A stretch of DNA of 64,000 nucleotides from Climacium dendroides (taxonomy: Eukaryota; Streptophyta; Bryopsida; Hypnales; Climaciaceae): assembly GCA_950106755.1 (NCBI GenBank), contig OX467088.1, positions 2,154,001-2,218,000 of the forward strand, read 5' to 3'. This document shows positions 1 to 64,000 of the stretch, in pieces; the stretch's first letter is position 1, and each line of letters starts with the position of its first letter. The translations under genes were made by a program, and so were the position numbers. The notes under the pieces are model-generated. The model had not been told where the DNA came from. It did no database searches and saw only the letters and a program-made list of their open reading frames with translations.

Positions 1-1165
1 CTTGGAAGTACTTGAGATAGATGAATTTGAATTACTAAGGGTATCAAGAAAATGCGTTGTGGTTATAACAAATATATATTGATGCTAAAAAATTGACTAT
101 TTGAAGGATCCAACATACATACACAAAGGTATTTTTATAGTGCTAGAAGTAGTTATTAAATGTTCTTTCTTCCTAACGTAGACAACAATGTTTTTTTTTG
201 TTACTATTACAAAATGACTTTTTACGACTGCAAAATGACTATTGATGACTAAAGTATGACTTCCTACAATTTCAGAATGACTTCAAAATGACTCAATATA
301 TTGTACACCTACTCTTCTATAACTTCAGCACAACTATAGTACAATTCCTATGTTTTACAAATTCCATATGGTTTGTCGTGCCTCCTACCAAGTCACTTAT
401 ATAAAAGGCATGTGATTTGCATGCTTCACACTTGTATAGTGGTTTGGAAAGTCATGTAAACATATACAAAATAGAGTGTATGACATATTATATATTTGTC
501 TATGTTGTATGGCTTATGATGTATGGTGTATGGCTTATGGTGTATGTTATATTGCCATAGAACTGTGAATGTACTAATAAAATTGTAAAATGACCACTCT
601 TTGATTTTAGAAAATAATCTTCAAATTTACTAGATTTCAGAATATAATCCTAGATTTTTAAAAAACCTTCAAATTTTCTAGATTTAGAATATAATCCTAG
701 ATTTCAAAAAACAATCTTCAAATTTTCTAGATTTTAGAAATAATCTTCAAACTTCCTAGATTTCAAAATATAATCTTCAATTTTTTTAGATTTCAAAAAA
801 TAATCCTAGATTGCAAAAGTTAATTTTTAAACTTCTTAGATTTCAAAATATAATCTTAAAATTTCTTGACCCATGACTTCGCCACAACTAATGTGGAATT
901 TCAGTTAATTATTTATATTAGGGTGCACTATCTACATGGCAACTTGTCATTTATTTCCTTTAAGCCCAAGTTTCTTTATTCCTACTCATTTGCCTGATTC
1001 TTCATCCATTCGCCAAAATGGATGTTCATAGTATATTGTCATCGTGACTGTTGCATGACTTGTCCACCACGACTACAGGGCCAAAAGTCATCACCTAGTC
1101 ATACGATTTATCAACAACTGCTATGTACATTTTGCAGTCACGTTTGGTGCCAATTTCTAGTAGTG
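1..1165. mobile_element. CACTA-like DNA transposon, right end (partial)
   Basis: The segment ends with tttctagtagtg at 1154-1165; its reverse complement starts CACTACTAGAAA, the usual terminus of plant CACTA (EnSpm) elements. The sequence inside is rich in short subterminal motifs of the type atgact/gactgcaaaatgac (about 205-295 and 1040-1135), like those in the complete CACTA element at 61858-63649. No transposase frame is visible. The left end lies outside the window, so the length and the 3-bp target duplication (expected cac) cannot be checked. Confidence 0.5.
595..865. repeat. Imperfect AT-rich tandem repeat
   Basis: A phrase close to ctagatttcaaaatataatc recurs about five to six times, with spacing of about 45-65 bp and many substitutions. 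It lies inside the CACTA-like segment and is probably part of its non-coding body. Confidence 0.5.
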
Positions 1166-1987
1166 CACAAGAGGCTCATTGCATTACTATAGTTTACTTC
1201 TTTTCCTTTTTTCTTTCTTCAAGTTTTAGTTTGTCTAAAAAAAAGCAGTTTTTTTATTTTTATTTTTTCTAGTGTTTTGTCGCTAGTTCTAACATTAAAA
1301 AAAGGAATACTTTGATGTCCCTCCAAATCGGCATGCTGCCAGGAACACAGAGGATCTCTTCTCTTTGCCTGGCTTTCTGCCTGTCCCTCCACATCCTCTT
1401 CTCTTCAGCGTTTTTTTACTGTAGAACTTCTCACCCTTCCCGGCCCCTCCACATCCTTCGCAGACTCTCTCTCCTCTTCGCTTCCTTTCGTGGCCCGTTC
1501 GCTACCTTATCAGTTACTTACGAATGTGAAGTTTTCACTTCCTTCCTTCGTACGTTCCGTTCCGTGAGTTCTTTTCCCTCTCCCTCGCTGGAGTCTCGCC
1601 TCTCTCCCCTTCACTCCGCTTCAGTTCTCCTGTCTGTGCTTAGGGTAGGTGCTCCTCGTCACAGGGGTGGCGTCCTCTCCTTGGTGGCCCACCTCCAGAG
1701 CACCCCAATTCCACCCTCCCATCGGGTTCGGGAACCCGGAACCCCGAACTTTCACACGCTGCTGCTGCTCATCTGGAAGGGGGAGGAGCTTCGAGAAGTG
1801 GCGCGGATGGGATCACTGCTTGGGAAATGCGGCTGCTGATGGTATCTGTCCGAAGTCATCGCTCGGTTAACACTTCAATCTGCCGCTGTCTTTAGACTGG
1901 GACGTGGGTCGGTCTTTTGGGAGCACAGCAGGGATTGATATTCATTTCTTCCAGACGTCATAGTGGACCCACCCCGGGGGGGGGTTC
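1166..1987 (+). promoter_or_regulatory. Upstream region and probable 5' leader of the HAD-like gene
   Basis: This interval lies between the CACTA end and the HAD-like start codon. It changes from T/A-rich to a pyrimidine-rich stretch (about 1315-1650) and then GC-richer sequence, as is common at plant transcription starts. The open frames here (such as 1312-1839) are low-complexity, resemble nothing I know, and look like chance frames in a leader. I see no clear TATA box, so the transcription start is not placed. Confidence 0.35.
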
Positions 1988-4900
1988 ATGGAGATGATGA
2001 TGATGATGCCGCTGGCAGTCACGGACGCTCGCCTCGCTTCATCAGCTCCTTCGATTTCCAGACCCAAGTTTCTGGGCAAAGATGTAGCTAGGGCGACATG
2101 CCGCTCCTTCAAAATGGGACCGTGGCATCGGCCGACAAAGGAAGAATTCAGCTTGTCCGTCAATTCTCTTAAGAGTCGGCTGCCATCGATGAATGGGAGA
2201 TCATCGTTGCAATCATCAGCGTCTTCCAATTCCAATTCCGAAGGCACCTCCAAAATGGCAATCCTGCTGGAAGTGGAAGGGTAGTGCTTCTTGGACCTCG
2301 AAACTCAGGGCTCTCCTTCTCTAATCTCGTCTCTACTTATTGACATGTTGTCCTTTCCTGCGTAGCAGCAGGAGAGGCATTTAGATGGCTCTCATTCACC
2401 GGTTGTGGTGCCAGGCGATCGAGTCGAACTGCTTAAGCTGTGAGGTTGAACACATTTCTATTCTTGATTGCGATCATGGGCCTGCATATTGCAGAGTGGT
2501 GGCTGACGTGCACAAATTTGGTCATCGAAGCAGTTTCAATTTAGGTGAGTCTTGAAACAAGAAAACGTATAGTTGTCTTCGTCTATATTGCAAGCTTGGT
2601 ATGGAAGATTCGGGAGAGAAATCAAATTTTCTCAGTAATGAAGACCGAACAGGATCAGATTCTGCAAACTACAGGGTAGAGAAATCTCAAGCATGAAGAA
2701 CATCATTTGGTTTTGAAGGTTCATTATTTCTGAAGCATAGCACTTCTCATTATAATGGGTTATTTGCAGCTTTTCAGGAGTTTAATCTTGAATGTGCAAA
2801 TTGGTCCGAGCCAGTTTATGCTGATCTCTTAAGGTGCTTATGACCCCTTCACATATTATCACATATTTGGATGCCTTGGATTTGTAGACATTGAACTTCT
2901 TGGACACTTTTGTGCCGGCAAGCTGGTAAGTAATTGTTTCTTCGGTATTGTGCAGACATGCAGGTGGTGCAGAGGATGCCATGCTTCGCGCTTTTTTTGA
3001 TCGGGTCTGTATTACCTTTAGTGTTAAATTTTTTTCTAGAGGATGAGGAAATACTGCTCTGTTCTGAATTCCTTGTCAAGTAGTCACTGAGGTCGCTCAT
3101 TTGGGTTCAGTACGATAAAGTTGGTAGAGTTGAACACGAATGCATTTTTGGAGCTTGAGAACTTCTTAGGGTCTATGTGAATGAGTAGAATTGCAAGATA
3201 TTGACAACAAATCGTATGCTAACATTCCCCGATGAATCAACTTTTCGTTCAGATTGGGTGGCCATCATCTCTTCCTACCAGTGAGAATAATGGTTTTGTC
3301 CAGAACATTATGAAAGCCAAGGTATGGAACATTTCCGGAGGATAGGCCTAAGACAATTAAAATAAGATCCTTAGCTCATATATCCATGTTCATATCTTAT
3401 ATCGTAATTTGATTGGTTCGAGCAATAGACTTGGGACTTTGCATAGCAATTGGCCTTTAATAGTTTGTTGGCTTTCCTACTCTGTGGTGCGTTTTTACTT
3501 TTAAAAGCATTACATACTGGTAAATAGACACTTGTAGAGTTACATTGACATATAAACTGGAAATTCGTGCTTTCATGCTTATCTTGTCGTGGCTGACGTG
3601 TACAGCAACGAGCACTGGAAAAATTAGCAGCTTCGGGAGACCTTCCTTTGCGCCCTGGCTTTATTGAGTAGGTGCATTACCACATGTGCTTGTAAGCTTT
3701 ACATAGTTGTTAAAAGGTATTACCATAAATACAAAACATAAGCATTACTTGGACATTGATGCTAAAGCCCAGATCCTCTCTCCCTTCTGCACAGTGGTGG
3801 AGTGCTTGAATCCTGTGCTCTTCTGCCAACCACGGTGGGCTCTGAAGTTATAAATTCTGCTTCGCCACTGTTTGCCACTTCTATTATTTGACAAGTCAGG
3901 ATGCGCTGTTATTTCTAATTGCTAGGTTGGTAGAGTTGTGCAGGTTTGTAGACGAGGTGTTGGAAGCTAAAGTACCCCTTGTTATTCTGGCGGCTTATAG
4001 CAAGAGCGGGGAGGTGGTCGCCAGGTAGCTTTCATACAAACTTATTTTTAGATTCAGAGTGGGAGCGTGTTTGTGAACTACTACTGAATTTGCTGCAACT
4101 TCTCGTACAGTTTGTTGTGTGACTAACTGATCTTAAGATGCATAGTGTGATATCTAGTAAACAGATTGAATGAAAGGCAACTTCAGGTACTTGTGGCTCC
4201 ACCACTGAATAGTGTGCAATTAGGTCAGGTCACTGATTGCCCAGTTGGGCCCGGAGCGTGCAAAGGATATCAGTGTGGTGGGGGAGGTTGAAGTAAAGAG
4301 CAGTTCGTACGGGCAAGTTGTTCTAGGAGCCGGAGTTGTGGCCGGCCTTGATGAGCAGCTAGCCATGGAAGCTGCCAAAGCAGGTTGGTAGTATTTTCCC
4401 TTGAGTTTTATCCTTGCGAACGGCAAGATAAGGGTCGAATTCGCTAAGTTGCTGCCACGAGCCTGGAGCCAGGTATGTGATAAGAAAAAATGTAATCGCT
4501 CGTGCCATTTGAATATGAGACCTGATAGTGATAGTTGATTTTTCTAATGACAGTTGCAGCTGAGAAGCAGCGGGTGGCCGCAGAAGTTGCAAACAAGCTG
4601 GGAGTCAGCGTCGACATCAATACCAGTGCATCAAAATCGTACGTTGATGTGGCTGAAACACAATATAAAAGCTTCTAAATTTCAAAAGTGTTACCTCACT
4701 ACATATCCAAATATTTGAAGTACTTGAAACATTGCTCATGTATATTTGGGTTGCCTTCTACCCTCCTAGACGTACACATACTCGTTATTGACATCAACCT
4801 TTACTCTGAACTGTGGGTGTTAGATCTAGAGAAAATATAGCAGCTTTACGGGCAGGAGCTGAAGCAGCCGCAGTGGCCGTGGATCAATGTATATTGTTGG

Positions 4901-5338
4901 CGGGTGCGCAAACAGGTCTTCTAGTTGCTTCTCGGATAGGCATGCCGTGTGTGGTAGTGCGCAGCAGGTTTGTTGCACCTGCCTTGGTTTTCTCTTCAGA
5001 GTGCATTCCATCTTGAGATTTTGCTAATGGTTGTAGGGTATAGTGAAAAATCTGTGTCTTCTGTCCCTCCCAGTAGATATGGGAATTATTTGAAATTGTA
5101 GAGGTCTTATGCGTGTTTCTCTGAAGCTGAGCATACAGTTAAGTGATTAGCATCCTAACTAGTTTGGATATCGATATTAAGCGGGTAGAAAGTTAGGTTC
5201 ATCTGCACCATGACTTTGATTTATGTTCCTTGCAACAGTGCAACATCTCGGGCAGAGTTTCCAACGGCTAAAGCAGTACTCGAGGGATTTGGACCCGGTG
5301 ACGTTACTCTTGCTAGGCTCCGACAGTACCTCAAATGA
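1988..5338 (+). CDS. HAD-superfamily CbbY-related protein, probably plastid-targeted, 11 exons
   Basis: Exons: 1988-2280, 2495-2544, 2770-2833, 2956-3004, 3253-3321, 3606-3667, 3944-4024, 4229-4383, 4554-4638, 4824-4967, 5239-5338. All junctions are GT-AG, every phase joins, and the sum is 1152 nt (383 aa plus stop). The first ~88 residues are Ser/Arg-rich and acid-poor, like a transit peptide, after a run of Met codons (1988-2014; any of these could be the start). The rest matches, from memory, the plant CbbY-related HAD group (Arabidopsis At5g45170 type): ANWSEPVYADLL, IGWPSSLPTSE, LPLRPGF, AAEKQRVAAEVA, IGMPCVVVRSS, SRAEFPTAKAVLEGFG. Known HAD enzymes transfer phosphoryl groups through an Asp in DxD. 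Here motif I reads LLEVEG, motif II ILAAYSKSG, and the motif IV region AGAQTG lacks the acidic pair, so activity is doubtful. The family call is firm; the substrate is unknown. Confidence 0.9.
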
Positions 5339-5879
5339 CCTCACGGGCTACTGGCCATGCTTGACAAGAAAGAGGCAGCCTGAGTGCTCCTGATCGCTGT
5401 AGGAAGCCGTAAGGTTCCGGTACCGTTATATTTAATTAGGAATTCCTCTGGCACTCGACCTGCTGAAGAGCACACGGAGACAGATGTTTCAAGGTTGGTG
5501 CCCTTGTGCTTTTTAAAGGAATGAATGCAGTGAAATTGTAAGGGATCTTTGTCTTGAATCAGTGAGTGTCTGGATCTATGCAAAGTATACAAAGTGTCAT
5601 TAGGCGGAAATTGAACCCAAGAAGGGGCTACTTTGTAATGCAATAGTTTGGGTGGGAAAGAGCCTCTTCTCAACTAACTAGTTGGGTCAAGAATTACAAA
5701 ATGGGTTCAAAAATTTGTTATGATTACTCAATGATAATTGCCACTTGGTATGTAGATACTTGTGAGAGGCATGTGATTCATGAGATATAAAAATGAATGT
5801 TCCTACATGATAATGTGTTACATTGAGTCATTTTTGTGTGAGCCCTTTTGACTTTCTTTGACAATCCTTATATGTATTT
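5339..5879. other. 3' flank of the HAD-like gene
   Basis: Probable 3' UTR followed by AT-rich intergenic DNA. A minus-strand open frame (5341-5673) has no recognisable domain and starts right at the end of the gene, so I treat it as chance. No terminator or polyadenylation signal can be placed with confidence. Confidence 0.4.
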
Positions 5880-6830
5880 GTATAAATTTGAGAAAATTTT
5901 ATGAAGTCCCATTATCCCCTCATGAGATAAAATGCATCTTCGGCAAGTTCCTACAAGTTCAATTTTGAATGAAATTTTTTGAAACTTTCTCATAAGATGA
6001 AAAATTTATTAGCTTTAGGGAAATATAATTATTATTTCAATTGCTTGGAAGCAAAAATTACACCATAGTAAGCCTAAAATTTTTCAAGAAAAAATATTTA
6101 AAAAAAATTTTAAATAAAAATTTTAAAATTTATTTTATATAGATTGTATTTTTGTATATATAGAAAGTTTTAATTCATTCCACTTTTTTTATTTGTGATG
6201 TGATTGAAGTTATAGAGCATCTTGTTTTGTGGGCAATCAAAGTATCTTTTTGAAAAAATAACGTACAAAATATGTTTTAGACCTCAATTTTTATAATTTA
6301 AAAAAAAAAAAAAATCCACAAGATTAAGTTTGATTGTTAGAATAGTCTCACCATTGGCATTAGTGTGTTTTAATTTCATTTTAGAAATGTATTAATGATT
6401 ATTTCATGTATCTTTTATTATTTAATAATTTTTTTAATTTAAAAAATCACATTATGTTTTAATTTTTTTTCCTATATTTTCAACTCAATTCAAAATCTAT
6501 AGAGCAAAATTTTATAAGTTAAGAAGATGCAAAGTCTCATATACTAGTTTGTCATGATGCCAAAAAATACAATTTCCTCACTTTGAATGCCTTTATCTTG
6601 CAATCTATGTAATCAAAGTGTATGAAAATTTTCCCACAAATTTTCATATTAGTCTACTACAAGATTCTATGGTTAAATATGCAAAAATATTATTTTTAAA
6701 AATTTTGAGAAGGTTTTGATGAAAAAAAGCTTTGGGACTTTGGGGAATAATCCCTAAAGTTCTATAATGATTTAAGATCCAAAATTTCTTCAAAACACTC
6801 ATATCTAAAGCAAGGTTATGTATAAGTGAT
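5880..6830 (+). repeat. Unclassified dispersed repeat, copy 1
   Basis: This AT-rich stretch aligns by eye, same orientation, with 14250-15310. Shared landmarks in the same order: gaaactttctcataagatg, agattgtattttgtatatat, ttcattccactttt, agcatcttgttttgtgggca, cattagtgtgttttaatt, and ctatggttaaatatgcaaaa. The copies differ by many substitutions and indels, so they are old. No terminal repeats or coding frame seen; the borders are approximate. Confidence 0.55.
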
Positions 6831-6959
6831 TTGCACAGTCATAGCAAAAACTCTCCCTAAAGTTGGTTGTGGTGGAGTGTATGAGGCCCTAAATCCATTG
6901 GATTTTCAAGCAATGGACTCTTATAGCCATGAACAACATTCTATGCCTAAAATTACCTT

Positions 6960-7570
6960 AGAATCATGATTAGGGCACCCAAATGGACCCTAATTTAGCT
7001 CTAAAAAACAAGTCTAACACATGACACCATCACATGAAAATAACACTTTTACATGCATTGACCCCAAGGAATTCTTAATTCAACCTAAGTCCCAAGGTTT
7101 AATCTTAGAACATAATTTCTTCCTAATAATCACAATTAGGTAGGCAATTAGGGCACTAAAATGGGCCCTAAGTGTGACCTAATTTAAAATTTTAGCACAT
7201 GTCATTACTACAACACAAGCAACTTTTTATCATGCAACAATCCCATTGTACATTTAAATGAATAAGTCAAATCCCAAGCTCAAAATCTACCTAAAATTCA
7301 TTATTGGGGCCCAAATATGATCCAAATTAACATTTATTCAACAATTTCAATATACATCATTAACTCTAAAATACCTAATTTTCTAATCCACTTCAATCCC
7401 AAAGTTTAACTTTAGACTAAAATCCCCCTCAAAATCATCATTAGGTCTCCAAATGAATCCTAATCAAGCCATGACCACAAATTTCAACATACTATGACAT
7501 GCAAAATTTCCCTCAAAATCACTATTACAGCACTAAAGTGGTCCCTAATTGAGCCATGACCCAAGCATAT
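6960..7570. repeat. Degenerate periodic repeat
   Basis: A motif like aatcatnattagggcaccaa followed by atgggccctaatt recurs near 6962, 7130, 7300, 7432 and 7517, each in similar context (ctaaaat/ccctcaaaatca before, agccatgacc after). Spacing shrinks from about 170 to 85 bp. It looks like an old diverged tandem array with deletions. Confidence 0.45.
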
Positions 7571-10110
7571 ATAGCACACTATCACATGCAATTCCCACTC
7601 ACACAACACATACAATTGACAATTTGATCATGAATTCATGAGATCCTTCACAACTCATCCAAACCTTAAACACAAAGCTTAATTCCTACTCCTCTAAAAT
7701 TTAGCTTAGTTCAAATTGTTGTTCTCTCACTATTGCATGCCAAAGTTGGCAGTTTTGAATTTGAGTGATTGTTGACCTCTTTGCACAAAATTGGCGGCCC
7801 CAACTTTGTCCTTTTTCCAAATCAATTGAACCATAGCTTGTTGGGAAAGCTAACTTCAACACACACTACTCTTTAAAAATTTAGTACCATTTGCCTTGCC
7901 ATTTGTTTGTTGATGCTCACCAAAGTTGATAGCCCCTTCCAATCTTAAAGAAACCTAATTTTCTTCTATTTCTTCTTAAATAGCTTCCAATCTAATTTCA
8001 AAAATCTCCATTTTCACCCATATTTTTTTCAAAAATGGTGAAAATCTACTCAAAAAATTGTTCCTAATCATTCTTTACCCTAGTCTCCAACAATTTATAC
8101 TTAAAATGTCCATAAATAAAAAATTGCTTTCAAAACATATATGCACTTCAAAAGGTGCAAGAGAAAAGAAAGAGGGCTCCAAACCCTAATTTCCCTAATT
8201 TTGTTTATCCATCACTCCTTACTATGAAAGTGCTAAACTAGTGTGAAACGTGCCAAATTTGTGAAATTTGTACTCATTTTAAATAAACTACACTAATTTA
8301 GTATAGATTATGTTAATTAAGTTCAAAATCCCCTACATTATTATTTTCCTCCCATTTTATTGTTTTTATCTCATTTTAGCTTTCCAACACCATTTCAATA
8401 TTCTAGCAAGAGTTTTAAATTACTAACTTCTTTTGTGATTTTTTTATATTTATTGTTTTTAGTGGTTTTCAATTTATTTTCAATATCATTTCCTACTTCA
8501 TGTCTTTTTTTATTTTTTTAATATATTTTATGTATTTTTTGGTTTCTAATTTGATTCTAGTTTCATTTTCTACTTGTAGTGTTTTGTTTTCATTTTGGTT
8601 TTGTATTTTTGGTTTTCATTTTGTCTTCATTATATTGTCAACTAATTTGATTACTTTACCAACTCTTGATTATTATCTTTTTAATTTAAAATCCCTAATT
8701 TTTCCTAGAATTTTCCCTTAATTTTCTCTTAGATGTATTTTCTACCATTTTACTCTAACTTCTCAAAGTTCCTACCAAAATCTAATGGAAAACTCCCTAA
8801 TTGGTGGTCTTGGTTTAACTCGGAATACCAACACTTCCGGACTTGTAAATTCATGCAAATTATTTATATTTTCTACAATCTAAAATGAACCAACATGGTG
8901 GTTCACACTATGATATTTATCTATGTTTATTCTCTAATCCAACTACATGATTATTTTCAAATCTAGGATTTTATAACTTGTTCAAATATATCCCCGCAAA
9001 ATCTTAGATTGAATCCCTACACCAATTGCAAGATGGATGTACCTAAACTTCAAAAAGTAGGCTTTTGAAGGCCTTTCTAAAGATGAAGTTTTTGTCTTTC
9101 AACATTTGAAAAAATAATGTGCTATTCCTATAATTTACATATAGTGTTAAAATTTTCAAGCACATCTATGTGCAGAAAAATATCAAAGTTGGATGATTTA
9201 TTGAAAACCTAGAAAGTTGTTAGGCTTTGAGGAGTTAAGGGGTTACTAGATTTTAGATTGGATTATCTTTCAATTTTTATTTATTTATTTCTATAGCTAA
9301 GGTATTCTACAAAAAAAATGATACTAAGTGTTAAAAAAATTATTATTAGGAGAAAATATTGCTATTTTTTCCCTTAAGACTTTTATCTTGGTTTTCTACA
9401 AATCTATTGTAACCACAATTCTATTTGATTGCATAAATTTTGAATGATGAAAAATAGAATTTTTTTATTTTTTTCATAAAATTTCAAAGGAAATATTATA
9501 CTTTAAATTTGATTTCAAGTAGATGTATAAATATTTTTCAAGTATTAGTCCATGTAAATAATTTTGAATCTTTCATACTTGACAACTTTTCTTTTAGTGC
9601 AAACAATAGAACGGTTGAAGAAGTCATATCTTGGAACACATTTAAGATTTGTTGCATATAGCTCTTGACTATTGTATGTAGTGCAGGGGTTAGTCCAAAA
9701 TAGAATAAATTTGATGATACCAATAGATTGACTAGGTGTTTTTTTCATTCACCTTTGGTAGTGTAGAAAGCGATCTTCATTGGAGTGATGAAGCTATTTA
9801 CATCTATGGAAATGAATGAAACTTACCAGTATATGGAAGAAATTATATTTATTCATCCAAAAGAGTGTACATTCATCCAAAATTGAACACTCTAGACGGT
9901 TCCAAGATTTGATTGGTAGCATTTTGTGATTTCATCCAATGCACTGAAAAAGGAAGAATATCTTGCCAAATGTTTCCCCAACAAATTGGCATCCATTTGT
10001 AGCAGAACAATGAAAATTTTCGCTCCAAAAACAACCACCTGAGACCACCTTCCTCCGTAATAATTAACACTGATCAGCAGCAAATACATCTATATACATC
10101 TATATACAGT
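7571..10110. other. AT-rich intergenic DNA with no supported gene
   Basis: Mostly A/T-rich sequence with T-rich runs (8400-8700) and no intron-exon pattern, RNA gene or clear transposon ends. Open frames such as 8500-8721 are Phe/Leu-rich products of base composition. The last ~150 bp may belong to the promoter of the HVA22-like gene. Confidence 0.5.
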
Positions 10111-10136
10111 ACAGTACAGTAAGCTTACTGTACTGT
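10111..10136. repeat. Perfect 26-bp palindrome
   Basis: Centred on aagctt, each 13-bp half (acagtacagtaag) is the exact reverse complement of the other. It lies about 190 bp upstream of the HVA22-like start codon, in or near its promoter. It could form a cruciform or be a fold-back footprint; no function is shown. Confidence 0.7.
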
Positions 10137-10324
10137 CCAATACAGTCTCTGAGCGAGGGGTTCCAATTTCCCAAGAAGTGAACTGAAGCGGAAGTTAAGT
10201 TCGTGAAGTGCAGGGAAGGGCCCCGTGTCTTTCCCTTTCTCTGTCTGTCTGTTGCTGTTAGGGTTCCCTTTCATCGCCATAGCCATCCCTCGGCCCTGCT
10301 TATGCTTCGCCGGCGCCTCTTGCC

Positions 10325-12877
10325 ATGGCTGCTGCTGTGTCCGCCTTAGGGGGTGAGGTACGACCCTGCATTCTTCATCGCTGCCTGCCCTTGCATTCCT
10401 TGTCCTCGCTCTCGTTCTTGCGCGCGTGCCCTTTGCCTTCCTTGGGTCTGCCGTGCTTGCCTTGTTCTTCTGACTCGGCGGTTTAATTTCCTTGCTTCCG
10501 TCCGTGTGCAGCTTGGGTTGCGCCTATTGCTCACGCCAGCCGCTTCTCATGTCATTGTGCGCACTGCCTGGTACCTGCACCACCTTCCCTCTCAATTCCA
10601 ATTTCTGGTCCGTCGCTTTCACCGTCATAGTTTGCCGCACCGTCATAGTTTGCCGCACCGTCATAGTTTGCCGCACCGTCATAAACCGTTTCGAGGGGCT
10701 ATGGATGGAGCCCTCTTTCTTTTTTTCTTTCTTTCAAGATTTTATGGTTATTATTATTTTTATGGGAGGGGCACCTCGTGAGGTGTCATGGTCGTTCCGT
10801 ATTTCATGCTTCTTGAATAATCCGTCCCAAAATGATCTTCCTTTTGGCATGAATTTCTTGTCCCAAAATGACGTGGAGGAAAGTCCCGCGGAATGAAGAA
10901 TTCGTACTCACGACATACTGTTCTTGATGACATTCTTGTGGTTCTGCATTGTGCAGTACTGTGGTTGGCATCGGATTTCCCATCTACTCCACTCACAAAG
11001 CAATCGAGACCAACAACCACACCGAACAAGAAGAGTGGCTTGTTTATTGGGCAGGTATGTGTTTGGCGGTTTCCTCCATCCCTTGAATCTGGGAATAGGA
11101 TCCTTGTATGCATAAAAGTATGTAATCAAGTTTCTTGAATTTCTTCGGTCCCTATTTGAGCTTACGAGAAAAAATACGGCGAAACCAAGTTATTAACGGT
11201 CATGTATATCTTTCAACATGAACGGGTGCCATGTACGACCATGTCGACTCTCTCTAATGCGATAATCCTCTGGTAATTAAGTCATGCATGCCCTCGGAGT
11301 TTTATGTCTTGGGCTCTATGAATTAGAGTATCGTTTCCAGATGAGCCGCCGTTTGATGGAATTGAGTCAAGCGTGTCGTAATCACCGCCGCCGGGAGTGG
11401 CTGTTGTAATTCGGCCGCGATTGGGAGATTTATTTGGCTAGTCTTCGCTTCGTCCATTTTTTATTGCAGCACAGCGACCCTATCGTGGCACTTGGAAGGT
11501 TGGAAAGAAGAGGGATATGGTTCAACCCTACTAATGTTTATTGTGGGATATGTAGCTTATGGGTGCTTCAGTGTGGCGGAAGTTTTTTCTGACAAGCTTT
11601 TGTCTTGGTGTGTGTTTCCGAAGCCCTTCATTGTATTCAATGTATTCCAACTTAGTTTCTTGTCTAGGCTTTTGCAGAATTTAGCTTCTTAATGCGATAA
11701 AACCCTGGAATGCTGATGAGCTGGCGTATAGCTAAAGCACAATCTTTGGGGTTGGGTTCTGCAGGTGTCCCTTCTATTATCATGCAAAGTTTGTGTTTCT
11801 AGTGTGGCTTCAGCTCCCGAAGAATTTTGTACGTTTTTTGAAGGAATACTTCAGCCTTGCTATCATCTTCTTGAAGTCTCTGATACTTACTGTTCGCTGT
11901 TGACACGAGCATTGCCAACAACTCATTTACTTCATGATATTAAGTCTTGCTTCGAGAATTTCTGTTTGTGGTATATGCTATGAAGGAATATTTTTGTGGC
12001 ATAAAGGGGTGGTTTTTTCTGTACGTGCTTTTTGATTTTCGCTCACCTGTCTGTTGATATGACCTTCCACTTCATGTCGTGGAAGGGAACGTTTTTGTTG
12101 CACTGATTCTCTTCACACTCCGATATTGTCGCCTGCCCTTCTGTAGAATAACACAGCTAATGTTCTATTGCTATCTTCCAGGGAGCCCGACATTTGTATT
12201 CTAGTCTCTTACGCCCGTTGCTTCTGAAGCATCATGTCAGACTTGATCGCATTGTGGACGGCACTCGCAATGAGATGGTGCGGCAATTTTCTAATCTGCT
12301 AGCTATTTCTTATTAAAAAATATTGTTATGTAGAGTATTCCTGTCAGGAAATCTCGACGGTTTCTGGATGCTTGGGTCAACACAATGGCTGATTTTTTCT
12401 TGATATTCTCCCTAGTTGGGGAGCCATCATTTCTCTTGATATCTAGGCACTAATGATCTGACCTGATTGCAGAATAAGTTTATTGTTAGCCACCAACATG
12501 AGGTGCAAGCAGTGCAACGCATGCTCAAGAAGTTCTCCATTGTAGGCAAGTTTATTGAATTCATTGTTGGTCGTGGACGTGCAATAGCAGTCCGAAGACA
12601 GCCATTTCTATCCTGTTTGGTTGGCTTACAAGTTCGATGAATTACATATTGAGTAACTTGGAATGAAAACAATGTGGGTGCAGTGTATCAAGCTGCACAG
12701 GATGCTTTGCAATCTGCAAGAGCTTTAGAGGGAGGATCAAATCCAGCGGGAAGCAGGTCCAGCCAAGAGAGCATCACCCCACCACCGCCGCCATCACCAG
12801 CTGATTCAACATACGATGAAAGTACTGATGATGCTGGATGGATCTACACTGATCATCCTCGACAATCGGATCAGTAG
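10325..12877 (+). CDS. HVA22/REEP (TB2/DP1) family protein, 8 exons
   Basis: Exons: 10325-10357, 10512-10570, 10957-11054, 11556-11607, 11765-11828, 12182-12277, 12473-12545, 12684-12877; total 669 nt, 222 aa plus stop. HVA22/REEP proteins shape tubular endoplasmic reticulum through membrane hairpins; plant HVA22 members are often linked to ABA and stress. Residues ~12-120 carry the family domain: IGFPIYSTHKAIE, EEWLVYWA, VAEVFSDKLLSW, FYYHAKFVFLVWLQLP, then RHLYSSLLRPLLLKHH and DRIVDGTRNEM, closest from memory to the HVA22k subgroup. The C-terminal ~60 residues are Ser/Pro/Asp-rich (a PPPPPSP run) and look disordered. The start gives MAAAVSALGGE before the domain. The last intron uses a GC donor (12546), the only choice that keeps the frame open. 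The other introns are GT-AG. Confidence 0.92.
10620..10683. repeat. 18-bp minisatellite inside intron 2 of the HVA22-like gene
   Basis: The unit caccgtcatagtttgccg is repeated three times without change (10620-10673), plus a 10-bp partial copy. It lies wholly in the intron, so length changes would not alter the protein. Confidence 0.9.
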
Positions 12878-13800
12878 ACTATCAAATGTCTAGATGGCAA
12901 GAAGTACGGGTCGCTAAATTGCTAGTGGCTCCCTGTTGCTCTCACAGTTTGTATAGAGGGGTTCTGTAGATGTCCTTAAGTTTGCAATATTTTTTTAACC
13001 AGAAAGAGAGCTGGGAGCTTGATTTTACTTCGTCTCCACCGAGTCAGCAGCATTTTCTTGTAGAATTAGGACTTCTGATTTGGCTTTAAGTCCTCAGTCT
13101 TTGCGTAGTCTAGAGTCCATCGCGACAATTAATTGACAGGTCGTAGGTTCAGTTTTTCATGTAATTACTGTAAAAAGAGTTTTTAATCGATCCTTGTAAG
13201 ACGTGTTATGATCTTTTGAACGGGTTTCTTTGAGGTCCCAAAGGTTCTGAAGGTGATCCTTTCCTTAACCCCGAAAGGATGGGGGTGCTTCCTTCCTAAA
13301 TTTCGAATATCTCGAGTATTTAAGTACGAAAACCCTAAGATCTGGTATTTAGAGCGTCCAGAGCGTCCGCAGCGCTTCACATACTCGCCCAGCAAAGAAA
13401 TTAGTAACTTTTGATTGGTACGGTATTAGAGAGTCATATCATTGGAAGGGCAACAAAATTCACTCAACCCGTAAATGAAATTGATGTATGTAGGCCTAAA
13501 ACTGTTTCAAAGAACTCAAATCCAAACTACGGCTAAAACCTTCGTCTATATTTATTCATTATCAAATCCACCTTCTGGAAACTTGTTAAAATACACCCTT
13601 CTACAATTTCAAAATAAGAAACCTTACCAATTGTAAGATCATGTCACTTGGTTTAAAAAAGAAATATTTTCAACAATTTACACAAAAATGTATAGATCTT
13701 GCAACTTGTTAGTCCCCATAATATTTTGAAGAAATAAGTTGGGAATACATACAAAAAATTTCAACAAGAAACATTTCATATTCATGCTTGGAAAAAAATA
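12878..13800. other. 3' flank of the HVA22-like gene
   Basis: Probable 3' UTR (to about 13180) followed by AT-rich DNA. A 70-codon minus-strand frame (13183-13395) has no recognisable domain. Nothing else is supported here. Confidence 0.4.
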
Positions 13801-13881
13801 CTCTCTCTGTCTCAAAATAATACTAGTGTTTCCTTTGTAAAATACGAAGGAAATACCGGTCTTATTTTGAGACAGAGGGAG
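13801..13881. mobile_element. Stowaway-like MITE (Tc1/mariner type)
   Basis: The 81-bp element has terminal inverted repeats: ctctctctgtctcaaaataa on the left against ctccctctgtctcaaaataa read from the right, one mismatch in 20. It is flanked by TA on both sides (13799-13800, 13882-13883). The centre is also a fold-back (tttccttt...aaggaaa). The ctccctctgt terminus and TA target are typical of Stowaway. Confidence 0.88.
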
Positions 13882-14249
13882 TATTAAGTAGAGAGGGAGT
13901 TAAGTAAAAAGAAGTATAGTATGATTTTAAAATTTTAAGAATTAAGTTGTGAAATTGAAAAATTCTAATTCCAATGGGTTTTTTTTATAAATATTGAAAA
14001 TTGAGTTAAACGAAAGACTTCAAAGTTTATTTTAGAGTAGAGATTCCATTAGACTAAAACTCTTCATAATTTTCATCTTATCAATCAAAATAGAATGATT
14101 CAAAGCTTTCCACATACATATGAATTTTATTTCAAATTTTATTTTTTAATAAAATGATTCTTTTTGAGCTGCTTTGGTGTTTGGAAAGCAACAAAAATTG
14201 TGTATTATACAATAACTTTTTTAACCCCTAAAGGACCATTGTCCTTTTA

Positions 14250-15310
14250 CAAGACAAATGGGATTTTGGGTAGGTACCTATGGGCTGAATTTTTGTCATG
14301 GTTTTATGAAACTTTTTTTGAAGATAGAAAAACTAATTAGCTTCACGAGAATATAATTTTTTTTCAATCAGTGTCCAAGAACAAAAGTTATACCCAAATA
14401 AACTCAAAATAGGGGAGAAGGGGCAGCAAAAAAAAGATTTTGAAAATTTGAAAAATAAAATTGAATTTTTTCTCATAGATTGTATATATGTCTATATATA
14501 AAGCTTTGATTCATTCCATTTGAATTTGTTATGAGAAAATTATGGGAATCTTGTTTTTTAGGCAATTAGAACATCTTCTTGAAGAAATAACTTGTAGGAT
14601 TTCTAGATGCAATTTTTACAATTTAAAATAAAAAAGTTCCACATGGTTTTGTTTGCTTCTTAGAACAATCTCACTATTGGAATTAGTGTGTTTTAATTCC
14701 ATTTTAGAGATATTAATAATTTAGATTTTCCTTCTATCTCATACCTACTTCTACTTAATAATTTTTTTAAGAATGAAAATATAGTTATTTTCAAAACTTT
14801 TTTTTTGAACCTCAACTCAATTTTTCACCATAAAGATTTAAACCTCAAAACTTTGTAGTGCAAAAAATTTAAGTTAAGCAGGTTCAAAGTCAAATAATCC
14901 AATTCCACGATGTGTTGAAAAACTTATTTTTTCACTTTAAACAAAGATATCTTGCAATCTATGTAGTCAAAATTTCTAAAAAATTATCCATATTTTCATA
15001 CTAGTTAGGTGTAAGTTCCTATGGTTAAATGTGCAAAAAAAACAATTTTCGAATTTTTTTACTCTTTGCTATAGAAATGGCAGTTTTGAGTGTTTTTTGC
15101 AGAAAAAAGGAACTTGGTCCTTTAGGGGTTAACGATGTAGTCAAAAGTTATAAAAATTGTTGCACCTTAAAGCTACTCCTTGACCACATGTGTGAAAATT
15201 TTAAAGCAAAGAAATAAAAATTCTATTCTTAGTGAATTGTTTGAAATTACTGTGTTGCCAAAAAACACCACTTGGTCCTTCAGGGCTTATACCAATGTAA
15301 TTAAAAGTAA
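14250..15310 (+). repeat. Unclassified dispersed repeat, copy 2
   Basis: Second copy of the repeat at 5880-6830, same orientation and order of landmarks (attcattccatttgaa, gaatcttgttttttaggca, ggaattagtgtgttttaatt, cctatggttaaatgtgcaaa). It may run further right, where a short motif like cttggtccttyagggstta appears twice (near 15111 and 15270), suggesting an internal duplication. Short frames inside (15029-15217, 15180-15419) have no known domain. Confidence 0.55.
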
Positions 15311-16623
15311 ATTGAAAGACAAAATAAGAATTTCATGGCAAATCATGCCTAAGGGTGCATGTTTGAAGCACCTTCATAAAGATCCTAAAGCATCCATTGA
15401 AGGATCTATCACTCTATGACTACAATATATATTGCCATGTCACGTGCCATGTATAAAGTTGTAAATATTTTACTAACTAAATTTAAAAAGCATAGACATT
15501 GCAGTAGACAAATTTGTAACAAAAATCACCCCATAAGAATGTTTGATACAATGTTATTCTCGGCTTCTATTACATTTTGTAGAAAGAGTTGAGACTTTGG
15601 TTAAGTATTAAATCTAGCCAAACTTGAATTTCAACTCTTCTTCTAAACTCCAATTTCTTAGACACCAAAACTTCCAAAAAGTATTGGTATGTAGATATTT
15701 CTTAGTACATGAGGATTTGAAACACCTTGTGATACATCAAGTCACAATTTTAAGACTTTAATCTCTCTACCAATCAAAATTTGAAAATTTAGTAAAACAT
15801 GGGACAAAGTATGAAGTAGCCCGAAGATGGAAAGTCATGCAAAAATATTAGAAAAATGTCATGAAATCCATAGAATTTTCTTTTCTTACGTATAGTACTA
15901 CTACTACTAATAATCACCAAAAAGATACATGCATCTTTTAGGTACATAGGTACATAGTGACAGATTGATCATTTTTTAAAAATCAAATATAAAAAACATT
16001 GTAGGATACATGTGTTATTCCACCATTAGTGATTAAACTTTTCAAAAAATTCTTAAAGGGTATAAAAGTCACATGTAATTTAGTGTTAAAAAAACAAAGT
16101 TCACAATTTTCAATTAAAAAGCCCATGAGCGTTTCAATACTGAGTACTAGAATTCAAAACTATTGTGCACATCACATTCACTGGAACACCGGAATGAACA
16201 TGGGTATAGCCATTGTTTGATCATCCACGTTAGCATTACTCTAATATGGCAAGTGTGCTAGAGCTAGAGCTGCATGTCATGTGCCATCAATAACAATAAC
16301 ATTATTCTGGTCATGATCTATTTGATCTATTTCCTCCAGAACAGTACTTGCAATAATAATAAGAAGTACCCCTCCCATTTTTCATTCAAGAAAAAACCAC
16401 ATTGAGAAAAGGACAAAGTATGCTTTGAGTACTATAAAATTGGCATTGAAAGGAGAGAATATAATTACTGGTGAGCATATAATCATGTTCTGCACCTCGC
16501 ACTTTGTTTAAATATGCAGCTAGTTGTTTGTGAGCGCAATTAGCTAATCGTGTACCTGAATTTGTGTGCACATTCAAAATGTTCTTCACCTTTGTCTTTT
16601 ATACAGTAGCCCAATATTAAAGT
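15311..16623. other. AT-rich intergenic DNA with no supported gene
   Basis: No exon-like, RNA-like or transposon-terminal signals found; small frames at 16029-16220 and 16386-16589 look like chance. Confidence 0.5.
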
Positions 16624-16826
16624 CATATTCAATATAATGAGACTTTTTGCAGATTTTGAGACAAAATGTTAGATATTATAATGTTCAAATAACGATTCTA
16701 AAATGAAATTCTAAAAGTTAGTGTTGTTGTCTATTAATAAAAAAATACTAATAAAGAGATAAAGTGATTTATCTTCGAGTCGAAGATAAAAATAAAACTA
16801 CAAAAAGTCTCAATATAATGAATATG
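16624..16826. mobile_element. Candidate MITE with ~26-bp inverted ends
   Basis: The left end catattcaatataatgaga and the right end read in reverse (catattcattatattgaga) match over about 24 of 26 positions, and both continue to ctttttg. The inside is non-coding. I could not identify a clean target duplication, so the superfamily is undecided. Confidence 0.5.
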
Positions 16827-18751
16827 GCCTTTATTCCAATGAATGTATACAATCCAACATTGTAGAAAGTTTTTGTGAGAATGTGGTGGTCCATTGTGGC
16901 ATTATGACAATTATCCCATCCGAGATAAGTTTTAATTCATTTACTAACCATGGTTATTGAGGAACAAGAAGGCAACACACCATTTGTACATGCAATCTCA
17001 AGAAAGGACTACCTCTTTTAATGGAATAAAGTCTAGAAATGCACTCTTTTTCTACAAATTTGTCCATTTTTCTCAGTAGGTCTATGCTAATGTCAGTACT
17101 ACCCACTGAAATAGTAACACTAACAACCACCTCCTTGAGTTGTAGAGGAGATTTTTTCTAGGAGGTTTTTTCAAGGCAGTAATTTCTTTTAGATATTTTT
17201 TAATTAATACAAACTTTGTGGGTACATTTTCAGCACAACCAAGGTTCTTGCTTTGAGATGCAGGAACTTGAAATTGCACTCCAGTGCTAGTGTATTGTAA
17301 ATCTACTACATTTTCAATGTCAACAGCTTTTCCTTTAAAGGTCGTTGCTTTCACTTGCAACAAAGTTGGTGCCATTGTATAACATTGTTGAAGACAAAAT
17401 TGAATGCATTAATGGAAAGACAACAACATAGACTTCAAATTGGAGGAGATAATGTGGTTAATCTTCTTGAAAGAAGGTAATTTGCCAATTCAATCCCTAA
17501 ATCTAAACAATGAAAACCAAGTTGAACACAAATGCAAGGTTTGAAGTACTTTAGAACCTTAATCTTTACACCTCAATGTTTAACTAGACAATGAAGCAAA
17601 CTTCATTAGATTAACCTACATTAAACCCAATCAAACACAGATTCAAGGTTTGAATTACCTTAGAGGCCTATGGTGACAAACTGCAAATCCATTTGTATCT
17701 ACTTTTTAATGGATCTACAAAATTGAATCCACCTCCAATGAGTCTGAAAACCTTCAAACCTTCCAAGTACAATTGTTTTCCTCAATTAGAGCAGGAACCC
17801 AATCACACCCTCCCACTCACAAAACTTAAAAAGCTCTAAACGCCAAATCCTAAACCTAAGTGTGCAACTACAAAAAGTGACAACCAATGGAGCGACTCAT
17901 CGAATTCTCCCACCTTCCTTGTTGTGGATAATCATTGCCCTTTGACCTATCATGTGCAAACTTCTATACCTTTGTCTACAAAAGCCAAACACATAACAAG
18001 TTTTCAACTGAAAAGAAGTTTTGGATGGTCAAAATTGTCTCTAAGGACAATGCCATCAACAACCACAAATTTTTTCACACTTCTACAAATCAATGGCTTT
18101 GGAAAGGGGGGGGGGCATTTTTTTGGTAATTGTAATCAACAACTTTGTTTTGTTTTTTTTTCCATGGAAGAGGGAGGGTGTTAATTGAAAAGCTAGGGCC
18201 TATTTCACGGCCTATCAAGGTTGCTAGCAGGCGAGCTTGTGAGCATGAGCCTGTGAGCCTATGAGCGGGAATTTTTTTTTATTAAGGAAATGTAGGGGAC
18301 CTATGACCGTGGATGTAAGTGTCTTATTTTTTCTGAAGATGTGAGCTCATTCTTCAAAAAATTAACTTACAAACTTAAATGAAATAAAAAATTGCAACAA
18401 CCAATTGTGTTTAATCCATAAACGCCGCAGAGGATGTCAAATGTCTAATGAATGACAAAAGAATCTCATATGTAGGACGTAACTGCAACTATTCATCCAC
18501 ATAATTAAGGGTGGGAAAGAGAGATCTTCTACAATACTTTTAAAGTAAATGATGTCACACGGTTCCAGAATCACTGATTTTCACGGTAACCAGCCCGACG
18601 TTCAAGAGTTAATTTTGATAGAAAACATAAAATGCAAAATTTTGAAGGGAAATGAATCATACTAAAGATGTAGCCATAAAATACACAATCAAATCAAATT
18701 GAAAATGAATACATAACAGTTTGACTCATGAGATATGTCAATCTCATAAAT
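16827..18751. other. Intergenic DNA downstream of the minus-strand pseudogene
   Basis: Apart from the open frame listed at 17082-17375 I see no supported gene. A short G-rich block near 18105-18115 and repetitive gtgagcatgagcctgtgagc text near 18239-18265 may be debris of another repeat. Confidence 0.4.
17082..17375 (-). CDS. Hypothetical 97-aa open frame, doubtful
   Basis: The first ~85 residues have a balanced composition with little simple repeat, unlike the surrounding chance frames, and start from ATG. I recognise no family or motif. It lies downstream of the methyltransferase-like pseudogene on the same strand and could be a fragment of a related decayed gene, one exon of a spliced gene, or chance. 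Confidence 0.22.
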   Translation of the reverse strand: MAPTLLQVKATTFKGKAVDIENVVDLQYTSTGVQFQVPASQSKNLGCAENVPTKFVLIKKYLKEITALKKPPRKNLLYNSRRWLLVLLFQWVVLTLA

Positions 18752-21411
18752 CTAGGTTGTAGTGGATTCAGTTGCAGACGCCAAGCTACTCTCATACTCT
18801 AAAGTCTCTTTCCCTTCTGATGCCGATCCATCTATGAATTGCAAAACATTAAGAGCATATGTATCTTTTCTACGTTTTAGTTCTAAGCTACCAAAGTTTG
18901 CAAATGCTGATGCTAATTGCTTAGCATAAACTGGGAGATCAAAAGATTTTTCTGGACTTAGTACTAGTTTGTATCTCTTCCTCAATGCATCTACGAACAT
19001 CAGTTTCTGACGCCTAAAAAAAAACATATAGAATATTAGAGTCACAAAATAAAAGAAGTAGAATGTCAGAAAGACACTTAAAAAATATGAAAAACTTACT
19101 TACTAGGTTTAGTTCGGCGAGGAAATTTTCGAGGAACCCCAATCATTGTGTCTAGATCTTGTGAAGATGCAACCGGCATTGGCGGTTGCGTTTTAGTTAT
19201 TATCACATCTTTTTTAGTGTTCCTTTTCATGGGTTCAAGGATGCCATGAAAAACACTATAATTGTCTTCTTCTAAAGCCACTATGTGTCGTCCTGTGCTG
19301 CGACATGTTGTAATTGATGCACCTACAATTTACAAAATGCAATTTATTTCAATGAATCACTATATCAATACATATATGAAAATCCAATTCTTGAAATGAA
19401 AACTAACTAGTGGATGCTGTGCAGTCCAAAACCAAGTCGCCTTCTTCAGTTGACTGTCCCCTCTATAAGGAATTTGAAGAGCCTAGTATCCTTTTCGTGA
19501 GACCTTCGCCATGGAATTTTGGTTTGTAGATTGACCAACATGCTCTCTTCAGTTGTGTAGTTAATTAATGTATCATCCTTGCGTAGGTCTACTTTTGCCT
19601 TCTGCATTGCTTTTGACCGCTTCAAAGAGAACTTTGACTTTTCTTTATCACCGAGGTCCTTCACCAAGAGAGTGATTCCAAACTTCAAAGTCTACAGTCA
19701 TAAAAAATTATATATTAGAAAAGAATACAACCATCTGTGAATGTCAATTTCCATTAAAATCATGAAAATATTTGAAAATACTAACCGTTTCCAAGTCATC
19801 TACAACTAAAGTTAAGTATATACAATTGATGCCCAACCATTCCTTCTTCTTTACCAGTGAAGGATAAGACTCGCACAATCCTGCAATAATGCCCTTTGAA
19901 TCGGTACACCATGACTGAAATACTATCATGCAACCATGGTCTTGTAAGTGCATATCTGCAAAGAAGAAGGCCGATTGAATGGCCTCATACTCTGGATTTG
20001 AATTCCATGAAGGTATTGCTTTCTCTAGAGTACATACATCCAGGACAGGTAAATTTTCTTGGCAGTAAAAAAAGATGAGGTCCACTAAAGGTGCTCGGCT
20101 CACTTTACCTCCATAAATACGGGGCTTCCTTAGTGCCAACTACAGAAACGAATTTATGCAAACAATCAATTATTTATACAACTTTGTTTCAAAGGTCCAA
20201 AAAATAAAGGATTATTAGTTTTAGGCAAAACATCATGGTTACCTTCAAAAAGGTTGTCACTTCAGTATAGCACGTAGGCACATCGGACTCCATGTTATCC
20301 ATCACGTCGACAATAGAGACGTTCAAGATCAATTCCTCTGAAGTGACGTCTGCATCATCACCAAGAACTATGACCTAAGTACCTTGTGTCATGATGTCCT
20401 CTGTGAAATCTGGAAGTATCGCCTTCCTCTTCAATCCACTTTGGGATCCACTTTGCATGTGCAAGTTTTGATGAACCGTTGAAGAGGCCTGTACTTGTTT
20501 ATTGCCTTCTTCCTTTTTCTTCCCTTTGCCTTTCCCCTTGCCCTCTTCTTTCTCCTTGCCCTCTTCTTTCTCCTTGCCCTTTTCTTTCTCCTTCTCCTCA
20601 CTAGAAGAAACCCACGTTTTAGGTGACGTTTTGTAATTTTTTTAGACGGATTTTAGGTGACGTCGGAAAAAACAACTTGTGTTTTTTGTGTCTAATATAA
20701 CATCTGGATGTTATATTAGACACAAAAAACACAAGTTGTTTTTTCCGACGTCACCTAAAATCCGTCTAAAAAAATTACAAAACGTCACCTAAAACGCGGG
20801 TTTCTTCTAGTGCCTTCTCTGCCAACTTGAGAAGACACTCTGCTTCTTTTTTGTCCTTGTCCTCATGAATCTCTTGCTCTTTGTTCTCTTTCTTCTTGTC
20901 AGCAACCATTCTCCTTGCAATTGCTCTTTTCTTTTGTTGATCAGTGTAGTTGTTGAATTCGGGAACATCCAAGTCAATGATGCTGAGACCATCTAGTGAT
21001 TTTCGAAGTTCTATTTCTGATGGATGAGTGAATGTCAACGGACAATCTGGATACCACGCACCACCACTAAGATGAGCCATCATGAATGGCTTCAGTTGGC
21101 TTGACGTGTACATGCACTCTTCAGAACTTCAGTCCAACCATGTGGTTAGAAATGGAGGAAGATCCTCCCTAGGGATGGCATTCTTCTCTAAAAGCTCGTA
21201 CTTGAAACACCTAAAATAAGAACATTACAAAAATTAGTAACAATCACATAGTCGAATTCCTTATTACAAATAATACACATTCACTGAACAAATAACTACA
21301 TATGCTAATCTTCCAAAGAAATTAAGGAATTTTGAAATTTATATTTACATAAATGTACCAGAAAATAACTCTACGAACAACGTCATTTGATCCATCAAAA
21401 TTTGAGAAGGT
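18752..21411 (-). pseudogene. Multi-exon pseudogene, probably DNA N6/N4-methyltransferase-like
   Basis: Six phase-compatible minus-strand exons: 21411-21349 (cut by an LTR), 21210-20243, 20139-19786, 19691-19408, 19322-19100, 19013-18752 (stop). The second exon encodes a conserved-looking stretch (LSGGAWYPDCPLTFTHP), then a Lys/Glu-rich tract. The third has DLIFFYCQENLP and a strand-like HGCMIVFQ. The fourth and fifth give GDLVLDCTASTSAS then TGRHIVALEED. The order, a DPPY-type region before a DxFxGxG-type motif, matches permuted (beta-class) amino-methyltransferases, but both motifs are degenerate, so this is inference. Breaks: LTR at the 5' side; TGA at 21129-21131; a CACTA MITE at 20599-20812; TAG at 20375-20377; and a frameshift in the fourth exon before 19446. 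The first exons should lie beyond the right edge of the window. Confidence 0.6.
20599..20812. mobile_element. 214-bp hairpin CACTA-type MITE
   Basis: It starts cactagaagaaaccc and ends with the complement, gggtttcttctagtg. The two halves are almost perfect inverted repeats across the full length, meeting near 20709. Exact 3-bp target duplications (cct) flank it at 20596-20598 and 20813-20815, the CACTA hallmark. It sits in the Lys/Glu-rich exon of the minus-strand pseudogene. Removing it and one cct rejoins the reading frame, and the near-perfect hairpin suggests recent arrival. Confidence 0.9.
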
Positions 21412-22389
21412 TGTCGCAGCACAGGGTAAGTGAAATTCCCTATTATGCTCACAAAAACCTCTTTAAAGGATAACAAAGTGACTCTAAAGATCAAACCCAA
21501 GAGACTCTATGAAGTATTTTGTGTTACTAGGTGGTTTGAGAAAAATTCTCAAATGAATTCAAATACTCTTCTTTCTCACTGTTTATCCTTTTCCCCAAAT
21601 ATCAGACAATTCCTTTCTATTACTGTAGGCTGATCCGGTCTAAGCTAATACCTGATCCGAATCAAAATCTATTCACACAACCAACAAGAATCCAACCGGA
21701 ACTCATACTTCCGATCAGATCTTTATTACTTCATCCGAGAAACTTATTCTCCTTAGTTTCTATTCTGGTTTCGCTTAACCTCTGTTGACACTTCAGAGAG
21801 GTCTTCCACTTGTTCTCAGAGAAGTAGGCCCTCCTCTCCTTTTGGTCTTTATAGTGACGGAAGATTCACTCAGCTAATCTATCCTTTTATTCTAGCAGGT
21901 TCCGGTTTGATCTTTCACAGCAAACTAGGAATGTTCCCAGTCTGTAGGTCACACAAAAATCCCCTGTACAATCCTCACCAACTACAACGACCTTACTGTC
22001 TCTTCAGATCTGTGCGAAACTAAGGTGGCTACAAGTGTGTCTACCCGTACCAGTACAATCTAGAGCTCTTCCGTTTACTTCTTCAGAAGGCGAGATCTCT
22101 CAAGTGATCGGAGGCTAACCCAGACATCCCATCTGGTAGCTCTAGCGTAGTTTGAGAATCCTCTCTCTTACTACCTAGCCTAGCACTGGCTATCTCATTC
22201 GGAATAATGAACTCTAAACCTACTGAGGTGTCTTGACTCACTCCCAACACTTACAACCTGTCCACATATACATGCAATCACAAGAAGACACCAAGGGGAG
22301 AAGTTCCTCTCACAATCTGCTCATCTATACTCAATCTCTCCCTCCCTCATCCGGCTAGTCCTTGGGAAGACAAGGAAAACAATACAAAA
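21412..22389 (-). mobile_element. LTR of family A, outermost copy (layer 1), left part
   Basis: It begins tgtcgcagcacagggtaagt, the family A LTR 3' end in reverse, and aligns throughout with the reverse of the family A LTR 3' part (compare 27593-28560), with much more divergence than the inner copies. It cuts the methyltransferase-like pseudogene; the target duplication should start aaggt (21407-21411). It is itself cut at 22390 by a family C LTR and resumes at 63948. No coding part is in view. Confidence 0.8.
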
Positions 22390-22694
22390 TGTGGGAATGT
22401 GATCCCACATGCTAGACCTAGAATACTAGCATTAGACGGGAAATCTCGAAAATTGACCCCTTAAAAAGGAAAGCTTTTGAATTCTCATAGGAATTAGGAA
22501 AACTTAGGAATATCGGATCTGCAGATCCAGAAAAATTCCATTAGGTATAAAAACCGAATTTCGGAACCCTAGAAAGTTCCAGAAATCGGATGACGGCGCC
22601 GGCCCTAAAAGTCGGAAATTGGATCTATACTAGGATTAGGTTTTTGCCGCCAAAACCTATTCCGTACATTCATCCGACCGACCGTCCGTTTGGC

Positions 22695-22703
22695 TAGTAT
22701 AAG
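22695..22703 (+). promoter_or_regulatory. Possible TATA box of the family C LTR gene
   Basis: The string gtataagag lies about 200 bp upstream of the LTR-encoded open frame at 22900, in the same relative place as the first TATA box of the family A LTR. Position-based inference only. Confidence 0.35.
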
Positions 22704-25700
22704 AGGAGAACTGTAGCCGGCGGAAGACATGAGTACTTCTTTATTTTCCTTACATCTGTGTTTTCCGTCTTCCTAGCTTTTTGAGAATTCCGGTAGACTG
22801 AGGGACTGTGTGAGTTGCGATCGTGTAGGGGTTACCGGAGTGAATCTTTGTAAGCAGGAGAGGTAGGGAGAGATTGTGTGAGGTTTTCTAGTGAGCATGA
22901 TGTCTTTCAGGGCAAGCCGGCGCAAGTAGAAGGATCTGCCTGAAGACTCAAACGAAGAACTTCCGCTGCCGCCGCCCCAACCGAAGACGATTCCAGTGAT
23001 GAAGGTGGTGCCGGAGGTTCCTACCGAGGAGGACCGGCTGGAGCGCTTGCGACGGAACCTCACCAACATGGGGTGTGAGGGTCTCATGGAGGTTCCTTGG
23101 GGCATCAGAGAGGAGAGTTTAGTGTCTGATCTACTCGTCCGGAAAGCGGTATCTTGGATACCACCCTCCGGGCGAAGCTAGAACTGTGGTTGGTTAACAA
23201 GTGGAGTGCCGTCTACGGAAGGCGCCGGACAAGGTCATGGAGAAGAATCAAGAGGTTATGGAAGGCGGATTTCGGGTGTCGGCCAATCCAAAGGAGGGTC
23301 ACTAGGTTTCTGACCTGGTGAATCTGGAGTATCGGGATGTGATAGCGTTTCTTAATCCTATCCTTCACCCGACCAAGCCAAGGCAAGTGGTAGCAAAGGT
23401 GGCTTCCGCCATCTTGGGGAAGTCTTCAAGGTAAAATGATGATGGATTGGGCAGCCATCATCCACGAGTTAATAGGGGACCTTGTGCGTTCCCTCCGGTC
23501 GGGGAAGAAGGGTCCGAGCCCTCTTCCGGCGTACCTCTCCCACTTAAATGCCCAACACTCCCTACTCAAGGCGAATGAGGAGATTGCCTACCAAGAGCTA
23601 GTTCAGCTCTAGTAGTACGGAGGAGAAGAACCTTCTTCCCACGACGGACCGGACGATGGAGAGACGGAGGACAAGGAGATGGCCACTCCTCTAACGAAGA
23701 GGCAACGGCGGAATAGTACTCTACCGGTAAAGCCAATATAGGATCCTCCCGCGCCGGAGCCACTGGAAGAAGAAATTTTGGATCGAAAGACGAAAACCAG
23801 ACCGGCTCCGAAAGAAGTCCGACCTTCTGCACAAGAAGTTGGACCGGTGTAGCAGCAAGCTGGTCGTGCTCAGACCGAGGCTGGACTTTCCCGGACCAGA
23901 CTTATAGAGGCAGAGGAAGGAGATAGAACCCAAATGCAATTAGGGGGAACGCCGATGGAGGATATTGCAGAAATGGCCGAGCACATTGTATGGCAGGCGG
24001 ATGATCTCATGAAGTTTCTCAATAATTACGAGGAGACCCTCAAGCGGGTGTGTTGGAAGATGGCACTGACCGACCGGAACGCCATCTTTCGGAGGACGGA
24101 TGCATTGGTGGCGGTAGAGAAGCAAAACGCCCTCTTGATAGAAGAGCAGAAGTGGTTGGTGACAGAGTTGGAGGCTTTACGGGTGGAGAAACGGACATTG
24201 CTGGATCGAGTTCAGGAATCAGAATCCAAGTGCGTTAGATTGGAGAGTGATCTACGCACAGCCCAAGAGACGGCCAAAGTCATAGGAGAGGACCACCGCC
24301 GGCAGATAGCAGCATTGTGCCAAGGTGTGGTCCGGCTCTATGTAGCGATTAGTCGGACTAGTATTCCTCCAGTTAGCCCTTAATTCACACCAAGGGCCTA
24401 CTTAGAGTAAACCGCTCCGGAATTGTTCCCACGAGGACTTGTGGATTACAGATTTATAGGCTATCCCAATCTAAGTAGTCACTTTCTTCTCCGTCAGACT
24501 ACTCCGGACTACAGGTCCGGTCTGGACATTAGTGCCGGATGGGTTCCAGAAGAATCTGAAAACCGTTTCAGTACCCCTTCTGGGATCCCTGGGTTTGGAT
24601 GACGAGTGGCTAGATCCACCGTTTGGATGCTTACCGTGTCCGGAAACACGCTCTCTTTCCCTCTTTTTCTCTCTCTAATACTAACCTAACTCTTCAGGGA
24701 CTGGAAGTGTCCTCCTGTTCCATCGACTCACAAATCCGGAAGGCCTTCCGAATTAGGTCACACACGGACGGTCAAGAACTACAACAACATTCTAACCTTT
24801 AACCGAGTACTGAGCCTCCTATCGACCAGGTGTTTTTTCCTGTACTCTCTTGGGCTTGTGCCGGGGTTTGACTCTGTTCTTACGGGGAATTTCGGCAATC
24901 CGGAATTCAGGCACGTCTTGCAACACTTTCGTACATGAAAGTGGCTAGCAGCCTTTCGGACACCCCTTTCACCTAAGGCTGTATCCTACACGCAGGCTAT
25001 ATCGGCATCCGAGCAGTACTACACTAATACTACTACCGGAACCATCTGGTTGATCTCCCCCTCAAGTTAGTACATTCGGATACTCTCACGAAATCGACTC
25101 TTGCCACACAAGGTAAGTTCTCAGTTCCGGAAATGTAAGAACGGACCCACACCTTCCACAAACATAGACCGTGTACGAGAAAGATAAGAGAATGTATACT
25201 CCAAACCCTTAGAATTAAGCTTAGAAAAAGATACAATGCTGAAACTATGAGATGGCTGTGAATGACCAGAAAGGCCATCAAAACTCCTACTTATACTAAG
25301 ACTAACATCATCCTAAAAATCCTACAAAACATTCTTACTGGTCTGCTAGATTTCCGGAAAATCCTAGATCCTATAAATCCGGCTTTGACGGCCGGACTCC
25401 GATATTGCCGCTATACTACACTACTGTACATTATTCCTTGGAATCCGGATCCTTGGGAGGAACATAGTCCTTCAGAAGATCCAGCTTCACCTCCTTCTGG
25501 CTACTCTCTGGAGAAAACAGATTCGGACCCCTTTGGCTCCATCTTTGGACTTCCACGATACTGGTGTCTCTGTCTACACTCCGGGTCCCGACTACCTGAA
25601 CGTTCGGACTCCCCTGGGAATCCTTCTGGGTTTCTTATAACGCGGAGAAGACTATACCGTCTGACTGGTGTGAACTTCTAGAGAAGCACTCGTCACGTCG

Positions 25701-27400
25701 ATGGTCGGAGTCACCGGAAGTAGGTCTTTGCTTCCCTGAGGTACCACGGCTCCCCAGTCCACTCCTTCGGGTCTTCCGGCTGGTGGTGAAAGTTCCGGAT
25801 TCACCGGTATCACTGGTGAAACTTCCGTAACCATAGGTTCTGGATTGCTGCTTTCTGGAACCACCAAGGTTTGCACGGACGGGGGAGACTGAGGTACCGG
25901 ATCTGACTCGGTAGGAGTCAAAAACTCCATCATCTCCCTGTCGTACGCGTAGTTAGCCGTAAGTATCCTAACAACGGCAAATTGTTGCAAGATGACACGA
26001 ATTATCGGTCCAGGGAACTTCTAATATGATATCGATTGAATTAGAAGCATCCGGATTGTGACTACTCACTTAATCCTCTTTCTTTCACTTACCCTACTTC
26101 ATTCCGGAAACTTAGTACATTCCGGATTCCGTTCCGGATCCGGACACACCTAGAACTGAATTCCGTCTCTCTTCCGTCACTAGTTTTTGTTGCCTCTGTT
26201 TTACCCTCAGAGGGTCCGCCCTTGATCTAGAAAGGGGTGGGGACTCACCACTTGTACAATGATCCTCTCTGTACTCTAAATCTACTAAACAACACACCCA
26301 AGACAACATAGTTGTAGGAAGAGGGAGGAGTATTCTCTCATAGTCTCCGGATTGGCCGATCCGGAATCAGGTTACATAGAGCAATTCTCACACCTCTCTT
26401 TACTACAACGACGGATCCGAACTCATAGATCCAAAGGAATAGAGTTTCAAAGGAAAGACTATGTACCAGAGGGGAGGTTGGTAGACCTTCCGAAGTAGCG
26501 GGAGTTCCTTTCCTTTGGTGGTTGCTTATCTTCGCATAGAACCCTCCTGGTTCTGGACTCGTAGGGACCTCTACCTTCTTATCCGGATTGCCGTTTCGGC
26601 AATTTAAAGGCACATCACACTTACACTCCCTTACTCAATTCGCATCTCTCCCACTCAGCTCAACACCAAGAGATCCGTAGCTCAAGATCCGGATTCCTCC
26701 TCTCCCTCCCTTATCTTTCTCTAGTACAAGGATACAATCATACATGCATACACTGAGCCAAAGATTCTGTCTAAGCAAAGTGCAGCTAGAAGCACCTTGA
26801 CTGACTTAGATTAAGAAAAAGAAATTGTAATACATATGTGAAAGCACTAAGGTCGAATGGAATAGAATGGAATGGCAGACAACTAACTTGTCTGCCCTTA
26901 AAATACTAACACAAAAACCTAAAGTCAACCCCTAAAAGCCTAAAAAGGAAACTCGGAAATCCAAGCAACCAATCATTGAAAACCCTGGGATATCCGAAAA
27001 GATTGCTAACTGCCGTCCGAGATAACCGGATTTCTTACTATCCGCCTAAGATTTCGGAAACCGGATTCATGCTTGGAACCCCATTCCAGACCCTATACTT
27101 CTTTTCCTACCAACCCTAATGTCTTGGCTTCCGTCCTTTCTTTGAACGGCTCCCCGCTTGGCTGGTAGGCGTCCCCTTCGTATTCTTTGCTGGTGTGGTC
27201 TTTGCTGTGGCCCGAGTCTGGATATGACGCGTTGCGGGTGACGGATCGCTGTCATCTTCGGTTCCAGAAGTGGAGTGGGCACTCTCTTCCTCAGAATCTT
27301 CGATGACTTGAATTTCCTCCTCCTTCTTTGGTGTGGTATCCTCCAATGTTGCGAGTTTGCTTCTTTCCTCCGGCGTGGTCTCCTGCATGTGCACAAATCC

Positions 27401-30400
27401 CTACGGATTAGACCGAGCCGGATTGGTCATTCCACCGATCCGGTTGATGAAATCTCCCCTGACTTGTTGTCCTGGAACCTTGAATGTTCCAGTCATCAGA
27501 TTCGGCATTGTTTGTGCCTTGGGAACTTCCGGAGTTGAGAACTTAGATGGCACCGAAACCGTTTTCGCGCTAGACTCCGGTTCCGGGTCCGGTGTCGTAG
27601 CACAGAGTAAGTAAATTCCCTGTTATATCCTCAAAAATCACCCTAGAGCATAACAAAATGACCCTAAAGATCGAATCCACGAGATCCTGTGAAGTAGCTA
27701 ACTCTATTAAGGAGATAAACCCAATAAAACCCTTCAATTCTACTTTCCGGTTGTACCTCGGAAAACCGGAATGTCCAAACTCCAACCGGAAAACTAAGAC
27801 CGGACTGTATCCTATTTCCAGTTTTACTAGTTTCCCGATCTCTGGTCAACTTCTCAATTCTGGACCATTCTACTTCCGGTCCTAAGTGTCTACGGAGCGG
27901 ATCTGTTCTGGTCCGTCCTTCTAACCCCGGTTTAGTTTTGCCTCTGTTTTACCATCAGAGGGTTCGCCGCTTGCCTTTGAAAGTGGTCGGCCCACCACTT
28001 CTTCCGTGACTTATAGTGGCTGAAGACCCACTTCTTATCTTCCTATCCTCCTACTCTAATCCGGATCCGGTTTGGTCCTTCACAGCAATTCGGATGGCAA
28101 TCCGAATCACAGGTCACACAAAGACCCCCCGTACGATCCTCTCATACTACAACGACTTTGATGTTGATCCGTTTCGTACAAGTTTCGGTGACTACAAGTG
28201 CACCTGTCCGTTCCATCAACTATAGAAGTTCTTCCGTTTTACCCACAACGGGGGCAAGACCTCACAGGAGTCAGGACACTCGACCGGATTTCCCACCCAG
28301 GAATTCTAGCGCAGCTAAGGAATCCCTCCCTATCCGCCTAGCCTAATCAACGGCTTTCTTACCCGGAATACTAAACTTCTACAGATGCTAAGGCACTGGA
28401 ATCCACTTCTAGCTCTTCATGACCTACTCAGATGTACTTAGGACCGGAAACATTCATCAAAGGGAGAACTCTACCTACACATCCGTGCATACCACCTTAC
28501 TTCAACTTTGTACATTCTTGCCAACACTCCGGAGGAATACACAAAACAAAGTCAATGGAAAATACACAAGGAAATGCCAAAAGAACTCTCCCAGTCTCTA
28601 GCTCAGAGACTGTTTTATATACAAAAAGCAAAAAGCAAAAAGTGAATACATGATTTCCGCCTCTGAAGGCGCTGACAATCCGCTCCTACCTTATCCTAAC
28701 CAGATTCTATTCCGGTTCCTATTTATAAGTCCTATTTTTACAATCCTTTCTGTTCCGTTTCATACACTCGGGATCCAATGGTTGGGCTCTCATCAGGTCT
28801 CTCCAACTGCTCGAAAACCTCAGTTAGATTCCGGTTCCGTTCCCCATCCGTAGGTAGAACCGGATGTTCTTCTTCAGCTTCTGGGGAGTCCAAATCTATC
28901 GGCTGATGTCCGGTCGAGGGCGTCTCCTTCTTTGCCCTGCTTGACTGGGGCGTCTTGTCCTTTCCCGGCTCCTGAGCGGCGTCTTCCGGAAACAAGTCCG
29001 GAAGTGAAATCTCAGAGAGCCGGATCGGAATCTCCGTCAATTTCTGGCTGCTCTCCACGATTCGGTCCGCCGACTCCCGTGCTTTAGATAGGAGCTTCTC
29101 TATCTGCTCCTCAAAATCCGTGAGGATGTGCACCACCCTGGTTCCGGATATCTTCTTGTCCTTGTGCACCTCCTCTTTGAACAGGCGTGCCTTGGTGACT
29201 GCTGCTCCAGGTCCTCCAAGCACGTCCTTCACTTCCGCGGCCAACTTCTTCATTTCCTCTGCCATCTCCTTTGTCGCGTTGGCGTTCTCAAGCAACGCGA
29301 ATAGTTCGGCCTTGAGGGTGTCCACCTCATCGTGCTGCCGCTTGCTGTCCTCCTTCATCTTCCGGAGCTCTTCCGGATTGAACACACACTTAGCCACCTT
29401 CTGTGGCAACTGGCTGTCCGGTTCCGCTCCGATTAATTCTGCGATCTCCCCGAGCGTTCGCTTCTTAACTTCCCAATCCGCCCGGATTCCACAGAGGATC
29501 CCAACCAACTCATCGAATGGATCTGCGGTTCCGGATCCAGATGCCACATCCGGTTCGATTGGAGTCTCACTTCTGTGCGGCCGCGGATGTCTCGAGGGCG
29601 TTCCTCGATTTCCAGCCGGTGTGGTCTTCTGCCTCTTGGCGGGAATATACGGTTCCTCCTCTTCCTCTTCTTCTTCTTCTTCCTCCTTGGTTTCGTTCCG
29701 GAATCCACTTCTTGGTCGGACTCGGATTCTCCGTACTTCATGGTCCGCTCTTGGGCCTTCCATACCTTCAACTCCACTTCCGTCAGCAGCTCCTGTTGCT
29801 GATAGAGGTGGTAAACGTAAGGGCACAGTGGGGTAGCCTTACTTTTCCCCACTCGTGTAGTAAGCTGGGATACCAGATCAAAGAAGATCCGGCCCCAGTC
29901 TACTTTCCGGGTTCCGCTCAGCGCTCCGAAAATCGTATTGGCCAAGGTGATAGTCACCCTGGTGGGCTTTTCCGGATGCAAAACCGGAACCAGGAACTGG
30001 AGCAAGCGTTGCTCCCGGTCATCGAGGCAGTCTTCGACTGCGTAGCCATCCTTCGGGTTTACTACGCTTCCAAACTTGCCCTGGACGAAATCGTCCTTCC
30101 GGTTGGCCAGTCCGAGTCCTCCTGGTCGGAACCCGTATACGTTCCGCCACAAAGCCTCGGTCCATTGGACCGGATTCCCTCTCAGGGTGTTATCGAACTG
30201 ATTCGATACGCCACTCAGGATTTCTCTAACCATCCTCTCATCTTTGAAACCCCAAGGTTTCAAAGCTAACCCCTGACAACCCATCAATGACAAATCCTCT
30301 CCGAGCTCTCCCTGTTCCGGTTCCTTGGTCGGCATGACTAGAACTACTTTTCTAAGCTTAACTTCACTCGGGGGCGGAGTGTTAGAACCTCTCTTCCGGT

Positions 30401-32498
30401 TCAGCCGCGGCATGAGGGTAGCCCTACCCGGTTTTCACTCTACAGTTCTAACAAGGGAGCGCTGACACTCAGATGTTCCGCTCCGCCTGTAAACTATCCT
30501 ACTGGCATACTCACACTCTTAGCTTCTCACGTATCTGCTCTCACTCAAGGTCTCACCCACTCATGTCCGGAGGAGATCTCTTCGTCTCACACCCCTCTCT
30601 CGCTTCTAGACCCTCTTGTACTTCCTCTTCCTGGCCGTGGTCAACGATAGAAACGCCAGGCGCTAAATCAGGTCATGACAACACGTGGAAATCCAGAGAC
30701 CTGAAAATGGGCAGGGCCAGGCTTTATATAGTCCTGACGCCCTGGACTGCCTTTATGACCGGTTGGGTATCCGGTCCGGTTCTTGACATCCGGTTATCTC
30801 CAATCCGGTCAGCAAGATTCCGGTCGGAAATACTTATCCGGTTGTACATCTAATTCGTTCCGCTTCAACCTAAAACCGGATTAGTTCCGTAAGGTCCTTT
30901 TGTGACTATTTTTGGATTTTATTCTTCTCTCTAGATGAATCCGGATACCTATTTCTAATTTCCGGTTCGCTCAAAAAGGTAAACAAATAAAAATCAAAAA
31001 CATGAGTTGCCACATCCGGTTCCGAGGCTGGCCTCAAATTCAACTCTGTCATCTGTATCTTACTGGCGGAAGGCTCGGCTGGTGTGAGTATCCCCCTTAG
31101 GTCCTCCATCCGGGTTGCCTGATCCGCCACTGGTTTCCCGGGGGTACCTGCGACAAAAGGAAGTTCCGGAAAGGTGGAGAAATCCATCGCATGGTTTGGG
31201 GCGATGGCCGCCAGCAACTTCTGAATCTCCTTGAAAATTCGCTCTATCCTCGTGGTGAAGTCTACGAGGATGGTAACTACCTTCGTTCCAGTAATGTGGC
31301 CTTCTGATATCATCTTTGAGTCAAACAAAGCAGGTTTCGTGATGATGTCGGCTTTGATGTTGACTGCTCTGGTTAGATTCTTGACCAAAGCGAGAGCCTT
31401 TTTCTCTTTCTCCTTCGCAGCTACCATTTCCCCTTCCGCCCAATTCACCCGGGTCTGGAGTAGGTTCCGTTCCGCCTCCAACTCCTGGATCCGATCCTCC
31501 CTCTTCTTTAGATCCTCCGGCTTCGGTAGTTGTTTGACAGCTTCCACGATCTGATCCGGATCCACCTTCAATACTTCCGCGGTATCTATCACCAAGTCTG
31601 ACAACCCGTCGTGAAGTACCTTGGCTTCACGTATCCACTCGAGCCCCGCATTGAAAAATGCGGATTCTGTCTCCATTTCAGGTCCTCTACTGGACTCCCC
31701 CTCCTCCATTGTCGGTGGCTTGATTCTCGACCCCGGATCGGTTGACTTCCTCTTCTTGGTCCTCGGATCTGTCAGACGTTCCTCGGGAAGTTCCTCTAGT
31801 TCAGACTCGACCGGATCTTCCGCTTCCTCCCCGGAAAGTCCGTATGACAAGAACGTCTTTCCGGTGTCATACTTAATTATTTCCGCCGCATTCAAAAGTT
31901 CTTGTTGATGGTACAGATGAAACAAATAGGTGCTAACTGGACTCGCCTTCGCTCGGGTCACGTGATCCGCTAATTTAGCCACTATTCCGGCTATGATCCT
32001 ACCCAAGTGCACTACCCGGTTCTCCATAGCCCCAAAGATGGTATTGGCCACCGTGATGGTAACCTGCGTTGGCTTTTCCGGATACAAGATCGGAATTAGA
32101 AACTCTAGTATCCGCCTATGTCTCTCGTCCTTGCACTCGCTGATAGCGAATCCGTCCTTAGGATTTGTAGACCCCGTGAACTTCCCAGCTATAAAACAGT
32201 CCGTCTTCGATGCTAAACTGTTCCCACTCTTCCGGAACTGATAGACGTCCGCCCAGATGTCCTCGGTCCACGCGACTGGCCGTCCTCTCAAAGTGAGCTT
32301 GTACTGGTTCGGAACACCGTGAAGTAGCTCTTGAATCATCTCTTCACTCTTGAGGTTCCATGGTCGGTGTAGTAAACCGACACATCCTAACCTAGTCAAG
32401 TCCTCCTCTAAATGCTTGTATAGTTCCGGGCTATCCGGAATGGCCAGAGAGATAACTCGGGCAGATACCGCTACCTTCTGTACTGGTCCGGATGCCAT
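27401..32498 (-). CDS. LTR-encoded protein of element B (3' LTR copy), interrupted only by a solo LTR
   Basis: Pieces: 32498-31015 and 27592-27401. Apart from the inserted LTR (with its 5-bp duplication) the frame is open for about 556 codons. Residues ~20-200 form the domain shared with families A and C: LGCVGLLHRPWNLKSEEM, LTLRGRPVAWTEDIWADVYQF, NPKDGFAISECKDERHRRIL, YPEKPTQVTITVANTIFGA, LYHQQELLNAA. Then come an acidic linker, a basic NLS-like TKKRKST, a predicted coiled coil (KKREDRIQELEAERNLLQT), and a short block (GHITGTKVVTILVDF) also found in family A. No Gag, Pol or Env motif. The N-terminal domain faintly recalls the plant Transposase_32-type domain (weak inference). The TAG at 27401-27403 is shared by both LTRs; the same frame stays open to 27116 beyond it. 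Confidence 0.65.
27593..31014 (-). mobile_element. Solo LTR of family A inside element B 3' LTR
   Basis: The 3422-bp LTR has ends TGTCGTAGCAC (27593) and ...GTTGCCACA (31014) and exact TCCGG duplications (27588-27592, 31015-31019). The uninterrupted target is present in the other LTR of element B near 52995-53010. No internal region adjoins. TATA boxes in reverse lie at 30723-30730 and 28613-28621, as in element A. Confidence 0.92.
28738..30413 (-). pseudogene. LTR-encoded protein of family A, best-preserved copy (one frameshift)
   Basis: The ATG at 30413 opens a frame of about 558 codons ending at 28738, broken only by a 1-nt loss near 29698 just before the poly-Glu tract (two overlapping frames, 30413-29433 and 29826-28738). 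Order: residues ~30-215, the domain shared with B and C (LMGCQGLALKPWGFKDERM, NPKDGYAVEDCLDDREQRLL, HPEKPTRVTITLANTIFGA, VYHLYQQQELLTE); an acidic run of ~11 Glu; NLS-like PAKRQK; coiled coil (ELRKMKEDSKRQHDEVDTL); the block ISGTRVVHILTDFEEQIEKL; and a Pro/Glu tail. It lacks the premature stops of the element A copies and ends past their TGA (SRVYETEQKGL). Function unknown; a nuclear role is guessed from the basic cluster. Confidence 0.7.
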
Positions 32499-32918
32499 AA
32501 TCTAAGTGAGAACGAGGAAAAGTAGTTCTACCTCAGTCGCTAACTCACTACTCTTTCTCTTAACTACTCACACAAACAATCTCAGGAACACCGAACAGAA
32601 AAAGTGAAGAGGAAACCCTAGGAAGACAGCTTAAGTACTAACCCGTCTTTCTACGGTCTTAAGGACAACGGCTACAGGTTCGTTGTCTCAATGGTATCCT
32701 ACTTCCGTAGCTACGAGACCTATACAATAGGTTCCTGTATTCCGGATGAGTCCGGATTCCGGATCTGAATAAGTTCCGGTTTAGGGTTGTGCTGGAACGC
32801 TTATTTTCTAATTTAAGCTATCTAGTCCAAAAAATCACACTCTAACTATAATTTTTTTATTTATTTTTATTTTTCGCACCTACTTCTTGTGTTATTGATC
32901 CGTTTCCGGATTCCCACA

Positions 32919-32930
32919 TTACCCCTTTTT
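32919..32930 (-). other. Polypurine tract of element B
   Basis: Read on the minus strand it is aaaaaggggtaa directly before the 3' LTR start TGTGGGAATCC, the expected plus-strand primer site. Element A has the equivalent gaggagggggtaa at 48186-48198. Confidence 0.75.
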
Positions 32931-32983
32931 CAACTGTGAGAGTCCCCGCGAACATCCTCATCTTCGTCTTGGGAATCCGACTC

Positions 32984-35900
32984 CTATACGTACGTTTTGA
33001 CCCGGGATTTATTCACCTTTGTGTCCATCCACACCCCTTGAAGATCTTTCAGTTGAATGGATCCATTAGAGAATAACTGTTGTACCCTATATAGGCCCAT
33101 CCATCTGGTGTGAAGTTTTCCTGGAAAAATCTGGTAACGGCTATCATACAATAGAACTAACTCCCCTTCCTTGATCCCGTGATTGGTTGGTAATTTCTTG
33201 TCATGATCTGCCTTTCTTTTTTCTTGTACTCTCTTCGTGTGATCGAGGGCCACCAATCTTGCCTCCTCCAAATCTTCAATGGCCATCAGCCGGATGTCCG
33301 GATCGCTGGTCCGGATAGCGTTCCGGGTCGACATCACCCGGTGTGATTCTACCTCCAATTCTATCCTATGGGTGGTCTCCTGTCCAAATACCAGAAAGAA
33401 TGGACTTCTCCCAGTGGTAGTCTTCTGTGAGGTGTTGTATGCATGGACTGCCGATGGAAGTTTCAAATCCCAATCCGTCTTGTGCTTAGAGATGGTTTTG
33501 TTCAAAACCTTTTCTACTACTCCATTGGCTCGTTCCGTCAAACCGTTGGCCCTTGGGTTATAAGGAGTGGTCTTCCGGTGGGTGATCAGATATCTCTTGG
33601 TAATATTCTGAATGGTATCATTCAGGAAATGGAGTCCTCGATCACTCACTAACTCTAGTGGGTGTCCAAATCTCATCAGAATTTCTGTGAACAGGAATGA
33701 TGCTGCAGTCTGGGCGAAACTATTTCGGGTAGCCTGTGCTTCCACCCATTTGGTGGCATAATCCGTCGCCAAGATGATATACTTCTTTCTTCTAGTTGTA
33801 ACTGGAGAAATGGGACCTATGAAATCTATTCCCCACTTCTCAAAGGGGGCGATAGGCATGATTGGAACGAGTGGCCAATGGTTCTGGAAGGAAGGAGCCC
33901 CCATTTGTTGACATTGGTCACAGCTCCCCACATGCTTCTTGACATCCCGGATCAGATATGGCCACCAATATCCGGCTGCTCGGATCCGGTTCACAGTGGT
34001 GATAGCTGCAAAATGTCCTCCAGAAGGTCCGGAATGCAAGGCTCGCATTATCTTCTTCTGGTCCTTTGTTTCCACGCATCGCCTTAGCTGATCATCCGCT
34101 CCCATTTTGAATAAGGTTCCCTTAATCAATGAGTAAGGGCCAACCTTATGGTAGAACATAATTTTCTCCTCCCTATTTAACCCTTCCGGATATCTCCCAT
34201 CTACAAGGAAATCGATGATGTCTTGGTAATCCGATCGAGTTCCTGCTTGTAGGTGGAACAGGGATTCTTCCGGAATTTTCGGAAAGTCATCTGGGAATTC
34301 TGCGGAAATGTCTTCAAGTGAAGTCGGTCCCCTAATTCTAGAGAGGTAGTCCGCATTTGCATTTGACTTTCCAGAATTCACTTTTACTTCATAATTGAAT
34401 TCTTGGAGCAATAACACCCATCTTGCTATTCTTCCGGAAAGGTCAGGTTTGTTTACCAGATACTTGAGTGAATCATGATCCGTGTGGAATATTACTCGAT
34501 ACCCAAGCAGGTAATGCCGGAACTTCTTGCATGCATAGACCACTGCCAACGCTTCCCGCACCGTGGTGGTGTACTTCCTTTCCGCCAAGCTCATTTGTTT
34601 GCTGGAGTAGTAAATGGGGCATTCTCTCTGGTGACTGTCGTGTTGCTAGAGAATTGCTCCTAAACACCATCCGGAAGCATCTAGGGTAACATGAAATTCC
34701 TTAGTCCAATCCGGTGAAGACAAAATAGGGGCCTTGACTAACGCTGATTTCAACATCTCAAAAGCTTCTTGTCGTTTCGCATTCCACACATACTCAGTAT
34801 CCCTTTTTAGTAGTTCCGTAAGTGGAGTAGCCTTTTGGGCATATCCGTCTATAAATCTCCGATAATACCCTATACAACCAAGGAATCCTCGGATCTCTCG
34901 TACACAAGTTGGAGCAGAAAGGGTGAGTATGGCTTTGACCTTGTCCAGGTCTACCTCTAACCCTTTCCGACTAACCACATGTCCTAAGAGGATTTCGGAT
35001 TCCATTCCGAAAAAGCACTTTCCGGGATGCAATTTGAGATTTGTCTCTCTGCATCTCTGAAAGGTTTTCCGCAGGTATTCCAAGTGCGCTTCTTTGGAAC
35101 TGTAGATAGCAAAGTCATCGATGAACACCTCTAGGAAGTGACGTAGAAAATCCTGGAAGATGTCTATGATGAGTCGTTGGAAAGTTCCGGGGGCATTGCA
35201 TAACCCGAAGGGCATCCGGGTGAATGCAAAGGTTCCCCATTCCGTCGTGAAGGTGGTCTTCAGCTGGTCTAATAACCAGATGAAAACTTGGTTGTATCCG
35301 GAGAAGCCATCAAGGAAGCTGTAACACTCATTTCCGGAAACTTGATCAAGAATGATGTTCGTAAAAGGAAGCGGAAAGTAGTCTTTCCGAGTTGCATCAT
35401 TTAATTTCCGGAAGTCTTGGCATACCCAAATCTTGATCTTTCCTCCTGGGCCTGGTTTCTTTGGAACGACAACAATGGGTGAAACCCATTCTGAATTGAG
35501 GACTGGGTAAATAAACCCGACTTCTAACAAGGCGTCAATTTCCTCCTTCACCATCAAAGAGTATCTTGGGTTTAACCTGTGCTGTCGCTGGCATACCGGA
35601 ACCGCTCCTTCGACAAGGTCGATCCGGTGTTCTCCTAGTTCTGCTGGTAACCCACTAAGGTCGGAGGGTGCCCAAGCAAAGACATCGAGCTATTCTTCTA
35701 GAAGCTTCTTGTATTTAGCTTTCTCTGGAACAGACATTGCTTTGTTAATAAAGAAAGTTTTTCCAATGGTAACACTCACCTCCTCATACTCCACTGGGCT
35801 TACTATAGGTTTCCTCCTTTCTGGCTCTGGTCCATCTTTCTCGTTTCGTAACTCGCTCCAGACGGATTCTTGATTTATTCGACCCAGTCCTACCGTTGGA

Positions 35901-37069
35901 AAATTCTCTTCGTTGAGCTATCGTTTGATCCATTCATATGATAACGGAACGCTCATTTCTCCCAATGACCGATCTTCCGGTATTGTTGGTGTCGGGGTTT
36001 CTACTTCTTCCGTTGCAATTTCCAAGATGGGTTCTGGAAATTCAAAATCTGGTTCTATAACAGACGTGAAGTAACTAGTCACAGAATCAGAGTTCTCCTG
36101 ATCAGACCAGTCCGTAGTATATCCATCAGACTCACTAGTCTCTCCTAAGTGATCAACATGTTTCCAAGGTATCCGTATGGCAGGTTTCCCCACCACAAAC
36201 TCCTTGGCTCCCCAGTCAACCAGCACTTTTGCTGCATATAACCATGGTCTTCCTAGTAGCATGGGAAAAGGCCTTCCCTTAGATACTCTGATGACTACAT
36301 AATTTAGTAGATAAGTCTCTCTTCCGATTCGGGTTGGAATCCGGGCCAACCTTCCTACCGGATACACTCTTGATTGATCTGCCATCCTCAAGACTTGGTC
36401 AGTTTCTTGGAATGTCGTGTATCCTAGATCAAAGGCGGTGTCTTCCAACATTAGGTTGACTCCCGATTCACCATCAACTGGAACCCGAGTGACCGTACAT
36501 CCTCCTACTTCAACTTCCAACTTTGGCGCTCCAAAGTCTTCGATCTGGGAGAAGTTGACTGCGACTGACGGAAGTTTGAGTCGTCTGTTTCTCTTCTTTG
36601 TCCAAGCGTCTCGGATCAATCTCTGATAATTTGCATTATCATGAAGGAGTTGCCCGAAGGTGACACTAGCTTTCTGATCTTTGATATCTTGCACGATGTC
36701 GTATGTATCTAAGTTTGGTACTGGATTGATCAGAACCGGAACATCCTCAAATGTAACCTTCTTCTTTCTAGGATCTGGAATCACACCGATATTGTCCAGA
36801 TTCTGTCGTACTTCCGAACTAATGTCAATGGGAATCAGAAGAGGTCCGACCCCTTTTTCTACTTCTACTGTAGGTCTTATAGGATCCGTTTCCTCCGTGT
36901 GATCAGAATCACTCAGATCGGATTCTAGAATGGGAATACTCCCCTGAGGCTTTTCTTTTCGTCTCTGCCTTCTAGTTCTATGCCTATCCCTTTGGTCTTT
37001 GGTGGAACTTCGAGTTGATACTCGATGAACAAGTCTCTCTAAAACTTTTGGAAGTTCCACCTTTGGTTG
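32984..37069 (-). pseudogene. Element B pol: protease, reverse transcriptase, RNase H, integrase
   Basis: One frame throughout. Protease: VPVDGESGVNLML (36460 region; the usual D-S/T-G is altered). RT (35560-34750): PIVVVPKKPGPGG, QDFRKLN, FPLPFTNIILDQV, TRMPFGLCNAPGTFQR, catalytic FIDDFAIYS. RNase H: VTLDASGWCLG, VREAL, HTDHDSLKYL. Integrase: HSGPSGGH with CDQCQ (zinc site), KWGIDFIGP, LVSDRGLHF, NGLTERANG (D, D, E). No chromodomain follows; the C-terminus is short. Stops: TAG 35918-35920 and 34646-34648 (the latter for TGG), both C-to-T type, and TAG 35690-35692 for an expected Tyr codon. The RT box IDDF recalls Athila-type elements. Confidence 0.88.
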
Positions 37070-38668
37070 TCATTTTTCCGTATTCTCAATTCCGGCAGTG
37101 GATCCGTAATTGAGTCCGGTTTGGTCACGAGGTGGGACTTCTACGTGTTTGTAAATAGTATGGATCTGTTGCGGCCTGGGACACTCATTCATTCCATGTC
37201 CATATTCTAAACAATTCTGGCATGGTAACGCTAGAGGGGCCCCTTGCCCCTGCCCTTTATGGGAATAGCTATTGGCATAATGTTGGGGACTTCTACACAC
37301 GAAACAACACTCGGGTGGGAATCTAAAAGTAGAATAAGTACCTTGACTAGATCCAGTCGGTGGATGCGTATGAAAATTGGTGCAGATCAACTGCTGAGGT
37401 GCTTTCCCTCTTCCGTATCCGGTTTGGATCTAGAATACTGGATTCACCGGATCTTCACACCCCTCCGGTTCCGGAAGTGTGTAGTACACTCCTTCTTCAT
37501 CCACAAAATGGATCTGCTTCTGATGTCCCTAGGGACATTCGCTTGCATAATGACCGGGTCTTCCACACCTTACGCACCATACATTAGCTCGGGAAGTCGG
37601 TACAATCCGTCGAGGCATCCGATTATCAACGAGGTTGACCTTGATTGCCTCCAAAGATTCTTGGATGCTTTTCATAAGTTTCTTGGAATCATCCTCCTCC
37701 ACCTTCACCTTGACGGTTCTTCTGTTAACCTTCTCGTTTTTGCCTCGCGCCACTCGTCGGATGCTAGAAGTCTCTACCTCACTATCCGAACTGTTGGCGC
37801 TGTCGGATGACTCGTCCGATCCGGTTCCGGAACTTGAGGTTTAGGAGTCCAAATACCTCCCTCTTCGCTTCATCTTCTTCTCGTACTTCTTCCCTTTCTC
37901 TCTTTTCTCACTCTTCTTAATGGACTATCGTAATGATTGAGCTGAGTTCTCGTAATTTTGGGCTGACTCCATGGCTTCTCTTAGCTTTGCGGGTCGGGAC
38001 TGTCGGATCTGAAAACCCATCTCCTCCGGAAACCCTGCCACATACCATTCCACTTGTATACTCAGGGCTACGTCCGTGGTTAGTTTCTTGATCAGGTCTT
38101 TTACCCTCTAACCGTATTTTCGGACCGACTTGTTGGGTCTCATGGAGACTTTACTAAGTCTGCCCAAAGTTCTAGCTTCTCCTCCTACTTCTCTAAAGGT
38201 CCGCAGGAAGAGTTCCGTCAGACGGTCCCAGTTGTTCCGGGTACCTTCCGAAACATCTTGATACCATCTAAGGGCTTCACCTTTTAGTAGTCCCTGAAAA
38301 ATTCTCTGTCTGGAAGCGGCATCTTCTTGATTAGCTACAGTAGTAGCCTCAAATTCCCCCATCCAATCGTCTACATCCTTACTACCGTCTCCCCGAAACC
38401 TACTATAACGGAGACGTGTGGTGGTCACCATGATATCTAGTTCGTCAGGGAATCGTTCCTCCTCAGAAGTAACTGGTTCCGCTTCTGGTTCCTCAACCGC
38501 TTCAGGACTTTGAGAACGTTCCGGAAGTACTTCCGGCCTAGGAGGAATTATAACCAGATCCTCTATGGACTGTGACGTTGGTAACTTGTGCACCACTATT
38601 CGCCTATTTTCTTCCTCTTGACGTTTCGTCCGACGTAAAGCTCTATTTCTTCTTTGAGGCCTACTCAT
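37070..38668 (-). pseudogene. Element B gag
   Basis: ATG 38668 (MSRPQRRNRALRR) opens Gag, with the capsid-like retrotransposon gag domain at 38420-38110 (FRGDGSKDVDDWMGEFE, RIFQGLLKGEALRWYQD). It reaches zinc knuckles: CVRCGRPGHYASEC intact, CFVCRSPQHYANSY with the last Cys lost, CQNCLEYGHGMNEC intact. Stops inside include TAG 38108-38110 where CAG is expected from element A, a stop near 37921, and TAG 37529-37531. The final TGA (37070-37072) falls at the same codon as in element A and is probably the true Gag end. Gag packages the element RNA into particles. Confidence 0.82.
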
Positions 38669-38813
38669 GAAGTTAGAATCAAATTCTCATTCACTGGGCC
38701 CTCATTTACTTAGTCCTATGGCTGAGTCCTAGCTTACCGTCCTGAACTACCTCTTTTTTTATTTTTATTTTTTATTTTTTTTCTTCTACTCTATCGATAA
38801 GTTATTCAGTAGT

Positions 38814-38831
38814 TCCCCGGCAGCGGCGCCA
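38814..38831 (-). other. Primer-binding site of element B (tRNA-Asp)
   Basis: Minus strand TGGCGCCGCTGCCGGGGA lies 4 nt from the 5' LTR end. It differs by one base from the element A site, which is the complement of a plant tRNA-Asp 3' end. Confidence 0.85.
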
Positions 38832-39243
38832 AAAGTGTCGTACGCATAGTTAGCTGTAAGTATCCTAACGACAGCAAATTGTTGCAAGATGACACGAATT
38901 ATCGGTCCAGGGAACTTCTAGTATGATATCGATTGAGTTAGAAGCATCAAAGGGTCCGCTGTGACAACTCATATTTTTAATTTTTATTTGTTTACCTTTT
39001 TGAGCGAACCGGAAATTAGAAATAGGTATCCGGATTCATCTAGAGAGAAAAATAAAATCCAAAAATAGTCACAAAAGGACCTTATGGAACTAATCCGGTT
39101 TTAGGCAGAAGCGGAACGGATTAGATGCACAATCGGATAAGTATTTCCGATCGGAATCTTGCTGACCGGATTGGAGATAACCGGATGTCAAGAACCGGAC
39201 CGGATATCCGACCGGTCATAAAGACAGTCTAGGGCGTCAGGAC

Positions 39244-39251
39244 TATATAAA
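39244..39251 (+). promoter_or_regulatory. First TATA box of the family A LTR
   Basis: TATATAAA in gactatataaagcctggccc, about 320 bp before the LTR gene start. Conserved in all inner family A LTRs: 48483-48490, 56061-56068, and reversed at 30723-30730. Probably drives the LTR gene. Confidence 0.65.
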
Positions 39252-39563
39252 GCCTGGCCCTGCCCATTTTCAGGTCTCTGGATTTCCACGTATTGTCATG
39301 TCCTGATTTAGCGCCTGACGTTTCTATCGTTGACCACGGCAAGAAAGAAGAAGTACAAGAGGGTCCGGAAGTGAGAAAAGGGTGTGAGATGGAGAGATCT
39401 CCTCCGGACATGAGTGGGTGAGACCTTGACTGCGAGTGGATACGTGAGAAACTAACAGTGTGAGCATGCCAGTAGGTTAGTTTACAGGCGGAGCGGAACA
39501 TCTAAGTGTCGGCGCTCCCTTGTTAGGACTGTAGAAGAGTGAAAACCGGGTAGACCTACCCTC

Positions 39564-41213
39564 ATGCCGCGGCTGAACCGGAAAAGAGGTTCTAACACCC
39601 CGCCCCCGAGTGAAGTAAAGCTTAGAAAAGTGGTTCCGGTCATGCCGACCAAGGAACCAGAACAGGGAGAGCTCAGAGAGGATTTGTCGTTGATGGGTTG
39701 TCAGGGGTTAGCTTTGAAACCTTGGGGTTTCAAAGATGAGAGGATGGTTAGAGAAATCCTGAGTGGCGTATCGAATCAGTTCAATAACACCCTGAGAGGG
39801 AATCCGGTCCAATGGATCGAGGCTTTGTGGCAGGACGTATACGGGTTCCGGCCAGGAGGACTCGGGCTCGCCAACCGGAAGGATGATTTTGTCCAGGGCA
39901 AGTTCGGAAGCGTAGTAAACCCAAAGGACGACTACGCGGTCGAAGACTGCCTCGATGACCGGAAGCGACGCTTGCTCCAGTTCCTGGTTCCGGTTTTGCA
40001 TCCAGAAAAGCCCACCAGGGTGACTATCACCTTGGCTAAGACGATTTTCGGAGCGTTGAGCGGAACCGGGAAAGTAGACTGGGGCCGGATCTTCTTTGAT
40101 CTGGTATCCCAGCTTACTACAAGAGTGGGGAAAAGTAGGGCTACCCCACTGTGCCCTTATGTTTACCACCTCTATCAACAACAGGAGCTGCTGACGGAAG
40201 TGGAGTTGAAGGTGTAGAAGGCCCAGGAGTGGACCATGAAGTACGGAGAATCCGAGTCCAACCAAGAAGCGGATTCCGGAAACGAAACCGAGGAGGAAGA
40301 AGAAGAAGAAGAAGAAGAAGAGGAGGAACCGTATGTTCCCGCCAAGAGGCAGAAGACCACACCAGCTCGGAATCGAGGAACGCCCCCGAGACATCCGCGG
40401 CCACACAGAAGTAAGACTCCAACCGGACCGGATGTGGCATCCGGATCCGGGACCGTAGATCCGTTCGACGAGTTGGTTGGGATCCTCTGTGGAATCCGAG
40501 CGGATTGGGAAGTTAAGAAGTGGATGCTCGGGGAGATCACGGAATTAATCGGAGCGGAACCGGACAGTCAGTTGCCACGGAAGGTGGCTGAGAGTGTTAT
40601 CAATCCGGAAGAGCTCCGGAAGATGAAGGAGGACAGCAAGCGGCAGCACGATGAGGTGGACACCCTCAAGGCCGAACTATTCGCGTTGCTTGAGAACGCC
40701 ACCGCGACAAAGGAGATGGCAAAGGAAATGAAGAAGTTGGCCACAGAAGTGAAGGATGTGCTTGGAGGACCCGGAGCCGCAGTCACCAAAGTGCGCCTGT
40801 TCGAAGAGGAGGTGCATAAGGACAAGAAGATATCTGGAACCAGAGTGGTGCACATCCTCACTGATTTTGAGGAGCAGATAGAGAAGCTCCTGTCCAAGGC
40901 ACAGGAGTCGGCAGACCGGATCGTGGAGAGCACCCAGAAACTGACGGAGATTCCGATCCGGCTCTCTGAGATTTCACTTTCGGACTTGTTTCCGGAAGAC
41001 GTAGCTCAGGAGCCGGGAAAGGACAAGACGCCCCAGTCAAGTAGGGCAAAGAAGGAGACGCCCTCGACCGGACATCAGCCGATAGATTTGGACTCCCCAG
41101 AAGCTGAGGAAGAACATCCGGTTCTACCAACGGATGGGGAACGGAACCAGAATCTAACTGAGGTCTTCGAGCAGTTGGAGAGACCTGATGAGAGCCCTAC
41201 CATTGGATCCTGA
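39564..41213 (+). pseudogene. LTR-encoded protein of element A, 5' LTR copy
   Basis: One frame of 550 codons from ATG 39564 (MPRLNRKRGSNTPPPSEVKL) with a single internal stop, TAG at 40215-40217, where the solo LTR copy at 28738-30413 has TGG. Domains as in that copy: shared N-terminal domain (residues ~30-217), Glu tract (~40295-40328), NLS-like PAKRQK, coiled coil, ISGTRVVHILTDF block, acidic tail. It ends early at TGA 41211-41213 where the solo copy reads CGA and continues. Not homologous by eye to Gag, Pol or Env. Its place inside the LTR means every full element has two copies. Confidence 0.7.
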
Positions 41214-41359
41214 GTGTATGAAACGGAAAAGGAAGGATTGTAAAAATAGGACTTATAAATAGGAACCGGAACAGAATCCGGTTAGGATAAGGTAGGACCG
41301 GATTGTCAGCGCCTTCAAAGGCGGAAATCATGTATTCACTTTTTGCTTTTTGCTTTTTG

Positions 41360-41368
41360 TATATAAAA
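41360..41368 (+). promoter_or_regulatory. Second TATA box of the family A LTR, probable start of genomic RNA
   Basis: TATATAAAA in ttgtatataaaacagtctct, about 150 bp after the LTR gene. It is followed by an inverted repeat (agtctc...gagact) and conserved at 50599-50607, 58154-58162, and reversed at 28613-28621. A start here would place the U3/R border near 41390, leaving the LTR gene wholly in U3. Inferred, not shown. Confidence 0.6.
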
Positions 41369-42389
41369 CAGTCTCTGAGCTGGAGACTAAGGAGAGTTCT
41401 TTTGGTATTTCCTTGTGTACTTTCCATTGACTTTGTTTTGTGTATTCCTCCCGAGTGTTGGCAAGAATGTACAGAGTTGAAGTAAGGTGGTATGCACGGA
41501 TGTGTGGGTAGAGTTCTCCCTTTGATGGATGTTTCCGGTTCTAAGTACATCTGAGTAGGTCATGAAGAGCTAGAAGTGGATTCCAGTGCCTCAGCATCTG
41601 CAAAAGTTTAGTATTCCGGGTAAGAAAGCCGTTGATTAGACTAGGCGGATAGGGAGGGATTCCTTAGCTGCGCTAGAATTCCTGGGTGGGAAATCCGGTC
41701 GAGTGTCCTGACTCCTGTGAGGTCTTGCCCCCGTTGTGGGTAAAACGGAAGAATTTCTGTAGTTGATGGAACGAACGGGTGCACTTGTAGCCACCGAAAT
41801 TAGTACAGAACGGATCGGCGTCAAAGTCGTTGTAGTATGAGAGGATCGTACGGGGGGGTCTTTGTGTAACCTGTGATCCGGATTGCTATGAAGGACCAAA
41901 CCAGATACGGATTAGAGTAGGAGGATAGGAAGATAGGAAGTGGGTCTTCAGCCACTATAAGTTACGGAAGGAGTGGTGGGCCTACCACTTTCAAAAGCAA
42001 GCGGTGAACCCTCTGATGGTAAAACAGAGGTAAAATTAAACCGGGGTTAGGAAGGGTGGATCGGAACAGATCCGCTCCGTAGACACTTAGGAACAGAAAT
42101 AGAATGGTCCAGAATTGAGAAGTTGACCAGAAACCGTGGAACTAGTAAAACCGGAAATAGGATACAGTCCGGTCTTAGTTTTCCGGTTGGGTTTTGGACA
42201 TTCCGGTTTTCCGAGGTACAACCGGAAAGTAGAAGTGAGGGGTTTTATTGGATTTATCTCCTTAATAGAGTTAGCTACTTCACAGGATCTCGTGGGTTCG
42301 ATCTTTAGGGTCATTTTGTTATGCTCTAGGGTGATTTTTGAGGGTATAACAGGGAATTTACTTACTCTGTACTACGACACGCAAAAATC

Positions 42390-42407
42390 TGGCGCCGTTG
42401 CCGGGGA
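42390..42407 (+). other. Primer-binding site of element A (tRNA-Asp)
   Basis: TGGCGCCGTTGCCGGGGA, the complement of the plant tRNA-Asp 3' end as used by many Athila/Tat elements, 10 nt after the 5' LTR. Confidence 0.92.
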
Positions 42408-42481
42408 TTCTAAAGCTAGTAAGCTCTAAGTGGGAGATATTGTGATTTCATGTGATTAAACCGGAACCGGATCCCGTACTC

Positions 42482-44079
42482 ATGAGAAGAAGGACAAGAA
42501 GCGAACGGAAGGCGGAACGGGAAAGAGAGATTCATCAAGCGGAAGGATCTGCTGCGCCAAATTTGAGTGATCTGGATTTCTCGGATCCAGAAGATCGACC
42601 AACTCCTTACTAAGGGATTCAAGCGAAAGTCCAAGACCGAAACACACGCCTCCAATTTCCGAGTGCGGATCTAAACCGGAAAGAGAAGAGTCGGAGTTCA
42701 ACGAGGAGAACAACATGACCCGGTTACGGTACAAATGTTTCAAGGGAGACGGGAGTCAGGATGCGGATGAATGGGTGTGCGAGTTTGAGTCAACTGCACT
42801 CGCCAATCAAGAGAATGAGGCGGCCCAGAGAAGAATTTTCCAAGGACTGCTAAAAGGAGAAGCCCTCAAATGGTACCAAGATGTTCCGGATCCAATCCGG
42901 AATGACTGGGACCGGATGAAGGCGGATTTCTTGCAAGCTTTCCGGGAAGTAGGAGGAGAGGCCAGAGTGCTGGGACGGCTGAGCACGCTCACGATGAAGT
43001 CAACGGAATCCGTACGAAAGTATGGACAGAGAGTAAAGGCACTGATGCAGAAGTTGACTACTGAAATCGCACCAAACTTACAAGTGGAGTGGTACGTGGC
43101 CGGATTACCAGAATCCATGGGATTTCTAATCCGGCAGACGCGGCCAAGGACACTAAGGAAGGCTATGGATGCAGCAACCAACTACGAGAACTCGGCACAG
43201 TCACTTTGGAAGTCCCTGAGAAGGAGCGAGAAGAAGGAGAAAGACCGGAATAAGAAGGGCAACCGGAAGTCGAAGCACCGGAAGAAGGCTTCAGACTCGG
43301 AAAGCAGCTCTGATACATCCGGAACGGAAGTATCGGATCCGGATTCTTCTAGTTCAGATGAAGAGAGGAGTGTTTCACCCCCTCCGCGTTCATCAAGACG
43401 GAACCAGCGAGAGAAGACCACTGTCAAAGTGAAAGCGGAGGATACGGATTCGAAGAAGATGATGAAGAGCATTCAGGAGTCTTTGGAGGCAATCAAAGTC
43501 AACCTTGCAAAGAACCGGAAACCGAGACGGATTGTTCCGACTTCCCGATCTAATGTCTAGTGCGGACGATGTGGAGAACCGGGTCACTACCCGAGTGAAT
43601 GTCCACGGACTCCATCGAAGCAGGTTCACTATGTGTATCCTGAAGAAGAAATGTACTACACCATGGCGGAAGAGGAGGAAGAAGTTTATCAGATTCAACC
43701 AACTTATGCAAGGGGAAAAGGGATCGCTGTTCCGATCCGTTCCAACATGTTGAACCGGAACTTTTTACCTAGATCAAGTCAAGGGATGATGATGCAGCAG
43801 CCAATGAGACTGTCTGGTTATCCGGATAGATAAGTGGTGATTTGTTATGGTTGTGGGGAACCAGGACACTATGCCAATTCCTGTCCAAACAAGGGTATAG
43901 GGCAAGGTGCACCACGGATCCTTCCTTGTCAAAACTGCCAGGAATACGGACATCCGGAAGAACAATGTCCGAAACCGGTTGTACCAAGACCGGTGTATAA
44001 GCAAGTGCAAATTCTTCCAAGAAGGCAAACCGCCCTCAATTACGGACACACGGCCGGCACGGAGAATCCGGAAAAATGA
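42482..44079 (+). pseudogene. Element A gag
   Basis: ATG 42482 begins a basic N-terminus (MRRRTRSERKAER). A frameshift near 42600 leads into the main Gag frame, which is in phase with pol. The capsid-type domain spans about 42715-43180 (FKGDGSQDADEW, RIFQGLLKGEALKWYQD, REVGGEARVLGRL). A Lys/Ser/Asp-rich linker and three CCHC zinc knuckles follow: CGRCGEPGHYPSEC (43561), CYGCGEPGHYANSC (43843), CQNCQEYGHPEEQC (43927). Stops: TAG 43558-43560 (element B has TGG here), TAA 43831-43833, and the shared TGA 44077-44079, probably the real Gag end. Gag forms the particle and binds RNA. Confidence 0.85.
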
Positions 44080-47000
44080 CGGTGTCAAGTGGAGCTGCCA
44101 GATGAAGTAGACACTATGGTAAACCGGGTAACCACCCGCAGCTCCACCCGGAACGAACTGGATCAGTCGAATAGGAGAAGGAGGAAGAAAAAGCATAGGG
44201 AGAAACCGGAATCAAGTAGTGATTCCGACCCAGTCCCTGTAGAGGTAAGACCGGAACCGGATAAGGTTCAGTCTGAGGAAGGGGTGGAGAGGAATCGGAT
44301 TCCGAGAGATATTAGTGCAGAGATCCGAGCAGAAATTTCCGGATCGGATCTTGTACCTAAACCAAAGAGGGTGAGTTTTAGTAACACCCCAGTCATTATC
44401 AACCCGGATGTGAGTACACAGGAATACAACATCATCCAGGATATCAAGGATCAGAAGGTGAACGTGACTATCGGTTAGCTACTGCATGACAACGTAACGT
44501 ACCAAAAGCTGATCCGGGAGGCGTGGACACGGAGACGGAAGAGGCGAGTGAAACTTCCGTCCGTTGCAGTGAACTTCACAAGACCGGAAGATTCCGGAGT
44601 ACCAGAAGTCACTGTGGAAATAGAGGGATGCTCGATTCCGCATGTGCCTATAGATGGAGGATCCGGGGTCAACTTAATGTTGGAGGAGACGGCATTTGAC
44701 TTAGGTTTCACCACTGTTGAAGCCACGGATCAAGTCCTTAGAATGGCGGACCAGTCTCGGGTGAATCCGGTCGGAAGATTATCGGATGTACCAACCCGGA
44801 TCGGGGGGACAGATTACTTACTAAACTACGTGGTTATCCGGGTTAACAAAGGAAGGCCATTTCCAATGTTGCTCGGAAGACCTTGGTTATATTCTACCCG
44901 GGTACTAGTAGATTGGGGAGCCAAGGAGTTGGTGGTAGGAAAACCTCCTATCCAAATTCCTTGGGCGACGGAAAGACATCTGGGGGAAACCAGCGACTCG
45001 GAAGGATACACCACGGATTGGTCGGAACCGAAGGATTCCGCTCCTAGCTATTATGTGGACTCATTTGGAGATCAGTCTGAGACTAGCTATGGCTTCCCCA
45101 ATGCAGTTCTGGAACATGTTCCGGACACAACGAGGGATCCGGTGGTGGAAGACCGATCGCTGGGAGAGTCAAGCGTTCCACTTACAACTGAATGGATCGC
45201 AGAACAAATCCAAACCGGAAATCTTCCGGTCAATATCCTCGGAACGGGAACGGCAGAGTGGGCAGCGTTAGATTCAGATCAGGAAGGAGTCCATCCGGAA
45301 AAGATCAAACCAGTCGTTTCACCCACGGATTATGAGAAAGTGGAAATCGACCCCGGTAAGAGCTTTTACATCAATAGGCTGTTACAAGGGAAAAGGAGAT
45401 CCGGATACAGTCAACTGTTGAAGGAGTATCTCGACATTTTCGCTTGGAAGCCATCCGATTTGAAGGGGATTCCCCCTCATTTAGGAGAACACCACATCGA
45501 CTTGACGGAAGGATCCATTCCGGTCCGTCAACGACAATACCGACTCAACCCCAGGTACTCATTGATGGTGAAGGAGGAAATTACTCGATTATTGGAAGCC
45601 GGATTCATATATCCGGTTAACAATTCCGAGTGGGTTTCCCCTATCGTAGTGGTCCCGAAAAAGGTGGGACCGGACGGTAAAGTCAAGATCCGGATTTGCC
45701 AGGATTTCCGGAAGTTGAACACGGCCACGAAGAAAGATTATTTTCCTCTTCCGTTCATGGATATCATTTTGGACCAAGTAGCTGGACACGAGTGCTACAG
45801 TTTTCTGGACGGATTTTCCGGTTACAATCAAGTCTTCATCCGATGGTGCGCTCAGTTGAAGACAACATTCACAACGGAATGGGGGACTTTTGCTTTCACA
45901 CGGATGCTGTTTGGATTGCGCAATGCACCCGGGACCTTCCAGCGTCTCATGATGGACATTTTCAGAGATTTTCTTCGACATTTTATTGAGATATTTATCG
46001 ATGACTTTGCGGTTTACAGTGACCGGAAAAGTCATTTGGACTGTTTACGGAAAACTTTTGAGAGATGTCGAGAAACCAACTTAAAGTTGCATCCGGGCAA
46101 GTGTTTTTTTGGGATGAGTTCCGGAATACTACTCGGACATGTAGTGTGCAAATCTGGATTGAAGGCGGATATGGATAAGGTCAGGGCAGTGTTAACCTTA
46201 CTACCTCCAACCAACGTTAGAGAGATCCGTGGATTTCTTGGATGTGTCAGATACTACCGCCGATTTATTGACGGATATGCTAAGAGAGCGATTCCTCTTA
46301 CAGAACTCCTTAAACAGGATATGGAATTCGAGTGGACTGGAATCCGGCAGCAAGCTTTTGAAGATCTCAAAATCCAGCTTGCTAAAGCCCCGATCCTCTG
46401 TGTTCCGGATTGGACAAAGGAATTCCACGTCACCATCGATGCATCCGGTTGGTGTCTCGGATCTATTCTTTGGCAGTTTGATGGAGTAAAACGCGAGAAT
46501 CTGATTTACTACGTAAGTAGGCAAATGAGTATGGCGGAGCGGAATTACACCACCATGGAACGGGAAGCGTTGGCTGTGGTGTACTCTTGTAAAAAGTTCC
46601 GACATTACCTTTTGGGTTACAAGGTAATTTTTCATACGGACCATGATTCTTTAAAGTACCTTGTAAATAAACCGGATTTGTCAGGCCGGATTGCTAGATG
46701 GATTTTGTTGTTACAGGAATTTAACTATGAAGTAGTAGTTAAACCCGGAAAGGAAAATTCAAACGCGGATTACCTTTCCCGACAAAAGGGACCGGAATCC
46801 GTAGCAGATATATCTGCTAGGTTTCTGGATGAGTTTCCGGAAACTTTCTCACTAAATGTCTTTCACCTCAATGATGAGTCTATATCGGAATATCAGGATA
46901 TCATAGATTACTTAGTGGAATCTAGATATCCGGATCAGATGAGCCGAGAAGAAAAAGAGATTTTTCAGAGAAAAGTGGCTCCTTATACCTTGATTAGAGG

Positions 47001-48162
47001 AGTTCTCTTCAAGTTAGGACCAGATGATATACTCAGGAGATGCTTAGAACTTCCGGAGCGGAAAAAAGTAATCCGAGCGCTTCATTCCAGAAGTTCAAGA
47101 GGACATTTTGCGTTTGTCAATACTGTCAACCGGATCCGTACAGCCGGATACTGGTGGCCAGGCTTGCACTGCAATGTGAGGAGTTATGTTCGAAATTGTG
47201 ATCAGTGTCAACGGACCAGAGTACCATCTTTCCAGAACCATTGGCCGCTCACCCCAATCATCCCTTTAGCGCCTTTTGAGAAATGGGGGATAGATTTTAT
47301 CGGACCTATCTTTCCGGTTAGTACACGGAAGAAGAGATACATTATCCTAGCCACGGATTACGCAACCAAATGGGTGGAGGCCAAGGCAACTAGGAAGAAC
47401 GATGCGAAAACTTCAGCGAACTTTTTGTTTGATGAAATTCTCATGCGATTTGGGCACCCATTGGAGTTAGTTAGTGACCGGGGCACTCATTTTCTCAATG
47501 ATGTTATCCTCGACTTGACAAGCAAATATCTCATCAAACACTGGAAGACCACTCCTTACAACCCAAAGGCGAACGGATTGACGGAGCGAGTGAACGGTAT
47601 CATTGGTAAGATCCTGAACAAAATGGTTTCCGCTCACAAGACGGATTGGGACCGGAAACTGCCTTCGGCGGTCCATGCATACAACACTACGGAGAAAACC
47701 ACGACCGGAAAGACACCATACTTCCTGGTCTTCGGACAAGAAGCAATGCATGGGGTGGAATTAGAGGTGGAAACATTCCGTGTAATGGCAGCCTGGAATG
47801 CCATATCAAGAATGGAAACACTTCCAAGACTCATTGCCATCGAAGAACTGGAGGAAATCCGAGATGCAACGCTGGAGAAAACCTTGGGTGTTCAAGAGAA
47901 GCGGAAGGAAACCTACGACCGGAAACTTCCGGCTGACCACGGAATTCGAGAAGGAGGATTGGTCCTTCTATATGACAATCGTCACAAGGATTTTCCAGGT
48001 AAATTACATACCAGATGGATGGGACCATTCCGGGTGAATCAAGTTTTTCAGAATGGCTCCTCGCAATTGGAAACATTACAGGGCCAGTGGCTTGATACTC
48101 GGGTGAACGGATCGAGAGTAAAGAAGTATAATGCTGCTACTTCTTCCGATGATGAGGAATGA
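44080..48162 (+). pseudogene. Element A pol: protease, RT, RNase H, integrase (one stop)
   Basis: Pol is in the Gag frame after the TGA. The only stop is TAG 44476-44478 where element B reads CAG; from 44479 to 48162 it is fully open. Protease: VPIDGGSGVNLMLEE (44650). RT: PIVVVPKKVGPDG, QDFRKLN, FPLPFMDIILDQVAG, TRMLFGLRNAPGTFQR, catalytic FIDDFAVYS (~45994). RNase H: VTIDASGWCLG, EREAL, HTDHDSLKYL, NADYLSR. Integrase: zinc site with CDQCQ, KWGIDFIGP, LVSDRGTHF, NGLTERVNG (D, D, E). C-terminal WMGPFRVNQ is a GPF-type module; no chromodomain. The first zinc-site stretch reads HSRSSRGH. This machinery copies RNA to DNA and inserts it. Confidence 0.92.
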
Positions 48163-48198
48163 TGTTCGCGGGGACGCTCACAGATGAGGAGGGGGTAA

Positions 48199-51100
48199 TG
48201 TGACAACTCATATTTTTAATTTTTATTTGTTTACCTTTTTGAGCGAACCGGAAATTAGAAATAGGTATCCGGATTCATCTAGAGAGAAAAATAAAATCCA
48301 AAAATAGTCACAAAAAGACCTTACGGAATTAATCCGGTTTTAGGCAGAAGCGGAACGGATTAGATGCACAATCGGATAAGTATTTCCGACCGGAATCTTG
48401 CTGACCGGATTGGAGATAACCGGATGTCAAGGACCGGACCGGATATCCAACCGGTCATAAAGGTAGTCCAGGGCGTCAGGACTATATAAAGCCTGGCCCT
48501 GCCCATTTTCAGGTCTCTGGATTTCCACGTATTGTCATGTCCTGATTTAGCGCCTGACGTTTCTATCGTTGACCACGGCAAGAAAGAGGAAGTACAAGAG
48601 GGTCCGGAAGTGAGAAAAGGGTGTGAGATGGAGAGATCTCCTCCGGACATGAGTGGGTGAGACCTTGACTGCGAGTGGATACGTGAGAAACTAACAGTGT
48701 GAGCATGCCAGTAGGTTAGTTTACAGGCGGAGCGGAACATCTAAGTGTCGGCGCTCCCTTGTTAGGACTGTAGAAGAGTGAAAACCGGGTAGACCTACCC
48801 TCATGCCGCGGCTGAACCGGAAAAGAGGTTCTAACACCCCGCCCCCGAGTGAAGTAAAGCTTAGAAAAGTGGTTCCGGTCATGCCGACCAAGGAACCAGA
48901 ACAGGGAGAGCTCAGAGAGGATTTGTCGTTGATGGGTTGTCAGGGGTTAGCTTTGAAACCTTGGGGTTTCAAAGATGAGAGGATGGTTAGAGAAATCCTG
49001 AGTGGCGTATCGAATCAGTTCAATAACACCCTGAGAGGGAATCCGGTCCAATGGATCGAGGCTTTGTGGCAGGACGTATACGGGTTCCGGCCAGGAGGAC
49101 TCGGGCTCGCCAACCGGAAGGATGATTTTGTCCAGGGCAAGTTCGGAAGCGTAGTAAACCCAAAGGACGACTACGCGGTCGAAGACTGCCTCGATGACCG
49201 GAAGCGACGCTTGCTCCAGTTCCTGGTTCCGGTTTTGCATCCAGAAAAGCCCACCAGGGTGACTATCACCTTGGCTAAGACGATTTTCGGAGCGTTGAGC
49301 GGAACCGGGAAAGTAGACTGGGGCCGGATCTTCTTTGATCTGGTATCCCAGCTTACTACAAGAGTGGGGAAAAGTAGGGCTACCCCACTGTGCCCTTATG
49401 TTTACCACCTCTATCAACAACAGGAGCTGCTGACGGAAGTGGAGTTGAAGGTGTAGAAGGCCCAGGAGTGGACCATGAAGTACGGAGAATCCGAGTCCAA
49501 CCAAGAAGCGGATTCCGGAAACGAAACCGAGGAGGAAGAAGAAGAAGAAGAAGAAGAAGAGGAGGAACCGTATGTTCCCGCCAAGAGGCAGAAGACCACA
49601 CCAGCTCGGAATCGAGGAACGCCCCCGAGACATCCGCGGCCGCACAGAAGTGAGACTCCAACCGGACCGGATGTGGCATCTAGATCCGGGACCGTAGATC
49701 CGTTCGACATGTTGGTTGGGATCCTTTGTGGAATCCGGGCGGATTGGGAAGTTAAGAAGCGGACGCTCGGGGAGATCGCGGAATTAATCGGAGTGGAACC
49801 GGATAGTCAGTTGCCACGGAAGGTGGCTGAGAGTGTTATCAATCCGGAAGAGCTCCGGAAGATAAAGGAGGACAGCAAGCGGTAGCACGATGAGGTGGAC
49901 ACCCTCAAGGCCGAACTATTCGCGTTGCTTGAGAACGCCACCGCGACAAAGGAGATGGCAAAGGAAATGAAGAAGTTGGCCGCGGAAGTGAAGGATGTGC
50001 TTGGAGGACCCGGAGCCGCAGTCACCAACGCGCGCCTGTTCGAAGAGGAGGTGCATAAGGACAAGAAGATATCTGGAACCAGAGTGGTGCACATCCTCAC
50101 TGATTTTGAGGAGCAAATAGAGAAGCTCCTATCCAAAGCACGGGAGTCGGCGGACCGGATCGTGGAGAGCACCCAGAAACTGACGGAGATTCCGATCCGG
50201 CTCTCTGAGATTTCACTTTCGGACTTGTTTCCGGAAGACGTAGCTCAGGAGCCGGGAAAGGACAAGACGCCCCAGTCAAGTAGGGCAAAGAAGGAGACGC
50301 CCTCGACCGGACATCAGCCGATAGATTTGGACTCCCCGGAAGCTGAGGAAGAACATCCGGTTCTACCAACGGATGGGGAACGGAACCAGAATCTAACTGA
50401 GGTCTTCGAGCAGTTGGAGAGATCTGATGAGAGCCCTACCATTGGATCCTGAGTGTATGAAACGGAAAAGGAAGGATTGTAAAAATAGGACTTATAAATA
50501 GGAACCGGAACAGAATCCGGTTAGGATAAGGTAGGACCGGATTGTCAGCGCCTTCAAAGGCGGAAATCATGTATTCACTTTTTGCTTTTTGCTTTTTGTA
50601 TATAAAACAGTCTCTGAGTTGGAGACTAAGGAGAGTTCTTTTGGTATTTCCTTGTGTACTTTCCATTGACTTTGTTTTGTGTATTCCTCCCGAGTGTTGG
50701 CAAGAATGTACAGAGTTGAAGTAAGGTGGTATGCACGGATGTGTGGGTAGAGTTCTCCCTTTGATGGATGTTTCCGGTTCTAAGTACATTTGAGTAGGCC
50801 ATGAAGAGCTAGAAGTGGATTCCAGTGCCTCAGCATCTGTAGAAGTTTAGTATTCCGGGTAAGAAAGCCGTTGATTAGGCTAGGCGGATAGGGAGGGATT
50901 CCTTAGCTGCGCTAGAATTCCTGGGTGGGAAATCCGGTCGAGTGTCCTGACTCCTGTGAGGTCTTGCCCCCGTTGTGGGTAAAACGGAAGAATTTCTGTA
51001 GTTGATGGAACGAACGGGTGCACTTGTAGCCACCGAAATTAGTACAGAACGGATCGGCGTCAAAGTCGTTGTAGTATGAGAGGATCGTACGGGGGGGTCT

Positions 51101-51629
51101 TTGTGTGACCTGTGATCCGGATTGCCATCCGGATTGCTGTGAAGGACCAAACCGGATCCGGATTAGAGTAGGAGGATAGGAAGATAGGAAGTGGGTCTTC
51201 AGCCACTATAAGTCACGGAAGGAGTGGTGGGCCTACTACTTTCAAAAGCAAGCGGTGAACCCTCTGATGGTAAAACAGAGGTAAAATTAAACCGGGGTTA
51301 GGAAGGGTGGATCGGAACAGATCCGCTCCGTAGACACTTAGGAACAGAAATAGAATGGTCCAGAATTGAGAAGTTAGCCAGAAACCGTGGAACTAGTAAA
51401 CCGGAAATAGGATACAGTCTGGTCTTAGTTTTCTGGTTGGGTTTTGGACATTCCGGTTTTCCGAGGTACAACCAGAAAGTAGAAGTGAAGGATTTTATTG
51501 GATTTATCTCCTTAATAGAGTTAGCTACTTCACAGGATCTCGTGGGTTCGATCTTTAGGGTCATTTTGTTATGCTCTAGGGTGATTTTTGAGGGTATAAC
51601 AGGGAATTTACTTACTCTGTGCTACGACA
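48199..51629 (+). repeat. Element A 3' LTR (3431 bp)
   Basis: Follows gaggagggggtaa (48186-48198). TATA boxes at 48483-48490 and 50599-50607 flank the LTR gene. Compared with the 5' LTR it keeps an 11-bp duplication (ccatccggatt, near 51125). Confidence 0.95.
48803..50452 (+). pseudogene. LTR-encoded protein of element A, 3' LTR copy
   Basis: Same 550-codon frame as the 5' copy, sharing its TAG (49454-49456) and final TGA. An extra TAG at 49883-49885 stands where the 5' LTR has CAG. So the shared stops were present before this insertion, while the extra one arose after it. Confidence 0.7.
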
Positions 51630-52814
51630 TCCGCCCTTGATATAGAAAGGGGTGGGGACTCACCACTTGTACAATTATCTTCTGTATACTCTAAATCTAC
51701 TAAACAACACACCCAAGACAACACAGTTGTAGGAGGAGGGAGGAGTATTCTCTCATAGTCTCCGGATTGGCCGATCCGGAATCAGGTTACATAGAGCAAT
51801 TCTCACACCTCTCTTTACTACAACGACGGATCCGAACTCATAGATCCAAAGGAATAGAGTTTCAAAGGAAAGACTATGTACTAGGGGGGAGGTTGGTAGA
51901 CCTTCCGAAGTAGCGGGAGTTCCTTTCCTTTGGTGGTTGCTTATCTCCGCATAGAACCCTCCTGGTTCTGGACTCGTAGGGACCTCTACCTTCTTATCCG
52001 GATTGCCGTTCCGGCAATTTAAAGGCACATCACACTTACACTCCCTTACTCAATTCGCATCTCTCCCACTCAGCTCAACACCAAGAGATCCGTAGCTCAA
52101 GATCCGGATTCCTCCTCTCTCTCCCTTATCTTTCTCTAGTACAAGGATACAATCATACATGCATACACTGAGCCAAAGATTCTGTCTAAGCAAAGTACAG
52201 CTAGAAGCACCTTGACTGACTTAGATTAAGAAAAAGAAATTGTAATACATATGTGAAAGCACTAAGGTCGAATGGAATAGAATGGAATGGCAGACAACTA
52301 ACTTGTCTGCCCTTAAAAACTAACACAAAAACCCAAAGTCAACCCCTAAAAGCCTAAAAAGGAAACCCGGAAATCCAAGCAACCAATCATTGAAAACCCT
52401 GGGATATCCGAAAAGATTGCTAACTGCCGTCCGAGATAACCAGATTCCTTATTATCCGCCTAAGATTTCGGAAACCGGATTCATGCTTGGAACCCTATTC
52501 CAGACCCTATACTTCTTTTCCTACCAACCCTAATGTCTTGGCTTCCGTCCTATCTTTGAACGGCTCCCCGCTTGGCTGGTAGGCGTCCCCTTCGTATTCT
52601 TTGCTGGTGTGGTCTTTGCTGTGGCCCGAGTCTGGATATGACGCGTTGCGGGTGACGGATCGCTGTCGTCTTCGGTTCCGGAAGTGGAGTGGGCACTCTC
52701 TTCCTCAGAATCTTCGATGACTTGAACTTCCTCCTCCTTCTTTGGTGTGGTATCCTCCAATGTTGCGAGTTTGCTTCTTTCCTCCGGCGTGGTTTCCTGC
52801 ATGTGCACAAATCC

Positions 52815-54485
52815 CTACGGATTAGACCGAGCCGGATTAGTCATTCCACCGATCCGGTTGATGAGATCTCCCCTGACTTGTTGTCGTGGAACCTTGAATG
52901 TTCCAGTCATCAGATTCGGCATTGTTTGTGCCTTGGGAACTTCCGGAGTTGAGAACTTAGATGGCACCGAAACCGTTTTCGCGCTAGACTCCGGTTCCGG
53001 GTCCGGTTCCGAGGCTGGCCTCAAATTCAACTCTATCATCCGTATCTTACTGGCGGAAGGCTCGGCTGGTGTGAGTATCCCCCTCAGGTCCTCCATCCGG
53101 GTTGCCTGATCCGCCACTGGTTTCCCTGGGGTACCTGCGACAAAAGGAAGTTCCAGAAAGGTGGAGAAATCCATCGCATGGTTTGGGGCGATGGCCGCCA
53201 GCAACTTCTGAATCTCCTTGAAAATTCGCTCTATCCTCGTGGTGAAGTCTACGAGGATGGTAACTACCTTCGTTCCAGTAATGTGGCCTTTTGATATCAT
53301 CTTTGAGTCAAACAAAGCAGGTTTCGTGATGATGTCGGCTTTGATGTTGACTGCTCTGGTTAGATTCTTGACCAAAGCGAGAGCCTCTTTCTCTTTCTCC
53401 TTCGCAGCTACCATTTCCCCTTTCGCCCAATTCACCCGGGTCTAGAGTAGGTTCCATTCCACCTCCAACTCCTGGATCCGATCCTCCCTCTTCTTTAGAT
53501 CCTCCGGCTTCGGTAGTTGTTTGACAGCTTCCACGATCTGATCCGGATCCACCTTCAATACTTCCGCGGTATCTATCACCAAGTCTGACAACCCGTCGTG
53601 AAGTACCTTGGCTTCACGTATCCACTCGAGCCCCGCATTGAAAAATGCGGATTCTGTCTCCATTTCAGGTCCTCTACTAGACTCCCCCTCCTCCATTGTC
53701 GGTGGCTTGATTCTCGACCTCGGATCGGTTGACTTCCTCTTCTTGGTCCTCGGATCTGTCAGACGTTCCTCGGGAAGTTCCTCTAGTTCAGACTCGACCG
53801 GATGTTCCGCTTCCTCCCCGGAAAGTCCGTATGACAAGAGCGTCTTTCCGGTGTCATACTTAATTATTTCCGCCGCATTCAAAAGTTCTTGTTGATGGTA
53901 CAGATGAAACAAATAGGTGCTAACTGGACTCGCCTTCGCTCGGGTCACGTGATCCGCTAATTTAGCCACTATTCCGGCTATGATCCTACCCAAGTGCACT
54001 ACCCGGTTCTCCGTAGCCCCAAAGATGGTATTGGCCACCGTAATGGTAACCCGCGTTGGCTTTTCCGGATACAAGATCGGAATTAGAAACTCTAGTATCC
54101 GCCTATGTCTCTCGTCCTTGCACTCGCTGATAGCGAATCCGTCCTTAGGGTTTGTAGACCCCGTGAACTTCCCAGCTACAAAACAGTCCGTCTTCGATGC
54201 TAAACCGTTCCCACTCTTCCGGAACTGATAGACGTCCGCCCAGATGTCCTTGGTCCACGCGACTGGCCGTCCTCTCAAAGTGAGCTTGTACTGGTTCGGA
54301 ACACCGTGAAGTAGCTCTTGAATCATCTCTTCACTCTTGAGGTTCCATGGTCGGTGTAGTAAACCGACACATCCTAACCTAGTCAAGTCCTCCTCTAAAT
54401 GCTTGTGTAGTTCCGGGCTATCCGGAATGGCCGGAGAGATAACCCGGGCAGATACCGCTACCTTCTGTACTGGTCCGGATGCCAT
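52815..54485 (-). pseudogene. LTR-encoded protein of element B, 5' LTR copy
   Basis: 556 codons from ATG 54485 in one frame, with one internal stop: TAG at 53442-53444, where the 3' LTR copy has CAG. Domain order as in the other copy: shared N-terminal domain, acidic linker, NLS-like TKKRKST, coiled coil, GHITGTKVVTILVDF block, Pro/Ser tail. The final TAG (52815-52817) is common to both LTRs; the same frame is open beyond it to 52530 with an acidic, Thr/Lys-rich stretch, so the ancestral protein may have been ~95 residues longer. Confidence 0.68.
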
Positions 54486-55777
54486 AATCTAAGTGAGAAC
54501 GAGGAAAAGTAGTTCTACCTCAGTCGCTAACTCACCACTCTTTCTCTCAACTACTCACACAAACAATCTCAGGAACAGCGAACAGAAAAAGTAAAGAGGA
54601 TACCCTAGGAAGACAGCTTAAGTACTAACCCGTCTTTCTACGGTCTTAAGGACAACGGCTACAGGTTCGTTGTCTCAACGGTATCCTACTTCCGTAGCTA
54701 CGAGACCTATACGGTAGGTTCCTGTGTTCCGGATGAGTCCGGATTCCGGATCCGAATAAGTTCCGGTTTAGGGTTGTGCTGGAATGCTTATTTTCTAATT
54801 CAAGCTATCTGGTCCAAAAAATCACACTCTAACTATAATTTTTTTATTTTTTTCTATTTTTCGCACCTACATCTTGTGTTATTGATCCGTTTCCGGATTC
54901 CGGATTCCCACACTCCCTCATCTTGGTCTGGAATGCTTCCATCCATTTCGCTTGTTCTAACAAGCATTTGACAATAGGGACCCGGCTTGAGCTAGCGACT
55001 GCATCGAGGTTGGCTTCAAACAACCGGGCCTTGTTAATATAATCCGCTGGTACGTCCTAAGAGCTCCAGAGCCGAACTATTCCTTGACACAGGGCCGCTA
55101 TCTGCCGGCGATGGTCCTCTTCTGTGAGCCGGGCCGTTTCCTAGGCTGTGCGGAGAGTGCTCTCAAAATCTACACATCTGGATTTTGAGTCCCGGACTTG
55201 GTCCCGCAATGTCCGGTTCACGACGCGCAACGTTCCCAGCTCCGTCACCAACTTCTTCCATTCTTTGATGAGGAGGTCGTTTTGTTGTTCCACCGTTATC
55301 AGAGCATCCGTCCTCCGGAAGATGGCATTCCGATCGGTTAGTGCCATCTTCTAGCACACCCGGTTGAGAGCTCCATCATAGTTCTCGTAGATCTGGGTGA
55401 AGTCATCCGCTCGCCCCACCGGGTGTTGAGCCATCTCTTGGATGTCTTCCAGAGGTGTCCCTCCCAACTGCATGGTGGTCCGATCTCCCTCCTCTATCTC
55501 TATCCTCCTAGTTCTGGAGGGTCCGGCCTCGGCTTGAGTGGCCACAGTGTGCGGTCGTACCGGCCCCACCAGTTGCATGGAAGGTCGGACGTCTTCCGGA
55601 GTTGGTCCGGTCTCCATCTTCTACTCCGGAACTTCTTCTTGTAGCTCCGGTGCGGTAGGCTCCTCTAACAGATTCCCCAGCAGCGGTGCCAAAATCATCT
55701 TTTCCTCTTCTTTAGAGGAGAGGACGGCTGCTCGTCTTCCGTCTCCTCATCGTCTGGTCCATCTCGAGGCGAGGGCT

Positions 55778-58700
55778 TGTGACAATTCATATTTTTGATT
55801 TTCTTCGTTTACCTTTTTAAGTGGAACGGAAATTAGAAATAGGTATCCGAATCCATCTAAAAGGAGAGAGATAAATCAAAAATAGTCACAAAAGGACCTT
55901 ACGGAACTAATCCGGTTTTAGGTAGAAGCGGATCGGATTAAATTTTCAACCGGAATGGATTTTTAACCGGATTCTCCTTGACCGGATTGGAGAGAACCGG
56001 ATGTCAAGAACCGGACCGGATATCCGACCAGTCATAATGACCAGTCCAGGGCGTCAGGACTATATAAAGCCTGGCCCTGCCTATTTTCAGGTCTCTGGCT
56101 TTCACGTGTTGTCGTTTCCTGTCTTAGCGCCTGAAGCTTTTCTGTCTACGACAGCGAGGAGGGAGAGTACAAGAACTCCCATTAGTGAGTGAGAGGTGTG
56201 AGACGAAGAGATCGCCTCTGGGCGCGAGTGAGCGGAAGAGTGTGAGCGCGCAAGGAGGGTGGTTTGCAGGTGGAGCGGAAGAATGTAAGCGCTCCCTTGT
56301 TAAGTCAGTAGAGAGTGAAATTGGGTAGAACCGCCCTCATGCCGCGGTTGAACCGGAAGAGACTAGGCTCTAGCACCCCGCCCCCGAGTGAAGTAAAGCT
56401 GAGGAAGGTAGTTCCGGTCATGCCGACCAAGGAACCGGAACAAGGAGAACTCAGGGAGGACATAGCGTCCATGGGTTGTCAGGGATTAGCCTTGAAACCT
56501 TGGGGTTTCAAAGATGAGGGAATGATTAGGGAGATCCTGAGTGGTGTATCGAACCAATTCGATAACACCTTGAGAAGGAATCTAGTCCAGTGGACCGAGG
56601 ATTTGTGGCGAGACGTATATGGATTCCGGACGGGAAGACTCGGGCTTGCCGACCGGAAGGATGATTTCATCCACGGCAAGTTCGGAAGTGTCGTGAATCC
56701 GAAGGATGGCTACGCGGTAGAGGACTGTATCGATGACCAGGAGCGTCACCTGCTGCAGTTCCTTGTTCCAGTTTTGCATCCGAAAAAGCCCACCAGGTTG
56801 ACCATTACCCTGGGTAATACAATCTTCGGAGCGCTGAGCGAAAACCGAAGAGTAGACTAGGGCCGGATCTTTTTCGATTTGGTGTACCAGCTTACTACAA
56901 GAGTGGGAAGAAGTAGGGCTACCCTACTGTGTCCTTACGTGTACCACCTCTACCAGCAACAGGAGCCGTTGACTGAAGGGGAGCTGAAGGTTTGGAAGGC
57001 CTAAGAGCAGACCATGAAGTATGGTGAATCCGAGTCCGACCAAGAAGCGGATTTTGGAAACGAAACCGAGGAGGAGGAAGAAGAAGAGGAAGAGGAGGAA
57101 CCGTAGTTCACCTCCAAGAGGCAGAAGACCACGCCGACTCAGAATCGAAGAACGCCTCCGGTTCACCCACGGCCGCACAAAGAGCAGGCTTCAACCGGAC
57201 CGGATGTGCCGTCCGGATCGGGAACCGGAGATCCGTTCGACGAGTTGGTTGGGATACTTTGCGGAATTCGGGCGGATTGGAAAATCAAGAAGCAGACGAT
57301 CAAGGAGATCGCGGAATTGATTGGAGCGGAACCAGACAGTCAACTGCCACAGCGGGTAGCTGAGAGTGTCATCAATCCAGATGAGCTCCGGAAGATGAAG
57401 GTGGAAAGCAAGGCGGCAGCATGATGAGGTTGACACCCTCAAAGCTGAGCTTTTCACCTTGCTCGAGAACGCCACCACGACAAAGGAGATGGCGGAGGAA
57501 ATGAAGAAGCTGGCCGCGGAGGTGAAGGATGTGCTTGGAGAATCCGAAGCCGTGATCACCAAGGCACGCCTGTTCAAAGAGGAGGTGCACAAGAAAAAGA
57601 AGATATCCGGAACGAGAGTGGTACACATCCTCACCGATTTTGAAGAGCAGATGGAGAAGCTCCTGTCCAAGGCCCGGGAGTCAGCGGATTGGATCGTGGA
57701 GAGCAGCTAGAAGTTGACAGAGATTTCGGTCCGGCTCTCTGAACTTTCACTTCCGGACTTGTTTCCGGAAGAGGCAGCTCAGAAACTAGGAAAAGACAAG
57801 ACACCCCAGTTAAGCAGGGCACAGAAGAAGACGCCCTCGATCGGACCGCAACCGATCGACTTAGACTCCCCGGAAACTGATGAAGATTGCCCGGCTCCAC
57901 CTCCGGATGAGGAACGGAACCGAAACTTGACTGAGGTATTCGAACAGTTAGAGAGACCTGATGAAAGTCCTACCATCGGATCTCGAGTATACGAGGCAAA
58001 ATAGGAAGTGTTGTAGAAGTAGGAGTTATAAAGCAGGAACCGGATTGATAGAGTATGAACCGGAATAGAATCCGGTTAGGATAAGGTAGGACCGGATTGT
58101 CAGCGCCTTCAGAGGTGGAAATCGTGTAATCACTTTTTGTTTTTTGCTTTTTGTATATAAAACAGTCTCTGAGTTGGAGACTAGGGGAGTTCTTTTGGCA
58201 TTTCTTGGTGTACCTTCCATTGATCCGGATTTGTGTGTTTTTCCCGAGTATTGGCAAGAGTACACAATGTTGGAGTAAGGGGGTATGTACGGGTGTGTTG
58301 GTAGAGTTCTCTCTTTGATGTGTCTTTCCGGTTCTAAGTACATGTGAATGGATCATCAAGAGTTAGGAGTGGATTCCAGATCCTCAGCATCTGCAAAAAC
58401 TTTGCATTCCGGATAAGAAAGCCGTTGATTAGGCTAGGTGGATAGGGAGGGATTCCTTAGCTGCGCTAGAACTCCTGGGTGGGAAATCCGGTTGAGTATC
58501 CTGACTCCTGTGAAGTCTTGCCACCGTTGTTGGTAAATGGAAGAGCTTGGTAGAAGTTGGAACGGATGGATGCACTTGTAGCCACCTAACTTTGTACAGA
58601 ACAGATTCAACATCAAGGTCGTTGTAGCATGGAAGGATCGTATAGGGGGGTCTTTGTGTGACCTGTGATCCGGATTGCCATCCGGATTGCTGTGAAAGAC

Positions 58701-59181
58701 CAAACCGGATCCTAGTTAGTTAGGGGATCAGCGGATAGGAGAGTGGGTCTTCAGCCACTATAAGTCATGGAAGGAGTGGTGGGCCTACTACTTTCAAAAG
58801 CAAGCGGCGACCCCTCTGATAGTAAAATAGAGGCAAAACTAAACCGGGTACGGAAGGGTGGACCGGAACGGATCCGCCCAGGAAGACACTTAGGACCGGA
58901 AGTTGTAAAGTCCTGAGTTGGGAAGTTAGTCAATGAACCGGAAAACTAGTGAAACCAGAATTAGTATAAATGCTGGTCGTAATTTTTCGGTGGGTTTTTG
59001 GATGTTCCGGTTTCAGAGGTAAAACCGAAAGTTAGAATTTAAGGGTTAATTGGGTTTAGTTCCTTGTTAGGGTTAGCTACTTCATAGGATCTCGTGGGTT
59101 TGATCTTTAGGGTCATTTTGTTATGCTCTAGAGTGATTTTTGTGAGTATAATAGGGAAATTGCTTACTCTGTGCTGCGACA
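55778..59181 (+). mobile_element. Solo LTR of family A inside the layer 3 family C LTR
   Basis: 3404 bp, ends TGTGACAATTC and CTGCGACA, with exact GGGCT duplications (55773-55777, 59182-59186). It is more divergent from element A than the element A LTRs are from each other. TATA boxes at 56061-56068 and 58154-58162. Confidence 0.92.
56339..58004 (+). pseudogene. LTR-encoded protein of family A, copy in solo LTR
   Basis: Starts MPRLNRKRLGSSTPPPSE at 56339, homologous to 39564. Stops: TAG 56858-56860 (TGG expected), TAA near 57002, TAG at 57105 and 57708, and a frameshift near 57412-57425. The shared domain (MGCQGLALKPWGFKDEGM, NPKDGYAVEDCIDDQERHLL) and the coiled-coil part (57459-57710) remain clear. 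It ends SRVYEAK at 58004, supporting the longer C-terminus over the TGA of element A. Confidence 0.65.
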
Positions 59182-62139
59182 GGGCTCTTCTCCCCCGTAC
59201 TGCTGGAGTTGGACTAGGTCTTGATATGCACTCTCCTCGTTGGCCTTGAGCAGAGAGTGATGAGCGTACAGATGAGACAGGTATGTCAGAAGAAGAATCT
59301 GACTCTTCTTTCCGGATCAGAGGGAACATACCAAGTCTTCGACTAGCTCATGGATGATGGCCACCCAATCCATCATCATTTTCCCTTGGAGGCTCCCCAA
59401 GATGGCGGAGGCCACCTTCGCTACTACTCGCGGTGGCTTGGTGGGATGGAGGATAGGGTTAAGAAACGCTATCACATCCCGATACTCCGGATTCACTAGG
59501 TCGGAAACCTGGTGACCTTCCTTCGGGTTGGCGGGCGCCCGGAATTCGCCCTCCATCACCCCCTGGGTTTTCTCCATAACCTTGTCCGGTGCCTCTCGGA
59601 ACTTGTAAACTGCCCTCTAGGTGTTCACCGTCCAGAGGTCTGGCTTCGCTCGGATGGTGGTATCCAAGATGCCACTTTCCGGTCGAAGGATGTCAAACAC
59701 GAGACTCTCCTCACGGATCCCCCACGGCACCTCCAGGAGTCCGTCACACCCCATGTTGGTGAGGTTCTCCCGCAGGCGCCCCAACCAATCCTCCTCTGTC
59801 GGAATCTCCGGAACTACCTTCATCACCGGAATAGTCCTTGGCCGGGGCACCGGTGGCGGCATCTCGTCCTCCGAGTCCTCAGGCAGATCCTTCAACTTCC
59901 GCTGGCTTGCCCTAGAAGTCATCGTGCTCACAAGCAGCCCTCACACAGTTTCTCCTCAACTCTCTGCTCACAAACTTTCACTCTAGTAACCCCTGCACGA
60001 TCGCAACTTACACAGTCCCTCAATTTACCGGAATTCTAACAAAGCTAGGAAGACGAAATACACCGGCAGAAGAACAAACAAAGAGATATGCGTGTCCACT
60101 GCCAGCTACAGTCCCCCTCTTTTACTGGCCCAATGTACGAGACAGGTTTTGGCGGCAAAATCCTAGTACGGATCTGGTTTCCAGTTTTTAGGGACGGCAC
60201 CGTCATCCGATTTTCGTAACTTTCGAAGGTTCCGGAATTAGGTTTTTAGCCCTAATGAAATTTTTCCGGATCCGGAAATCCGGTTTTCCGAAATTGCCCT
60301 CACTTCCTAGGAGAACTCGAAAACTTTCCTTTTGAAGGAGACAATTTTTGAATTTTTTCCGTCATATGCTAGTATTATGGGTCTAGCATGTGGAATCACA
60401 TTCCCACACTCTGAAATTCCTTGGAAGTACCGGCGGACTGCATCAACAAAGCCCGGCTGTTCGAGACCAACTTCGATGCAGCCGCCAGCTCGAGTCGGGT
60501 ACACATCATCAAGTGTTTGTTGGAGCAAGTGAGACGGATGGACGCCTCCCGAGCAGATATGTGGGATATGATGGCTTATCTAGCTCCCGCTGAGTCAGAT
60601 CTATTCACTCTTTCTTCCCTTTCCGCTCAAACTTTGGTGGTTCCGGAAGGTAATGATCCGGAACCCATTGTTACAATAGTATTATTGGTGGTACCGGCTA
60701 GTCCGGAACTTTCACCACGGCCCGGAAGGCCGGAAGGAGTGGATTGGGGTGCCGTGGTACCCCAAGGAAGCGAAGACCTCCTTCCGGTGACCCCAATCAT
60801 TGACCTTATGGGTACTCCTCCGGAGACTCAAGAGGGCCAGGCGATACAATCTTTCTCCGTCATAAAAAGACCCAGAAGGATTCTCGGGGAAGTCCGAAAG
60901 TTCCAATAGTTGGAACCCAAAGTGTAGATAGGGACATCAACATCGTGGAAGTCCTGAGATGGAGAGCAAGGTGTCCGGATGTGTTTTCTCCAGGGAGTAG
61001 CCGGAAGTAGATCAATCTAGACTCGTTGAAGAACCTTGCTCCTCCCACAGATAAGGATCTCGAGGAATAGTGTGCAGTAGTATAGAGTAGCAACAATACC
61101 GGAGTCTGACCGTCAAAAGCCGGAAAAATAGGATCTAGGATTTACCGGAAATCTAGCAGACCAGTAGGAATGTTTGGTGGGATTTTTAGGATGATGTTAA
61201 TTTTAGTATAAGTTGGGTTTTTGATGGACCTTTCTAGTCATTCACATCCGTCCCATAGTTTCAGCTTGTATCTTTTTGAGCTTAATCCAAGTGTTTGGAA
61301 GTGTCCATTCTCTTATCTTTTGTATTCGGTACATGCTTGTGGGGTGTGTGGGTCCATTCTTGCTTTTTCGGACGCTTAGAACTTACCTTGAGTAGCAAGA
61401 GTCGACTTTGTGAGTGGTTTCCGGGTGTCACCTACTTGATGGGGAGATCGACCGGATTGTTCCGACAGTAGTGTTAGTGTACTATCGCCTAGATGCCGAT
61501 ATAGCCTGAGGGTAAGATACGGCCTTAGGTGAAAGGATATTTGAGAGGCTGCTAGCAACTTCTGTGTACGGGAGTTTGCAAGACGTGCCCGAATTCTGAA
61601 TTGCCGGAATTCCCCATAGATGGAATAAAAGCCCCGGCGCAACGCCCAAGAGAGTACAAGGATATCCACCCGGTCGATGGAAGGCTTAGTGTCCGGCTAA
61701 TGTTAGAATGTCGTTGTAGTCCTTAACTGTCCCTGCGTGACCTGGTCTGGTAAGCATTCCGGATCTGTGAGGTGATAGAAAAGTAGGACACTTTTGGTCC
61801 CTGAAGTGTTAGTTTAGCATTAGTATTAGAGGTAGAGAGAGAGCGTGTTTCTAGATGCACTACAACAAAAGCAATGTTTTATGACTGCAAAATATGACTG
61901 CAGTGAGTCGTAAAATCAAAATATACGACTCACGCAGAAATCACTGTAGATGACTCGGAATATGATTGACTCCAATCGTTTAGAAGCAGTCGCTTCAAAC
62001 ATCAGTCATATTGGCAGTCATATTTTCCGAGGGGTATAAATACCCATTTTTAGCCATAGTATGCCAACATGGCGTATACTTTGACTTTTCTAGGGGAGTC
62101 TTGACTTTTTCTTGAGTTGTCCGAGCAAACAAAAAAATC

Positions 62140-62480
62140 CTACGTGGAATATGACTATGGTCAGTCATATTTTTGGATGACGTGGAATATGACTGCAGTC
62201 AGTCATATTTTGCAGTGATGTAGAATACGACTCTCGTCAGTCATATTTTATGGAATATGACTGAGGTGAGTCATATTTTGTAGTAATGTAGAATACGACT
62301 CTCGTCAGTCATATTTTATGGAATATGATTGAGGTGAGTCATATTTTGCAGTGATGTAGAATATGACTCTTGGTAGTCATATTTTATAAAATATGACTGA
62401 GATGAGTCATATTTTGCAGTGATGTAGAATACTACTTTTGTCAGTCATATTTTATGGAATATGACTTCTGTGAGTCATAT
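62140..62480. repeat. Tandem ~68-bp subterminal repeat in the CACTA element
   Basis: The unit runs gtcatattttgcagtgatg, then tagaatacgactctcgtcag, then tcatattttatggaatatga, about 4-5 copies with few changes. Each unit contains inverted pairs (tatgact...agtcata). Dense subterminal repeats of this kind are usually transposase-binding sites in CACTA elements. Confidence 0.8.
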
Positions 62481-63169
62481 TTTTGGCTTCATGAAGTTGC
62501 AAGTAGCTTCCAATGTCTTTGTTTCAACTTTTGATGCTTGTATATACAATTAAAGAAATGAGAGGTTAGTTTTTAGTGATTGAACAACAAAGCCTAACCT
62601 TCAAAGACTTACAAAAACACAAAATATTTAGCTCAAGTTTAGAATAGAAAGAATAAGATTAATGATGGAAGAAACAAAAAAAAAAAGATAAGTATTAAGA
62701 GTTAACAAGAATCAAAAGTTAAGATGCAACAAGGAATAAAAAACAACAACTAAGCAACAACTAAGACACAACAAGAAACAAGAAGCAACATAAAACAAGA
62801 AACAACAATTAAGACACAATATGAGGCAACAATTAAGACATAAGAACAAAGAAAAAGCAACAACTAAGACACAAGAAAAAACAAGAAGCATCAACTAAGA
62901 CATAACAAGAAACAACAAGAAATGAGAGTATAGATACAACAAGAACAAAAAAAAAGCAAGAACTATAAAACAAGAGGAAACCAAAAAAAAGAACTAGGAA
63001 GAAGAAAGAGTTCAAATGCAAAAGAAAGAAAAAAAGAATTTAGATGCAACAATAAGAAACAAGAAGCATGAACTAGAGAGCAACAAGAAACAAGAATTAA
63101 GGTGCAACAAAAAGCAACAACAAGTGAGAGCTAAGAGACAATAAAAAGTAAGAAAGAAGAGCCACAAGA

Positions 63170-63300
63170 AGTGACGGCTAGGGTTCCAGAACCCTAAAAA
63201 GTGGCAGCTAGGGTTTCAAAATCCTAAAAAAATGACGGATAGGGTCTCAAAACCCTAAAAAAGTGGTGACTAGGATTCAAAATCCAAAAAAGTAGGTGAC
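63170..63300. repeat. Short tandem array with telomere-like aaccctaaa
   Basis: About four units of ~36 bp, each with ctagggtt near the front and aaccctaaa at the end, facing each other. One unit contains the plant telo-box string aaaccctaa. Confidence 0.75.
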
Positions 63301-63947
63301 TAAGATTTCAAAATTTTAAACAATGCCTTCTCTATATTTTTTTGGAATTGCCCAAATTTTTCTTGAATTGCCCAAAACAAAAAAAATTCACTATTATATG
63401 AAAATATTAGTGATAATATGACTCAATGTTCCCAAATATGTTCCCTACGTTCCCTATGAAGTACTTTGGTATTCCTAATGGCCGTATAGTATATGCTTGT
63501 GACGTACAAGGCGTAAAAATGACTGACAGTCATATTTTGCAGTCATATTTCTCCCCAAAGTGTTGGCTTTCAAGAATATGACTGCAAGCAGTCGCCAGTC
63601 ATCCTCAGTCATAATTCTGCAGTCATAAAACACTGCCATTGTTGTAGTGATGCGGTAAGCATCCGGACGGTGGATCTAGCCACTCGTCACCTAATCCCAG
63701 GGATCCCGGAAGGGGCAACTGAACGGTTTCCAGATTTTTCCGGAACCCACCCAGTACTAGTGGCTGGACCGGACTTGTAGTCCGGATTAGTAAGAAGGAG
63801 AGAAAGTGAATGCTTAGGTCGAGTTAGCCTATGAATCTGTAAACCTTAAGTCCTTGTGGAAATGATTCCGGAGCGATTTATTTTAAGTAGGCCTTTGGTG
63901 CGAATTAAGGGCTAACCGGAGGAATACTGGTCCAACTAATCACTACA

Positions 63948-64000
63948 GAAAATACAAAGGAGACAGTATATGCAAGAAGAAGAACTCTCCATCTCAATCT
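63948..64000 (-). mobile_element. Layer 1 LTR of family A resumes (right part, runs off the window)
   Basis: gaaaatacaaaggagacag then agaactctccatctcaatct aligns with the family A reverse text at 28558-28600 (gaaaatacacaaggaaatgc, then agaactctcccagtctctag). This is exactly where the family A text was broken off at 22389. Confidence 0.6.

Follow-up and report, generated by a model that had tools for sequence, protein, structure and literature searches.

In the 64,000-nucleotide stretch of Climacium dendroides DNA analysed here (the window), a long frame lies wholly within the LTR in two full-length retrotransposons and in four solo LTRs. As judged by sequence similarity, this LTR frame encodes one protein family in three diverged element families, denoted A, B and C. 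The replicating lineages of A and C preserved the frame under purifying selection. We lean towards a joint explanation in which Athila-like Ty3/gypsy elements carry it as a genuine accessory gene, an ORF that was probably engulfed by the LTR, would form a transcription unit there and might provide a regulator in trans.

The window consists of nested Ty3/gypsy elements, namely a full-length element A, a full-length element B and four solo LTRs, together with one LTR end that is cut:

38960..51629, plus strand: full-length element A, target-site duplication (TSD) TCCGC, located within the B 5' LTR
38960..42379, plus strand: A 5' LTR, 3420 bp
42390..42407, plus strand: A PBS-like stretch TGGCGCCGTTGCCGGGGA, behind the 5' LTR
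42715..43560, plus strand: A gag (Pfam Retrotrans_gag)
44548..48162, plus strand: A pol (RT, RNase H, integrase)
48183..48198, plus strand: A PPT-like stretch, before the 3' LTR
48199..51629, plus strand: A 3' LTR
27593..31014, minus strand: solo A LTR, TSD TCCGG, in the B-left LTR and the B-left frame
55778..59181, plus strand: solo A' LTR, TSD GGGCT, in C#1
25939..54912, minus strand: full-length element B, TSD CTCCC, its LTRs hosting the nested solo A and full A
25939-32918 and 38836-54912, minus strand: B LTRs, interrupted by solo A and by full A, respectively
32984..37060, minus strand: B pol region, three open pieces
60408 to 24341, minus strand: C#1 solo LTR of roughly 3.7 kb, interrupted by A' and B, flanks CTCTA/CTCTG
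22390 to 63947, plus strand: C#2 solo LTR, interrupted by C#1, flanks CAAAA/GAAAA

The placement of the frames inside LTRs is supported by the termini, the target-site duplications, the PBS and the PPT. The two A LTRs (38960-42379 and 48199-51629) are 98.0% alike, and the solo A' LTR shares about 82% identity with A. Behind the 5' LTR a PBS-like stretch is found in both A and B; the one of A (TGGCGCCGTTGCCGGGGA at 42390..42407) is putatively of the tRNA-Asp type. For B pol, Pfam matches to RT, RNase H and integrase were obtained in two of the three pieces. The third piece had no clear Pfam match and aligned partially at the DNA level to the start of A pol. An earlier sequence-only reading had assigned the A and B segments to LTRs, which is confirmed by a second copy in each full-length element and by solo LTRs with TSDs; its coordinates are consistent with ours after allowing for the nesting. 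Within the window no full-length C element was found, and C is classed as an LTR because its two copies share their ends, have TG..CA termini and are each flanked by 5-bp sequences that differ at one position. C#2 contains additional repeat-rich DNA of about 1.8 kb (61852-63652).

The LTR frame is present in eight LTR copies, none of which is fully intact:

39564..41213, plus strand: A1, one in-frame stop
48803..50452, plus strand: A2, two stops, the first common to A1
28738..30413, minus strand: solo A copy, one frameshift
56339..58004, plus strand: A' copy, several breaks
27401..32498, minus strand: B-left, stop-free over 494 + 62 codons, interrupted by solo A
52815..54485, minus strand: B-right, one stop inside that is absent from B-left
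25652..59922, minus strand: C#1 copy, three pieces, broken
22900..60909, plus strand: C#2 copy, interrupted by C#1, broken (start taken from the sequence-only reading)

Both C copies contain several breaks each. In B-right an open stretch after the frame, down to 52530, resembles the longer C-terminus of the relative P0004. As had been proposed, the frame is doubled in the full-length elements (A1/A2 and B-left/B-right), and four solo LTRs in the window hold a copy, so that an LTR that remains alone can still contain the gene. The stop common to A1 and A2 indicates that the frame was already truncated in the A copy that inserted, such that a strict need for the protein in cis is unlikely. The protein could have come from other copies in trans, or reverse transcription could have introduced the stop.

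The proposed homology of the N-terminal domains across A, B and C turned out to be far beyond chance. A profile made from outside homologs only matched all three families, with E values of 5.4e-25, 1.7e-16 and 1.3e-13 for the C pieces; the best match in the reversed control was 0.0014 and lay in the coiled coil. The protein family is large (E <= 0.001 was reached by 119 of 2220 and by 780 of 7997 scored candidates), and long intact relatives occur in the databases. The protein has a confidently predicted helical domain (pLDDT of the block 90-98, residues 11-220), an acidic linker and a coiled coil. Five LTR frame pieces gave no Pfam match at E <= 1. Athila ORF-1, the plant mobile domain and Transposase_28 were absent among the 25 Pfam families listed out of 28 (E <= 5, 36 members). 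Precomputed Pfam annotation was found for 0 of 119 relatives listed and for 2 of 120 relatives listed, both PF03999. At the sequence level there was thus no Pfam domain common to the family, and there was no significant PDB or viral fold match for the protein. A nuclear role, which had been suggested as well, did not find support: NLS-like clusters at residues 200-340 were not commoner than in shuffled sequences (18 of 86 vs 26 of 86).

Selection on the frame had been suspected from its persistence, and our estimates bear this out. Across the lineage comparisons of A and C the spectrum-corrected omega was 0.26-0.61, i.e. well below 1 within both families: five A comparisons gave 0.30-0.35, and four C pieces gave 0.26, 0.40, 0.47 and 0.61. 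The observed synonymous count was reached in at most 8 of 1000 neutral simulations. Differences between A1 and A' amounted to 27% at third positions, compared to 12% and 9% at the other two. Between the families, where synonymous sites are expected to be saturated, conservation was seen at the protein level. The LTR pairs did not depart from neutrality, with an omega of 0.60-0.69 for A1/A2 and 1.48 for B-left/B-right; the selection result covers the A and C lineages, B being represented by its own LTR pair alone.

Two candidate signals flank the frame in the A LTR:

39244..39251, plus strand: TATA-like TATATAAA, LTR position 285, upstream of frame A1, putative promoter
41347..41379, plus strand: second conserved block, containing TATATAAAAC, after frame A1, putative signal

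The TATA-like TATATAAA lies within a 40-bp block that is identical in solo A and A'; the block length is barely above the 95% null (38 bp). The second block, which does not exceed the 95% null, may be a second promoter or a poly(A) region. A clear TATA box like that of A is absent from B and C. For A, the TATA box 320 bp 5' of the start codon together with the conserved block behind the frame would make each LTR a small transcription unit, such that solo LTRs would retain a promoter plus the gene.

The distance from the pol stop to the LTR start is only 36 bp in A and 65 bp in B. We envisage that the LTR acquired a 5' boundary at the polypurine tract directly behind pol, by which an additional ORF of the kind that many other plant elements have between pol and the 3' LTR would have become part of the LTR. 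Reverse transcription would then copy the LTR-borne ORF into both LTRs. The soluble protein might act in trans as a regulator of its element family, possibly by targeting the (A/T)CCGG(A/T) sites that crowd the elements; that it is a regulator rather than an envelope protein or an enzyme is our guess. An LTR gene escapes the usual fate of retrotransposon genes: recombination between the LTRs deletes gag and pol and spares the candidate promoter and the gene. If solo LTRs still express the protein, these supposedly dead scars would supply plant genomes with active protein encoded by the elements. In public data the family is large and has no domain annotation in common; this claim can be checked in existing genomes and RNA data.

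The domain order of A pol (RVT_1, RT_RNaseH, Integrase_H2C2, rve) is that of Ty3/gypsy elements. An additional RNase H marks Tat elements; in A pol neither a second RNase H nor a chromodomain was found. A tRNA-Asp-type PBS is a trait of the Athila lineage, and the PBS-like stretch of A may be of this type. According to the available text of two sources (PMC6317226, PMC7264820), the gag-pol order is shared with Athila-lineage Ty3/gypsy elements and plant elements with an extra ORF, and the two missing domains are a further likeness to the Athila lineage. Additional ORFs of plant elements are described there as fast-evolving, in sense direction and behind pol, as in our case, with their commonest site between pol and the 3' LTR (PMC7264820). 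Unlike in the Athila lineage as covered by these texts (PMC6317226, PMC7264820), the present ORF resides in the LTR and carries no Pfam Athila ORF-1 annotation. It is doubled because of this location. Since the extra ORF is found in the LTR and not between pol and the 3' LTR, its common though not universal site in the Athila clade, we call the elements Athila-like rather than typical Athila members.

Genes within the LTR (U3) are known from MMTV (sag) and HIV (nef), where these accessory genes follow the last main gene of the genomic RNA and occupy both proviral LTRs (nef partly). The present frame is likewise a candidate accessory gene that is found in both LTRs of a full-length element, as seen for A and B. 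It differs in belonging to a plant-type retrotransposon and in its larger size of about 550-650 codons, and we know of no relation between its protein and those of sag or nef. In the accessible description of rice Retrosat2 (PMC3485330), very long LTRs (over 3.2 kb) are similarly combined with an extra ORF of obscure function, but this ORF0 is internal and upstream of gag-pol. Retrosat-2 is assigned to the chromoviruses (Tekay/Del) in the available part of PMC6317226.

Other origins and roles of the frame have to be weighed. Each of the eight copies is either broken or split, as would be expected for a neutral open frame without function that is passively carried in the LTR; this is hardly credible given the corrected omega between lineages as opposed to the neutral LTR pairs and the long intact relatives, and for the A and C lineages the corrected omega refutes it. 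An envelope-like gene, i.e. an env-like ORF displaced into the LTR and acting in membranes, would match the position directly behind pol and the PPT, where plant env-like ORFs are usually located according to the available text of PMC7264820. It is nevertheless very unlikely: among the 86 homologs of 470 residues or more (out of 211) none had a hydrophobic or membrane segment, i.e. a 19-residue window above KD 1.6 (maximum 1.48), from which we conclude that the protein is not envelope-like. An acidic linker and a coiled coil are found instead, and the Pfam Athila ORF-1 annotation is absent among the relatives listed. A structural helper of Gag or RNA (e.g. a particle or packaging protein) that is supplied in trans from any LTR is conceivable at a low probability, as it agrees with the coiled coil, the well-folded predicted helical domain and selection at the level of the replicating lineage; however, no Gag or capsid family was among the Pfam matches listed, and no significant PDB fold match was obtained.

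The preferred accessory gene might also be a more specific factor. VANC proteins of VANDAL transposons are element-encoded accessory proteins that bind a repeated short motif crowding the element DNA, as given in the available parts of PMC5735166 and PMC10398659. A VANC-like anti-silencing factor that binds (A/T)CCGG(A/T) in its own family and acts in trans to relieve both full-length and solo copies of silencing marks appears rather doubtful here. It would account for the crowding of A, B and C with CCGG (6.8-18.2 per kb in 15 of 15 stretches vs 0.8 per kb in the 21.4-kb flank), but the flank is also poorer in G+C (37% vs 46-55%). Unlike VANDAL transposons (PMC5735166, PMC10398659), the present elements are LTR elements. 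At the level of Pfam annotation no relation of the protein to VANC was detected, nor is there a Pfam domain common to the family. A CCGG excess over synonymous-codon shuffles was seen with z 7.0 in A pol, 4.7 in A gag and 4.6 in the first B pol piece, but z was only 1.0-2.2 in four LTR frame pieces and two of the three B pol pieces. Against a second-order null most of the excess was gone and little remained, because CCG and CGG are themselves frequent. CCGG sites occur in coding and noncoding parts, whereas VANC targets lie in noncoding DNA according to the available text of PMC10398659, and a host factor or a mutation bias could explain the motif. Still less probable is the far-reaching version that every LTR, even a solo one, works as an independent gene for a candidate (A/T)CCGG(A/T)-recognising factor of an undescribed family, which counters silencing or drives family expression in trans, with solo LTRs serving the surviving full-length copies. 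In support of a motif-binding factor, A and B keep their CCGG density while individual sites turn over (9 of 30 A sites retained in B, 9 of 25 B sites in A); from A to A', however, 26 of 48 sites were retained, and 26 of 41 in the reverse direction, which is close to the level of all 4-mers (50%).

The window is filled from 21.4 kb to its end by a stack of insertions, as resolved by self-comparison and from the boundary letters. It contains three diverged Ty3/gypsy (Athila-like) families, A, B and C. The LTR termini are TG..CA and the target duplications (TSDs) are 5 bp long, with one mismatch in each of the 5-bp pairs flanking the two solo C LTRs (C#1 and C#2).

Insertions of the nest
21412-22389, minus strand: D, A-like LTR of which the 3' end is present, outermost, cut by C#2
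22390 to 63947, plus strand: C#2, solo LTR, cut by C#1
60408 to 24341, minus strand: C#1, solo LTR, cut by A' and by B
55778-59181, plus strand: A', solo A-type LTR inside C#1, TSD GGGCT
25939-54912, minus strand: B, full element inside C#1, TSD CTCCC
27593-31014, minus strand: solo A, LTR inside the left LTR of B, TSD TCCGG
38960-51629, plus strand: full A element inside the right LTR of B, TSD TCCGC

The remainder of the D LTR is expected past the window end. C#2 carries about 1.8 kb of extra DNA (61852-63652) with tandem repeats of 30-68 bp periods and zero CCGG. In both A and B the 5' LTR is directly followed by a PBS-like stretch, and the 3' LTR is directly preceded by a PPT-like one. Pfam identified A gag as Retrotrans_gag and A pol as Ty3/gypsy RT, RNase H and integrase, while a chromodomain and a second RNase H were not found in A pol.

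The protein frame of 550-650 codons lies wholly in the LTR, at positions 605-2254 of 3420 in A and starting ~430 bases into the LTR in B and 486 bases in C#1. An in-frame stop common to both full-A LTRs (40215-40217, 49454-49456) indicates that the LTR frame of this copy was already truncated when it inserted. The sequence-only reading had proposed homologous frames in all three families. This was borne out by a profile of 93 outside homologs, excluding the three window rows, searched against 1600 six-frame window fragments. It matched the frames of B-left (E 1.7e-163), B-right, solo A, A1 and A2 (the 5' and 3' LTR copies of full A) and A', as well as of C#1 (E 5.4e-25 and 1.7e-16) and C#2 (E 1.3e-13 and 4.2e-11). 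The best match of the reversed control (E 0.0014) lay in the coiled coil, such that C-terminal matches near this value mean little. Between A and B the LTR protein is 48% identical over 198 N-terminal and 32% over 69 C-terminal residues, compared to 78% over 303 residues in the RT part of pol and 69% over 535 residues in its RNase H and integrase part, which indicates faster evolution of the LTR protein.

Uncorrected Nei-Gojobori ratios ranged from 0.15 to 0.20 for comparisons among A lineages and from 0.08 to 0.36 for the coding pieces of C. However, low values were also obtained for A1/A2 (0.37), whose differences can date only from after one insertion, and for noncoding C stretches (0.47 and 0.62), such that plain ratios are biased. 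We therefore reassigned every observed change to a randomly drawn site of identical base and CpG class, and repeated this 1000 times. No departure from neutrality was seen for A1/A2 (25 changes and one stop; corrected ratio 0.60-0.69; observed synonymous count reached in 158/1000 and 218/1000 simulations in the two directions) nor for B-left/B-right (24 changes and one stop; 1.48; 867/1000). In contrast, corrected ratios were 0.32-0.33 for A1 against solo A, 0.30-0.35 for A or solo A against A', and 0.26, 0.47, 0.40 and 0.61 for the C pieces. None of the 1000 simulations reached the observed synonymous count for two of the C pieces or for any of the five A comparisons; for the other two C pieces 1/1000 and 8/1000 did. 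The frame was thus required in elements that went on replicating, whereas copies drift once inserted. The earlier suggestion of selection on the frame accordingly holds within A and within C; for B, where the only comparison is its own LTR pair, it is read from protein conservation. The main point, a selected protein gene inside the LTR, was correct.

A 347-residue B piece had 119 relatives among 2220 candidates, and a 36-row profile matched 780 of 7997 scored candidates. The relatives read share an N-terminal domain, a charged linker, a helical and coiled-coil part, which holds a conserved stretch ahead of the tail, and a disordered tail. Precomputed Pfam annotation was present for 0/119 relatives of the B piece and for 2 of the 120 matches listed (of 780), both PF03999. 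When 36 members were run through hmmscan (E <= 5), 28 families came up, none of them in more than two members, and the 25 listed include no known extra-ORF domain. For the B piece AlphaFold2 predicted a confident helical domain (pLDDT 90-98 blocks over residues 11-220; overall mean pLDDT 86.0, pTM 0.65), and the predicted structure of a long relative contains the same domain plus long helices. Foldseek against PDB and BFVD gave no match at E <= 0.001.

LTR genes are known from retroviruses. The elements here are Athila-like, a type that points to a plant host. Additional ORFs are known in plant elements and, according to PMC7264820, most often sit behind pol, as does the 3' LTR frame; PMC12844716 mentions one in sunflower Tekay elements. 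The combination seen here, a selected gene in the LTR of Athila-like elements that belongs to a large family without shared domain annotation, was not found in the accessible portions of the open-access literature searched.

The 3' LTR begins only 36 bp after the pol stop in A and 65 bp after it in B, leaving no space for an internal extra ORF after pol. As the likeliest origin we consider an LTR edge placed at a PPT behind pol. A TATATAAA box at A LTR position 285 lies within a 40-bp block (266-305) that solo A and A' share without a difference. Downstream of the frame there is a second block (2388-2420, 33 bp), which contains TATATAAAAC. Against a null for the longest noncoding identical run (median 27, 95% point 38) the former passes barely and the latter fails; the longest such run is a different one (47 bp, LTR 101-147). 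Three TATAWA strings occur per A LTR against ~1.9 expected by chance, and B and C LTRs contain no paired boxes like those of A. If the TATATAAA box is a promoter, each A LTR would comprise a promoter and a gene. For the second block, a poly(A) region and a genomic RNA promoter are both candidate roles; with either role the 3' LTR frame copy would still stand after pol. In noncoding LTR DNA the search showed a single match of A to B, a 65-bp block near the LTR 3' end common to A, A' and B at 74-82% identity (26190-26253, 27938-28000 and the matching A/A' stretch), whose predicted folds are no better than those of shuffles.

Counts of CCGG in 15 stretches of A, B and C were high throughout (6.8-18.2 per kb), compared to 4.1 per kb in the D tail and 0.8 per kb in the flank (1-21400); the flank also has a lower G+C content (37%) than the elements (46-55%). 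The density is similar across families despite barely alignable noncoding LTR DNA, and 208/298 sites read (A/T)CCGG(A/T). A first-order null predicts roughly 2-6 per kb. A second-order null leaves little excess (A LTR 48 vs 40.9, A internal 77 vs 67.8, B internal 43 vs 34.8), because CCG and CGG are themselves frequent. Among 500 synonymous-codon shuffles per piece, none reached the observed count in A gag, A pol or B pol1, whereas 13-15 did so in B pol2 and the two A1 LTR frame pieces, and 36, 124 and 130 in the remaining three pieces. Of the individual sites, 9/30 in A pol were kept in the alignment to B, against 23% of all 4-mers, and 26/48 in the A LTR were kept in A', against 50% of all 4-mers. 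The motif may be a target of the LTR protein or a host factor site, or may have a mutational origin. Outside the nest, the flank contains a direct repeat of ~750 bp (5975-6706 and 14302-15058, 69% identity), and a 214-bp stretch at 20599-20812 is 98% identical to its reverse complement.
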